Positions 1 through 64,000 of a stretch of 64,000 bases of DNA are shown piece after piece. A program made the translations under genes and the position numbers. The stretch lies in contig NC_090281.1 in assembly GCF_037392515.1 (NCBI RefSeq), positions 55,840,753 to 55,904,752 of the forward strand, given 5' to 3'. The notes below the pieces were generated by a model, which saw nothing but the letters and a program-made list of their open reading frames with translations, did no database searches and was not told where the DNA came from. This DNA comes from Haliotis asinina. Taxonomy: Eukaryota > Mollusca > Gastropoda > Lepetellida > Haliotidae. The number at the start of each line of letters is the position of its first letter. Within the stretch, counting starts at the first letter, position 1.

Positions 1-355
1 TCCCCAAACAGAGAGACAAGTAATAGCCAGAGTCATAATGATTTAAAAGAGAGGCAAATATATACCAGAGTCATAATGATTTAAAAGAGAGGCAAATATA
101 TACCAGAGTCATAATGATTTAAAAGAGAGGCAAATATATACCAGAGTCATAATGATTTAAATGTAAGGCAAGTATACACCAGAGACACAATGATGAAAAA
201 GACAGGCAAGTTTAAACCGAGTCATATTGACTGAAGAGAGAGGCAAGTATATATCAGAGTTATAGTGACTTAAGAGAGAGGCAAGTATATATCAGAGTTA
301 TAATGACTTATGAGAGAGGCAAGAATAAACCAGACACAGTAATGAAACATAGTCA
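1..355. repeat. Tandem repeat, unit about 38 bp
   Basis: At least eight units built on CCAGAGTCATAATGATTTAA and GAGAGGCAA; the first three full ones are near identical, later ones diverge. The array may continue left of the window. Confidence 0.85.
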
Positions 356-805
356 CAAGTAAAAACCCTGGTCTGCCAGCACCCACGCTTGCTGCTTTCA
401 CCCAAACGACAAATGTTTACGATATGAATGACTCGGCAATATTACCCAACCATGCTCATTCGTCGTCATGTTTATTATGGCGTTGAACTGACTAACCACA
501 ATTGCTATTGGTTAAAGGAAAGACAGCTTCATTAACGCCTGCACCCGGATACACACTATAGCGAGTCGACCTGTCGAGTCATGACGATAAGGATTCAGAG
601 AAGTTCACTTTAAGTTGAATGTATGGCCAGGACATATCAGGTATACATATATATCCATGAATGTATGCCTGTTTCATATGGATAGGATTCCCCGAAACCG
701 TTCATTCACAGCCGGGTCGTAGCTTTACAGCACAAAATCAGTCTTGAACGCATTTCAAAGAAGACTACAAGGATAACTGACATGCCCCTAGCGTCTTACG
801 TATAT
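356..805. other. Intergenic, nothing recognised
   Basis: No open frame, repeat or RNA feature that I can support. Confidence 0.4.
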
Positions 806-1555
806 GCGCGTAAATTAGGTTTGAACCAGACAAACGAGTGATTCATGTAATTGACAACGTACAGCATCCTGTTACGATGTCACTGTAAAAACACTTATAT
901 GATTTCTCGATCCACACTGTCACCTATTTCAAGCGTATGACAAGAGGAAGGCACGTCTTAAGTTCATTTTCCCCGGAAAGTCAAATGTAACCATATGAAT
1001 AAGTAATGAAGGAATTTTATATTTTGACTGTACACTCGATATTTAATTGAATCCAACATTATCAGTACTGTTCCCCTGTTCGTCTCTCTTACTGTTAAAG
1101 TTTGTATCGGTTAGTGATCCCTGACGGTATCTTGAACTAGTTTAAAATTCGAATTTATCTACAAATGTTATAGGTAGGCATCGCATTTCCTGCTTCGTCC
1201 TATTGCCCGATTATTTGATTGGTTGTGAAGATAAAGGGGAATGGAACAAAAAGTTGACTGCGAGAGGGAACGGTTCCCCATACAGGGGAACAGTACTGAT
1301 AATGTTGGATTCAATTAAATATCGAGTGTACAGTCAAAATATAAAATTCCTTCATTACTTATTCATATGGTTACATTTGACTTTCCGGGGAAAATGAACT
1401 TAAGACGTGCCTTCCTCTTGACATATGCTTGAAATAGGTGACAGTGTGGATCGAGAAATCAGATAAGTGTTTTTACAGTGACGTCGTAACAGGATGTTGC
1501 ACGTTGTTCCATACATCAATCACTGGTTTGTCTGGTTCAAACCTAATTTACGCGC
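806..1555. repeat. Large foldback: 274-bp inverted arms around a 202-bp loop
   Basis: Arms 806-1079 and 1282-1555 are inverted copies with scattered substitutions and small indels (for example both contain CGGGGAAAGTC-type and CAGTACTG blocks in opposite orientation). The open frame at 1203-1397 runs from loop into the right arm and is not considered a gene. Confidence 0.75.
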
Positions 1556-2223
1556 CACGTTGGACTATAGACTATGTGGCATTCAACAACAAACTCTTAA
1601 ACATGGCTTAGTACAACATTATGTGGATATTTTATGAATGCTTTAAACAGGCTAATTATATTCTGTTTTTTTTTCAAATAATTGATGTGGGATTTTTTTC
1701 CTAATATCTAACATGTAATATGTTCACATTTAATGCATCGTAAGTGGAATTCTTCCCTTTTTCTAGTTTATGTGCAAATTATTAACCGGATCTTTTGTCA
1801 CGGGATATAAATAGGTTCCACTGAATCTCATGAGGTCAGGTTGACCTGGTGAGAAAATTCCACGTGGATGTTTCCGAGCACATGGAAACCGGATATTGCC
1901 GGGCACGTTTACTGTGGAATACGATTCAGCCTACATTGTTCAGTTACACAGGTGTATAACGGACAATTGACAGGATATATCGAAATTCCCGCTCGAATAG
2001 TGCAGTTTCAACGTTAAGACAATATCACTAACGGAATTCGTGTAAAAACAACAACAAAAAACCCATTTAACCTCAAGTCCTGCAAACGTCTGGTGGCAAT
2101 TTCAAAACACGCCTATGTTTTATGTTATCGCATGCACGTGCTTTGTGAAAAAGGTATATCATAAGTATATTTCACACATGTAATAACATGATTGTAGATA
2201 ATAATTATGAGTATTCGTCATAC
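1556..2223. other. Intergenic, nothing recognised
   Basis: AT-rich sequence. It would be intron if the candidate exon at 2224-2344 is real. No further exon is visible. Confidence 0.4.
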
Positions 2224-2344
2224 CTGCTTCTTTCCCTTTATCCGGAGGTTTGGCAAATAAATCCTTGTAGTGAATAAACGACTGAGAATGTAGACTCAGC
2301 GAAATAACGATGCAGGCAATGAACTGGTAACGCCCCATTCCCAT
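2224..2344 (-). CDS. Candidate signal-peptide first exon of another minus-strand gene (partial)
   Basis: From ATG at 2342-2344 (or the second Met two codons on) the minus strand reads a basic-then-hydrophobic stretch MGRYQFIACIVISLSLHSQS, typical of a secretion signal. It then runs FIHYKDLFAKPPDKG to a good donor (GCAG then GTATGA) in phase 1. I recognise no family. No following exon is visible in bases 1-2223, so the rest would lie off the left edge. It could also be a chance open frame; the combination of start, signal-like hydrophobic run and donor is the only support. Confidence 0.35.
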
Positions 2345-4707
2345 GCTGAAATTGATGCCGGACAGAAAGACCCAGCGTCTCTTGTTACATCTGACACAGG
2401 GGACTGGGTTTAGAGGAGGGGGTTGACGCCGCCTTCTCTCTATCCTCCGATTGTTTCAAGCGATTCTTACATAACATTTCCCATTTAGCGGGCCTCGGAT
2501 GTAGATTTGGGCCAGAGACAATGTATCAGTTTAAGGTAGAAGTTTGGGGATAGCTTAAACAAGCTAAATCAAGACGGTGTGAAAGAACTGTTTATAGTCC
2601 TTTGATTTAGAAATAGCTAACATGTGCTACATTGGTTATGTTGAGGACGCACATTTCTTGTTTAGGACAAACCTACAGATTTATCGCTTAGAAGTGAGAT
2701 TGCAAAGATATTTTTGCCAGCTCAAGTCATTCGCAATTTTCGTCAAAATATCATGCTCGCAAAAAAATCATGATTTACAGTATATATATGATAGATTAAT
2801 GGTGACAGCGATTGTGAGATTACCCTTCGAATAACGACTTATGCTATCGAGGAGGAGGAAGATTTAAAAACACGTAGAGTGGGATGGGGGACAGGGTAGT
2901 GGTGTTAGTAGTGGTGGTGTGTGAGTACGTGCGTGCGTGCATGCATGGGTATCTGTGTGAGTCTCTCTGTTATACCCCCCCCCCCCCCCCAATCTCTCTC
3001 CCTCTCAATTGTGTATGTTATTTTCTTTGTTAGATAAGTAATAGTATATAAGTATATTACGATGTACTCAAAGGGCCCACTAATTTCAGTTATAAGCATT
3101 GTCCGTTATATGCATCACGACTAAACCTTACAGCGAGTGTCCAGGGAAAGATAACCACAAGCAACAAAACATTCCATTCCATCCTAGACTAACAGCTAGT
3201 CTCTGAAATGAACATATTTTTTCAGAGAAATAGTTTTAAATTAAAATATGAAATAGGAACCCAGAGACCTTCTTCGTTCTCATCAATGTTCCAATAATTA
3301 TTCATTTTCACTTTGAGATGCAAAACCTTTCAAAATCCTCTCCTCTCCTCTCCTCTCCTCTCCTCTCCTCACCAGTGTAACAATGAAACGGCTCAAGAAA
3401 ACCCAGGGATTTGGTAAGTGTTTAGGCCTGTAGTGTAATCACACATGTTGCTCGGCTGGAGTGAGAGGACAGGGTAGACGCAGAGGGCCTAGGCCCAGTG
3501 TGGGGTCTGGGGCAGTGGCGGGGAAACTGACATGAACTGATAATTACAATGTACTCGCTTGTGAATTCAGCAGATTGGTGCATGCAGACCCGGAGAATGT
3601 GGAAATCTACACTTGTCACACATTCTAGACTTGCATGGGTTACTTCGTGTATATTTCGTTCAGTGTCTGTACCAAAGACTAGTTGCATCTGTCCAGAGAC
3701 CATATACTAATGTATGGTCTTTTATCTCAACCACCGTTATAAATATGTGTGTGTACGAGTGCGTGTACGTGTGCGTGTGCGTGAGTGCGTACGCGTGTGT
3801 GGTGTATGAACAAACTCTCCTACATTTAGGGTTTGAGTGATCGACTATTGATAACGTGAACAACGGTGTTATCTTGAAATGTTTTAAACTCAAATTTTAT
3901 CAACATACCGTAAATTACAAGTTGGTTTCAAAATCATCTCCAGTCTGTACATGTCTCACAGTCCGTGAACCACATTATTTTGCCTACTGCCAAGCCCTCT
4001 CTGCAAAGCTATAGCCTTAAATGAAACAAATCTAAATTTCCACTGGTTCAGGAGTTCAGGTCTTCCTGGGTCTCCTTATCAGTTGATATGGGTTAGTTTG
4101 TTACTATCAAAATTATATATATTCAGAGACTACAAGAATTAGTATATATCATCTCCTGCAACAGTCCATTATCCGTTCATGTAACGCGTCCTTTGTCATG
4201 CATCACTGTGCATCGTCACAAATACCCAAAATGTAACAAGCCCACATAATCTCTACAACACATAACCTCTCACCCTGCACGACATCCGTTATTAGATATA
4301 TAAACAACAGGATGTATTATTTAATAGTGAGAGTTTTTTTCAACCACATTCATTGGTGTTAATTTTTAGAACATTCTTGACGTCATACAACAGGCATTTG
4401 ATACAGTACACGTATGTAGTATTTGTTGAATCAGCAAGTTTGAGGGTTGCTTTTTATTCAACTTTGAAAGTGATTCCAGTTGTCTCACGTCTTTACGAGG
4501 GTGAAAATCCTATTTAATGCAAGTTTCTTATGTTTACAATTTCAGTGAAACGAAAGACAATAGATATGGTAATGATAAACCATGGCTCAGTCACATTTGG
4601 TTTCTGGCGTGTCCGAGGTACCTACCACTGCATACATACAATGCAATCTATATGTAGTATTATTCCATGAAGCATACATTTTTTATATCAATTAATTATC
4701 TGATTCT
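2345..4707. other. Intergenic, simple repeats only
   Basis: Contains a poly-C run (about 2976-2990), a TCCTC microsatellite (3335-3370) and GT-rich purine/pyrimidine alternation (3745-3805). The short open frames here show no recognisable domain or plausible splice signals. Confidence 0.4.
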
Positions 4708-4845
4708 ACACTGAACAACATAAGAAACGCCGAAAAAAAACCCGAAATCTCTGAAAAGTAAGCGTTCATGTTTATGTCTTCTATTTAAAATCGTGACAAA
4801 AAAATGCGTTTCTTGCCAGAATTGCATTTCTTTTGCTGTTCAGTA
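4708..4845. mobile_element. Small inverted-repeat element with ends like the 61240 Tc1-like element
   Basis: About 138 bp; left end CACTGAACAACATAAGAAACG, right end (reverse strand) TACTGAACAGCAAAAGAAATG, TA adjacent. The ACTGAACA start is shared with the 61240 element. Confidence 0.45.
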
Positions 4846-6344
4846 TATTTATTGAACACGTGAAATCTTTGTATTAATAAATGGAATTTTATTATTTGTG
4901 TTATTTATTTCCCCTTTCACCACCTATGTCAACTTCTCCATATTATGGGCGGTGGCATAACCTCCTGCAAAGGGAGAGGCTTCGCTGTGGGATTTCATTA
5001 ATCTTTCATTTTTGAAAATATTTATTTATTTATTTATTTATTTATTTGTTTGTTTGTTTGTTTGTTTGTTTGTTTGTTTGTTTGTTTGTTTGTTTGTTTA
5101 AATATTTTGTCTTTGATGAGGAACCGTAATGTCTAGTACGCTGGGTACATCGTTCACCACATACATATCCTGCACAACAGGGAGGATTGTTTGTGACGTA
5201 ATTAAATGACGAATTGGTACAGATAACATTGTCTCTGCGAGGCTACATAATTGTGCCAAATCTCACGTATACATAATATATGTAGGTGACAAATGATGTG
5301 AGGTCCGACACGGTTCTAGGAAGTGTGAAGTCATAATATCTGGACAGCCTTTAAACTAGAAAAAGTAAAACAACCCCAACGCCATGGGCTAAGTTATTTG
5401 AGTCATGGTGCAGGTATTCACGGAGAGAACAAGTTTACAGAATGAACTACAGGAACTGATCATACGTATTACGGGCACACAGTAAAACAACAGAGATTTC
5501 CCTAAATGTTTGGAATAACGAGTCGTTTATGAAGGAATTCCGGAATATTATATTGTGGTTCAGTAGCGTAAAGGCGTAAGTGATGATTTTGAGTACGATG
5601 ATACCCTTGGCTGATGACCAGAGCCGGTCGATGAGACAAAACTCAGGAATGGTGTAGGCAGCAGCCAAGTGTATTGCTGATGACAAACTTGATCTGCATT
5701 CATTATTATACCCCCGACCGAAAACGGCAACCAAGGTCTTCCGTCCGTCCGTCCGTCGGTCCATCCGAAGATATTCTTGTCATCCAGTAGCTTGAAAACA
5801 ATAAGTGGGACTGTTTTTTCCAAATGCAGTGCCTCCCGTCTTTGTGTAAAGGTGAGGTGCAGTGCAAAGTTAACGATTCGTTATGATATTTGTATTTTGT
5901 GAAAAATCATCAAAAGTCATTTCTTGAACTTGGGACAAATTCCAACGGTAAATGTGGTTCACCTTAAACTTTACCATCAACTGATGGATTATTTTCACGT
6001 TTGGGTAATACGTCTTTGTTTATCTGTTTGGACAAAATGTCCCCCTTTGGTTGGGAACAACACCAAAGTGCTTTGGTCAGAATGGGTTCTGTATAGTTCT
6101 TCAGTTGAAATGGGGAGTCACGAACGGGGTGTTAAGAAGCCCTTCACATTTTGGTTATGTTTGATGTGTGGCAAAGCGTTTTTGACACAACAGATCTATA
6201 TAGTGACAAAAAATGAATTCAAAGAAGGGCTCTGAAGAACACATGGTACTGGTGTAGTACATCAGATGTTTTCCATCGAGCCAGCTTCTTTCGATTGTTA
6301 TTCTGTGGATAAAATGACACAGGTTGTACGTAGACACCATGTTC
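4846..6344. other. Intergenic, nothing coding recognised
   Basis: Apart from the microsatellite, a GTCC run near 5744-5758 and AT-rich sequence, no supported gene or RNA. Confidence 0.35.
5025..5100. repeat. ATTT then GTTT tetranucleotide microsatellite
   Basis: Two adjacent tetranucleotide runs that differ by one base, suggesting one run mutated into the other. Confidence 0.85.
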
Positions 6345-6570
6345 TACCCCGTCATGACCTTGACTGGGGTATGTCCTCAAGCAACCCATGCTTGTCCTAC
6401 CAGGTGACAAACAAGAGCGGAAGATCAAGCTCGCTGGCTTATATTGCCTGATATATATCATCGTATCCCGATTCCGAAGATCGAAAATGTCGGTCACTGG
6501 ATATCTGGTCCAGAATCGATTATTCACAGACAGCAGTCATATAGCTGGAATATACAGAGGAGTCCCGCGA
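6345..6570. repeat. Dispersed repeat family A (SINE-like) copy
   Basis: Carries the family landmarks: AGCAACCCATGCTTG, GGTCCAGAATCGATTA and ATAGCTGGAATAT. Diverged. Confidence 0.55.
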
Positions 6571-7299
6571 TAAAAACAATGAAACAGTTTTAGAACTTGT
6601 GTGTAAAAACGTACTGGTATACCATGGTGTTTGTGCGTCAGTGGGTTACATGTGTCGTATTCAAAGGTGTGGTTGTATGTGTTTGAGCACGTGCATACGC
6701 GTGTGTTTTATAGTTTATATGTATCTGTGCGTATATCTTTGCTCGCGAAGTTTGTGTTATCTAGTCTCAGCGACGATTGTCGTTCGACCTCTGACATAGC
6801 GCTCAACAAGAAATGTCATGTCTAATTCTCTTGGTTATACGCATCTCATTCTCCCCCAGGAACCTCTATCCAATTGCTGCGGCCATAAAATGTCCAAGTC
6901 TAGTGATGGGATTCACACCACGGACCTTGTCCACGTGACAGCAAGCTGTCAAGGTAAGGATGTTATCTAAGGGATGACTCCACACCCTGCTACACAAGGT
7001 TGGCAGTCTATCCATTAGAAGAGTCCGTCTACCGGACAATGATTTGCTTGCATGTTCAAGGGAGGCAGCTCTGCAGGTCATCTTCCTCAACACAAGTGTA
7101 CCAGACAATCTCCACTGAAGAAATCATAATATGATACATAAACTCACTTCACTTACTTCACAATGCTGGCCCACCCTGGGCAAAGTGTGGAATGTATGAC
7201 ATAGTGTCTGAGCAATCTTTGTGGGTTAAACTGCATCCTAGTTCTGACATCCAAACTAAATTCAATGGAGAACCAGATAGAGTACCACAACACTTCAGA

Positions 7300-7460
7300 G
7301 GCAGTGCGGTAGCCTAGTGGATAAAGCAATTTCACATCAAAAACCCAGTTTGATTCCCCTACATGGGGCCAATGTGTGAAGCCATTTCTAGTGTCCCTAG
7401 CTGTGATATTGCTGGAATATTGCTGAAAACAGTGATAAAACCATACTCACTAACTCAGAG
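7300..7460 (+). repeat. Dispersed repeat family B (tRNA-derived SINE-like) copy
   Basis: Head resembles a tRNA (GGTAGCCTAGTGGATAAAGC; B-box-like GTTTGATTCCC), followed by the family body ATATTGCTGGAATATTGCTG and a CACT-rich tail. Confidence 0.65.
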
Positions 7461-7643
7461 GACTTCAAAGTGTTTAACAGCCAGATGACACAGATAGGTT
7501 CTGTTAAAAGCAATCACTGGTTTCTCAAAACAGAACACCAACAATAATAATCCATGTACCTAAATTCAGCTTTATTCCATATGATAAAAAACACACAATA
7601 TCTAGCAGTCACAAAGTGACCAAGTTTTTGTCAACATAAGATA

Positions 7644-8940
7644 TAGTCTGGTTCATAATTATTGAGAATTTTTCTTCTTACTTTGAGCTGTCCTAACACC
7701 TCAACTGATTCACTGATACTTAAAACTAAGTACTGGTATAAGGGAGGTAACTCATCTTCGCCTACTGAGTATAGTACAATTAGAGTTACCTCCCCTGAAT
7801 TTGTAGCAGACGTCATTTTCCTCAGCACTGTCAACAATGTCTGCTGAAGATAAAAGAAGGTTGATTTTTGAGTTGTGTAATCAAGGAATTGATGATGTAA
7901 ATACATTGGCAGAGAGAACAGGAACTCCTCTTTCTACTGTGTATAGGATTAGGAAGAATTTTAAAGAGGGAATGGATTTTGGGCACCAGAAAGGAGCAGG
8001 GAGACCCAGAAAATTGGACTTCTCAGATCGCGTCCGGCTGGGAATTTTAGCGTCTAAAAAGCAAAGGGCAAGCATCTCCAACATCAGGTATGAAATGATA
8101 GAAAGGGGATCAACAGTTGTATCAAAATCTACAGTTAGAAGAAATTTGATTGATCTTGGATGGGAGAAAAAGACTGGAATTCCTTCTCCTCTCATGAAAC
8201 AAGAACATAAAGACAGGCGTGTTGAGTGGTGTTTGGCACATGAAAACTTTGACTGGGAAAATGTGATTTTTACTGATGAAAGCTCAATATGGGTATATCC
8301 CAATAATGTGAAAATATGGACAAAGTCTGCGTCAGCACCGTTGTATCGACGACCTAAATACAGCCCAAAGTTTCATGTATGGGGAGGGATATCCTTATTA
8401 GGAACGACCCCGCTGTGTGTGTTTGAGGGAAATCTGACAAGTCAACGCTACACTAACATATTAGATAATTTTCTCCTTCCAAGTGCACATGTGTTTTATG
8501 GAAATGACTGGATTTTGCAGCAAGATAATGATCCTAAACACACCGCAAAACATGCCAAGCAGTGGTTTCAGGAGAAAAATGTGATTGCATTACCATTCCC
8601 TGCATATAGTCCTGACTTAAATCCCACTGAGAACATTTGGGGGATGATGAAGGAATGTGTGAATCAAAAGGGGTTGACAAAAATTGAAGACATGAAGAGA
8701 GAAGTGGTCCGATACTGGGACAGCATAACTCACGAGACACTAACCTCTCTGATAGGAAGTATGCCTACCCGTCTTAGACTGTGCCGTGAAGCTCAAGGAG
8801 ACTTGATAAAATATTAAATTGTTACCTACACAACATGAAAAGGTCAGTTCACTTTCACAATACATTCAATTTTATCTGATTTGTTCTCGTTTAATAATAT
8901 GAAATGCTTTAGCTATTCTCAATAATTTTGAACCATACTG
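7644..8940 (+). mobile_element. Tc1/mariner-like DNA transposon, apparently complete
   Basis: A 1,297-bp element bounded by TA on both sides (7642-7643 and 8941-8942). Terminal inverted repeats of about 27 bp (7644-7670 and 8914-8940) share GGTTCA and ATTATTGAGAAT with three mismatches. It carries one open transposase gene. Inside the left end there is a further 14-bp inverted pair (7741-7754 with 7782-7795) just upstream of the start codon. Confidence 0.85.
7837..8817 (+). CDS. Tc1-like transposase (DD34E), intact reading frame
   Basis: 326 residues, the normal length for this superfamily. The N-terminal half has two helix-turn-helix regions (around TLAERTGTPLSTVYRIRK and the segment ending STVRRNLIDLGW) joined by a GRPRK hook. 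The catalytic domain shows FTDESS (first Asp), VWGGIS, QQDNDPKHT (second Asp) and PDLNPTENIW (Glu), with 34 residues between the second Asp and the Glu. No stop or frameshift is visible, so it may still be active. The ATG used begins MSAEDKRRL, shortly after the internal inverted pair. It cuts and pastes DNA at TA dinucleotides. It lies outside the lectin gene, 3' of it and on the opposite strand. Confidence 0.92.
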   Translation: MSAEDKRRLIFELCNQGIDDVNTLAERTGTPLSTVYRIRKNFKEGMDFGHQKGAGRPRKLDFSDRVRLGILASKKQRASISNIRYEMIERGSTVVSKSTVRRNLIDLGWEKKTGIPSPLMKQEHKDRRVEWCLAHENFDWENVIFTDESSIWVYPNNVKIWTKSASAPLYRRPKYSPKFHVWGGISLLGTTPLCVFEGNLTSQRYTNILDNFLLPSAHVFYGNDWILQQDNDPKHTAKHAKQWFQEKNVIALPFPAYSPDLNPTENIWGMMKECVNQKGLTKIEDMKREVVRYWDSITHETLTSLIGSMPTRLRLCREAQGDLIKY

Positions 8941-8942
8941 TA

Positions 8943-9789
8943 TTTGTTAGTACTAACCGATGCTACACAATACTAACTGGCATGTACAAATATGAATTTA
9001 CAAAGAATGATCTGTGAATGACAGCTGTAATTCAGCTGGGACTGACCAGAGTACTGGAATGGGGAGGAGGGGGTGGGGGCTGTGGGCTGTGGCTGCGATT
9101 TACTTTCTGACAGAATGAATTTTCAATCAGTACTTGAACACATACAATTTTTTGACAGTACCGTTTGTAATCCATCAATGCACTGTGCTTCAGAACCTTT
9201 ACGGTGAACAGTTCATGTCTGGGATAAAATAAAAACCAAATTATTTTCTTTTTCTTTTGTTGGGAACAGATTATGTTTTCGGAAAGAACACTAGGCTCCA
9301 ACCAAAATATTAATTGTGGGACCTTAACAGAAGCCGGTTGTTACATTTGATTGCTAACAATAAGAGACACAGTGGGTTTCCAGAGAAAAACTGTGAAATC
9401 CATGAGAAACTACAAGGTATGTACAATTCTTAATCTTTGTTTCAGAACGTCAGTTATTCCAAAGAGAAATGGGGAAAAATTTAAATGAATGTGAACAAAT
9501 TCAGTTCTGGTGGTTTATTCTATTCATTACAAATGGTAAAAAATGCATGTTAAATACATAGGTCACTTATCACTGGTATTTTGACATAGATCTTGTTTGT
9601 TTCATTGGCAAAAGAACAAGATTGAAATAGCAGTAGCACTATATTAAAAACCTTTTCTTCTGAAATATAGATGTCACTCCTCAAGAGAGGTCAAATATTA
9701 TCTATTTATATGTTCTGCTTAATATCTGGTACCATCTGCTAATCTTGTTTTTCATATTCTGCAGATTAATGTTTTGAGTTTATGTTGCA
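8943..9789 (-). other. 3' flank / probable 3' UTR of the lectin receptor
   Basis: AT-rich, no coding. The part from 9789 down to about 9500 is the likely 3' untranslated region; the remainder shows nothing recognisable. Confidence 0.45.
9514..9519 (-). terminator. Possible polyadenylation signal (AATAAA) of the lectin receptor
   Basis: Reading the minus strand, an AATAAA lies about 270 bases after the stop codon. It is the nearest such hexamer downstream; the actual cleavage site cannot be seen. Confidence 0.4.
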
Positions 9790-9989
9790 CTAGGCTGAAG
9801 TTTCAAGTGCAGTAGGTTTGTCATACAAGGAATTAGTGAAGCCCATTCCAGAGTCATAGGTGTACTTGTTGCCTCCTCCTCGTTTCCTTATCACAAAGAA
9901 GGCAATGAGGGCGGCCACCAGAGCCAACACGATGATACTCAGCACTATTGCAGCAATTCCTCCAGAGTCTACAGCAGGTCCAGAAGATC
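9790..9989 (-). CDS. Exon 47: transmembrane helix and cytoplasmic tail, stop codon
   Basis: It encodes a short SSGPAVDSGG juxtamembrane segment, a hydrophobic helix of about 23 residues (from IAAIVLSI to AFFVI), the stop-transfer RKRGGG, and a tail of about 30 residues ending at TAG. The tail contains GFTNSLYDKP, matching the FxNxxY arrangement of the FENTLY endocytosis signal in the mannose-receptor family. This makes the protein a type I single-pass receptor. Acceptor TTATTTCAG, phase 1. Confidence 0.88.
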
Positions 9990-12900
9990 CTGAAATAATA
10001 CACTACCACCGTGACAACAGACACACTGAAAGTCAAATAGAGCCCCCAAAATACATCACCAACATGACAACGGACACACTGAAGGTCCAGTAGAGCCTAA
10101 AAAGATATACCAGCACCATGACAATCCACCCATTGAAGGTCCAGTAGAGCCTAAAAAGATACAAAAAGATACCAAAACCAGAAGTGCCAATTAAAAGAAA
10201 TCGTAATAGGTCTTCCCACTACATGGCCCTCATAGGTGACCTTGACCTATGCGTTAATTTGAATGAAACCGTCCAAAGATGACTCCCCATCCCAGATAAC
10301 TTTTAACAATCTTCTTTGTAATCTTCATAAATTCTGTTTTTGTGACCAATGGATAAGTTAGGCCTCTGTAAAATGATTGAAAAATTTACCCTGTTTACTT
10401 GCGACTGATTTACCACTCTTTGTAGTAGGCACTGTTGTAGATGGCGTGGTAGGTGGCATGGCTGATGGTGTCGTGACTGGCCTAGGAGATGGGGCTTGTG
10501 TTGGGGCAGACGTCACTTTAACTGGGGGCACCCGGACAGTTGTGACTTTGGCAGTTTGTGGCTTGACAGTTGTGACTTTGGCTGTTTGTGGCTTGACAGT
10601 TGTGACCCTGGTTGTAGACAACTTGGTTGTGGCTGTGGACGACTTGGTTGTGACCTTGACTGGTTCTGTTATAAGTGTTGGCACCTTCTGTGGAGGTAGT
10701 GTTGCTGGCGGTGGCCCTGTTATTGGTCCTTGTGGAGGGATGGAGGGAAAGTTCTGCATGCTTGTGTCTTGGACTGGAAGAGCATCGTTTGGAATGAAGA
10801 CCTGATTAATACATTTTGGTTCATTTAGTCTAGTCTTCAAACATCTTGTCCTCCTCATTTTAAGAAAAGGGAAAGGTGAGATAGTCTATTGGTTCAAGCA
10901 TTCCAATGTCATGCAAAAGTTGCTCGTTGTATTCCCTATGAGTGGACAGTGAGTAAACATTATTCTGATGTCCACTACAGGAATGTTACTAACACAGTAA
11001 AGCAAACTGATTAAACATTAATATCAGATTTGTATATTCTTGCTGCTGGGATGTCATTAATTCAAGTCAACATTCACACAAGTGTAACAAAACACATAGT
11101 AACAATCAACACATGCCAGCCTAACACTTCATGCCAGTGTCAAACCTACCTTGTGCAAGTTCACAGTTGACATGTCAACCTAACACTTCATGCCAGTGTC
11201 AAATCTACCTTGTGCGAGTTCACAGTCGACATGTCAACCTAACACTTCATGCCAGTGTCAAATCTACCTTGTGGGAGTTCACAGTCGACATGTCAACCTA
11301 ACACTTCTTGCCAGTGTCAAATCTACCTTGTGCGAGTTCACAGTCGACATGTCAACCTAACACTTCATGCCAGTGTCAAACCTACCTTGTGCGAGTTCAC
11401 AGTTGACATGTCAACCTAACACTTCATGCCAGTGTCAAACCTACCTTGTGCGAGTTCACAGTTGACATGTCAACCTAACACTTCATGCCAGTGTCAAGCC
11501 TACTTTGTGCAAGTTCACATTCCACAAATCCAGACATGTGCTTATTGTTTGAGAAAAAACAGTACTTAGGGTCGTACCATAAGAGTTCTCACAAATGAAT
11601 TTCCTAGGTAAAACATTCAAGGCAAGCAATTCTGTGGTTTAGCATTTCACAAATTCAAACAATGATGAAGATGTTTCAGGAAAGTAAACTGTTTGGATAA
11701 AGTGTAGGTTTTGATGAAGAATCACTCCATATCCGTAAAGCAATGCCAGGAGAGGTGACAATGTTATGTTTGGAGGGGTAACAGCCAATCCATGATTAAA
11801 CAAAAACCTTTTACTCCTTGGAACTATATTTATGAACATGTGGATGAGTACTTTATTTTTATTTGATCAACATCATAGCCATAGGTATCGATCCACACAA
11901 TGAACAACTGTTAACCAAGTCAGTGAGTCTGACCACCTAATCCCATTAGTCGCCTCTTGTGACAAGCATGAGTTGATGGGTCTAGATTTCCGAGGCTCTC
12001 TTAGCGCTAAGACAGTCATAAGTGCCATACATTAACATTACCTTACGGCTATCATAGTTCTAGCAGAGCTTTGAAAATTTTAACCCTGAAGACCAATTCT
12101 GTTCATGATCTTCAAAGGTCCTGTGGTTCCTGACATACAAAGCATCATTCCCAGTTTCAGGATATTTCCTGCAGTCCTACCTTGTGGCTTCTCACAGATG
12201 AATCCCCTCCAGGAGTCACAGCTGACATCATTCCATAAGGCTGTCTGGGCAAACAGTTCCACACAGTGCTCCTGGTTCCCGCCAGGATCTGTACCAGACG
12301 GCTCGTTGGGTGCCCAGTTTGTAAACTGTACAGGGCTGTTGTCACGCCAAGTAAAACCATCTGATATCAAAGTAAAATTGTCTACTTACTGACAGTATAC
12401 TGACATGCCAACATTGAATAATGACCAGATCACAAGATTCAGTGTTCATTCAAGCATTTCTAACAACTGAGCTCATGGTCTTCAGTTCTATGGGTCATTA
12501 AAAAAATATTGTCAAATTGCTATAACTTTTCAGCCAACCACTGCTAGTTACTAGGATGAGTTCACTTTTAATCCAGGTAAGGTCAACACAAGACACCATA
12601 GATGCACTTGGGTTTTGCTTGAGTTGCCATGTGAAAACAAACTTGTGCTACATTTGAGATTTCTTTAATGGATGCACAGACATGACCCACCCATTCCTGT
12701 ACAGTGCACCATATTAAACATAGGTAAGGGAATGGCACAAGGGCATGGCCAAGAATGAACACTGAAGATAAAGAACAATTTGGTTTTCTCTTTATTAACA
12801 GATATTCGTTTTAGCCCCTCATGAAGTCATGTTTTATATTGTCCCATGTCATCTTCCTTAATCAGCTGACATGCCTTTACATGTGTTTGGGTAATCTGTC

Positions 12901-15900
12901 TCCACTAGAGCAGGATCTGCTGACCGTTTCCCAACCACCACTATCATCAATATTTGACCATAATTCATGAAACATAATTCATGCGCATAATGTTGTCAGA
13001 ATTATTCTGTCAGCTTTTAGAGGACATTTTTTATGAAAGTGGAAAGAGTCGCACTTACAGTCGGTCGACTTGTGGAGTCCAATCCATACACTTGTTGAAG
13101 TCTGTATTCTGATTTGAGAATACAGATACTGGTTGGTGGTGTTGTCATGGACTGCCACCAGATGTCCTCCATGCTCCTCGCACTGGAACACGGCATCAGG
13201 GAAGCTGAGCTGCTTGGAGCCCTGGAACCAGTAGCAGCTGGAACCAAAGGCCTCCCACCCATCTCCAGGACACTGACCATTTGGCGGCGGTGGTGTGAAC
13301 AATGGACTGGCTGGAAGTAAGACAGAAGATGTTATTGTCAACAACTGGGTTCATAGGAGACATCACTAGGATCAGATCACGGCATATCAACGAAGGCACC
13401 TGGTACCTAAGGTTGTTGGGACAAGGTTTGAGTGTTTGGGTATAGGGTGTAAGGATGAGTGCTGCTTGAATCACTTGATAAAGTGTCACAGTATGGGACA
13501 CATAGAAGTCAGGCAAAAAAACTTAAATGCATTGACTTTTGGACAATGATTTTTTTGTAGAACGAGACTTCCCTCTGGCAATTTTGGGGAACGATATCAA
13601 CTCAGCAGACTTGAGCAGACTGGAAACAAGGGTTGTGTTTAACATGTGGACTGTATGTCATCACACCAATATGGACTGTTGCTCATAACGACTGAGGCAT
13701 AAACAACATTCACCACTTTATTGGTTGTGTGTTTGTTGTGATTTGGCAGTGTGTCTTCCTGTGCATATAGCTCAAGACCAGGTCACAAATCAGTTGAAGT
13801 AAAGCAATGTTGGACGCAGAGAGTCCTTGGATGGTTGACCGCTCCTGAGAGTTTCTAGCACTTCTGTCCTGCCCGACAATGAAGTACATGTGGTCTCACC
13901 TTAGACACGTGAGTTTGTTCAAAATTTGTCTCTGTCAACCAGCAGTAAATTGGGTACCTGGTATGATACAATGGTAGTCTGAACCTTTAGTGCCTGGCAG
14001 GCGACTGGTTGTATTCTCCACAGTTAGTGCTCTGTACTTATTGACAAGGGGTAATATGTCAATGCTTTGAACATGCAATTTGCATCTATAAATGTGCAGA
14101 ATAACTGGACTATCATTATCATTTATTTTCATCATTTTCATCTCAACAGCTGAACATTTACCTGTCGTAATTCTACAAGTGAACCTCAATGTCTTTGAGC
14201 AGTTGTCATCTGTCCAAGTTCCAGTTGTTGCGTTGAACGACACACAGCCTTCTTGCAGTCCATGCGAGGGTTCATTCACCCCCCAGTTGGTATACAACAC
14301 AGGTACAGGGGCAGGCCATACATACTTTCCTGTCTGATCAAGATAAACAATATATCATATGATATCGTGTTATGGGATTTCTATGTTAGAATTGGTCACA
14401 AGCAATCTACTGGCAAACAATGATAAGTTGAACTTGAGCAGAGAACGCGTAAACATGAAGCAGCTGGTGCACAGCAATGAGCAAACCTGTTTTGTTTGTG
14501 AAAGGCATAGCAGATGTAGGTTAGTGCACGTGCAGTGCATGATGATGAAATTGATTCCACTGTAGCTGCACAGGCCTTACTCATAAGACACCCACACTTC
14601 ACCCATTGCACAACACTTGATCGCAGACAACCTGCAGCCCCTCATATGGGTCAACTGTCAGGTCGGTGCTCAACTTATTCTTGTTTGCCAGTATGAGTCA
14701 TAACAAGTGACTTCAAAGATTGCGTCATCATGCTCAGGAAACATCTAGGACTGATACACATAACCAAACAGCAAGATAGGCGTGGGGTGTTTTTATGAAA
14801 TATACACAAACTAAATAACCTACCCAAATTGATCATTTGAGTTGCTTGCAAACAAATATGTACGAGGAAATTCATGCTAGAAATGGTCACAACCAACCTC
14901 ACATGTAACACAAGGATTGTGTGGTCAGGCAAAGTACTGATGTATGACTGATGCACAAAAAAACAAAGAGTTCCATGAAAGCTAACAGCGTAGGGGTGTA
15001 TTTGTTAAATATATGTACTGGTAAACACATATAAGATGATCCACGACCTGACAAATGACCCCAATTTGCATACTTGAGAACGCCCCACAGAATGATCCAC
15101 TTGAAACAAGAGGGAGACAGGTTGTCTGATAAATATCGAGAAGTTCATTTTCCCTGCATTTCACGCATGAATTGTTACAGCACACTCGATTTGGGAACAG
15201 GTACAATCTCAACGAATTGAATCAACGCAATATACTGAGCAAATATGTTTTGGACCACCAATCCATTTCACAAAGCAAATTGCATTTTCCTGGGTTTTTT
15301 TTAACAAAATTGTTGAATATCTAAAATGCTTGTCAATGCCCCAACCATCTATTTGTGTTCGTCTTAACTAAAGGTTAGCATGGAATATCAGTATCTTATG
15401 CCTGAAATTGCAGTCTTGTCATTCGAAGGAATATGCGGTGTTGATTTCATGTCACGGTTAGCATGTATTGCACATGCATAATCGTCAAGCTACCTGTAGC
15501 AGCCAAGTGTACTCGCCCAATTCGTTGTACCGCCTCTCTTGTCACAAATACGTTTAGTGCGCAGGATCATCTAATATGTGTCTAGCAGTAACTGAGTGAG
15601 TGAGTTTGGTCTTTGTTTAGTACTCTGCACTCACACAATATTCCAACCATATGGCTGCGGCCTGTAAATAATCAAGTCTAGACCAGGCAATCCAGTGATC
15701 AACAGCATGAGCATTGATCTTTACAACTGAGATATAACAACATGTGTCAAGTCAGCGAGCCTAACCACTCAATCCAGTTAGTAGCCTTTTACAACAAACA
15801 TGGTTTATAGAAGATCAGTTCTTATGAGATCTTCACAGGTCCAAAAATACAAAAACGTGGAAAAACATTCAATAAGCCAATGGCATAACGGAACTGTATT

Positions 15901-18900
15901 AACCCAATGTAGGTTTTCCAGCCTGCTTCCATGCATGTCTTTACTGTACAATATGTAAAGTCCATTTCTGGTGTCCCCTGTCATGAATTTGCTGGAATAT
16001 TGCTGAAAGCTCACTCACTAAACACTGTGCAGTACCATAGACTGATCATCCTCAGCCTGCCAGAACTAGATTCTCAGTTGATACCATTACCTGGTTCTGT
16101 CTCGCCATCCCAATCCACATGGATGAGGTGGAGCTGTTGTCGGATGCTAGGAGATACATAAAAGCCTGTTCATATGGGCTGTTGATACTGGTGAGATGTC
16201 CTCCCTGCTGTGTACAGGATGCCTCACTGTTCCCCCAGGTCATGGGTGTGGTCACTAGTTTGAAGCAGTCCCCACCCAAGGGCTTCCAGCCTTGTTTGCA
16301 GGGATTGGGAATTGCCTCAGGGATGGTAATGTATGGCTCTTGAAACAAAAGTGAAGAGTATAATCAAGAAGTGTAGCTCAAAAGCCATGTGTGGTAAAAT
16401 TGTAGTGACCTTTCATGGGGTTGACCTCAGATGCTGATGCTGGAAGTATCATATTAGAGTAAATGTTTTGAATTTAATAGAACTGTCAGGAACATCTACA
16501 GAACTCAAAAGCTCTGAAAGATTCGTAGGAGTTCATTCTTCAAACCACCAATAGTTCTAGATACATGGTATAAATATGAAACATTGTAGAAATATGAAAA
16601 TAATACATATGAAACCTGAGCCAGATGCCCTCAAACTAATGTCAAATACTATTGAAAAACGAAACTAACTTCTCATTGTCTCACACAAGAAGCCCATTTG
16701 GGTCTCACAACTGATGTCATTCCATTGTCCTGCTTGGGTGGTAGTCGAGTACATCTGGGTACAGCTCTCCTGACAACAGAAACAAAGAAATACAACATAC
16801 TCCCTCAAACGCTCTACAGGAAGAGATTCATTTCACATTGGGTCATCCACGATATCTCAAGGGTGTACATTCCCATGATTCTCCACTATACCCTGGATGT
16901 GTCTTGATGCATCCGAGGTATAGTGGAGATTTATCGGAATGTATGCCCTGGAGATATGGAGGATGAAGGTTCGTCTGAGTGGTATATATTCTCCTGTCTA
17001 ACCTTCATGCCCCCGTTGGGTTCCTTGGCAGCCCAGTTGGTGTACTGCATGGGGTCGTTGTTGAAGGCCCACAACAGACTCTCTGACCCCTCTGCCCCTG
17101 GTGTCTTGTACATCCCCAGCCACAGAGGAGTGTCTGTGTCCAGCAGAAGAGTTGTCACAAAAGCTGCACAGTAGAATACGCCATCATTAGTGGTGCTCCG
17201 ATGATTGAAAATAATAAAAAATTGGTCGAAAAGATGATTAATTATAATTATCGATTGTGAAAAAAACCTGTTTTCGATCAATCAGAATTTTGTTGTTTCA
17301 GTATAACACACTTGAAAGAAGTAAACTAACTATCATATTTGAAGAACATTCACAAACAGGTGCTCAACAGTGTAAAGCTATGAGCATTGAAAATCTTTTT
17401 ATTGTTTAATTACAATTCCACTGTCTTTTTTTGCATGCAGACATTTCATTTCATGACAGTATTATCAATAAATAACATGAATTAGAAAAAAGCTAGAGAA
17501 AACCCTTAAAATTGGTGGTTACATTAAAAATGTATATATCTCGATTATAATCAATGAACATTCACGACTCCTTCAATAATCATTGGTTTCCAATTCCAAA
17601 GACTGTAGACATATGACAATGAAATATCAGAAAGACACAGTCAAGCATTACTGTGTCAAACTGTCATGATTCAAAATCTTGGTTTCCTTGAATTGAATTT
17701 GATATCCCTGCATATTTGTGGCTGGTGGTGTGTGTGTTTGCACGTTCATTTCCAACTCTCTTCACAAGATTTCAATGGTTAACAAATTTTCAGGACAAAA
17801 TAGGTGCAGGGGTGCACACCCGTCTCCGGGTCTGACTATGGACGTTTTCAATAAGGTATGGATATGAATTTAGGTCTTCCACCTGACCAGGCATTGTTCT
17901 GCATCCGTGCACTCTATGAACATACCTTGTTCTCTAGCATTTCGAATGCTTGCAAGGTCATACCCACGACCTTGACCTTTGCACATCTTCCGGGCCTGTG
18001 CCCAGTTGAGCTGGTTCCCCTGAGCGGTGTTGACCTTGAAGCACCTGTTGCCGAAGGTGTTGAACCCTGGTGGGCAGAATCCCGGCATGATGGGAGATGG
18101 GGTGGTGGTGGTGGTGGATGGGTTCATGTTTAACTTGCACACATAGCCCTGCACCATGGAACAGTGTTCATCATTCCATTTTCCTGGTCAAATAAACATT
18201 GCATATGGTTGAATGATGAAACAGTATATCTGTCTAATATTATTCACAGAGAATTCAAACCATCCAGAAAATGAGTAATAGTTATGTTTAAAGATCCGGT
18301 TTAATTATTATTATTATTTAATCATTAAAATTGATCAAAATATCTAAAGTAAACAGTCATGTTGTGAGTATCATCATTGTTAGTGGTTAGGATAACACAA
18401 TCTGACACTTGATTTTACAAGGTCAAACTTCATCATCATCATCATCATCATCATTTGATATAATGGTTATTACATGGGCATAATCATTAGACTATGTCAT
18501 CATCACCATTGTTTACGAAACACCACAACCAGTGCAGTATATACTGAGTCAATCTGGTATACAGTTTCATCCCCTTAAGTGTAACAGGATCATATAATAA
18601 TGGGTTTGCCCTGATTATGATTCCAAGTTTTTCACCGTGGTTGTGGGTTTCACCTAGATAGTAAACATGCCCTGCATCAGTATTGGTCAACATCACAGTA
18701 ACACACTGTAGCATTCCAAAAAATCACTGTTAAAAATCACTTGGATTCACAAAGTATAAATTTATCAACATGAACTCACCATTTGCAACTGTCATGTCCC
18801 CACAAGCCTCTGCTCCTCCAAAGTCATTGGGTTCATTGTGGTTCCAGTTTATGAAATTAACATTCGTCCCATCGCTCCATCTGAGAGAGAAGTGGGACTT

Positions 18901-21900
18901 TACATCATTTACAACAATTATGCTGAAGACACAAGTATATTTCAAGAGGAGTGGAGTAGCTTGGCTTTAAAAGTGTTTGCTTTGATCTCCAATGATTGCA
19001 CAATATTTGATGCCTATTTCTGCTTCACCAATGTGCATAGGTTTGGATGTTTAACCACATGTAGATAATAATAACTAGATATTCCAGTCTAGTCACTGAT
19101 GTCATGTGACAATAAATGTATCCCATGTCCTATGATTGCTAACTGAAGTATTGTGACATCACCACATCCTATCTTGTGACAATACTTGTACCCTATGTCC
19201 TATCTTGTGACAGTACCTGTATCCCATGTCCTATCTTGTGACATCACCTATATCCCACATCCTATCTTGTGACATCACCTTTATCCCACATCCTATCTTG
19301 TGACATCACCTGTATCCCACATCCTATCTAATCTGACATCGCCTGTATCTCATATCCTATCTTGTGACAATACTTGTATCCTGTGTCCTATCTTGTGACA
19401 TCACCTGTATCTCATATCCTATCTTGTGACATCAAGTGTATCCCACATCCTATCTTGTGACATCACCTGTATCCCACATCCTATCTAATCTGACGTCGCC
19501 TGTATCTCATATCCTATCTTGTAACAATACTTGTACCCTATGTCCTATCGTGTGACAGTACCTGTATCCCATGTCCTATCTTGTGACAATACTTGTACCC
19601 TATGTCCTATCGTGTGACAGTACCTGTATCCCATGTCCTATCTTGTGACAATACTTGTACCCTATGTCCTATCGTGTGACAGTACCTGTATCCCATGTCC
19701 TATCTTGTGACATCACATGTAGCCCATGTCCTATCTTGTGATATCACCTGTATCCCACATCCTATCTTGTGACAATACTTGTACCCTATGTCCTATCTTG
19801 TGACAGTACCTGTATCCCATGTCCTATCGTGTGATATCACCTGTATCTCATGTCCTATCTTGTGACAGTACCTGTATCCCATGTCCCAGTCCAGCTCACT
19901 GAAGCCAATCCACACATGGACGTCACTCAAATTGGAGATCTATATGACATTCAAACTAAGAAGTTAATTTTGGACAGTCACATCTTAAGATATATGAAAT
20001 AAACAGAAATACATGTATTAAACAAATATACCAGGTGGGAAGAAAATTTGATTTCTCTCATTGTTTTAGGTAAAGTGTTATAAACTGAGTCAAAAGGCTG
20101 ACTTAGGGGTACTTTTCTTTAAACTCAATGTGAAGAGGTTTTCTAACTGCACATATTTCATAATGAGTTTTAGGACAAATTCCAACATTTCATCTTGGAA
20201 TAAATCCTGCTGTCTGTTTTTGTCATTTTGATTTCAAAAGTTGTTCATTCACTAGGTTTAGCCAAATAGTATGTTTGACTGTGATAAGTTCAGAACTTAC
20301 AAGTAACAGTAGAGAAATAGACAAGTGTTAATCATTAACATGCTTAATAACTACTGACAAACAATATGACTGAGTGATAGAGTGAGGGTTTCCACCACTT
20401 TCAGGAACACTCCAGCAGTATCATGGTGGGGACATCAGAAATGCTTCACATGTTGTACCCATGTGGGAATTAAACCCAGGTCTTTGGTGTAATGAGAGAA
20501 CACTTTAACCACATTATTGTAAACATATAAGATGTATTCTCACCAAATTTTGAATGAACAGCTGTTCATTGATGTTCCCAATAGATGCCAGATCAGCATT
20601 AGACTGAGCACACATGGACCTTGCTTCTCGCCACGTCTTCCCATAATCCCCTCCACCGTCCTGAGCCATGTAGCAGTAGCCATTGTATAACAACCAGTTG
20701 GGGAGATGTGGACAAGCACCCCCTACAACAGGCAGTAGCCATTACATAACAACCAGTTGGGGAGATGTGGACAAGCACCCCCTACAACAGGCAGTAGCCA
20801 TTATATAACAACCAGTTGGGGAGATGTGGACAAGCATCCCCTACAACAGGCAGTAGCCATTATATAACAACCAGTTGGGGAGATGTGGACAAGGATCCCC
20901 TACAACAGGCAGTAGCCATTATATAACAACCAGTTGGGGAGATGTGGACAAGCACCCCCTACAACAGTGCAGTAGCCATTATATAACAACCAGTTGGGGA
21001 GATGTGGACAAGCACCCCCTACAACAGTGCAGTAGCCATTATATAACAACCAGTTGGGGAGATGTGGACAAACACCCCCTACAACAGTGCAGTAGCCATT
21101 GTATAACAACCAGTTGGGGAGATGTGGACAAGCATCCCCTACAACAGGCAGTAGCCATTGTATAACAACCAGTTGGGGAGATGTGGACAAGCACCCCCTA
21201 CAACAGGCAGTAGCCATTCTATAACAACCAGTTGGGGAGATGTGGACAAGCACCCCCCTACAACAGGCAGTAGCCATTGTATAACAACCAGTTGGGGAGA
21301 TGTGGACAAGCACCCCCTACAACAGGCAGTAGCCATTACATAACAACCAGTTGGGGAGATGTGGACAAGCACCCCCTACAACAGGCAGTAGCCATTATAT
21401 AACAACCAGTTGGGGAGATGTGGACAAGCATCCCCTACAACAGGCAGTAGCCATTATATAACAACCAGTTGGGGAGATGTGGACAAGGATCCCCTACAAC
21501 AGGCAGTAGCCATTATATAAGAACCAGTTGGGGAGATGTGGACAAGCACCCCCTACAACAGTGCAGTAGCCATTATATAACAACCAGTTAGGGAGATGTG
21601 GACAAGCACCCCCTACAACAGTGCAGTAGCCATTATATAACAACCAGTTGGGGAGATGTGGACAAGCACCCCCTACAACAGTGCAGTAGCCATTGTATAA
21701 CAACCAGTTGGGGAGATGTGGACAAGCATCCCCTACAACAGGCAGTAGCCATTGTATAACAACCAGTTGGGGAGATGTGGACAAGCACCCCCTACAACAG
21801 GCAGTAGCCATTCTATAACAACCAGTTGGGGAGATGTGGACAAGCACCCCCCTACAACAGGCAGTAGCCATTGTATAACAACCAGTTGGGGAGATGTGGA

Positions 21901-24900
21901 CAAGCACCCCCTACAACAGGCAGTAGCCATTCTATAACAACCAGTTGGGGAGATGTGGACAAGCACCCCCTACAACAGGCAGTAGCCATTATATAACAAC
22001 CAGTTGGGGAGATGTGGACAAGCATCCCCTACAACAGGCAGTAGCCATTCTATAACAACCAGTTGGGGAGATGTGGACAAGCACCTCCTACAACAGTGCA
22101 GTAGTCACTGTATAACAACCAGTTGGGGAGATGTGGACAAGCATCCCCTACAACAGGCAGTAGCCATTCTATAACAACCAGTTGGGGAGATGTGGACAAG
22201 CACCCCCTACAACAGGCAGTAGCCATTCTATAACAACCAGTTGGGGAGATGTGGACAAGCATCCCCTACAACAGACAGTAGCCATTATATAACAACCAGT
22301 TGGGGAGATGTGGACAAGCACCCCCTACAACAGGCAGTAGTCACTGTATAATAACCAGTTGGGGAGATGTGGACAAGCACCCCCTACAACAGTGCAGTTG
22401 CTACCTTGTGCTCAAAGCATGACGATCACTGGATATACAAGGACTGGTCTGATCATACATACATTGCTATAAAAATGCAACAAGGCCAAAAGCAAAGAAT
22501 GCACAATGATGGTGACATATTAACTTGTAGTTATAACAAACTAAAAGGACATCAGTGTTAAGCGTGTTACAACCACTGTAGCACTTCAGCTAAAACATTC
22601 AGCATCAGCAGCAATGACAAAAACATTGGGTTTGTTCACAGTACCTTCATAATAATTATAGTTATCTGTATATCTGTATGACACTTGCAGACATTTTGTG
22701 AACAGCATCAAAACTGTATTAACTTGAAGGACAAACAAGGTGAACTTTCATGTAATAATCAAATGACGACTAATATTGACTATTAAAAGTCATTGACCAA
22801 TCAGGCAGATAGACAGGTTTAAGTCATCCTGCAACATCACAATATTAAAGTTGGCACTCAGATGTCATTGTGGAGTCTGGAGAGAGAACCCTTATTTTAT
22901 TGGTGTTTCAAAGATAAGTAATCTAGAATGTCAGCTGTTACCTGAAGTGGGAACTGGCAAGGTGGTTCTCGGTGCTGGTGTCACACCTGTAAATAGAACA
23001 ACAGTCAAAATGCACAACTTTGATATCAGTCTCAAGGTGATTTATTATTTCCATAAATGAATCATTAACGTTTCACATATTAAGGCAAACAAACGAAATA
23101 CGGCAACCATCCACAAAGCTGTCATACCACTTCAACCATCCTAAGCCTGTGTTACAATATGAGAGTTACAATCACATTAGCTCAATGAATTCCTAATGGA
23201 ACAGAGTATAATTGGATGAACATGCCTCAAAGTTCAGCTTCAGCAGCCATGTTTGTTTAAGTTTTGGAGGATTTTAATTGAACAAACTCAACATGTCCTC
23301 ACAACAAACATCTATTCATCAGTTGATTATTCCAGCTGCAGCCAGGACATTGGAAACAGATGTATTATCTCACCTTTCCTGATGCCACAGATCCAGTTCC
23401 TGAGATGCCAGCAGACTTGAACGTTGAACTTGCCTGTCTGTAGGATCACCTCAACACACTGGGCATTCCCTCCTTGTGTGTCTGGCTCGTTGTCGGCCCA
23501 TGGTGTCAAGTCAAAGGGGGTCTTGTCACTCCACACATAGCCTAACACAGAAATACATCCAGAAGTCCATCCTTGATATCTCCAGGGTATAGATTCCGAT
23601 AACTCTCCACTATATGTTGGATGCATCTATGGCTAAGCCAGATAATTTTATTACCACCCTTTGCTGGCTCCACAATCTCACATTAGCCAATTGGCTAAGC
23701 TGCAGTTACAACTGAGCTTGCCAGTGCCAACAAAGACAGCAGTTGTAACTGCGAAAGTTTGTACGCACAGCAAATCAGATTTTTGGGAAATCATGCAGAC
23801 AAATTGACAGGTCTGAAACTTAAAAAATCATGTGCACAAACTCTTTCTACCTCTTTCAGAGTACCTCTGCACCATTTGCACTGCCAAGTTCAATCAGTTA
23901 GGTAATTTAAAAGGGAAATTGAGCTGCAACTGGTTTGCTCAACTTCCGTGTGTAGACACCTGATTGGGTACAAGACCAGCCAAGGGAGGTCCTGAATTCA
24001 TCAGGCAAGGCCATAGATGCATCCAGGGTATTGTGAAGACTTACTGGAATGTTGATCTGGAGATATCGAGGATGCCACATACACATACACATACAAGTCT
24101 GATTATTAAAATCAAACATATCTCAAACAAGCCTGTACAACTGCCCATGTGACAGTACCTACATTCTTAGCTATGCTGAAAAAAAAAACACTAAAAAATT
24201 ATGAAATGTGAAATCAATACAAACAAAAAGGCAAAAGGCTTTAAATGTGCAAAAATGGTATTCACAGCTAAAGGATAAACCTAAGTCTTGAAAAGATCAT
24301 CATGCTAATTATCAACTTAATTTCTAATAAAACTTGTCCCATGATTTCACACAGTCTGTACCAAGTTGAATAACATGGAGCAAGGACCATGATTAACATG
24401 TTTATGACACCACTTTTTCAGCTCATTTTAAGATAATGACCAATAACATCAATGTGTAAAATCTGTTTTCAACAAATTGTTTTTAGAGAATTGTCTGTCC
24501 ACACTAAGAAACAAACAGACAGGTGGGAAGATTGAAGGACAGACAGACTACATTCTTATATCTTGGGGTTTTGTTTGTACCAGACTTCAAAATCTGCTTT
24601 AACTTGGGAAGCAACTTACAAACAACTAACTATAACCAACTAACTTGGGAAGCAACTTACAAACAACTAACTATAACCAACTAACTTGGGAAGCAACTTA
24701 TAAACAACTAATTATAACCAACTAACTTGGGAAGCAACTTACAAACAACTAATTATAACCAACTAACTTGGGAAGCAACTTACAAACAACTAATTATAAC
24801 CAACAACTAAGTTCAATTACAGATGTAAATTTAACCTCAAACTAGACTAATGCATAGTTTCTGAATATATATAATTTTGGCTGAAACAAACAAACCCATT

Positions 24901-27900
24901 TAAATAAAAAAGGAGCCACAGGGAGACCATAGATTCAGAACCTGAGGAAATCTCGACTTGCTGCAGATAGTGCTGTAGACTGTACACTGCAGAGAAGGCA
25001 AGACAGTAGGAAAAATAATGTGGTTCAAGGACTGTGAGATAAACTACCCTCAAGCCTGCAGACCTGTAAACCATCCTCACTCTCATAAAGAGTAAAACTT
25101 TTATCTGACATCATAATTTTAGGTTCTGTCCAAATAAGGTTGGAAATCAGGTTTGCAATTCACCGAGTTTCATGGGCAGTAACGTTTAAAGAATGAAGCT
25201 GAGAGACTGGACACTTACCAAACTGCCTTAACATACTCTGTCTAGAAGGAGAAGGTTCAGCCTGCTGACTAAACTGAGAGATTGGACAATTACCTACTGC
25301 CCCAACCTACCCTGTCTAGAAGGAGAAGGTTCAGCCTGCTGACTAAACTGAGAGATTGGACAATTACCTACTGCCCCAACCTACCCTGTCTAGAAGGAGA
25401 AGGTTCAGCCTGCTGACTAAACTGAGAGATTGGACAATTACCTACTGTCTCAACCTACCCTGTCTAGAAGGAGAAGGTTCAGCCTGCTGACTAAACTGAG
25501 AGATTGGACAATTACCTACTGTCTCAACCTACCCTGTCTAGAAGGAGAAGGTTCAGCCTGCTGACTGAACTGAGAGACTGAACCATCAAATATTAACACA
25601 GCCTTTTCCCCACCTGTACCTGAGTGGACAATGTTATGTCTTCTACCCTGAGAATGACTTACCTTCATTGGCTCCCCCCGCGTTCATCACACTCAGACCA
25701 ATCCAGAAGTGATCAGTCTCACCACTGAAACATGATCATAGGACATCAGATTCTTTGCAATGTCTATTTCATAAAATTACTGGCATGTCATTTGAGAGAG
25801 TCTCTCTGTCTTATCACCTCCTAAACCTCAGACTGAATGCTGCATGTGCGTGTTGATTCCAAAATGAAAATGTTATTCATATTTCCTTACACTTAAATCA
25901 TATACTGCCTATAGTCATAATGCATATAACTGTGTTACACAGAACACCACCAAATACCAATAATGAAAATAAGAACATTATAGAGTTTACAGGTTTAACA
26001 ATATTTCGCTCATTTAATTATATACAGGTCAGCTGTGTTATATGATGTCAACTGATAAAGACAGGTAGATACTCACATCAGATAGTTCCTCCAGATGTAG
26101 TCCAGGGTGGAGGCGTTATGGAAGCTAGCGAGGTGGGCGTTCTGTCGTTTGCAGTCCTGCTGGGAGTCTGCCCACGACAGCTGGAGGTTGATAGGGTTGT
26201 TGTTTATCTGACAAAACAGAGAGTGAGAGAGTGAATCAGTCTTTTAGTGGATGAGTGTTTGATGTATGGCCACTGAAAGTAGCACCTACTTGTCCTTTTA
26301 CATTTGCATATGTGTCTGAAATGACCAACAGGCACCATTTTTCTGTTGTGTCTTCTGAGCATCCATCCATTGATCATCCCTCTATCCATGCCTTACAACC
26401 ATCCATCCATAAATCCATCCATCCATCATCCATCCATCCATCCATCAACAAGCTCATGTGGCCATATCCACAGGTAATCTGTTTTTGGAATGCTTGTATG
26501 CTTTCAGTAGTTGTTGCCAGCTTTAAGGCGTGCACTGATGTTGCTATAAAAAATTGTCAACAAATCTTGATTCCCGTGTTCAGCTGTGAACATACACAGT
26601 TTCGGTTGCCTGTGTGCTCTCAGTACCATGGTGGGCAACAACAAGCAACATTTTTTTAACCCAGTGGTGTGACCATTGGCTCAAACAAGCAGTATGCTAA
26701 TCTTCAGGCAGATGCTCAGAACACTAAAAAAAACAGGTAAAGTGAAAAACGCAGCACACAAATATAGAACAGCAACTTATAAAGGTTCAGGAAATAAATG
26801 TATTGTAAAACATTTGTGTCAAAGAGAAGGTGAAGGACGCAGCAGGTTGATGCAGATCTTCATGTAGTGACTGTTGTGAATAACCTACTAAGAGTAAGCA
26901 ATGCAGTCTGTCACTCACTTGATAGCAGTAGATTCCTCCATCCACCCATCCAGCAGCGCAGGGTACCTTGGGCGGAGTAGTGGGAAGGGTAGCCGGGGTT
27001 GTGTACCCCACTCTTATACGCTCACATATGGCGGCGAGGGTGGAGTTGCAGAATGTGTTGTACCACAGACCAGCATTCACTCCACTGCCCAAAGCAACAC
27101 AATGACCATTCTCATCTGGACAAAACAAATACACCAGATAACAAGTGGGTTACAAAATACAGATCTTATAGTCCCTATTGCCTTTTATGGGTACCAGACC
27201 GTCACACTGCTTTCTGTACATTGGGTACGAGAACACTATATTACTTCCTGTGAGTACTAGTACATCATATTGCTTCCTTTGAGTACAAGTACATCATATT
27301 GCTTCCTATGAGGACTAGTACATCATATTGCTTCCTATGAGTACTAGTACATCATATTGCTTCCAATGAGTACTAGTACATCATATTGCTTCCTATGAGT
27401 ACAAGTACATCATATTGCTTCCTATGAGTACAAGTACATCGCATTGCTTCCTATGAGTACAAGTACATTGAGTACAAGTACATTGTATTGCTTCCTATGA
27501 GTACAAGTACATCGTATTGCTTCCTATGAGTACAAGTACATTGTATTGCTTTTTATGAGTACTAGTACATCATATTGCTTCCGTGTACAAGTACATCGTA
27601 TTGCTTCCTATGAGTACAAGTACATTGTATTGCTTCCTATGAGTATAAGTACATCGCATTGCTTCCTATGAGTACAAGTACATCATATTGCTTCCTATGA
27701 GTACAAGTACATCATATTGCTTCCTATGAGTACAAGTACATCGCATTGCTTCCTATGAGTACAAGTACATTGTATTGCTTCCTATGTGCACAAGTACATC
27801 ATATTGCTTCCTATGAGGACTAGTACATCATATTGCTTCCTATGAGTACTAGTACATCATATTGCTTCCTATGAGTACAAGTACATCATATTGCTTCCTA

Positions 27901-30900
27901 TGAGTACAAGTACATCGCATTGCTTCCTATGAGTACAAGTACATCGTATTGCTTCCTATGAGTACTAGTACATTGTATTGCTTCCTATGAGTACAAGTAC
28001 ATTGTATTGCTTCCTATGAGTACTAGTACATCATATTGCTTCCAACATGTACAAGTACATCGTATTGCTTCCTATGAGTACAAGTACATCGTATTGCTTC
28101 CTATGAGTACAAGTACATCACAATGCTTCCTATGAGTACAAGTACATCACATTGCTTCCTATGAGTACTAGTACATCGTATTGCTTCCTATGAGTACTAG
28201 TACATTGTATTGCTTCCTATGAGTACAAGTACATCGTATTGCTTCCTATGAGTACTAGTACATTGTATTGCTTCCTATGAGTACAAGTACATTGTATTGC
28301 TTCCTATGAGTACTAGTACATCATATTGCTTCCAACATGTACAAGTACATCGTATTGCTTCCTATGAGTACAAGTACATCGTATTGCTTCCTATGAGTAC
28401 AAGTACATCACAATGCTTCCTATGAGGACTAGTACATCGCATTGCTTCCTATGAGTACTAGTACATCGTATTGCTTCCCATGAGTACTAGTACATCATAT
28501 TGCTTCCTATGAGTACAAGTACATCGTATTGCTTTTTATGAGTACTAGTACATCATATTGCTTCCAACATGTACAAGTACATCGCATTGCTTCCTATGAG
28601 TACAAGTACATTGTATTGCTTCCTATGAGTACAAGTACATCATATTGCTTCCTATGAGTACAAGTACATCGCATTGCTTCCTATGAGTACAAGTACATCG
28701 TATTGCTTCCTATGAGTACTAGTACATCATATTGCTTCCAACATGTACAAGTACATCGCATTGCTTCCTATGAGTACCAGTACATTGTATTGCTTCCTAT
28801 GAGTACAAGAACATCGTATTGCTTTTTATGAGTACTAGTACATCATATTGCTTCCTATGAGTACAAGTACATCGTATTGCTTCCTATGAGTACAAGTACA
28901 TCATATTGCTTCCTATGAGTACAAGTACATCGTATTGCTTCCTATGAGTACAAGAACATCGTATTGCTTTTTATGAGTACTAGTACATCATATTGCTTCC
29001 TATGAGTACTAGTACATCATATTGCTTCCTATGAGTACAAGTACATCGTATTGCTTCCTATGAGTACAAGTACATCATATTGCTTCCTATGAGTACAAGT
29101 ACATCGTATTGCTTCCTATGAGTACAAGAACATCGTATTGCTTTTTATGAGTACTAGTACATCATATTGCTTCCTATGAGTACAAGTACATCGTATTGCT
29201 TCCTATGAGTACAAGAAATTGCTTACGTATTGAATACGTGTTTACACCTAGTTGCGGGTACAGCAACGGGCAGTTAACTTGGACAAAGTACTGTGACTAT
29301 GGGTCCCAGTCCACCCAGCAGTGAATTGGGTAAGTCGTTAGGATGAGAGAGCCACAAAAAATTCGGTGCGCCTAGTGGCAGCAAGAGTTGTATACTCCCT
29401 AGCTGAGATTGATGATACGATGTGACGCTGAGACGGACATACAATAATCGAGGGAAACAAATACCAGCGCCTTGAGCAAGCAACAGTTGCATGGATATGT
29501 GAGCTATATAAATATCCAATAACAATAATACACTACCGAGGACCTACACTGTACCAACTTTTGAACTACTGACCAACTACTGAGGATTGCTTAGGTAAGG
29601 GCACCTAGGACCAGCTGTGGAACTACTGACTAACTACTGACTAACTACTGACTAACTACTGAGGACCTGCTCAGGACAAATTGTGAAGTTGCTTAAGTAT
29701 TACTAAGGAAGTACTGAGGATTAAGTGAGAAGCTACTGAAGAACTACCAATGAACCAGTGAGAACCTACTGTGGACCTACTGACGACCACATTAGGAGTT
29801 ACCTCACCTGGTTTGTTCTGCGCCCAGTTGGTTATAGACACATGCGTTACCCCATCACTGTACTTGTACTCTCCTGTCTTCCCACTGTTGCGAATGTCCG
29901 TCCACACCATGTACTTCCTCAGTCCCAGAGAACTGGCCACGTATGCTTGCTCATACCTTTAAATAAAGTGTAACACACATTCTTCAATACATGTGACAGA
30001 GACAGAACTTGTTTTTGAGACACTACCCACCCCCACTTTCAGATGGTGTAATCAAAAGGACATAACTTATTCTAATGTTTTCACTTATTCAAGCATGAAG
30101 CGAAGGGTTCAAACAAAATACTGAATGGTCACACAAGATTAGCTCTCATTAAACAGTGCCAAGTTGAATGTCTGGACAAAATGTTTTAGAAAGATTAAAA
30201 TGGGGGTGTCCTTTAAACACGCAATCCAACTCTTTGAATGGTGATTATGACGTGAAGTCATCCACACTATACTGAACATATTTTATATCACATTTTCTGA
30301 GTGCATGCCATCATCCAAGAGGTACCAAATGTCAGACTGTTTTTCACTTTCTGCTATGTTTAAAAAAATATTACACCCCAGTTGTTGTGATGACAAAGAT
30401 CTTGTTAACCACATAAACCACATATGTGAAATTCTGGATATGTCTTTTCTAATGATTCCTTCAAAATCAAATGGAAAACATTGGACATCAATAATACAGT
30501 GAGGCCGACCACTTTCGGGACATCCCTTGTATAATCTGATGTCAAATACCTCTACAATGGCATAGACTCTGATGCTTACAAGGAGTTGGAAATATTTTTT
30601 GACAAGTCTCATTAGATAAGGACAAACTTTATGGATGTACAACTTCTTTATTCAGGTGAAGCGGTGTTTCAGTACAGATACTTGTCAAGCAAGTATGAAA
30701 CTGTGTATCAAAACGTTGCTTCATCTGAATAAAGAAGTTTGTACATCCATAAAGTCTGGGCTGATCTGATTCTCCAGCTTCTAAACATGCCACTCAAATA
30801 AGATAAGTTTCATCATGACCTTGAGGTTTTATACATCATACAAAATCAACTTTTAATTTTGATACAAGTATAACTAATACATGTCATTAGTGTAATTAAA

Positions 30901-33900
30901 GGTGACCCATGGAAGGGTCCTTGCATGGGTGACTGTGTTTGGCAGCTTTATTCCTAGCTGCAAGTTTATAGGACATCAATCCTTCCCCACAACAAAGCAC
31001 ATTTAGCCTCTGACAAGTGAGTTTGTTAAAAAATGCCTCTGTTCACCCAGCAGAAGGTGGGTACCTGGTGGGACAAGTCATGTGACTAATAACCTTCTAG
31101 CACATCACAGACAGCTTGGGTTATCCAGGGTAATAATGTGTTAGCTCCTTGAGCATGCATGAGTGTGTGAAAAGGGCGTGGTATAAATGATCATTATCAT
31201 TACTATCATTATATTGTTCCATCTTCCCAGGGATATCTCCCATATAAGTGCATTTTGGATGGATGATAAACACCATTGCAGACCTTTCATGAACGTGGAC
31301 ATAGATCAAAATTAATAACTATTGTGATTCTCCTTGTCTTCTTTTAAAACCAATTAATTTCATTCCTCTGTCCAGTAATGATATTGATAAACATTGAGAC
31401 TGTGATAGGTCACCTGTCATCAATCCGCACCAAGGATGCTCCAAAAGCTTCACAAGCACGTGCTGCAGCCTCCCATGTTCTTGTCTCCCTCACATACATG
31501 TAGCAGGACCACCGATATCCATCCCAGCCCTGAACATGGATGTCATATCACAGATTGAGCAGAGAGGCTATGTCTCTACATTCTGTCATTGGTTGCTGCT
31601 TAGTAAACATTGGGTCAAGGCAGAGTTGAGCAATATCTCAGTTATATCATGGTACTAACTTCAGCTGGTATAAAGAACCCCTGGAGTCTATAATAAAGCA
31701 TACTGGTGAAATACATAAACTTGGAAATATTACTGACAAGCCAAGAAATATAACCAGGCCAATCTGGGAGGTGATGAAATGTTTCTGCCCACCCTAAATG
31801 ATACAGTTATGTACAGCAAATAACAGTTACTTACGCTAAATAAAAAATGTGAAATGTTTCTCAGACATCAGTGAATCACTGTCATTTGAGAATGTAACAT
31901 TTTCTTATTGCCATTTAAATAAAATAATTCTGACATGGCCACGTCCCGATTGTACATTTGTCCACTATATAAATGAGTGTCTGCAAGAACGAGAGTGATT
32001 GAATCTTCAACTCATTAAGACATGCTAAAGTACCAAAGCTGTATTTCAGAGAGAAAAAAAGAAAAATGTGTTCCTCCCTCATCAATTGTCCACTTTGGAA
32101 AAAATGTGCCCTCGCCACTTTGGAAAAAATGTGCCCCAGACATTTAATTTTTTCCTGCTGCCTTAGATGATGTATCAATGACAAGCTGAGGGTGGTGACA
32201 CTGGCAATGGTGAAATGAGGAGGAGGAGGATGTTGGTGGTTGTCTCACTGTTGATTGTGGTGACAAAGGTGGTTGTCACACTGTTGCTGTGGTTAGGAGG
32301 ATGGTGGTGATGCTGTTGCTGTAATTGGGAGGATGGTGGTCATGCCATTACTGTGACAAGGACCACAGTTGTCACGCTGTTGTTGTTATGCTGTTGCTGT
32401 ACTTAGGAAGATGGTGGTGACACTATTGCTGTGGTTGGATCCGTGGTTGTCACACTGTTGCTGTGGTTAGGAGGATGGTGGTGATGCTGTTGCTGTAATT
32501 GGGAGGATGGTGGTCATGCTATTACTGTGGCAAGGACCACAGTTGTCATGCTGTTGTTGTTATGCTGTTGCTGTACTTAGGAAGATGGTGGTGACACTGT
32601 TGCTGCGTTAGGATGCTTGTTGTCATGCTGTTGCTGTGGTTTAAAGGATGGTGGTGACACTATTGCTGTGGCTGGATCCATGGTTGTCACACTGTTGCTG
32701 TGGTTGGAAGGATGGTGGTAATGCTGTTACTGTGGTTGGGAGGATGGTGGTGACACTATTGCTGTGGTTGGATCCATGGTTGTCACGCTGTTGCTGTGGT
32801 TAAAAGGATAGTGGTAGTGCTGTTACTGTGGTTGGGAGGATGGTGGTGACACTATTGCTGTGGTTGGATCCATGGTTGTCACGCTGTTGCTGTGGTTAAA
32901 AGGATAGTGGTAGTGCTGTTACTGTGGTTGGGAGGATGGTGGTGACACTATTGCTGTGGTTGGATCCATGGTTGTCACACTGTTGCTGTGGTTTAAAGGA
33001 TAGTGGTAGTGCTGTTACTGTGGTTGGGAGGATGGTGGTGACACTATTGCTGTGGTTGGATCCATGGTTGTCACACTGTTGCTGTGGTTTAAAGGATAGT
33101 GGTAGTGCTGTTACTGTGGTTGGGAGGATGGTGGTGACACTATTGCTGTGGCTGGTTCCATGGTTGTGACACTGTTGCTGTGGTTGGAAGGATGGTGGTA
33201 ATGCTGTTACTGTGGTTGGGAGGATGGTGGTGACACTATTGCTGTGGTTGGATCCATGGTTGTCATGCTGTTGCTGTGGTTTAAAGGATGGTGGTAATGC
33301 TGTTACTGTGGTTAGGAGGATGGTGGTGACACTATTGCTGTGGTTGGATCCATGGTTGTCACGCTGTTGCTGTGGTTTAAAGGATGGTGGTAATGCTGTT
33401 ACTGTGGTTAGGAGGATGGTGGTGACACTATTGCTGTGGTTGGATCCATGGTTGTCACGCTGTTGCTGTGGTTAGAAGGATGGTGGTAATGCTGTTACTG
33501 TGGTTAGGAGGATGGTGGTGACACTATTGCTGTGGTTGGATCCATGGTTGTCACACTGTTGCTGTGGTTTAAAGGATGGTGGTAATGCTGTTACTTTGGT
33601 TGGGAGGATGGTGGTGACACTATTGCTGTGGCTGGTTCCATGGTTGTCACACTGTTGCTGTGGTTTAAAGGATGGTGGTAATGCTGTTACTGTGGTTAGG
33701 AGGATGGTGGTGACACTATTGCTGTGGCTGGTTCCATGGTTGTCACACTGTTGCTGTGGTTTAAAGGATGGTGGTTATGCTGTTACTGTGGTTAGGAGGA
33801 TGGTGGTGACACTATTGCTGTGGCTGGTTCCATGGTTGTCACACTGTTGCTGTGGTTTAAAGGATGGTGGTAATGCTGTTACTTTGGTTGGGAGGATGGT

Positions 33901-36900
33901 GGTGACACTATTGCTGTGGCTGGTTCCATGGTTGTCACACTGTTGCTGTGGTTTAAAGGATGGTGGTAATGCTGTTACTGTGGTTGGGAGGATGGTGGTG
34001 ACACTATTGCTGTGGCTGGTTCCATGGTTGCCACACTGTTGCTGTGGTTTAAAGGATGGTGGTAATGCTGTTACTTTGGTTGGGAGGATGGTGGTGACAC
34101 TATTGCTGTGGTAGGATCCATGGTTGTCACGCTGTTGCTGTGGTTAGAAGGATGGTGGTAATGCTGTTACTTTGGTCGGGAGGATGGTGGTAATGCTGTT
34201 GCTGTGGTTAGGAGGATGGTGGTGGTCACAATGGACAGGAAGGTGGTAATTTAGCAGGACTCTGTGATGGAGTGGGGTAGCCATGGTCGTGGATGATCAG
34301 TAATGGTGCCAACTGAGGGGTTTCCCATACTGACGAGACTTCAGGCAGCAATATCAGCACCAGCCATAAACTAGCAGTTGACCGAGTCCATGGTTGAAGG
34401 AATAAGAATATACAGTATCACAATGTCTTCAGCAGAAGGTCATATGCCATACATATACATTATGAGTTGTCTGACGTGTATGATCTTGACATCAGAAAAG
34501 ACATGAGAATATAAGTGCTTAAGACAAACACACATACATGTGAGTCTCTCCCTCAAAGTTGTTACTAACACACCCAAGGACAGTCAACAGTATTCCCTTT
34601 TGGTTCATTTTTAATATGCACTTCTTCTTATGTCAGCTGAGATAAAAATCCTTAAAAACTGGGCTTTTTACCTATATTCCAATTTAGATACACAAATTTC
34701 TTACATGCAATGACGTAAGGAGCTAATTCATAATGGTGTTAAGACAACAATTAACATGTAAAGCACTGCCTCGTTATTAGAACATCAACACCTTACTATA
34801 CGGCCACCTACCTGTTCACATCCGCTGACTTGAGGTGCAACAGTCGGCATTGTTGTGGGCATCTTGGGCGACATACAGATGTACTTGTGACTGTTGCCAC
34901 AGTTCTCATCCTGCCATCCCCCTGTCTGTCACACAAATTATCTGTCATAGTATCACACATATCCTGGTACATGTACAGTCTATCACCTAACATTCAGTAT
35001 GGGGAAACAGTGTAACGAATTATTAGTAGAACCACAGTATTTTGCCTTCGGTTCGGTATACCGTAGTGCAATAAAAAAAATTTGATATTTTCTATTGTCC
35101 GTTTGGCACAAACACGGACCGATGAATTGCAGTTGTGGAGATGGCACAGTGCTGGTTAATAAATAAACATTTGTTTTTGAAAAGAACACATAAAACAGTA
35201 TGTGCTTTGTTGCATTGAAGTAGCCATAAAATTTCTGATGGATTCAAATGAGGGACATTCTGATTTGAGATTCGACATCTCATCCAAATTTTCAGAGACG
35301 TTAAGCTTGTCAGCAAGGTCATGATGGACAGGTGTCACGTGTTTGATGTCCTGCTTCTAAACTGTCAACTGAAGGCATGCCCGAGATTACTGAGGTTTAC
35401 TTTGCTGAATCTGTGTATGCTTAGCCATATGCAGCAGCCATTGTCTTGTTATGGGATTTATACCATAGACCAAGGTTGGAAGCATTGTCCTCAAAAGTGG
35501 TTAAACTCCTCAGCAAGCTGACAAGATAATCCTGTCACCTGTTGGATGACACCATGCCTTGCTACAAGCCCTTGATGAGTGTAGTGTGAAGGCCCGTGCT
35601 TAAACCTCACCTGGAACTTGACAACCACACAGTCTTCATAGCGTCCAGGCTGGTTGCTGGGCTCAGTGGCATCCCAGTTGGTATACATGACTGGACGCTG
35701 GTTTGACCACTCATAAAACTGGTTTTCCTGTAGGTCGTTAAAACCAATCCACACATCGTCCTTGGCTGCAGGTAAAAAATGGATGTAACATTGTGCACAA
35801 AAGAACATTTTCTTATATATATGTGTGTGGAAAATATCATTATTCGAAAACGTATAATGTGAGTTCTTGACAAGTCTCTACTACTTTCACGACCGCCAAG
35901 ATGCCAGAATACAAACCTGTCCTGGCGGTCCAGGTTGAATTACCTCCTTGTTGTTCATACTATTGATCACTAGAAAAATAGCTTGGCTCAGACTTAATTA
36001 TTACCCAAACACTTCAGTCTAAGTAAACTTAGCCTCAGTGCTTTTCATTACACTCCACTACTGAGTCTAACAAAACCTTATGGGAGGCCATGTCAAGTAA
36101 CCTCTGAGATTGACGAATTACAAAATGGCGAAAGTGGACATTCGCCAATACCTTTTGAACTTTTTATCTCGAAAAGGTTCGTACCTGAACAATTCCAAAT
36201 GCTATTAGTGTACGATCGCTTCTGGGTGAGGCAGATGAAGCACATTACAACCGTGACAACTGTGAGTGAACAGTTGCTGAAAATAGTGTTTTTGGCAATA
36301 TTCAAGGATGTCCTCTTGCGGAAATATTACCTAATGGTAACCATGTTAACAGAAACCTGTAAGCGTATGTACTGCAGGTCAAATAACTGTGTTATATATG
36401 TAGATTTTTGTTTGTGGAGAGATTTGTGTCAGTGACCTGAACATTGTGTAAGTCCCTCAAATCCGTAAGTGGTAGCCAATGTCTGATTGGTTAATCTCTT
36501 TAACCATCTCACTATTGATTGGACGGTCATAGGTCACTCAAAAGTTACCTGACGCGACCTTCTACTAGGGTTTGTTAGACTCAGTGGTGGAGTTTAACGA
36601 ACAACACTGAGACTAAGTTTACTTAGACTGGCAAACACTCTTGACCAGTGGTGACCCATCAAGACTGACTTTTTCCCCTCTAGTTACCAGTGTGCACATA
36701 GCCACTGGACATTGGACAGCTAATCCACATGTTCCCTGTCCTACCACTGGTCAGGCCACTGACCTTCAGTCAGGAGTGAATACAGGAAGTCCTGCTGGTC
36801 CTGGCTGTTGATGGAGGCCAGTTCACTGGTCTGGTGCTGGCATTCCACACGAGCATTCTGCCACGTCACATACTGATCATTCGCCTGATAGCAGTCGTCC

Positions 36901-39900
36901 TTGTAACTCTTCCACCCTTCTCGGCAAACCTTCTCAAACGCTTTAAAGGAAACATCCATGATTATACCACACAAATATTTTCCAAAATCATGATACCATG
37001 TACAACAGTCTGTCTCACAGTCCCTGATCCACATTATTTTCCCTCTACCTATTGTCTGTTGGCAGTGAAAACGCACCAATGAATTTCCCTTGAAGCTAAA
37101 AGTAATCGAATAAAGTGCAATTAAAATTGCGAATTCTCTTACTTTTAACTTGTCAACTGAACATATTCAAATTTCAGAACTTTATTCAACTTAGACAAAA
37201 GTTGTTCAACAAACTATCATTAATTCAAACCACTATCACTGGTTTGAATTATAAGGGGGTAAGGGCAGCACAAGTAGCTGGAACAGCAAAACAAATACAT
37301 GTGTAGTACATGATGAGCAGTAACTTAGTCCAACTCTACCTGTTCTCTTTGTTTCATTTAATACGCATACCCCCTTGTAATACAAACAGAATGAAGTAAA
37401 GCCATACAAATGAATTCAACAGAATCAGACTTTAATTGTTACAAAGACTAAATCAATCAGTGTATGTGATGTTTGAGTAATCCTTGTAGGTTCTGTGATA
37501 AGCTGTTTCATATCAAACATAAGTTCAATGTTGCAAATTTTCTCACTAATTTTGTTGTATACCGAAATCACCAACAAGTCCCTAACAAGAAGGGTTTATT
37601 CACTTCTCGTGAGTGAGTGAGTGAGTGAGTGAGTGAAAGTCCCAGGGAAGAATAGGCCTTCAGCAACCCATGCTTGCCATAAAAGGCGACTATGCTCGTC
37701 GAAAGAGACGACTAACGGGATCGGGTGGGTGAAGTAACCACAGATAAAGATGAACATATAATAATACAGAAAAGTGAGAAGTCAGTGTGCATAGAAATGA
37801 GAATCACTATTTAGAACTGCATGACAGTGACACAAAAGCAATATTGAAAAGCAATATTCATAGAAGATAATGGCAATAATAATATAGAAATCAAAACAAA
37901 TCAACAGGTATTCAAACCAGTTCTTGAAATAATACCCGTCAAACTGGCCTTCAGCAATCCATGCTTGTTGTAAGAAGCGACTAACAGGATCGGAGGGTCA
38001 GACTCGCTGACTTGGTTGACACATATCATCTAATCCAAACTGCCTAGATTGATGCTCATGTTATTGATCACTGGATTGCATGGTCCATATTCAGTTATTT
38101 CCAGACCAACACAATAAAGCTGGAATGTTGCCGAGTCTGACGTTAAACAACAAACAAACAAACAAACAATAAATATGTAACAACACAAGCATCTTACACA
38201 GCCCAGTACTGTGGACGTAGTTGGCCAGGGGGCCTCCACACTTCGTTTGCGGGTGGGGAAAGCAGGGCATAGAACAGTTGGCGGCTGGTCCATACTTCCC
38301 ATAAGAGTTGCCACAGAAACACTCATACCCATTCTGTATTCCAGCATAGAAATAACCCTGAGGAACAAAATGACATCTTCAGTAAGATACTCTTATGACA
38401 GTCCTACAAGACCATATCTCTGTACTCATCATTATTTAAAAAAAGAAGGAAGAAAATACAAATTTTAGTGACAACACTCTCATGACATAATTTCAACCAT
38501 GCCTTGAGTTGATATCTTGATACAAACATATGTCTTTATACCTACCATATTTTAGCATAAAATTTTGAGGAATAAAAATAACACATGCATAGCAAAGTGA
38601 ACGCATGTAGTGATCATGGTTCAACACCACTATCAGCAATATTCCTGCAATACCATAGGGGAGACACAAGAAATGGGTTAATACATGTGGTAACTGAGTC
38701 AGGGTCTTTGGGGGTGAGGGTCTATCATCTTAACCTACAACTTAACCAACTGAACAGGCAAAGAGAAAAGTCTAATTTCATCAATAAGGAAAAGAAAAAA
38801 GATTCTCCAGCACTGGACATTGTTTGTTTGAGCTGTCAGGGATGGTATTATGGGTGGTTAAAATGTATGGTCCTGCTGATTGTTTTTATCATTTGGAGTC
38901 ATTAATATTTGCTCATGATTTTCTGATTTATCTAGTGACTAGACTGACTGTAGAATGAAAGTGTACCTACCTTCAGGTAATAGTGCTGTACACGGGACAG
39001 GGTCCTACCTTGAGGTAACAGTGATGCATACAGGACAGAGGCCGTACCCCCAGTCTACCTACCTTGAGGTAATAGTCATGCATAGTGGATGGAGACCACG
39101 TGCCTGTCTGCCTACCTTGAGGTAACAGTGATGCATAATGGACGGAGACCACGCCCCTGTCTGCCTACCTTGAGGTAACAGTGATGCATACAGGTTGGAG
39201 GCCACACCCCAGTCTGCCTCCCTTGAGGTAACAGTGATGCATACAGGTTGGAGACCACGCGCCTGTCTGCCTAAATTGAGGTAACAGTGATGTACACGGG
39301 ATGGAGACCACGCCCCTGTCTGCCTAACTTGATGTAACAGTGATGTATACAGGATGGAGACCACGCCCCGGTCTGCCTACCTTGAGGTAACAGTGATGTA
39401 TACAGGATGGAGGCCACACCCCAGCAGCGGGGTCAGTCAAAGGTTCATAAGGCAGATCACGGTCTTCCTTGACATCTGTGAAACAACCAATGGCCACCCC
39501 GGACATGGGACCTAGAACAAAGGAATACAACACTACAGACTTGCTCTGCTTATGATACTCATGGAAACGTATATGTTAGCATGATCCTTTCATTAAGAAC
39601 AGACTGTTTTGAAATATCTTGCAAATCCTCTCTTCAGGTATTTTGGGCTTTTTATACATGAACCAGTTCAGTTTTTCTTCACTTTAGCAAAAATGGGCTT
39701 CACACATTGTATTCATGTGGGGAAACAAACCCAGGTCTTCAGTGTGACAAGCAAACACTTAAACCACTATGCTAACCCACTACAATATTACAGGTATATA
39801 CATGATCACACACACCCTGCATCTCACACATTTCACACACAAGCTACTGATTTACATCTACAGCCTTGTAGGTCACCCACTGAACTAACACAATGGTTCA

Positions 39901-42900
39901 TAGAATCTGTTCTTCAAGAGCATGTACCCCACTTAAGCTTAAGGATATTATACTTCTTGTAAGCTTGATGACACAAGTCCAACAGGTTTATCCTACACAT
40001 GTAACACTGTGCATATCTCCTTACAATTTTCAGTTCTCAGTGGGCACTGTCTAAATTCAGAACAAAACATTCCATACTCATTTATATATATATTTAATTT
40101 CTCTTTCAGTTTTACTATTAAGGAAAACAGAACAGTTTAATGTGAGCTATGAACTTGGACAAGTCTGTGTACCTGGGCACCCATACACCTCCCATCTGAG
40201 GGCAATCCTGTCCTGGTAGTCAGTAGGCCACAACCTCAGGAAGCGTACATTGATGGGGATCATCAGGTAGTGCTTCCTAACTGTCTTTGAGTCCCAGTTC
40301 CCATCAAAATGCTGACAATACAAAACAGTAGCAGAAATATCTTAGTGTAGCAAGAAATATCCAGGAATTCAAATGTAACAAATAGGTCCCCATTTTGTCC
40401 CTGAAATGGGGAAAGTCAACAGTTTGTTTGTCTCATTCCATTCAGTGTGAAAATATTCCTAAGCTGTTCTATCTGAATGCTTTTCAATTTATATATTCAG
40501 TGACAGAGCCCGAATATTGAACAGCTTCTCTCGGTTTGGTCCACATGCTGTCTGTATATCTACTAGGCAGACCCAGTTTAGAATTGGTCTTTAGCAACCC
40601 ATGCATGTCGTGAAAGTTGACTGACAGGATCATGCTTGGCTGGTTGACACATTTCATTGATGGTCATGCTGTTGATACTCTGGTTACAGACCACAGTTAT
40701 ATACCTGGAATATTGCTGAGTGCAATGTTTAACAACAAACAGCTTGTACATGAGTCTGATTATCTGATATCTTAATCACAACAGGCACGAAGTCCAGATT
40801 CCGTAACTGTAAAATCTGTATTCATGAGCAAAACTGTGAAGAAAACATGCAGAACACCATTTGTAGCACAGCCCTCAATGGGAGCTCCCTACTTCCAGCT
40901 ATCACAGGTGGTTTATTTGAGAAGGATACAAATGATTTGATTGTTTATCACTTCCTTGTTCTTAGAAATGAATATGTACGTACACGTGTAACAAAGATGT
41001 ATATGGTTGGCTGAAGGGTGTACAGCGAAGATTGCTATCTGTGCTACATAGACAGGATGCTACCATGAAGATTTTTCCAAACGAAAGTGACCTGTGAAGG
41101 TCCGGGTTAGAAAAGGCCTTCAGCACCCATGCTTGCCATAAAAGGCAATGATGCGTGTTGTAAGAGGCGACTAACGGGATCGGGTGGTCAGACTCGCTGA
41201 CTTGGTTGACACATGTCATTGGTTCCAAACTGCGCAGATCAATGCTCATGCTGTTGACGACTAGATTGACTGGTCCAGAATCGATTAATTACAGTCCAGC
41301 GCCTTATACCTGGAATATTGCTGACTGCGGCGAAAAACTAAACTCACTCACTCACTCACTTAATAAAAGTAATTTTTAATCTAGATCTTGTACACAACAT
41401 GATTATCGAAACTTGATTATAAAGGTCTTTCATAAAATCTAGGCCCTGACTTTTGAATGTTTCGCCACTAATAAAACTGTTGAACAACACCAGTCATGTC
41501 GTGTGATATTGCACCTTGGTACAATTATTGAGACTTAGATCAAATTATAAATTATTAAAACTATTATTCAGTTTTTATTGCAGATTTAGATAAATCCATT
41601 GTGAATGAAAGTCCTGTTTTACTGTACCTTCACTGTTGTTCCCTCGTAATAAGGGAACCATGTTTTGCCATCAGTAGATGACGATAGAGTGTACTCTCTC
41701 ACAAACTGGTTTTTATCATCTCGGCCCTGAGTAGCCACTGCTGTCACCTCCACCACACGACCCAGGTCAACCTGGCAAGCATCACACATCAGGGCATCCA
41801 ATGTTAAAATCATGTTTCCTCCCAAACTACTAGCAAATCCAACTTAATACAATTTAACTTCCAATAATTTTGACGCAGTAACAAAAAACTTATTTTAAAG
41901 CACTTGGTATGATGTGGACACGGATGAACCCGCCATCTTCTGCTCTTCAGGCATACACTTAACCACTATATCATTTATAAATTCCATTTTGCATTTCGAA
42001 CATTGACAAATAACACCAACTTCCAGCAAACACTAACAAACCTTTCAGAAACATTTATGAGTATGAAATCCTTCTGTTCTTGAATAATAAATTAAGTCAT
42101 GAAAGGATACAGTTCAATTCACCAAATGTTTCAATATGCAGCATGTGAATTATAGCAGACATAGTGTTGACAGACCTAGAAACATAACATGTGATTAAAA
42201 CCAAGCAATTGCAGCATCAACTTGGCTACCAATGTCCACACATTGTATAAACCTCCAGCATTGTTCATGGAAGCTCAGACTCGCCTGAATGTACTGGTTG
42301 CTGTCGTAATACTCAGCCTCCCAGGCCCCGATGTAGTCACCCTGAGCTGGCTGGTTCAGACGGGACCGTTGAGGGCCGTGTTCTGAGTTGAGGGAGGATG
42401 AAGCTGTGAGCTGGCTGTCATCAATCTTCTGTGGCCCGTCAATCAGTGGAATCTCACGACATGCTGAAACAGGGGGTCTTCAGTTACTGACCAGATTCTA
42501 GCCTCCCTCAGTAAAATCTGACTGTGAACTGTACAATAATTCATAAATCTAGAATAAATATTAAAATCAATTTTTCTGTGTAACATCTGAACATCTCAGT
42601 GAGGACTTACTGATTGGGCACACGAAGAAGTCAACTCTGAGCGCGACTGCTGTATGGTAACTGGTGGCTGTGATGCGAACATATTGGGCTTGGAAGTGAG
42701 ACTTCATGAAGTTGGTGACAGACACATTGTTGATGGTGTTTCCAGTAAAGATCTGAAACAAAGCAAGTGCCTATAACAGTGCATGACTACACAAGGCAAC
42801 ACAGGATTTAAGACCTAGGATGGTTTTGTTAGAGCAGGCTGAATGAATGTTCAGTAACAACTTGTGATTCACATTGCTCTAAGTATTTGGAAGAGGTGTG

Positions 42901-45900
42901 CAGCTAACTAAATGTGGTTCAGACAATCCAGTGATTGATAGTATGAGTACAAGGCTATGATGACATGCCGAGTCACTAAGCCTCCACGAACTCCCTCCAC
43001 AGATCAGCACAGATTTTCCGAGACTGAAAGGACCTTTGAGGTACCTCCAGCATATCTGATAGGGACTTCAGTGCACCCAAAGTGGCACTTATTGGGGACC
43101 TAGAACGGAGCTTTAAGGGTGGACCTTCAAGAGACATACTAATATTCCAACAATGAATCATGACAGTGTGATCATGATATCCTCCACTTCTGGACTCACA
43201 CTTAGGTAAACCTCTACTAACCACTGGTGGTTTGTTATATATATGCAACCACTGACATTTATAGAGTGTGCAAGTAATTTAATACTGAAAACCCGTCTGA
43301 CATGCAAAAGAAACTTAGAGCTCCTACTGTGAGTATTATGTTGAAACTAAATCCAAGAAAGCCCTAAAAGCTTTTTTAACGGCAAGGATGTTTTCGTGCC
43401 CATAAATGCGGGTAGTGACTTTAGTTTCTGGAAGGTGAGGCTTACCTCCCTTACCCACTCCCCTTTGTTGACTTCTAATTGGGTAGCAAATTCTTGATGG
43501 AAACAAAGGGCAGATAATCTGCATTCATGAAAACCATGAAAATGCCTCACAGGGTTAGTACAGGTTTACCCTGGGAACATAGATTTTTATGAGCATGTGT
43601 GACTGACTTCAATAAATACGAATTGCCTGTCTAACAATAATATTTCAGTCTTACATAATCAGTTCCATATGGCTGCTGGTAGGTGAAGTATTGGGTGCTT
43701 CCATCCCTAAGTTTGTACATCACTTTGTACTTGGTGACCCATTCCGGGGCATCTGGATTGCCTTCTGTGGTAACTCCTCGTATGACCTTCACTGCTCCAA
43801 GGTCAACCTCCAGCCAGTTTGCTGCATCAGATGATTTGGGCTTCCAGCAGGACGGGATGTATTGTGGTCCATTAGCATGGAGACGACTATCGTGTGGAGT
43901 GTGCTGAGGGTCCAAGATACTGGAGGCATTGAAACCACCATCTTGGACAAACAGAGGACCACTCACTCCATAGTCTGCGTAACAGTCCTCTGAAAGTAGT
44001 TGAAACTATATGAAAATTCTACAACCGACAGAGTGATAAAACATCAATATCACTTTAAACTCCAATTAATTACTTTAGAACCAGCAAAATAACAGCACTG
44101 GAAGAGGCAAAGTTGTCCGTGCAGATTTGGTGCGAATGTCTATTTCAAGGACATTCACTGGTACCAAAAGAAGGATTAAACAGAATTATTGATTGTAAAA
44201 TATACCTTTTCGATTAATCAGAATTTTTTGGGTTTGGTATAACACACCTTAAGGAAGTAAACTAACCATTAAATTTGACACACATTCACAAACACACAGT
44301 GTATGCTATGTGCACAGTAATAATAAAATCTTAACCATTTTCTATCGTTTCATTGCATGACAGTATTAGTTACAACAAACATTCATTTGAGAAAACACGG
44401 GGAAAACCACTTAAAATTGGTGACCACATTAAAAATGTACATATACTTCAATTATAATCAATAATCATTGACCACAAGTCCTCTGATAATGAATAGTGGA
44501 GTTGGTTTCGGATTCCCAGCTGGGGATACAGTTTGGCCTGGAATCCTTGGATGGCCACAAGCATGGGGTGCTGGGGATACAGTCTGGCCTGGAATCCTTG
44601 GACGGCCACAAGCATGGGGTGCTGGGGATACAGTCTGGCCTGGAATCCTTGGACGGCCACAAGTACAAGCATGGGGTGCTGGGGATACAGTCTGGCCTGG
44701 AATCCTTGGTCGGCCACAAGCATGGGGTGCTGGGGATACAGTCTGGCCTGGAATCCTTGGATGGCCACAAGCATGCGGTGCTGGGGATAGAGTCTGGCCT
44801 GGAATCCTTGGATGGCCACAAGCATGGGGTGCTGGGGATAGAGTCTGGCCTGGAATCCTTGGTCGGCCACAAGCATGCGGTGCTGGGGATAGAGTCTGGC
44901 CTGGAATCCTTGGATGGCCACAAGCATGCAGTGCTGGGGATAGAGTCTGGCCTGGAATCCTTGGACGGCCACAAGCATGGGGTGCTGGGGATAGAGTCTG
45001 GCCTGGAATCCTTGGACGGCCACAAGTACAAGCATGGGGTGCTGGGGATACAGTCTGGCCTGGAATCCTTGGACGGCCACAAGCATGGGGTGCTGGGGAT
45101 ACAGTCTGGCCTGGAATCCTTGGATGGCCACAAGCATGGGGTGCTGGGGATACAGTCTGGCCTGGAATCCTTGGACGGCCACAAGCATGGGGTGCTGGGG
45201 ATACAGTCTGGCCTGGAATCCTTGGACGGCCACAAGCATGGGGTGCTGGGGATACAGTCTGGCCTGGAATCCTTGGACGGCCACAAGCATGGGGTGCTGG
45301 GGATACAGTCTGGCCTGGAATCCTTGGACGGCCACAAGCATGGGATGCTGGGGATAGAGTCTGACCTGGAATCCTTGGACAGCCACAAGCATGCAGTGCT
45401 GGGGATAGAGTCTGACCTGGAATCCTTGGTCGGCCACAAGCATGGGGTGCTGGGGATAGAGTCTGTCCTGGAATCCTTATACGGCCACAAGCATGGGGTG
45501 CTGGGGATACAGTCTGGCCCGGAATCCTTACACAGTCACAAGCATGGGGTGCTGGGGATACAGTTTGGCCCGGAATCACTCTATGAACATGCATGATGCA
45601 TGGCACCCTCAGATCTATTCTATCATGGAATGATCACTAGCACTAGACCTAGTCTGTCCTGGAATCCTTACATGGGCATCAGGAGAGTCAGCTGGTCTCA
45701 AACATAATCAGTCTATAATGGTGTGAATACCTTCAATACAGCCAAGGATTTCCCACTTGAGAGAAATCCCCTTGTTCCATGCTGTGGGTATCAGCTTGAT
45801 GGACTTGGCTTCTATGGGAAAGTTGAGGAATATCTCTACCGTTGTGTCACTGTCCATGCAGCCTGTAAACACCTGCAGTGTAAACACATGGATAGTCTCA

Positions 45901-48900
45901 CACAGACATGTGGATAGTCTCACACAAACATGTGGATAGTCTTACACAGGCATCTGGATAGTCTCAGACAGACATGTGGATGTGGATAGTCTCACACAGA
46001 CATGTGAATAGTCTCACAGGCAAATGTGGATTATTTTACAGACATATGGATAGTCTCATACAAACATATGGATAGTTTCACACAGACAAGTGGATAGTCT
46101 CACACAAACATGTGGATAGTCTCACACAGACATCAGACATATGGATAGTTTCACAGACATACGGATAGTCTCACACAGACATATGGATAGTCTCACACAG
46201 GCATCAGACATATGAATAGTCTCACACAGATTTTTGGATAGTCTCACATTTTACACAGACATGTGGATAGTCTTACACCGACATGTGGATAGTCTCACAG
46301 AAACACACTGATTGTTTGTTTCACACAAACTAATGGAAAATTCCTGAAAGTAAGTAACTTTAAGTAGATATCTTGAAGTAGGTAGTGTCAAGGCAGTACC
46401 TTGAAGGAAGTACCCTAAACCAAGTACCTTATCCATTATTAATAACCTTCAAACAAGTATGTTATCAACCATTAATTACTTTCAAGCACGTGCCTTATCA
46501 ATCCATAAGTACCTTCAAGCAAGTATGTTATCGATTTTTCAGTGCCTTCAAGCCAAACATTTTCAAGTAAGTACCTTATCGACACCTGGCGGATCCTGAT
46601 AAGTGTACCATGGGCTGAAGTAGTCATACTGGTACATTAACTTGAACTTAGTGACCCATTCTCCAGTTTCGCTGCTTCCCGCTATCTGGATCCCACGGGT
46701 GATGATGATGTTGTAGAAGGTGGCAGAGATCCACTGACCTTGAGCTGTCATAGCTGAAGACCATCCACCTGGAATGAGGACAGGGTAGATAACATTCTAA
46801 CAGCATTCTAAAACTGATAGAGGCAAACAACTTTCTACATTATAATGGACATAGATCAGAGAAATCACTTTAGTTTTGATCAAGAAGATTAGAATTGATA
46901 GGATGTTACTTAACATCTTGTTTCTTTGTTGTATATCACCATCCATTGCTGTATACCACCACCTACTGCAGTATTCCAGCTGCTTGATATTGACCAGCTT
47001 AAGTCTGTGATTGATGCTGTGAGCAATGCCCCATGTCATCGGGATACAATGGCAAGTCATCAACCAAGCGTACCATAGTACCCTATCTACTAAACTTGCA
47101 AACGATCTATGAGAACTGGGTTCAGAATTATTGCCGTCAAATGTTCTTGTTGAGGAGTATACGAGGGTGAATTCTGAAAGCTGCCTGTCTACAGACTACT
47201 CCTAGTACCTTTGTTTCCGGGGGTGAGTCTTGACGCATCGGGTCCATGACCAGGGTCGCGAGCTGACGTAACCTGTAGCGCCCCCTGTCCTGGCGGGAGA
47301 CTGTAGTTCCCTGATATCATAGGCTCAGCCTTGCATAGATCTGGAAACAGAGATGGAACCTCCTTGCTTTCACAGGTAAAAGATTATGGGTGAACCCACT
47401 AGAATGCTGTAACTCACGTTGTATTTAGTTAGCAGATACTGTCATCATATTCAAATATTTTCTGCATAACACTGAGGACAAATGTCAAAACAAATAATAA
47501 ACACATAGTAAATATTCACATTGTTTCGAAATTTGCAACAATGAATGTAACATTCTATAATATACTCTTAAAAAAAAGTAGGGGAACTTCATTTTTATAT
47601 TTACAATTAAAAATATTTAGGAGATTTATCGTAAGTCAATCAGTGTTGATATGATATTATTGAATGTTTTGAAAGTGCATCACAACCATAGCTATTTGGA
47701 ATGCACTTGCTTTTGAAAGATGATTGATTTTTAGCATGTAATTTGCATGTAGACCATTTTCATTGTAAAACAAATGACTTAAAACAAACCCTAACAAATG
47801 TGTGATGCAAGATGAGTGTCAAAATTAATGTTCTAAGTGATTTCTCAACTTCTTGAAAAACACCAAAATCAAATATGTGCAAGTGTATGGGGCTACTGCG
47901 TTGTGCATGTGCATATCATGCACTGTGTTTTAGGGGTGCTAATAAAGGGAAATGGTGGTGCGTTTATAACATGTCTGTCCTTTAAACGTTTGTTAACGTT
48001 AACACTTCCTTTCAAAATTGAGAGTTCAAGTTCCCCTACTTTTTTTGAAGAGTATACTATTGCAAAACATAGTATTTTAAACAATGACTCATATTGAAGA
48101 ATTCTCATCCATTTGAAACCATTTTGGGGAAGCAACATAAATATTAAAAACACATCTCTACAAGGGGGTTGGATGACCACATGGCCCTGAGACAAGGTGA
48201 GCTATATGATATGGAAACCCCACCACAGCAACAGGAATGAAGTAGGATCACTATTTCAAACTGCCACACAAAAAGCTTTAAAAATAAGTGCTTCTGAAAA
48301 TATAGTTTCTTTAAATGCAATGCTGACAGCAATAAAGCAGTAGTCTGGCTGACATTGGAAGAATGGTACATGTTGGAAGAGATCAAGAACGTCACCTTTT
48401 CCCACTGGTGTTGTCTGAGTTATTGATGGAGCTATGGTTGTCTCTGGCGATGCTGCAACAGAAGATACATCTGATCAGGGAACGTGTACTCAAGTAAAGC
48501 AGACATGTTCGGGATTGAAAGATTAGTCTGGAAGAGAGAAATTGTAGGACTTGTATCCCTTGTGTGTCATAAACAGGACACAAAGACCAATATTTATTAA
48601 TTTTCTCCCAAACAAGTATATACAACATCAGTTTCAGTATCAGCAATGTACAACGGGCAAAATGGCAGTGAAAATGATGACTAAATCACTGAAAACCTGT
48701 GATGAATAAGCATACCCTACTCTAAGTCAGCGAGTGATTTTAGTTTTACACTGCACTCAGTAATATTCAAGCTATATGGCTGCAGTTTGTATATAATCAA
48801 GTCTGGGCCAGACAATCCAGTGATCAACAGCATGAGCAGTTGAGAACCAATGACTTGAGTCAACCATGTCAGTGAGTCTAACCATCCAATCCCATTAGTC

Positions 48901-51900
48901 ACCTTTTATGACAAGAATGGATTACTGAAGGTCAGTTTCAAACCAGATCTTTACTGGTCCCCAATCCTAAAGGATGAAAGCAAATATTTAAAGAGTCTAC
49001 ATTAATTACATAATAAAGAAAGGTCAATGTAATTGCCTCACCTGATTTTTCACAAATGTAGTTGTTGAGAGCTGAGCATTTCTTGTCATTCCATTTGTAG
49101 CTCCAGTTCGGGACCATCTGAGAGCAGTCCTCCTCACCCCCCAATGAGTTGGGTTCACCTGTAGATGATTCAGGAGATCATCAATCAACAACAGCAATAA
49201 CAACATAGGTTACATTTGGCATTGTGTATATTTACTGTGCATATTCATTATGTATCTTCATTGTGTTTATTCACTGTGTATTCATTGTGTATTTGTTGCG
49301 CATTTGTTATGTATTCGTTACGTATTTCTTGTGTATTCATTGTGTATTTGTTGCGCATTCATTGTATATTTGTTGTGCATTCATTGTTTATTCACTGTGT
49401 ATTCATTGTGTATATGTTGTGTATTCATTGTGTATATATTGTGTATTCATTGCATATTCATTGTGTATTTGTTGTGTATTCATTGTGTATTTGTTGTGTA
49501 TTCATTGTGTATTCATTGCGTATTTGTTGTGTATATACTGTGTATTCATTTTGTATTCAGCAGCAAAAACAACATATACAACAAACAAGTAAGGGAACAC
49601 CCTAAATTTTTTACATCGATACGTAAACTTAGACAAGGGAAAGTCATTTACACTCAAAGATAAATGCAACTTTTTGTGTGCTTAAATGGTCAGCGAATCA
49701 ACTGATTCAGTGTGTGTTGAGTTTGAGTGAAGTAAAACATTGTCAAAAACAGTGAACAACAAGGGTGCTGAGACACACCATCACCATGTGTGTTTGACTT
49801 AAATGCCCAAACACAACAGCCCAGTGCATAAAGAACACAAAGCAGTTACCTTAATTCATTAAATCAATCATTTACAGAATTTATGAAAGTATAGTCTTTT
49901 AAATTATTTTGAACAAACTATAATTTTTTCCAAATCTACCTGTCAAGGGTAGTTAGTTTGGAATCCTAAATAAAAGCCAGAGATTTCTGCCTCAACAAGC
50001 AGCATGTCATCCCAGTACACCTCGGTCCTACCTGGATGCCAGTTGACATATCGGAATGGTGCCTTGTTGCTCCACTCCCATCCTCCTTCCTGGTTCTTGT
50101 CATTGGCACCAATCCAGAACCACTCTTGGACAGCAGCATACTCACCAGCAGACAAGACAGCTGCAAAAACATGCAGTAAAATGACAACCTGATTTACACT
50201 AGAATTCCCATGGAAATCTAAACTGAGGTTTGACAACCTGATCTACTCCGGAATTCTCACAGGGAGCCTGCACTGAGGTTGGACAACCTGATCTACTCCG
50301 GAATTCCCATAGGGAGCCTGCACTGAGGTCAGACAACCTGATCTACTCCAGAATTCCCACAGGGAGCCTGCACTGAGGTCGGACAACCTGATCTACTCCG
50401 GAATTCCCATAGGGAGCCTGCACTGAGGGCGGACAGCCTGATCTACTCCGGAATTCCCACAGGGAGCCTGCACTGAGGTCGGACAACCTGATCTACTTCG
50501 GAATTCCCATAGGGAGCCTGCACTGAGGTCGGACAACCTGATCTACTCCAGAATTCCCATGGGGAGCCTGCACTGAGGTGGGACAGCCTGATCTACTCCA
50601 GAATTCCCATAGGGAGCCTGCATTGAGGTGGGACAACCTGATCTACTCCGGAATGCCCACAGGGAGTCTGCACTGAGGTCGGACAACCTGATCTACTCCA
50701 GAATTCCCACAGGCAGCCTGCACTGAGGTCGGACAACCTGATCTACTCCAGAATTCCCACAGGGAGCCTGCACTGAGGTCAGACAACCTGATCTACTCCA
50801 GAATTCCCATAGGGAGCCTGCACTGAGGTCGGACAACCTGATCTAATCCGGAATTCCCATAGGGAGCCTGCACTGAGGTCGGACAACCTGTTCTACTCTG
50901 GAATTCCCAAAGACATCTAACTTTGGGTCTTACTAGTACTTGTACTGATGTCTGCAAAGCTGATCTACCAAACAACACTGTGGACATTTTGCACACAAGA
51001 ATATTCATGATCTGCAGATGTATTTACCTTGCAGAAAGGTTTGTTCTTTTGGCCCATCTATGCTGACCAGGTCGGAACCCCGCCTGAGGCAGTCAGCCCT
51101 GGCATCAACCCAGTTCTTGGTAGCACCAACTATGACTTGGTAGCAGGAACTCTCCATGCCGTTGAAGATCCAGTTGGGTCCACATCGGTAAGACCAGGGT
51201 GCTGAAACAGATCTGACACACTGCTGAAACATGTACATATACAGTCAGTGGAAAGGGTGAAGGTCATTTAACACCCCAGGACCCCATTTCACAAAGCTCT
51301 GGTAAGCTTAAGATCTCATAGCTTTTCCTGTAGCATTCGTTCGTCCAATATTGTAACATAGAGGTACGAACGCTAAAAGAAAAATTACGAGGGCTTTGTG
51401 AAATAGGGCCCAGGTGGCTTAAGTTCACAGTAATCACTAGTCCAGATGTATCTTAGCAATGGTGCACAATGCATGAACAACCAAGATCCATGTAAGCTTA
51501 GTAACATATTCATGTAAAAATATTACCCACTTGATTCTGACTCGCTTGCATACAATCATGCTAATATGTTCACAAGTCAAATATTAACCAGCTGTATGCT
51601 ATTGACACCAGAAGTGTTTTGGATTTGGAACTACAGTGGAACATATCAACTGACATTTGCCAGCAGGGGACAATAGTTATCTCCCTTACCTGTGACAGCT
51701 GCACCTGGAGTGGCTGTGGCACCAACTGAAAGAGAACAATCAGCACATCATGAAATACCACAACATCGGATCATGAAAATTAACAAGGTATTCATATACA
51801 CATACGATTCACATGGTAATTAAAGCCTGGAAGCCTTTAAGTAGTGCTTGATGATGACTTCTAACATGGTGACTCACTTGCAGGGCTCCGACAGATGAAG

Positions 51901-54900
51901 TTGTGTTGCTGTTTGCACCAGTTGTCTCGCCAACTGCCAGGGTATGGAGACCTGACAAACTGGGCATCAACACACTCCTGTCCAACTTGGTCATGAGAGT
52001 TGGGCTCCCCAGGGGCGAAGTTGTTGAAAGTTAGCTGGAAGTAAACCTCAGTTATTAGTGAAAACATTTGTGCCTGTTAATGTTCAAAGACATGCTCAAT
52101 GCTTAGCAATGATTGGGTTGGTTTGTGGTTCATTTCCCTAAATGTGTGCAATGTTGGAAGCCATGACTAGTGTTTCCCACTGTGAATATTGCTTTAGGTA
52201 CTGCCAAAGAGTGGCACGAAACAAAACTCCTCCACTATTAGGGTTTGGAGTTTACCAGAGATGAGGTTGTATTCTCCACCCAGGTAAAACCATCTTACCG
52301 GTGTATTGTCCACCCAGGTAAAACCATCTTACTGGTGTATTGCCACACTAGTAAAACCATCTTACTGGTGTATGGCCACACAGGTACAACCATCTTACTG
52401 GTGTATGGCCACACAGGTAAAACCATCTTACTGGTGTATGACCATACAGGTAAAACCATATTACTGGTGTATTGCCACACAGGTAAAACCATCTTACTGG
52501 TATATTACCACACAGGTAAAACCATCTTACTGATGTATTGCCACACAGGTAAAACCATCTTACTGGTGTATTGCCACACAGGTAAAACCATCTTACTGGT
52601 GTATGACCATACAGGTAAAACCATCTTACTGGTGTATTGCCACACAGGTAAAACCATCTTACTGGTATATTACCACACAGGTAAAACCATCTTACTGGTG
52701 TATGACCATACAGGTAAAACCATCTTACTGGTGTATTGCCACACAGGTAAAACCATCTTACTGGTATATTACCACACAGGTAAAACCATCTTACTGATGT
52801 ATTGCCACACAGGTAAAACCATCTTACTGGTGTATGGCCACACAGGTAAAACCATCTTACTGGTGTATTGCCACACAGGTACAACCATCTTACTGGTATA
52901 TTGCCACACAGGTAAAACCATCTAACTGGTGTATGGCCACACAGGTAAAACAATCTTACTGGTGTATGGCCACACAGGTAAAACCATCTTACTGGTGTAC
53001 TGCCACACAGGTAAAACCATTTTGCAGGTGCATTGTCCACCCAGGTAAAACCATCTTACTGGTGTATTGTCCACCCAGATAAAACCAACTTACTGGTGTA
53101 TTGTCCACCCAGACAAAATCATGGTTCGTTGTTTGTCGATCTCGTTTCAGTCCTATCCATGCATTTCCCTGCTGAAGCATTTTTTCTACAACATACATCC
53201 AGAGGTAGATTTTACAACAGCTCTTAAAAGGCAAGCCGTATTTAACAAAGGGAATCATGTACTGATCATATGGCTATCTGATTTCTAAAACTGAGGAAGA
53301 CCCTTCTCCAAAAATCAAAAACCTTACTACCATTATAATATACTATTAATAAATGTTATCAAATTCAAAAAAATTCACAAAAGCAGTCACGTTTAAAGTT
53401 GTTTTTTCTGACCAACTCCTTGTTTGATGGCTTAAAAGTAGTGTTTTTCTGATGACAGTGACTGCCATGAAAAATGACACACTGTAACTTCTCACTTTGT
53501 CACTGAACGAGGTTGTGGTGTATTTTATTCTCAAGAAACTTGCTTCTACTGTCTACAAACTAAGAAGTTGTAGGAATAAGTTAGACTGATGAGTTTGGCA
53601 GGTGGTTAGAGCATTCACTCATATGAAGAACAAAATTTGACTCCCCACATGGGTACAATGTGTGAAACCTATTTCTGGTGTTCCCCGCCATGATATTGCT
53701 GAATATTGCTAAAAGAGGTGAAACACTAATCCCGCTCACACTCTAACATTTAATAACTTGGTTGGTGTATTTTATATCAAATAACAAAACGCCAATATTA
53801 TCCCTTTGTCCTACCGATGAGGAACGACTGCTCCAAGGGGTCCCGAATAGTGGTAAGGGAACCACCACTAACACTACAGAAATTCTGCGCCATCGTCCAG
53901 TTGAGGTGGGACCCAAGGAAGTAGCAGTCTTGTCGGAACAGAACCCACTGACTTGGGCACGTCATATTGTTGGCTGAAACACATAGAACACAACATGTCA
54001 GCTCAGTTAGGTGTTCATATCCAGCATAGAAAACACTGTCTTCAACATGAGTCCCATGTTACGAATTGATCTGGAGCTAAATATAAGCAAACTGCACCTC
54101 TAAAACTGTGACATAGGGAGACAAATGTAGATATACGTGTATATGCTTGAAAACGGTATAAGAAGCTATACCAAAAAGTCGCTGTTGTGAATATATAAAG
54201 AAGTTGATAATCAAAAAAGTTTTGTCATCTCAAGTAAATAAACCAATCCTTTGAAGCCATTATGAAGGAAAGGATGTGTGAAATCATTAAAAACACAGAT
54301 GTAGATACATATGTGATTACAAACTGTCCATTTTGTTGTATTTGGTGTTAATTTGAAATAAAACACAAACAAACACAAATACTTACTTCACCCCCTTTTT
54401 TGCAAAAGGACACTGGCCTCACCATTTCTTCCAAATTTGAAGTACTAAATAAATGCTCCTTCCTTTTAATCAGGAGTTAAATCATATCAGCCTTAAGAAT
54501 GGTTAGTAAAAAATGTCAACAATGCCAGAAAAATGTGTTGGTAAGACTACAGAATACTGGATACCCTCTGCCATCTTTGAAAGCAAGCAAGTTTACTTTT
54601 GGTTAGGGTAAGGGTAAGGTTTACAGTCAAGAGTTTTTGTTAGGGTGACATGACACTCAACAATATGTCTGGTAGGTATCCAGTGTTCTGAAGGTGTACT
54701 AATGTGTTTTAAAACTTGTTCATTTGGACAGTGTAAATAATCTTTAATTATTATTCATTGCAACCATTGCTAATTATCAGGCATGTGCTTTGCGTGAAAT
54801 TCATGAGGCTGCTTAAAACTGAACTTTAAATAGATAAAGTATACATACCCGGTTCCGTATGATTGACATACTTCTGTGCAATGGGCATTTCACACATGTA

Positions 54901-57900
54901 GGGCTTGATTGCATAGCAGTAGCCGTTGGACCAGGTTGCCTGCCCATCTGGAAGTACCCGGTATATTTCTGGTGATCATGGCAATGGCAACTCTTTCCCA
55001 AAACAAATAAAGTCACACACTAGTCATCTCTAACGGCGACATCAATTGTGTTATAGTGATGCAGATGAGTAAGCATGTGTTGTCTTACATAGGAATGTGA
55101 CAAAGGGAGAAATACTTGCCCAGCAGTACCTGGGTACCAGGTAAGATAAGGCCAGGGATCAACTTTGGCACTAAGATGATCATAAATCCCAAACTTGAAC
55201 CTAAACCCCGTCACCTGAGCTAAGTCTACATATATTTTAGTTAATTTAAACCTATTTTAGCAATACATTATAATTAGAACATGCACTGTTGTTATGTTAC
55301 TGAAGACTGCTAATATAGTTACGATTTGTGACAACTCCGCAGTCAGTTCGTCCCGGGATGGGGCGTGGGAACCCCCTGTACCAGTGGGTGTAGGAGGTGG
55401 AGATGTTGAGGGAGAGGCCATCCTCCCATGTGTAGTTTCCATCTTGTAGTCGATCTGGAGAATAAAATGCCTGCTAAATATTTCCTCACTCAAATCTATA
55501 CACAAAGAGAAACCTGAAAAGTTCATTTGAGCAGTAACTTATTACTCAAATGGTGCTCAATCAAACTGGGTTTTATTCCTACTTCAGTGGACTTATAATC
55601 TAGGCTGCAATTACATGGTACTGGAACAACGCTGCTTTATACTGGGAATGTCTGTCACTGATGAGTGATTCACAAGCAATAAATTGGCTTATTTAGTCTC
55701 TGTTTACCCATGTACCATGTACCAGGTTTCCGTGCCTTCCATTCTTGTGTATAATCCCCACAAATACACCTGCATCTGTAATTCTGTAAAACTTTCATTC
55801 TTGTGTATAATCCCCACAAATACACCTGCATCTGTAATCCTTTAAAACTTCCATTTTTGTGTATAATCCCCACAAATACACCTGCATCTGTAATCCTGTA
55901 AAACTTCCATTCTTGTGTATAATCCCCACAAATACACCTGCATCTGTAATCCTGTAAAACTTCCATTCTTGTGTATAATCCCCACAAATACACCTGCATC
56001 TGTAATTCTGTAAAACTTCCATTTTTGTGTATAATCCCCACAAATACACCTGCATCTGTAATCCTGTAAAACTTCCATTCTTGTGTATAATCCCCACAAA
56101 TACACCTGCATCTGTAATCCTTTAAAACTTCCATTCTTGTGTATAATCCCCACAAATACACCTGCATCTGTAATTCTGTAAAACTTCCATTCTTGTGTAT
56201 AATCCCCACAAATACACCTGCATCTGTAATTCTGTAAAACTTCCATTCTTGTGTATAATCCCCACAAATACACATGCATCTGTAATCCTGTAAAACTTCC
56301 ATTTTTGTAGTATGGTTAAAGACTTTAAAGCATATTCATTGCATAAGATATATTCCAAAACAATTAGTCAATATTGCGCACAACATTCAGAAGACCAATC
56401 AAGGGCCATAATTCTGAGAAACATAAACTTATGATAGTTCCTCAGCATATTTTGCTAATAAATAAAAAGATCAGTGATGTATCCATACCAGGTAATGAAA
56501 TAATGTGTCTCTGTTCAGTTAGGAGAGGGTGAAGGACAGAATCCGCATCTATATCCCTTGAGTTGAGAGTGAGTGAGTGAGTGAGTGAGTGAGTGAGTGA
56601 GTGAGTGAGTGAGTGAGTGAGAGTAAGATGTTTACTCACATCATTTCATGTCCACTTATGGTGGGATAACAAACGCCTTTACTTCAAGGACAGTAAAGAT
56701 GCCAATCAATGAAGAACTATAAAAAATATAATAAAAGCAAAGCCAAGACTTTAAATTCCATAAGGAGAAAAGCAACTGTTACCTGAGAATCCCATCCAGG
56801 CATCGTGAATATGTAGAGCACCAAGAGCTTTCCCCATCAACAGACTTGTTTCTTGGCTGTGGAAAATAGGGTTAATTATTCAGTTTTCTGTTACAAATAC
56901 AAATACATTACCAATATTTCAGCATACAACAATCATATCATATTCTAGGTCAGTAAATGGTAATGTCAATCAATCAACCAAATACAGAGACAGATCTTCT
57001 GTTTCAGGAAATAGATCACTTTCTGGCATTAAACTGTTGGATAAGGCTGCCATATAGTCTACCTACTCCTCAATAGTGAGCAGCTTCACACCCTGTTTCT
57101 TGCAGTTGTCGTTGGCCATGTACCAGGTGGTCACGCTGTCCTTTGTGTTGTGTACCTGATAGCACTTACCCCCATATACCACCCAGCCTGTCGGACATGT
57201 CCCTGGAACACACCAAACATGAACAAATACAGAGTAAATAAACTGACGAATGGGTGGAAAGATGGAAGAAAAAGATCAGTATATGAACCCTATGGCTTGA
57301 TCCAGACGGTCAGTACACATACCATATGGCTTGATGCAGATGGTCAGTAAACAGCAATATCATATGGTTTGATGTAGATGGTCAGTACACATACCATATG
57401 GCTTGATGCAAATGGTCAGTACACATATCATATGGCTTGATGTAGATGGTCAGTACACATACCATATGCCTTGATGCAGATGGTCAGTAATATCATATGG
57501 TTTGATGTAGATGGTCAGTACACACACCATATGGCTTGATGAAATGGTCAGTACACATATCATATTGCTTGATGTAGATGGTCAGTACACATACCATATG
57601 GTTTGATGCAGATGTATTTCCTCTCAGTAATGCAGTTCTTTTTGTTAAAGTAGAAGTTGCTGAGTGCCACAGACTCAATACACACTTGTCCAGGCTGTCT
57701 GAAAAAGACATGAATGTGAAATTGTGAGAACATATCAAGTGGAAGATGAAAACACATGACAACTGGAACGCTTCCACAAACAGCATATAAACACGTCATC
57801 ACTTGTACCAACCTACACAGGGGATCATGCACCATTGACATGTGAAGTCAAGATGTCATGCTGAGTATTCAAGGTATCATGCTGGATGTGCAAGGTGTCA

Positions 57901-60900
57901 AAAGGGTGATCAGGGTGTCACTGGGTTTCAAGGAAGATTATTTAAGATGTCATACTGGATGTTCAAGGTATTGTGTTGGGAGGTCAAACTGTCATGCTGG
58001 GTGTTCAAGATGCTATGCTGTGCATTCAAAGTATCATGTTGGTGTCTAAGGTGTTATGCTGAGTATTCAAAGGATTGTGTTGGTGTCCAAGGTGTTATGC
58101 TGAGCATTCAAAGGATTGTGTTGGTGTCCAAGGTGTTATGCTGAGTATTCAAAGGATCGTGTTGGTGTCCAAGGTGTTATGCTGAGTATTCAAAGGATTG
58201 TGTTGGTGTCCAAGGTGTTATGCTGAGTATTCAAAGGATTGTGTTGGTGTCCAAGGTGTTATGCTGAGTATTCAAAGGATCGTGTTTATGTCCAAGGCGT
58301 TATGCTGAGTATTCAAAGGATCGTGTTTATGTCCAAGGTGTTATGCTGAGTATTCAAAGGATCGTGTTTATGTCCAAGGTGTTATGCTGAGTATTCAAAG
58401 GATCGTGTTTATGTCCAAGGCGTTATGCTGAGTATTCAAAGGATCGTGTTTATGTCCAAGGTGTTATGCTGAGTATTCAAAGGATCGTGTTGGTGTCCAA
58501 GGTGTTATGCTGAGCATTCAAAGGATTGTGTTGGTGTCCAAGGTGTTATGCTGAGCATTCAAAGGATTGTGTTGGTGTCCAAGGTGTTATGCTGAGTATT
58601 CAAAGGATTGTGTTGGTGTCCAAGGTGTTATGCTGAGTATTCAAAGGATTGTGTTGGTGTCCAAGGTGTTATGCTGAGTATTCAAAGGATTGTGTTGGTG
58701 TCCAAGGTGTTATGCTGAGCATTCAAAGGATTGTGTTGGTGTCCAAGATGTTCTACTGAGCATTCAAAGAATCATGTTGGTGTTCAAAGTGCTGTGTGTC
58801 TCACTAAAACAGTGCTCACATTTGTTCAATCATTAGCTCAGCTACATAATGAGGGGAGAGCATAGCCAACTCACGAGGGAACCCTGCAGGATAGTACTTT
58901 CAGGGATAACATAAGGGGGCACGTTACTCAGGTAACACAAAAGCCAGGAGGACATTGTTATTTTTTTTAACAAAGAACCTAACAAACAACAACAACAATC
59001 AGCACACGTAAGACTACTTTGGGACTGAGCAGGTCAGGAACAACAAAAACAAGACTGTGTATGCTCACCACTGTTGTACCTGATAACCATTCATAGTTAT
59101 GATGTTCCTGTACATACATCTGTGCATGTGTATATTTTACTTGGCCAATTCTGACTTATGTATTCCTTCAAGCCAGACCTACTACAGTGAAAAGAATAAT
59201 TATGAAACTTTTTTTGAAAATTGAAAACACAAATCTGTCTAATGTATTGGTTTTGTGAGTCATCACTGTGTATGTTGGAACCCAATGGTTGACTTACACA
59301 ACATCGTATGTAGATGACCAGGCCTGATACGTCATTGTGTTGTTGGTGTCTGCTGATCTGATAGTACCAGGGGTAAACTGCAAAACAGTGATAACTCAGT
59401 TGTAGAAAGAACAACAGCTAGACTGGTTTGAACTGAGAAATGAACACAAGAAAGGTCCTTCATCTACAGGTCCAGAACAAAAGACTGAGGCTTCACATCA
59501 CCTTCTGGCTTGGATGTTCACGGTACAGACAGACTCCCATGTCTGAGGTAAGAAGGTGGTTCCTGATTCAAATATCAAAGACACTTGTAGATAATTGTAA
59601 GGAAAATGAGTGCATGAAAAGTTCTATACTTTTTCTTAAATATGAAATGTTTCAATTGTGCAAACTCTGATTCTATAACAATGAGAACAGGACTGTGTAC
59701 ACACATTCTACTCTCATTAACTGATTTGGTTTGGTTGTTTAACGCTGCACTCAGCGGTAGTGATTCTGGACCAGACACACCAGTGATCAACATTATGTGT
59801 TGACCAATTCAGAGTGCCTGACCCTCCCATCTCATTAACCTCTTACGACTAGCATGGGTTGTTGAAGATCAGTGGCGGACCCTTGTAAACTGGATTTCTG
59901 AGGGTCAGTCCTTGTAGATCCACTTTATGTTAACAAATTGAGATCCACATAAAGGAGTAAGACGCATGTCTTCATGACCAGTGGATGTCAAACTGTATAG
60001 CAGCCTAGAGTTGGGATTTTGTAAAATGTACATCATGAACATTCCCTTAGCTTGCATTATCTGAACACTGAGAAGCACACAGTTGCATAAACATTTGAGC
60101 GCAGTCTTCCAAAAGACTCTTTAAATTTTGTTCTTACCGCAAACTCCAACATTCACCACTCTGTTAATACTGAACTCATCCCTTCAATACAATGAAAGTT
60201 TTCCAGGAAGTCATTCTATGGATAGCATGTGATGAATTCAGAACTGACTGGGATTCATAACTCAATCTTAGAATTTATAAAAGTCTGGGGCAAACCTCAA
60301 AAAACACCAATGGGTTTCTAAGTAGTCTACCTTTGGACACTCCCCTGCAGTGTACATGTTATCTGCCCATGAGTGAAAGGTCTGTAACCCTATTGGTGTC
60401 TGGCAAGAGCATAGTGATGACAAAGTTGCCCTTGGAATTTACTACTAAAATAAACACATGCCTTACACTAAATGTCCCACTTTTACTACATATTTTGATG
60501 ACTAATGAGGCTACTTTTATTATCACATATAAAATTTCAAATTGTACTTATTTTCTGAAAATAATATCTTCAACATGGCGATGTCAGCATCAAATACATG
60601 TACAGCCCTAACTCTGCACAACACTGAGGTGAGGGGAATAGCATTTTCCCAGCCTGTCTGAAATATGCCTTCTCTGCCTTCTCTTCCCAAAGGAAACATA
60701 GAACAAGTAACCTCTGTGGGAAGAAACTGGAAAGAAGAAACCTTGATTGAAACTTCACCCAGAACTAACCCGCTCACAAGTTTGTTTCTACATAAATGCA
60801 CCTCCTCTGACCACCTGACCGATATAGTGTTAAATTCAAAATTATTCTTAAAAAAGATAAATAGATTTTGTGGACTTTCTGCAACATTTTAGGGAGATAA

Positions 60901-63688
60901 TGTATTGTATCATTACTGATTAAACCTCCACCTATGAAACACATAAATAGGATCAAAATCCTTCTGTTGTGATCCAAAAATACAGGAAATGCTGAAGAAG
61001 GGTATTCCTATTCCAGTGGTGAACGGACAATTTCTCACTAAAGGTCAAACTAAGAAAATGGTCTTTCTTGATTGACGGTCTGTCTTTTGGGAGACTGTAC
61101 TGGCTAGTGAACAGTTATCACCATAACTTAGTGGTATTTACGATATTACTTGGCAGTTTATAAAACAGAATTAATTCTGATACTTAATTACATATTCACT
61201 GATGTGTCCAGCCAGTTCATTGCCGCCATCATGTTTATATACTGAACATCATTGAAAACACACCACCTGTAAATTTTGAAATAAGGCAATAGAATGTTTT
61301 GGAAATGGAAAATTAATGGTGGGAATTTTGATAATAACACACTAGATCGTAAATAACGCTCTACAGTAAAAAACGGATCGTTCGAACACATCATCGAACA
61401 CATCACATGAAAACAACAAAATTCATGCACACACGAAGGGCACAAATTGCATGCAGAAAGCATGCTGTTCAGGGGTATAAATGACCTTCGGCACAAAACC
61501 GTTCTCATTTTCGCAGTACTTTCGTAAGTAAAGTTTTTTCGCCATGCCAAGATTGTCACCAGAGGAACGAGAACAGGCCTTGGGTATGTTGCAGGTCGGC
61601 GCTTCAAGCAGAAACATTGCACGACGATTTGGGTGTCATCATTCGACCATTCTGAGGCTTGCTAACAGATACCAACAAACAGGAACCAGCAGGGACCGGC
61701 AACGCCCAGGTCAGGCACGTGTTACCACCCCTCGTCAAGATCGAGACATTGTACGGCGCCATATTCGGGATCGAACCTTGCCCGCTGCCAGAACCGCCAA
61801 CGCTGTCCAGGGTCGACGTGGTTTGATCAGCGCTTCCACCGTCCGACGCCGTCTCCGTGCGGCAGGGTTACGTTGTCGACGCCCTTACGTTGGACCCATC
61901 CTGACTGACAGGCATCGCCGTGAACGCCGACAATGGGCTGAACAGCATCGTGTGTGGTTGTTACGACGTTGGCATGGTGTGGTGTTCTCCGACGAGTCGC
62001 GTTTTCACTTGCGAAATGCTGACGGGCGTCTACGGGTATGGCGTCGACGGGGTGAACGTTATCATCAGGATTGTGTTGTGCAAACCGATCGGTGGGGTGC
62101 AGACAGCATTATGGTGTGGGGAGGGATAAGTTATCACCACAGAACCGCTCTGATTGTTTGTCGTGGCAGAGTGAATGCCGTTTACTACCGTGACAACATT
62201 CTTCAGAACAACGTTGTTCCCTTCTTTCACCAGCATCAAGATCTACACACATTTCAACATGACAATGCACGAGCCCACAATGCACGTGTTTCGATACAGT
62301 ATCTGGCTAACAACAACATTCCTCTACTTCATTGGCCTGCATTGTCACCAGATTTGTCACCCATCGAACACTAGTGGGATTACATCGGCCAACGCCTCGC
62401 ACGTCATCCGCAGATCAACAACCTTGGGGAACTCGACAATGCCTTGCAGCAAGAGTGGAATGCAGTGCCTCAGGACTTTATTCAGAGACTTATCCGTTCA
62501 ATGAGGAGACGTTGCACAGCTTGTGTTGCTGCTAACGGGGGTCATACACGCTACTGACTTTCCATTTTGACCCCATCTTTATTTCATTGTCAGCTGCATT
62601 AAATCTTCACTGTTTTGCTTGATTGTTTTTTGCTTCTTTTCTTTATCAAACATTGGTCTACACAAATATGTAAAATTTACATAGATTGCTCACTTCTGCT
62701 CTTAGAAATCCACAATTTTAGGGGTGGTGCGTTTTCAATGATGTTCAGTATATATATGCATCAGAAGGGGATCGTAGCAGTATAAATCGATGTTGTCATG
62801 TTTATATATATATGCATCAGAAGGGCATCGTAGCAGTATAAATCGATGTTGTCATGTTTATATATATGCTTCAGAAGGGGATCGTAGCAGTATAAATCGA
62901 TGTTTTCTCACAATTAACTGTAACAGTTATCGCCATTTTGAATTTCTCTTGCCATTTGTGAAATAATGCATAGATTTACATCAATCATACAGTAACCTTG
63001 AATAACTGATTTAGTGACTATGTGGGTGCTTCTTTTAGTTTTACTGTCATGACTGGGAATGAAAAACAGTTAATGACTTGTGAACTTGAACTTGCTACTA
63101 CATAGGTCCATTAATTCAATTTTCTTTTGCTGTCCTTTATTGTCAAACACCGAGGGTAGATGCACTGACCCCATACCGAGACTGCTATATTGGCTTTTAG
63201 CTAGCCAATAGGAAAACATATTGGTTAAGGCTTTTGGTCGTTATGCCAAAGACCGGGTTCAATCCTCCTCATTGGTTCAATGTGTTATCCTTGTGTTATC
63301 CTTCCACATCCCCCGACATGATATTGTTGGAATATTGCTTAAAGCGGCGTAAAACCCAACTCACTCATTCTCCCGTGGTCTCAGACTCAGATACAATAAG
63401 AACTTTCTTTGTCACTTCAAAGCACCATTAACATCACATGCCAGCCTCCTGGTGCCTCGCTCACCTGATCAGTAAACGCCGTCCATACATTGTTGTCACT
63501 TGTCCTGCAGTCTATCAAATCTCCCATCAACATCAGCTCCACCAAACTTCTCGGTGACGGTAAGTCGCCGCCATTTTGTTGGCATGATGTCCTCGCGTCT
63601 TGCCAGGTGCTTTTCGTGTTGAACAGTTTATAACACTTCCCATAAATGTCCCTCCAACCGTCAGCTTCGTTGCAGAGATCATATGTAT
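9790..63688 (-). CDS. Giant C-type lectin / discoidin / WSC transmembrane receptor (mannose-receptor-like), 5'-partial, 47 exons
   Basis: Seen: 47 exons read right to left, all with AG acceptors and GT donors (one GC), all in compatible phase. Together they encode about 2,360 residues ending in TAG at 9790-9792. Domain order is CTLD1-4, three F5/8 type C domains, WSC, CTLD5-11, Thr/Pro stalk, transmembrane helix and about 32-residue tail. Exons 11, 15 and 35 are small Thr/Pro/Ala linkers. Most domain borders fall at phase-1 introns, as usual for shuffled extracellular modules. The first exon here begins with two bases of a split codon, so the start and signal peptide lie beyond 64000. Known: multi-CTLD receptors of this kind are endocytic or pattern-recognition receptors binding glycans at the cell surface. 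Inferred: an immune or scavenger receptor. It differs from vertebrate mannose receptors in lacking a visible ricin-type or fibronectin II domain here and in carrying discoidin and WSC domains. Confidence 0.88.
10390..10773 (-). CDS. Exon 46: Thr/Pro-rich mucin-like stalk
   Basis: A 384-bp exon encoding about 128 residues dominated by Thr, Pro, Val and Lys, with two adjacent copies of the 10-residue unit TTVKPQTAKV and diverged copies around it. It lacks cysteines and reads as an O-glycosylated spacer lifting the lectin domains off the membrane. The start was set at the CTTCCAG acceptor (exon high end 10773) because it gives the phase-1 junction needed after exon 45; an upstream CAG at about 10803 would be out of phase. 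The donor is G then GTAAAT. Confidence 0.82.
11120..11520. repeat. Tandem array, 59-60-bp unit, about seven copies
   Basis: On the minus strand each unit contains GAACTCGCACAAG followed by GTAGGT, a sequence that looks like a CTLD-exon end with donor (compare exon 45: CCACAAG then GTAGGA). At its right edge (about 11500-11550) the minus strand could read SGFVECELAQ, reminiscent of a CTLD C-terminus. Lies in the intron between exons 45 and 46. Confidence 0.85.
11850..12015. repeat. Dispersed repeat family A copy
   Basis: Contains CAAGTCAGTGAGTCTGACCA and CCATTAGTCGCCTCTTGTGA, family landmarks. Confidence 0.6.
12181..13310 (-). CDS. Exons 44-45: CTLD11, the membrane-proximal lectin domain (13059-13310, 12181-12360)
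   Basis: Exon 44 carries FTPPPPNGQCPGDGWEAFG, SSCYWFQG and TSVWIGLHKSTD; exon 45 carries VQFTNWAPNEPSGTDPGG, EHCVELF, LWNDVSC and RGFICEKPQ. WND is kept while EPN has become EPS. Exon 45 ends in phase 1 and joins the Thr/Pro stalk. The proline run at the start of exon 44 is the linker from CTLD10. Confidence 0.88.
13890..14135. repeat. Dispersed repeat family C copy
   Basis: Has AACCAGCAGTAAATTGGGTA near its start and ends in a TCATTATCATT-type tail, adjacent to the exon 43 donor region. Other copies: 29285-29530 and 31010-31215. Confidence 0.55.
14162..16338 (-). CDS. Exons 42-43: CTLD10 (16091-16338, 14162-14333)
   Basis: Exon 42 carries PCKQGWKPLGGDCFKLV, the cysteine-containing helix region and SSMWIGMARQNQ; exon 43 carries VLYTNWGVNEPSHG, EGCVSF, TWTDDNC and RFTCR. 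EPS replaces EPN and WTDDNC replaces WND. This domain is encoded by only two exons, whereas CTLD1, 3, 5 and 6 use three and CTLD2, 7 and 8 use four. Several dispersed repeats sit in the 1.8-kb intron. Confidence 0.87.
15590..15800. repeat. Dispersed repeat family A copy (full-length core)
   Basis: Contains CCATATGGCTGCGGCCTGTA and the core CCAGTGATCAACAGCATGAG. A partial family B copy follows at about 15940-16020. Confidence 0.7.
16670..17163 (-). CDS. Exons 40-41: rest of CTLD9 with EPN/WND (17003-17163, 16670-16769)
   Basis: Exon 40 carries TPLWLGMYKTPG, YTNWAAKEPNGGMK; exon 41 carries ESCTQM, GQWNDISC and GFLCETM. EPN and WND are both present. The exon 41 donor is AGAA then GTTAGT, leaving phase 1, and the following acceptor in CTLD10 restores the frame. 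The intron between the two exons holds a short palindromic element (about 16848-16970). Confidence 0.86.
16848..16970. mobile_element. Short palindromic relative of the 23568 element
   Basis: Two inverted arms around a centre near 16905 share TCTCCACTATACC / GGTATAGTGGAGA and the GATATCTC motif with the larger element. Confidence 0.5.
17180..17600. repeat. Dispersed repeat, paralogue of 44180-44490
   Basis: Shares blocks such as CTTAAAATTGGTGG, ACATTAAAAATGTA and AGTATAACACAC in the same order with 44180-44490. The GTGGTGCTCCGAT start is reminiscent of hAT element ends, but no duplication was identified. Confidence 0.5.
17926..20722 (-). CDS. Exons 36-39: CTLD8 with EPN/WND, and start of CTLD9 (20544-20722, 19872-19939, 18780-18880, 17926-18183)
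   Basis: Exon 36 carries GACPHLPNWLLYNGYCYM and ends LFIQNL; exon 37 (68 bp) carries DVHVWIGFSELDWDMGY; exon 38 carries WSDGTNVNFINWNHNEPND and ACGDM; exon 39 carries GKWNDEHCSMV and GYVCKL, a Pro/Thr linker, and then CPPGFNTFGNRCF of CTLD9. EPN and WND are both intact, so CTLD8 is a good candidate sugar binder. The 5' end of exon 36 with its acceptor, and the 3' end of exon 37 with its donor, are each expanded into long tandem arrays in the neighbouring introns. Exon boundaries were set by phase (1, 0, 2, 1, 1). Confidence 0.87.
18430..18456. repeat. TCA trinucleotide microsatellite
   Basis: Uninterrupted run of about eight TCA units in the intron between exons 38 and 39. Confidence 0.85.
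19095..19880. repeat. Splice-donor tandem array derived from exon 37, 31-bp unit
   Basis: About 25 units. On the minus strand a unit reads GACATGGGATACAG followed by GTACTG or GTGATG: the last 14 bases of exon 37 plus its donor. The array starts at the exon boundary (19872) and runs into the intron. Confidence 0.88.
20365..20520 (-). repeat. Dispersed repeat family B copy, reverse orientation
   Basis: Reverse complement carries the TACCCATGTGG / AAACCCAGGTCTT head and the ATTGCTGGA-type body, diverged. It ends just beside exon 36. Confidence 0.5.
20695..22400. repeat. Splice-acceptor tandem array derived from exon 36, 59/60-bp unit
   Basis: About 28 units. Each minus-strand unit holds TGTTGTAG (acceptor) followed by about 50 bases of exon 36 coding for GACPHLPNWLLYNGYC. 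The 59-bp units place TAG in the exon frame; 60-bp units (with GTGC instead of GGC) stay open. A 594-bp block of ten units is repeated (about 20704-21297 and 21298-21891). Confidence 0.92.
22942..22986 (-). CDS. Exon 35: 45-bp Thr/Pro linker exon
   Basis: It encodes a GVTPAPRTTLPVPTS spacer between CTLD7 and CTLD8, phase 1 on both sides, acceptor TTTACAG, donor GTAACA. It has the same layout as linker exons 11 and 15. Confidence 0.75.
23374..26207 (-). CDS. Exons 32-34: rest of CTLD7 (26077-26207, 25663-25724, 23374-23541)
   Basis: Exon 32 begins INNNPINLQLSWADSQQDCK and ends DYIWRNYL; exon 33 (62 bp) carries DHFWIGLSVMNAGG; exon 34 carries YVWSDKTPFDL, PWADNEPDTQGG, AQCVEV, QVCWHLRNWIC. The motif EPD replaces EPN and the WND position is degenerate. 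All splice phases agree (0, 2, 1, 1). The acceptor of exon 34 lies about 25 bases from an inverted-repeat miniature element (23568-24074). Confidence 0.86.
23568..24074. mobile_element. Miniature inverted-repeat element close to exon 34 acceptor
   Basis: Inverted ends of about 70 bp, both containing GATATCTCCAG and GGATGCATCTATGG, about 507 bp apart overall. A shorter relative, nearly only the two arms, lies at 16848-16970. Confidence 0.6.
24590..24812. repeat. Tandem array, 41-bp unit, five copies
   Basis: Near-identical units built on AACTTGGGAAGCAACTTACA in the intron between exons 33 and 34; not related to a neighbouring exon. Confidence 0.88.
25190..25610. repeat. Tandem array, 74-bp unit, about five to six copies
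   Basis: Units share GTCTAGAAGGAGAAGGTTCA. Ends about 60 bases from the exon 33 donor; units do not copy exon sequence. Confidence 0.88.
26337..26450. repeat. CATC/ATCC tetranucleotide repeat
   Basis: Imperfect run of CCAT units in the intron between exons 31 and 32. Confidence 0.8.
26919..31529 (-). CDS. Exons 29-31: CTLD6 plus start of CTLD7 (31414-31529, 29808-29956, 26919-27115)
   Basis: Exon 29 reads GWDGYRWSCYMYV and ends at SLVRIDD; exon 30 reads KYMVWTDIRN and ITNWAQNKP; exon 31 reads DENGHCVALG, WYNTFCNST and AAICER, then a TTPATLPTTPPKV linker, and opens CTLD7 with CAAGWVDGGIYCYQ. The calcium site is KPD and WYN, so it is probably not a classical sugar binder. A 29-bp tandem array of about 2 kb lies in the intron between exons 30 and 31, and a 96-bp array of 2 kb in the intron before exon 29. 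Confidence 0.86.
27235..29215. repeat. Long minisatellite, 29-bp unit, nearly 70 copies
   Basis: Units of type CATCGTATTGCTTCCTATGA plus GTACAAGTA, with variants at a few fixed positions (ATC/ATT, CAAG/CTAG) and occasional truncated units. Lies in the intron between exons 30 and 31; no exon sequence inside the unit. Confidence 0.93.
29285..29530. repeat. Dispersed repeat family C copy
   Basis: Contains CCACCCAGCAGTGAATTGGG and ends with GAGCTATATAAATATCCAAT. Confidence 0.6.
29555..29790. repeat. Short degenerate tandem repeats (CTAACTACTGA)
   Basis: Overlapping 10-30-bp repeats of ACTACTGACTAACTACTGAG type immediately beside exon 30. Confidence 0.7.
30626..30755. repeat. Foldback element with about 38-bp arms
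   Basis: Left arm ACTTTATGGATGTACAACTT and the reverse complement at the right end are nearly identical over about 38 bases. Lies in the intron between exons 29 and 30; no exon nearby. Confidence 0.55.
31010..31215. repeat. Dispersed repeat family C copy
   Basis: Contains CACCCAGCAGAAGGTGGGTA and the ATAAATGATCATTATCATTA tail. Confidence 0.6.
32215..34235. repeat. Long minisatellite, 96-bp unit of three 32-bp sub-units
   Basis: Built on GGAGGATGGTGGTGACACTA and related sub-units; strongly G/T-rich on the plus strand. Because 96 is divisible by three, a 204-codon open frame (33500-34114) arises that is not a gene. Lies in the intron between exons 28 and 29. Confidence 0.92.
34812..36940 (-). 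CDS. Exons 26-28: CTLD5 (36764-36940, 35611-35765, 34812-34925)
   Basis: Exon 26 carries KVCREGWKSYKDDCYQ; exon 27 carries DDVWIGFNDLQ, MYTNWDATEPSNQPG and EDCVVVKFQ; exon 28 carries GGWQDENC and YICMSPKMPTTM plus the start of the next domain (VSGCEQ). The calcium motif is EPS and WQD, so sugar binding is possible but altered. Phases are 1, 1, 0, 0. A hAT-like miniature element lies in the intron between exons 26 and 27. Confidence 0.87.
36014..36631. mobile_element. hAT-like miniature inverted-repeat element
   Basis: 618 bp with terminal inverted repeats of about 60 bp (ends read CAGTCTAAGTAAACTTAG) and a perfect 8-bp flanking duplication, caaacact, at 36006-36013 and 36632-36639. Eight-base duplications are characteristic of hAT elements. 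No coding capacity seen. It lies in the intron between exons 26 and 27. Confidence 0.75.
37610..38160. repeat. Two dispersed repeat family A fragments plus GAGT microsatellite
   Basis: GAGT run at 37610-37636; family A landmarks CAGCAACCCATGCTTGCC (about 37665) and CTGACTTGGTTGACACATAT (about 38008) belong to two copies. The second ends 38 bases before the exon 25 donor. Confidence 0.6.
38198..39511 (-). CDS. Exons 24-25: WSC domain (39381-39511, 38198-38357)
   Basis: Exon 24 encodes VAIGCFTDVKEDRDLPYE and SCIHHCYLK; exon 25 encodes GYFYAGIQNGYECFCGNSYG, then the C-x3-C and CGGPLAN segments. The cysteine spacing and the GYxYAGxQxGxECxCGNxYG signature are diagnostic of WSC, a putative carbohydrate-binding module first described in yeast wall-integrity sensors and also present in some animal extracellular proteins. 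It sits between the discoidin block and the second lectin block. The exon 24 donor (AAG then GTAGGC) is embedded in a 53-bp tandem array that copies the exon end. Confidence 0.88.
39000..39422. repeat. Splice-donor tandem array derived from exon 24 (WSC), 53-bp unit
   Basis: About seven to eight units. Each minus-strand unit has CTCCATCCTGTATACATCAC, then TGTTACCTCAAG and, in about half of them, GTAGGC: the last roughly 40 bases of exon 24 with its donor. Confidence 0.88.
39685..39790 (-). repeat. Dispersed repeat family B copy, reverse orientation
   Basis: Reverse complement shows the tRNA-like head with ACCCAGG and CATGTGGGG motifs; a further partial copy is at about 38610-38720. Confidence 0.5.
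40173..42463 (-). CDS. Exons 21-23: F5/8 type C (discoidin) domain 3 (42285-42463, 41628-41771, 40173-40311)
   Basis: Exon 21 starts TCREIPLIDG and ends SNQYIQ; exon 22 starts VDLGRVVEVTAVATQGRDD and carries YTLSSSTDGKTW; exon 23 starts HFDGNWD and ends LRWEVYGCPG. The three exons together give a complete discoidin fold of about 150 residues with both terminal cysteines. Exon 21 ends with a GC rather than GT donor (CAG then GCGAGT), the only non-GT donor in the gene model; the QxDLG motif is rebuilt exactly across that junction, which supports it. Confidence 0.87.
40565..40745. repeat. Dispersed repeat family A copy
   Basis: Contains TAGCAACCCATGCATGTCGT and CTGGAATATTGCTGAGTGCA. Confidence 0.6.
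41095..41365. repeat. Dispersed repeat family A copy, well preserved
   Basis: Full set of family landmarks from CTTCAGCACCCATGCTTGCC through GACTAACGGGATCGGGTGGT to a CACTCACTCACTCACT end. Confidence 0.75.
42283..42284 (-). other. Non-canonical GC splice donor of exon 21
   Basis: The exon ends ATTCAG and the intron begins GCGAGT. The only nearby GT (5 bases on) would put exon 22 out of frame. GC-AG introns are a known minor class spliced by the major spliceosome, usually with a strong CAG before the site, as here. Confidence 0.7.
42611..43989 (-). CDS. Exons 19-20: F5/8 type C (discoidin) domain 2 (43655-43989, 42611-42752)
   Basis: Exon 19 (335 bp) begins EDCYADYGVSGPLFV and carries ANWLEVDLGAVKVIRGV and WVTKYKVMYKLRDG, close to the family consensus. 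Exon 20 begins IFTGNT and ends ALRVDFFVCPI with the closing cysteine. Unlike domains 1 and 3, the first two segments are fused in one exon, so one intron was lost or never gained here. Junction phases are 1 in, 0, 1 out. Confidence 0.88.
44180..44490. repeat. Dispersed repeat, paralogue of 17180-17600
   Basis: Same ordered blocks (TTAATCAGAATTTT, GGTATAACACACC, CCACTTAAAATTGG) as the copy near exon 40; runs directly into the following tandem array. Confidence 0.5.
44515..45595. repeat. Minisatellite, 51-bp unit, about 21 copies
   Basis: Units of type TGGGGATACAGTCTGGCCTG with a few 57-bp variants (extra ACAAGT). 51 and 57 are multiples of three, so most of the six frames stay open for over 300 codons; these are not genes. 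Lies in the intron between exons 18 and 19; no exon sequence in the unit. Confidence 0.93.
45731..47340 (-). CDS. Exons 16-18: F5/8 type C (discoidin) domain 1 (47209-47340, 46575-46768, 45731-45872)
   Basis: It starts with DLCKAEPMISG, holds GQWISATF and VTKFKLMYQYD (the strand pattern WVTKYKVxYS of this family), then GVDKVFTGCMDSD, and ends IKLIPTAW and WEILGCIE, the canonical C-terminal cysteine of the fold. Known: F5/8 type C domains are beta-barrels that bind phospholipid, collagen or carbohydrate through surface loops; which applies here cannot be told. The exon 17 donor (AAG then GTACTT) lies next to a degenerate array that repeats this junction. Confidence 0.87.
45885..46330. repeat. 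Degenerate minisatellite, roughly 22-30-bp unit
   Basis: Variants of CATGTGGATAGTCTCACACA, starting immediately upstream of the exon 18 acceptor in transcript order. Confidence 0.85.
46415..46580. repeat. Degenerate splice-donor array derived from exon 17, about 33-bp unit
   Basis: About five copies. The exon junction reads GTCGATAAG then GTACTTACTTG on the minus strand; diverged copies keep GATAA, ACTTG and the spacing. Only the distal copy near 46420-46436 still has AAG then GTACTT. Confidence 0.65.
47563..48054. mobile_element. Miniature inverted-repeat element with TA target site
   Basis: 492 bp with inverted ends of about 28 bp built on TACTCTT, an A-run, then GTAGGGGAACTT, flanked by TA. 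No open frame of interest; a non-autonomous Tc1/mariner-type element. It lies in the intron between exons 15 and 16. Confidence 0.7.
48396..48452 (-). CDS. Exon 15: 57-bp Thr/Pro linker exon
   Basis: It encodes ASPETTIAPSITQTTPVGK, a likely O-glycosylated spacer separating the first lectin block (CTLD1-4) from the three discoidin domains. Phase 1 on both sides, acceptor TTGCAG, donor GTGACG. Confidence 0.75.
48720..48960. repeat. Dispersed repeat family A copy, well preserved
   Basis: Contains AAGTCTGGGCCAGACAATCC and the core CCAGTGATCAACAGCATGAG; ends about 80 bases from the exon 14 donor. Confidence 0.75.
49042..51201 (-). CDS. Exons 12-14: CTLD4 with complete EPN/WND site (51028-51201, 50032-50160, 49042-49158)
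   Basis: Exon 12 begins YRCGPNWIFNGMESSCYQV and ends FLQ. Exon 13 carries EWFWIGANDK and YVNWHPG. Exon 14 carries EPNSLGGEEDCSQM, KWNDKKC and YICEKS. This copy keeps EPN and WND, the residues that in mannose-type CTLDs ligate the principal calcium ion and the sugar hydroxyls, so it is one of the best candidates for actual glycan binding. All junctions are phase 1. A 50-bp tandem array lies in the intron between exons 12 and 13. Confidence 0.88.
49215..49560. repeat. Low-complexity array of TATTCATTGTG units
   Basis: Short repeats of 10-20 bp (TATTCATTGTGTATTTGTTG). Open in all three plus-strand frames, which explains three overlapping Cys/Ile/Val-rich open frames of 120-137 codons. Confidence 0.88.
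50195..50910. repeat. Minisatellite, 50-bp unit, about 14 copies
   Basis: Units built on ACAACCTGATCTACTCCGGA and GGGAGCCTGCACTGAGG. Begins about 35 bases upstream of the exon 13 acceptor; units contain no exon sequence. Confidence 0.92.
51277..51413. mobile_element. Small inverted-repeat element
   Basis: About 135 bp with ends CCCATTTCACAAAGC and GCTTTGTGAAATAGGGCCC in inverted orientation, with a second inner inverted stretch (GCATTCGTTCGT / ACGAACGC). It lies in the intron between exons 11 and 12. Confidence 0.55.
51690..51725 (-). CDS. Exon 11: 36-bp Ala/Thr/Pro linker exon
   Basis: A 36-bp exon encoding a short GATATPGAAVT linker between CTLD3 and CTLD4. It has the acceptor CTTTCAG and donor GTAAGG, phase 1 on both sides, so skipping or inserting it keeps the frame. 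It resembles the linker exons 15 and 35 in composition and phase. Confidence 0.75.
51878..53973 (-). CDS. Exons 8-10: CTLD3 (53815-53973, 53094-53185, 51878-52034)
   Basis: Exon 8 opens with MTCPSQWVLFRQDCYFLG and the helix region ending in the phase-1 codon after FLI. Exon 9 (92 bp) reads EKMLQQGNAWIGLKRD and ends VDNTP. Exon 10 reads LTFNNFAPGEPN, QECVDA, WRDNWC and FICR. The EPN motif is intact, while the WND position is WRDNWC, so calcium binding is possible but uncertain. Exon 9 ends inside a large tandem array (52258-53115) whose units copy its last 19 bases and donor. The donor at 53092-53093 is chosen because it is the only one leaving exon 9 in the phase required by exon 10 with normal CTLD spacing. 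Confidence 0.86.
52258..53115. repeat. Splice-donor tandem array derived from exon 9, 33/34-bp unit
   Basis: About 25 units. The exon 9 junction is GTGGACAATACACCA then GTAAGT; each unit repeats a version of TACACCA then GTAAGATGG plus TTTTACCTG. The first units next to the exon are the closest copies; distal ones change GTGGACAAT to TGGCCA. The 33-bp period gives over 200-codon open frames on both strands that are not genes. Confidence 0.92.
53590..53760 (+). repeat. Dispersed repeat family B copy
   Basis: tRNA-like head GGTGGTTAGAGCATTCACTC, then CTCCCCACATGGGTACAATG and the GATATTGCTGAATATTGCTA body. Confidence 0.7.
54849..57202 (-). CDS. Exons 4-7: CTLD2 (57067-57202, 56783-56856, 55323-55454, 54849-54947)
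   Basis: Exon 4 begins GTCPTGWVVYGGKCYQV and ends ...LLTIEE with a donor after two bases of a codon. Exon 5 carries LHIHDAWMGFS, the WIGL equivalent. Exon 6 carries YTHWYRGFPRP and TDCGVV. Exon 7 carries ATWSNGYC and KPYMCE. The EPN position reads RPI and WND reads WSN, so the sugar-binding calcium site looks degraded although the disulphide cysteines are kept. A linker rich in V, N and T follows the last cysteine. All junctions are in phase (1, 2, 1, 1, 1). Confidence 0.87.
55735..56310. repeat. Minisatellite, 56-bp unit, about ten copies
   Basis: Very homogeneous units of type CTTGTGTATAATCCCCACAA / ACACCTGCATCTGTAAT. In the intron between exons 5 and 6; no exon sequence in the unit. Confidence 0.92.
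56567..56621. repeat. GAGT microsatellite
   Basis: About 13 uninterrupted GAGT units. Confidence 0.9.
57285..57620. repeat. Splice-donor tandem array derived from exon 3, about 34-bp unit
   Basis: About nine units beyond the exon. A unit reads CATCTGCATCAAGCCATATG then GTATGTGTACTGAC on the minus strand, copying the last 20 bases of exon 3 and the donor. About four units keep the GT; others read GA. Confidence 0.85.
57595..63688 (-). CDS. Exons 1-3: CTLD1 (63465-63688, 59298-59377, 57595-57698)
   Basis: Exon 1 opens the C-type lectin fold with a Cys followed by GW, then DIYGKCYKLF and the WQDARTSCQQNGGDL helix region, and ends at WTAFTDQ, the usual WIGL strand. Exon 2 gives MTYQAW, the counterpart of YTNW. 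Exon 3 gives QVCIES and the closing YICIK. There is no EPN or QPD and no WND, so calcium-dependent sugar binding is unlikely in this copy. Phases are 1 in, 0, 2, 1 out. Intron 1 is about 4.1 kb and hosts a Tc1-like element. The exon 3 donor region is itself repeated in tandem in the following intron. Confidence 0.87.
57850..58790. repeat. Minisatellite, 41-bp unit, about 20 copies
   Basis: Units of AAGGTGTTATGCTGAGTATT and CAAAGGATTGTGTTGGTGTCC, degenerate at the left edge, in the intron between exons 2 and 3. Confidence 0.92.
58791..59297. other. Intron 2 remainder, nothing recognised
   Basis: No repeat or coding feature that I can support between the array and exon 2. Confidence 0.4.
59720..59905. 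repeat. Dispersed repeat family A copy
   Basis: Contains TTCTGGACCAGACACACCAG and TAGCATGGGTTGTTGAAGAT. Confidence 0.65.
59906..61239. other. Intron 1, nothing coding recognised
   Basis: AT-rich. The open frames at 60333-60801 have no recognisable domain and no CTLD landmarks. Confidence 0.35.
61240..62750 (+). mobile_element. Second Tc1-like transposon, with broken transposase
   Basis: About 1.5 kb with matching ends that begin TACTGAACATCATTGAAAAC on each strand (28 bp, one mismatch) and TA on each side. It sits in intron 1 of the lectin gene in opposite orientation, inserted into one unit of a tandem repeat that continues to the right (62751-62905). Confidence 0.8.
61544..62557 (+). pseudogene. 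Tc1-like transposase with a single premature stop
   Basis: The frame runs from ATG (MPRLSPEEREQALGML) for 276 residues to a TAG at 62372-62374. It then continues in the same frame for another 60 codons to TGA at 62555-62557, giving the usual total of about 337 codons. The stop falls right after the catalytic Glu (DLSPIEH), where the family normally has Leu or a similar residue before WD. The other catalytic landmarks are present: FSDESRF, VWGGIS, QHDNARAH, 34 residues between the second Asp and the Glu. The helix-turn-helix region (ASSRNIARRFGCHHSTILRL) is intact. Only one lesion is visible, so inactivation looks recent. It is only distantly similar to the transposase at 7837-8817. Confidence 0.87.
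62750..62905. repeat. Tandem repeat, about 55-63-bp unit, three copies
   Basis: Units of type GCATCAGAAGGGGATCGTAG and TATAAATCGATGTTGTCATG. The 61240 transposon is inserted at the TATATA of one unit, since CATCATGTTTATAT is also found at its left flank. Confidence 0.75.
63198..63380 (+). repeat. Dispersed repeat family B copy
   Basis: tRNA-like head with CAAAGACCGGGTTCAATCC, body GATATTGTTGGAATATTGCT and an ACTCACTCATTC end, 85 bases from the exon 1 donor. Confidence 0.7.
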
Positions 63689-63789
63689 CTGGTACATAAT
63701 ATATCGCACGTTTAGCTAGGGATAAACTCATTTCAAATAACGTCAGCGAAATTGTATATCAGAGATTATACATGTTTGTAGACTTTCAT

Positions 63790-64000
63790 ACAGTAGTTAT
63801 CACTGACGAATATCTCATGACATAGCTTAAGTGAAAAGTATGTCGTGTTATTCCTGTAGTTGCACAACATCCCTTGTTACGCCTGTGCGATACGCCTGTT
63901 GATGAACAATATACGGTGTTATGCCTATAGCTGATAAATATCTCGTGTTAAGCTGTAACTTAAAATATTTCTTACTACACTCCTAGCTGAAAACTATCTC
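63790..64000. repeat. Degenerate tandem repeat at the right edge
   Basis: Loose 30-40-bp units with ATATCTC, GTGTTA and CTGTAG-type motifs, upstream of exon 1's acceptor. May continue outside the window. Confidence 0.4.

Follow-up and report, generated by a model that had tools for sequence, protein, structure and literature searches.

Seven minisatellite arrays carrying exon edges and splice signals at junctions of a single lectin receptor gene in Haliotis asinina

Tandem repeats spanning the border between an exon and its intron have been described in amphioxus under the name of mirages. According to the accessible text of these reports, mirages are minisatellite-like tandem duplications across 5' or 3' exon-intron boundaries, with units of 10 to 160 bp, and they are found in Adh3, in the globins BflGb6 and BflGb9 and in troponin C, with an imperfect case in PGBD5 (PMC3087553, PMC3902484). 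Splice signals are present in many, not all, of the copies. Splicing is described there as undisturbed, and mirage length as variable among haplotypes and, at Adh3, also somatically (PMC3087553, PMC3902484). The ends of the amphioxus clusters are excluded from homogenisation, as far as the available part of that study goes (PMC3087553). A related proposal, the Rogers model, leads from tandem genomic duplication, with extra AG/GT sites, to the gain of an intron (PMC3443670, in the portion available). In human genes of segmental duplications, variable internal tandem repeats occur where exons meet introns, and minisatellite expansion there may add cryptic splice sites; the excerpt of that work at hand associates these repeats with altered exons or novel introns in recent paralogs (PMC2812944).

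Intronic minisatellites as such are also reported from other invertebrates. In the case of an abalone TSSK1-like gene, the available account describes a 27-bp intronic minisatellite whose copy number differs among individuals (PMC6905558); like the arrays described here it lies in an intron of a gastropod gene, and that part of the account makes no mention of an exon edge in its unit. Short simple repeats are described for cone snail introns (PMC3862624) and minisatellites for the first introns of earthworm metallothionein genes (PMC12783039), in both cases from part of the source. Within the open-licence literature, as far as its text was available, we found no description of junction-edge arrays in molluscs.

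The locus analysed here resembles the amphioxus mirages in several respects. At 7 of 84 tested junctions the repeat unit consists of a part of the exon plus the adjoining intron with its splice site, and both boundary types are affected (five donors and two acceptors). As in amphioxus, many but not all copies (85/99) keep the AG or GT. In the exon 9 array the end copies escape a variant that fills the interior, which recalls the cluster ends in amphioxus; in the arrays of exons 3, 24, 36 and 37 this was not clearly seen. The differences are the host, a mollusc instead of a cephalochordate, the occurrence of seven arrays in one gene, the copy numbers of up to 28 and the fact that these arrays are known from the sequence of one haplotype. 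The structure itself is already known from amphioxus; what is new is that one gene holds so many of these arrays and that the host is a mollusc. The receptor shares with the Rogers model the creation of extra AG/GT sites within a gene by tandem duplication, but its introns are extended from one end: we looked for introns bounded on both sides by copies of one segment, and the junctions at the far ends scored only 0-11 against 17-66 at the near ends. Unlike the human paralogs, the receptor's modelled exons appear unchanged.

The arrays lie in a window of 64,000 nucleotides, the whole stretch of H. asinina DNA that was analysed, within a lectin receptor gene on the minus strand (modelled span 9790..63688; the 5' end was not found). 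The gene is of the C-type lectin / F5-8C / WSC type. By our own count from the exon model it holds about eleven C-type lectin, three F5/8 type C and one WSC domain, and we read in addition a Thr-rich stalk and a transmembrane final exon with a stop codon ending at 9790. Altogether 43 exons were placed, giving 42 introns, and the exon numbers are those of the preliminary description. Exons 2 and 14-16 are unplaced, so their junctions are outside the tested set; a search for exon 2 by motif gave nothing convincing. Reading phases were consistent at all 40 joins of consecutively numbered exons, as judged by eye and with phase having partly guided the choice of sites, and they were compatible at all seven array junctions. 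A search for protein homologues with three joined exons as the query returned one candidate with shared words and none that scored, in a database apparently without relatives. The window also contains a dispersed repeat, which we take to resemble a Haliotis repeat.

To relate arrays and exon edges, stretches of up to 2000 bases in the adjoining intron were scored against each of the 84 junctions, with similarity required on both sides of the junction and the other introns serving as control. The copies in the junction's own intron scored clearly above the best match elsewhere in all seven cases of Table 1: 110 against 8 at acceptor 36, 81.5 against 9 at donor 24, 65.5 against 9 at donor 3, 62.5 against 9 at donor 9, 52.5 against 9 at donor 37, 26.5 against 9.5 at acceptor 47 and 13.5 against 9 at donor 17, the weakest of the seven. 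Six of these junctions had been named in the preliminary description, with five arrays called clear and that of exon 17 degenerate, and both the list and this distinction held, as did the unit lengths of 31, 33, 34, 53 and 59/60 bp; the array at exon 47 was absent from that list, which also gave no strand for the gene. With gapped alignment, the six other than donor 17 were again far ahead of the controls, and donor 17 (17 against 13) was level with donor 45 (17 against 15). The alignment of array consensuses to exon edges, which had been proposed as a check, agreed with these scores: at a score of at least 16, 7 of 42 adjacent array-junction pairs matched and 1 of 1722 non-adjacent ones. At the level of the assembled sequence it is therefore confirmed that seven introns hold tandem copies of the neighbouring exon edge together with its splice signal. 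The copies within the arrays differ individually.

Table 1. The seven junction arrays of the lectin receptor gene, with positions in the window and exon numbers of the preliminary description.
Array	Positions	Strand	Unit (bp)	Adjoining exon	Copies	Copies with GT or AG	Remarks
Exon 3 donor	57287..57614	-	34	57595-57698	9 besides the functional site	5 (GT)	last exon base 57595
Exon 9 donor	52268..53112	-	33/34	53094-53185	24	23 (GT)	
Exon 17 donor	46421..46553	-	33	46575-46768	6 detected	3 (GT)	degenerate; TRF limits end 21 bases off the junction
Exon 24 donor	38966..39422	-	53	39381-39511	8	5 (GT)	WSC exon
Exon 36 acceptor	20673..22398	-	59/60	20544-20722	28	28 (AG)	
Exon 37 donor	19167..19886	-	31	19872-19939	22	19 (GT)	
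Exon 47 acceptor	9997..10124	-	53	9790-9989	2	2 (AG)	last exon, transmembrane and tail; acceptor at 9989; TRF limits end 7 bases off the junction

Four further junctions rose slightly above their controls and were not counted. Donor 45 was borderline as an eighth case in the ungapped test (12.5 against 11.5); it was left out because the 59-bp array in its intron (11111-11526) scored 13 to donor 45 but reached 17 with a junction that it does not adjoin. Thin margins, each in one test only, were seen among the best 30 of the 84 junctions in the ungapped test at donor 10 (10.5 against 9) and at acceptor 19 (10 against 8), and among the best 12 of the 84 in the gapped test at acceptor 25 (16 against 14). 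About 600 bases into the intron of donor 45 there is a diverged copy of its exon edge (own score 17, best other 15).

The seven units were also compared with each other. In the 21 pairwise comparisons no clear kinship appeared, the lowest shuffle fraction being 0.02 before any correction. Because the units are without clear kinship, the arrays look as if they had arisen independently, in line with the separate origins suggested earlier. The internal structure of the exon 9 array gives a hint on the founder: copies 1, 2 and 24 retain the exon-like form, and copies 3-23 are a variant one base shorter. Exon-like copies at the ends around a shorter interior variant are the expected remnant of an exon-edge founder followed by interior amplification, so that the exon edge was likely the founder of this array. 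Five arrays were examined for such end copies. At the other six arrays the exon edge was presumably the founder too. In the exon 36 array a higher-order repeat of 10 units (594 bp) was detected, with an identity of 0.83 at lag 594 against 0.74 at lag 59, which may be read as a sign of exchange on a larger scale.

Taken together, the arrays are probably mirage-type minisatellites that started from chance duplications across junctions, were seeded independently and carry extra sites that are tolerated. The following course would lead to them. A short tandem duplication would by chance span an exon-intron junction, so that the donor or acceptor was copied along with the exon edge. The exon-proximal copy would keep the original exon and its site adjacent, and since both stay together, the duplication would be harmless as long as the original site remains in use. 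Being about as harmless as a purely intronic duplication, it would persist, and slippage or unequal exchange could then expand the array into the intron. The same course would have been taken independently at seven junctions of this one receptor gene, leaving the extra sites as tolerated decoys. Both the neutrality of the arrays and the way of expansion are what we infer from these structures.

A chance expectation, also proposed beforehand as a check, was obtained from a null model in which duplications of each array's unit length were placed uniformly on the gene, either wholly within an intron or spanning one junction. The set consisted of 21 intronic arrays with a period of at least 20, with overlapping TRF rows merged; TRF rows with a period below 20 and two arrays within coding exon 46 were left out. 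The arrays of exons 17 and 47, whose TRF limits stop short of the junction, were counted as junction arrays by similarity. Uniform seeding predicted 1.35 junction arrays against the seven found (P = 2e-4, a post hoc figure for one gene in a window chosen because the pattern was noticed). With the six junctions of the preliminary description alone, P was 0.0015, and with the 5 of 21 arrays whose TRF limits cross a junction it was 0.009. Restricting the set to arrays scoring at least 100 gave 7 of 19 at junctions (P = 1.5e-4), and at least 300 gave 5 of 16 (P = 0.003). If the chance of spanning was doubled P rose to 0.012, and if it was tripled, to 0.088. Purely uniform seeding is a poor match for seven junction arrays where 1.35 were predicted, unless junctions are favoured by chance or by persistence. 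The excess may come from chance and the choice of the window, from longer survival beside a selected exon edge or from a true bias.

Chance, which is compatible with a mirage-type origin, would account for the excess by an exon-crowded gene in a minisatellite-rich genome and by a window picked for its pattern. We regard this as a real possibility, although we lean against it: the 21 arrays make up 28% of the modelled intron length, more than one junction array is expected anyway and the test is post hoc, but the surplus over the uniform seed model is five-fold. In the case of longer persistence next to a selected exon edge, which is a speculative and at most partial explanation of the excess, junction arrays are predicted to be older. 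Their copies matched at 84% against 89% in the other arrays, a difference that was not significant (P = 0.23), and neither was the contrast with arrays scoring at least 100 (P = 0.08).

A junction-directed process, such as template switching or the repair of breaks tied to transcription or splicing at exon borders, would favour duplications that span splice sites in this genome. A process of this kind had been suggested in the preliminary description as junction-linked tandem duplication. An excess over uniform seeding was found, and the same structure recurs in several genes of amphioxus according to the available text of the reports (PMC3087553, PMC3902484). The process itself, however, did not gain from the breakpoints: the exon share of the unit ranged from 0.24 to 0.85, and its distribution did not depart from uniform (KS test, P = 0.65, of low power with n = 7), where exon lengths are the matched length of the best copy, which for exon 9 means 28 bases, whereas the TRF limits give 19. 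An exon share without a preferred breakpoint counts against a mechanism tied to the splice site. Considering in addition that the excess is a post hoc result from one gene and depends on the spanning chance assumed, we find a directed process unlikely. Scattered breakpoints suit ordinary tandem duplication that happens to be harmless at a junction.

As for the decoys, which sites are spliced was approached through the exon model. When exons were joined at the exon-proximal sites, Pfam domains above the curated cut-off ran across four of the joins: Lectin_C at donor 9 (62.0 bits) and donor 37 (80.6 bits), WSC at donor 24 (57.2 bits) and F5_F8_type_C at donor 17 (51.3 bits, profile positions 25-127 of 127). 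In the construct for donor 3, the Lectin_C match (57.7) covers exons 4-7 and does not span the donor 3 join; in the construct with exon 36 the domain match begins past the acceptor, and acceptor 47 was part of no Pfam construct. The joins at donor 3 and at acceptors 36 and 47 are thus spanned by no Pfam domain, and the sites there were assigned by phase and splice signal. From the sequence, the exon-proximal sites would be those used in RNA.

Use of the decoy rows as alternative donors or acceptors that diversify the lectin and WSC domains had been raised earlier as well, and it could draw on the many copies with GT or AG and on the 74 of 99 copies whose splice score is at most 2 bits below that of the functional site, or better. 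We consider it very improbable, given that none of the 99 copies yields an in-frame, stop-free extension of the exon and that the GT/AG columns hold mid-field ranks of conservation in four of five arrays (rank fractions 0.24-0.48, as compared with 0.70 at acceptor 36). Mean conservation of GT/AG was above that of the other columns in the arrays of exons 9, 36 and 37 and below it in those of exons 3 and 24. Selection on the decoy sites, though conceivable, is not shown by these patterns. To us the additional copies seem to be side products that are tolerated, not a means of varying the receptor, and of the readings offered before, the tolerance of many splice sites found support.

It is doubtful, though conceivable, that minisatellites in this lineage arise by preference at exon-intron junctions, where a duplication linked to transcription or splicing would copy exon edges again and again, here as in amphioxus, and keep lengthening introns from their ends. 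With seven arrays in one gene, the question of rate, random or biased towards junctions, becomes countable genome-wide. Gene predictors may choose decoy sites at such arrays. If arrays of this kind are common beyond cephalochordates, they would offer natural tests of the choice that the spliceosome makes between dozens of near-identical sites, and junction-spanning minisatellites would exemplify the growth of introns from their ends.

The intronic tandem arrays of period at least 20 in the lectin receptor gene, 21 in number, together occupy 28% of the modelled intron length. Among them are three large minisatellites with units unlike their neighbouring junctions (listed below). The donor edge of exon 45 has a diverged copy at window position 11577, some 600 bases inside the adjoining intron. 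The 59-bp array of the same intron has an 11-base string in common with this donor edge; the similarity of the copy and of the array to this edge falls under the threshold set for counting junction arrays, i.e. minisatellites copying an exon edge and its splice signal.

Tandem arrays in the lectin receptor gene (window positions)
Feature	Position	Unit (bp)	Remark
Coding minisatellites, Thr-rich stalk exon 46	10535-10652	30 and 21	
Array in intron of exon 45 donor	11111-11526	59	preceded by diverged edge copy (11577)
Large intronic minisatellite	27238-29215	29	no match to adjacent junctions
Large intronic minisatellite	32270-34209	96	no match to adjacent junctions
Large intronic minisatellite	44519-45577	51	no match to adjacent junctions

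Both units within the stalk exon are divisible by three, each being present in slightly more than two copies. Regarding exon 21, a GC donor (ATTCAG/gcgagt, window 42285, minus strand) is apparently used, and its reading phase is compatible with exon 22.

Additionally, two Tc1-like transposase stretches could be identified on the plus strand. The first, Tc1/mariner-like (61700-62500), lies in the long stretch that separates exon 1 from exon 3 and matches the Pfam families DDE_3 (59.8 bits) and HTH_Tnp_Tc3_2, and the second (7900-8700), past the 3' end of the gene, matches DDE_3 with 58.8 bits.
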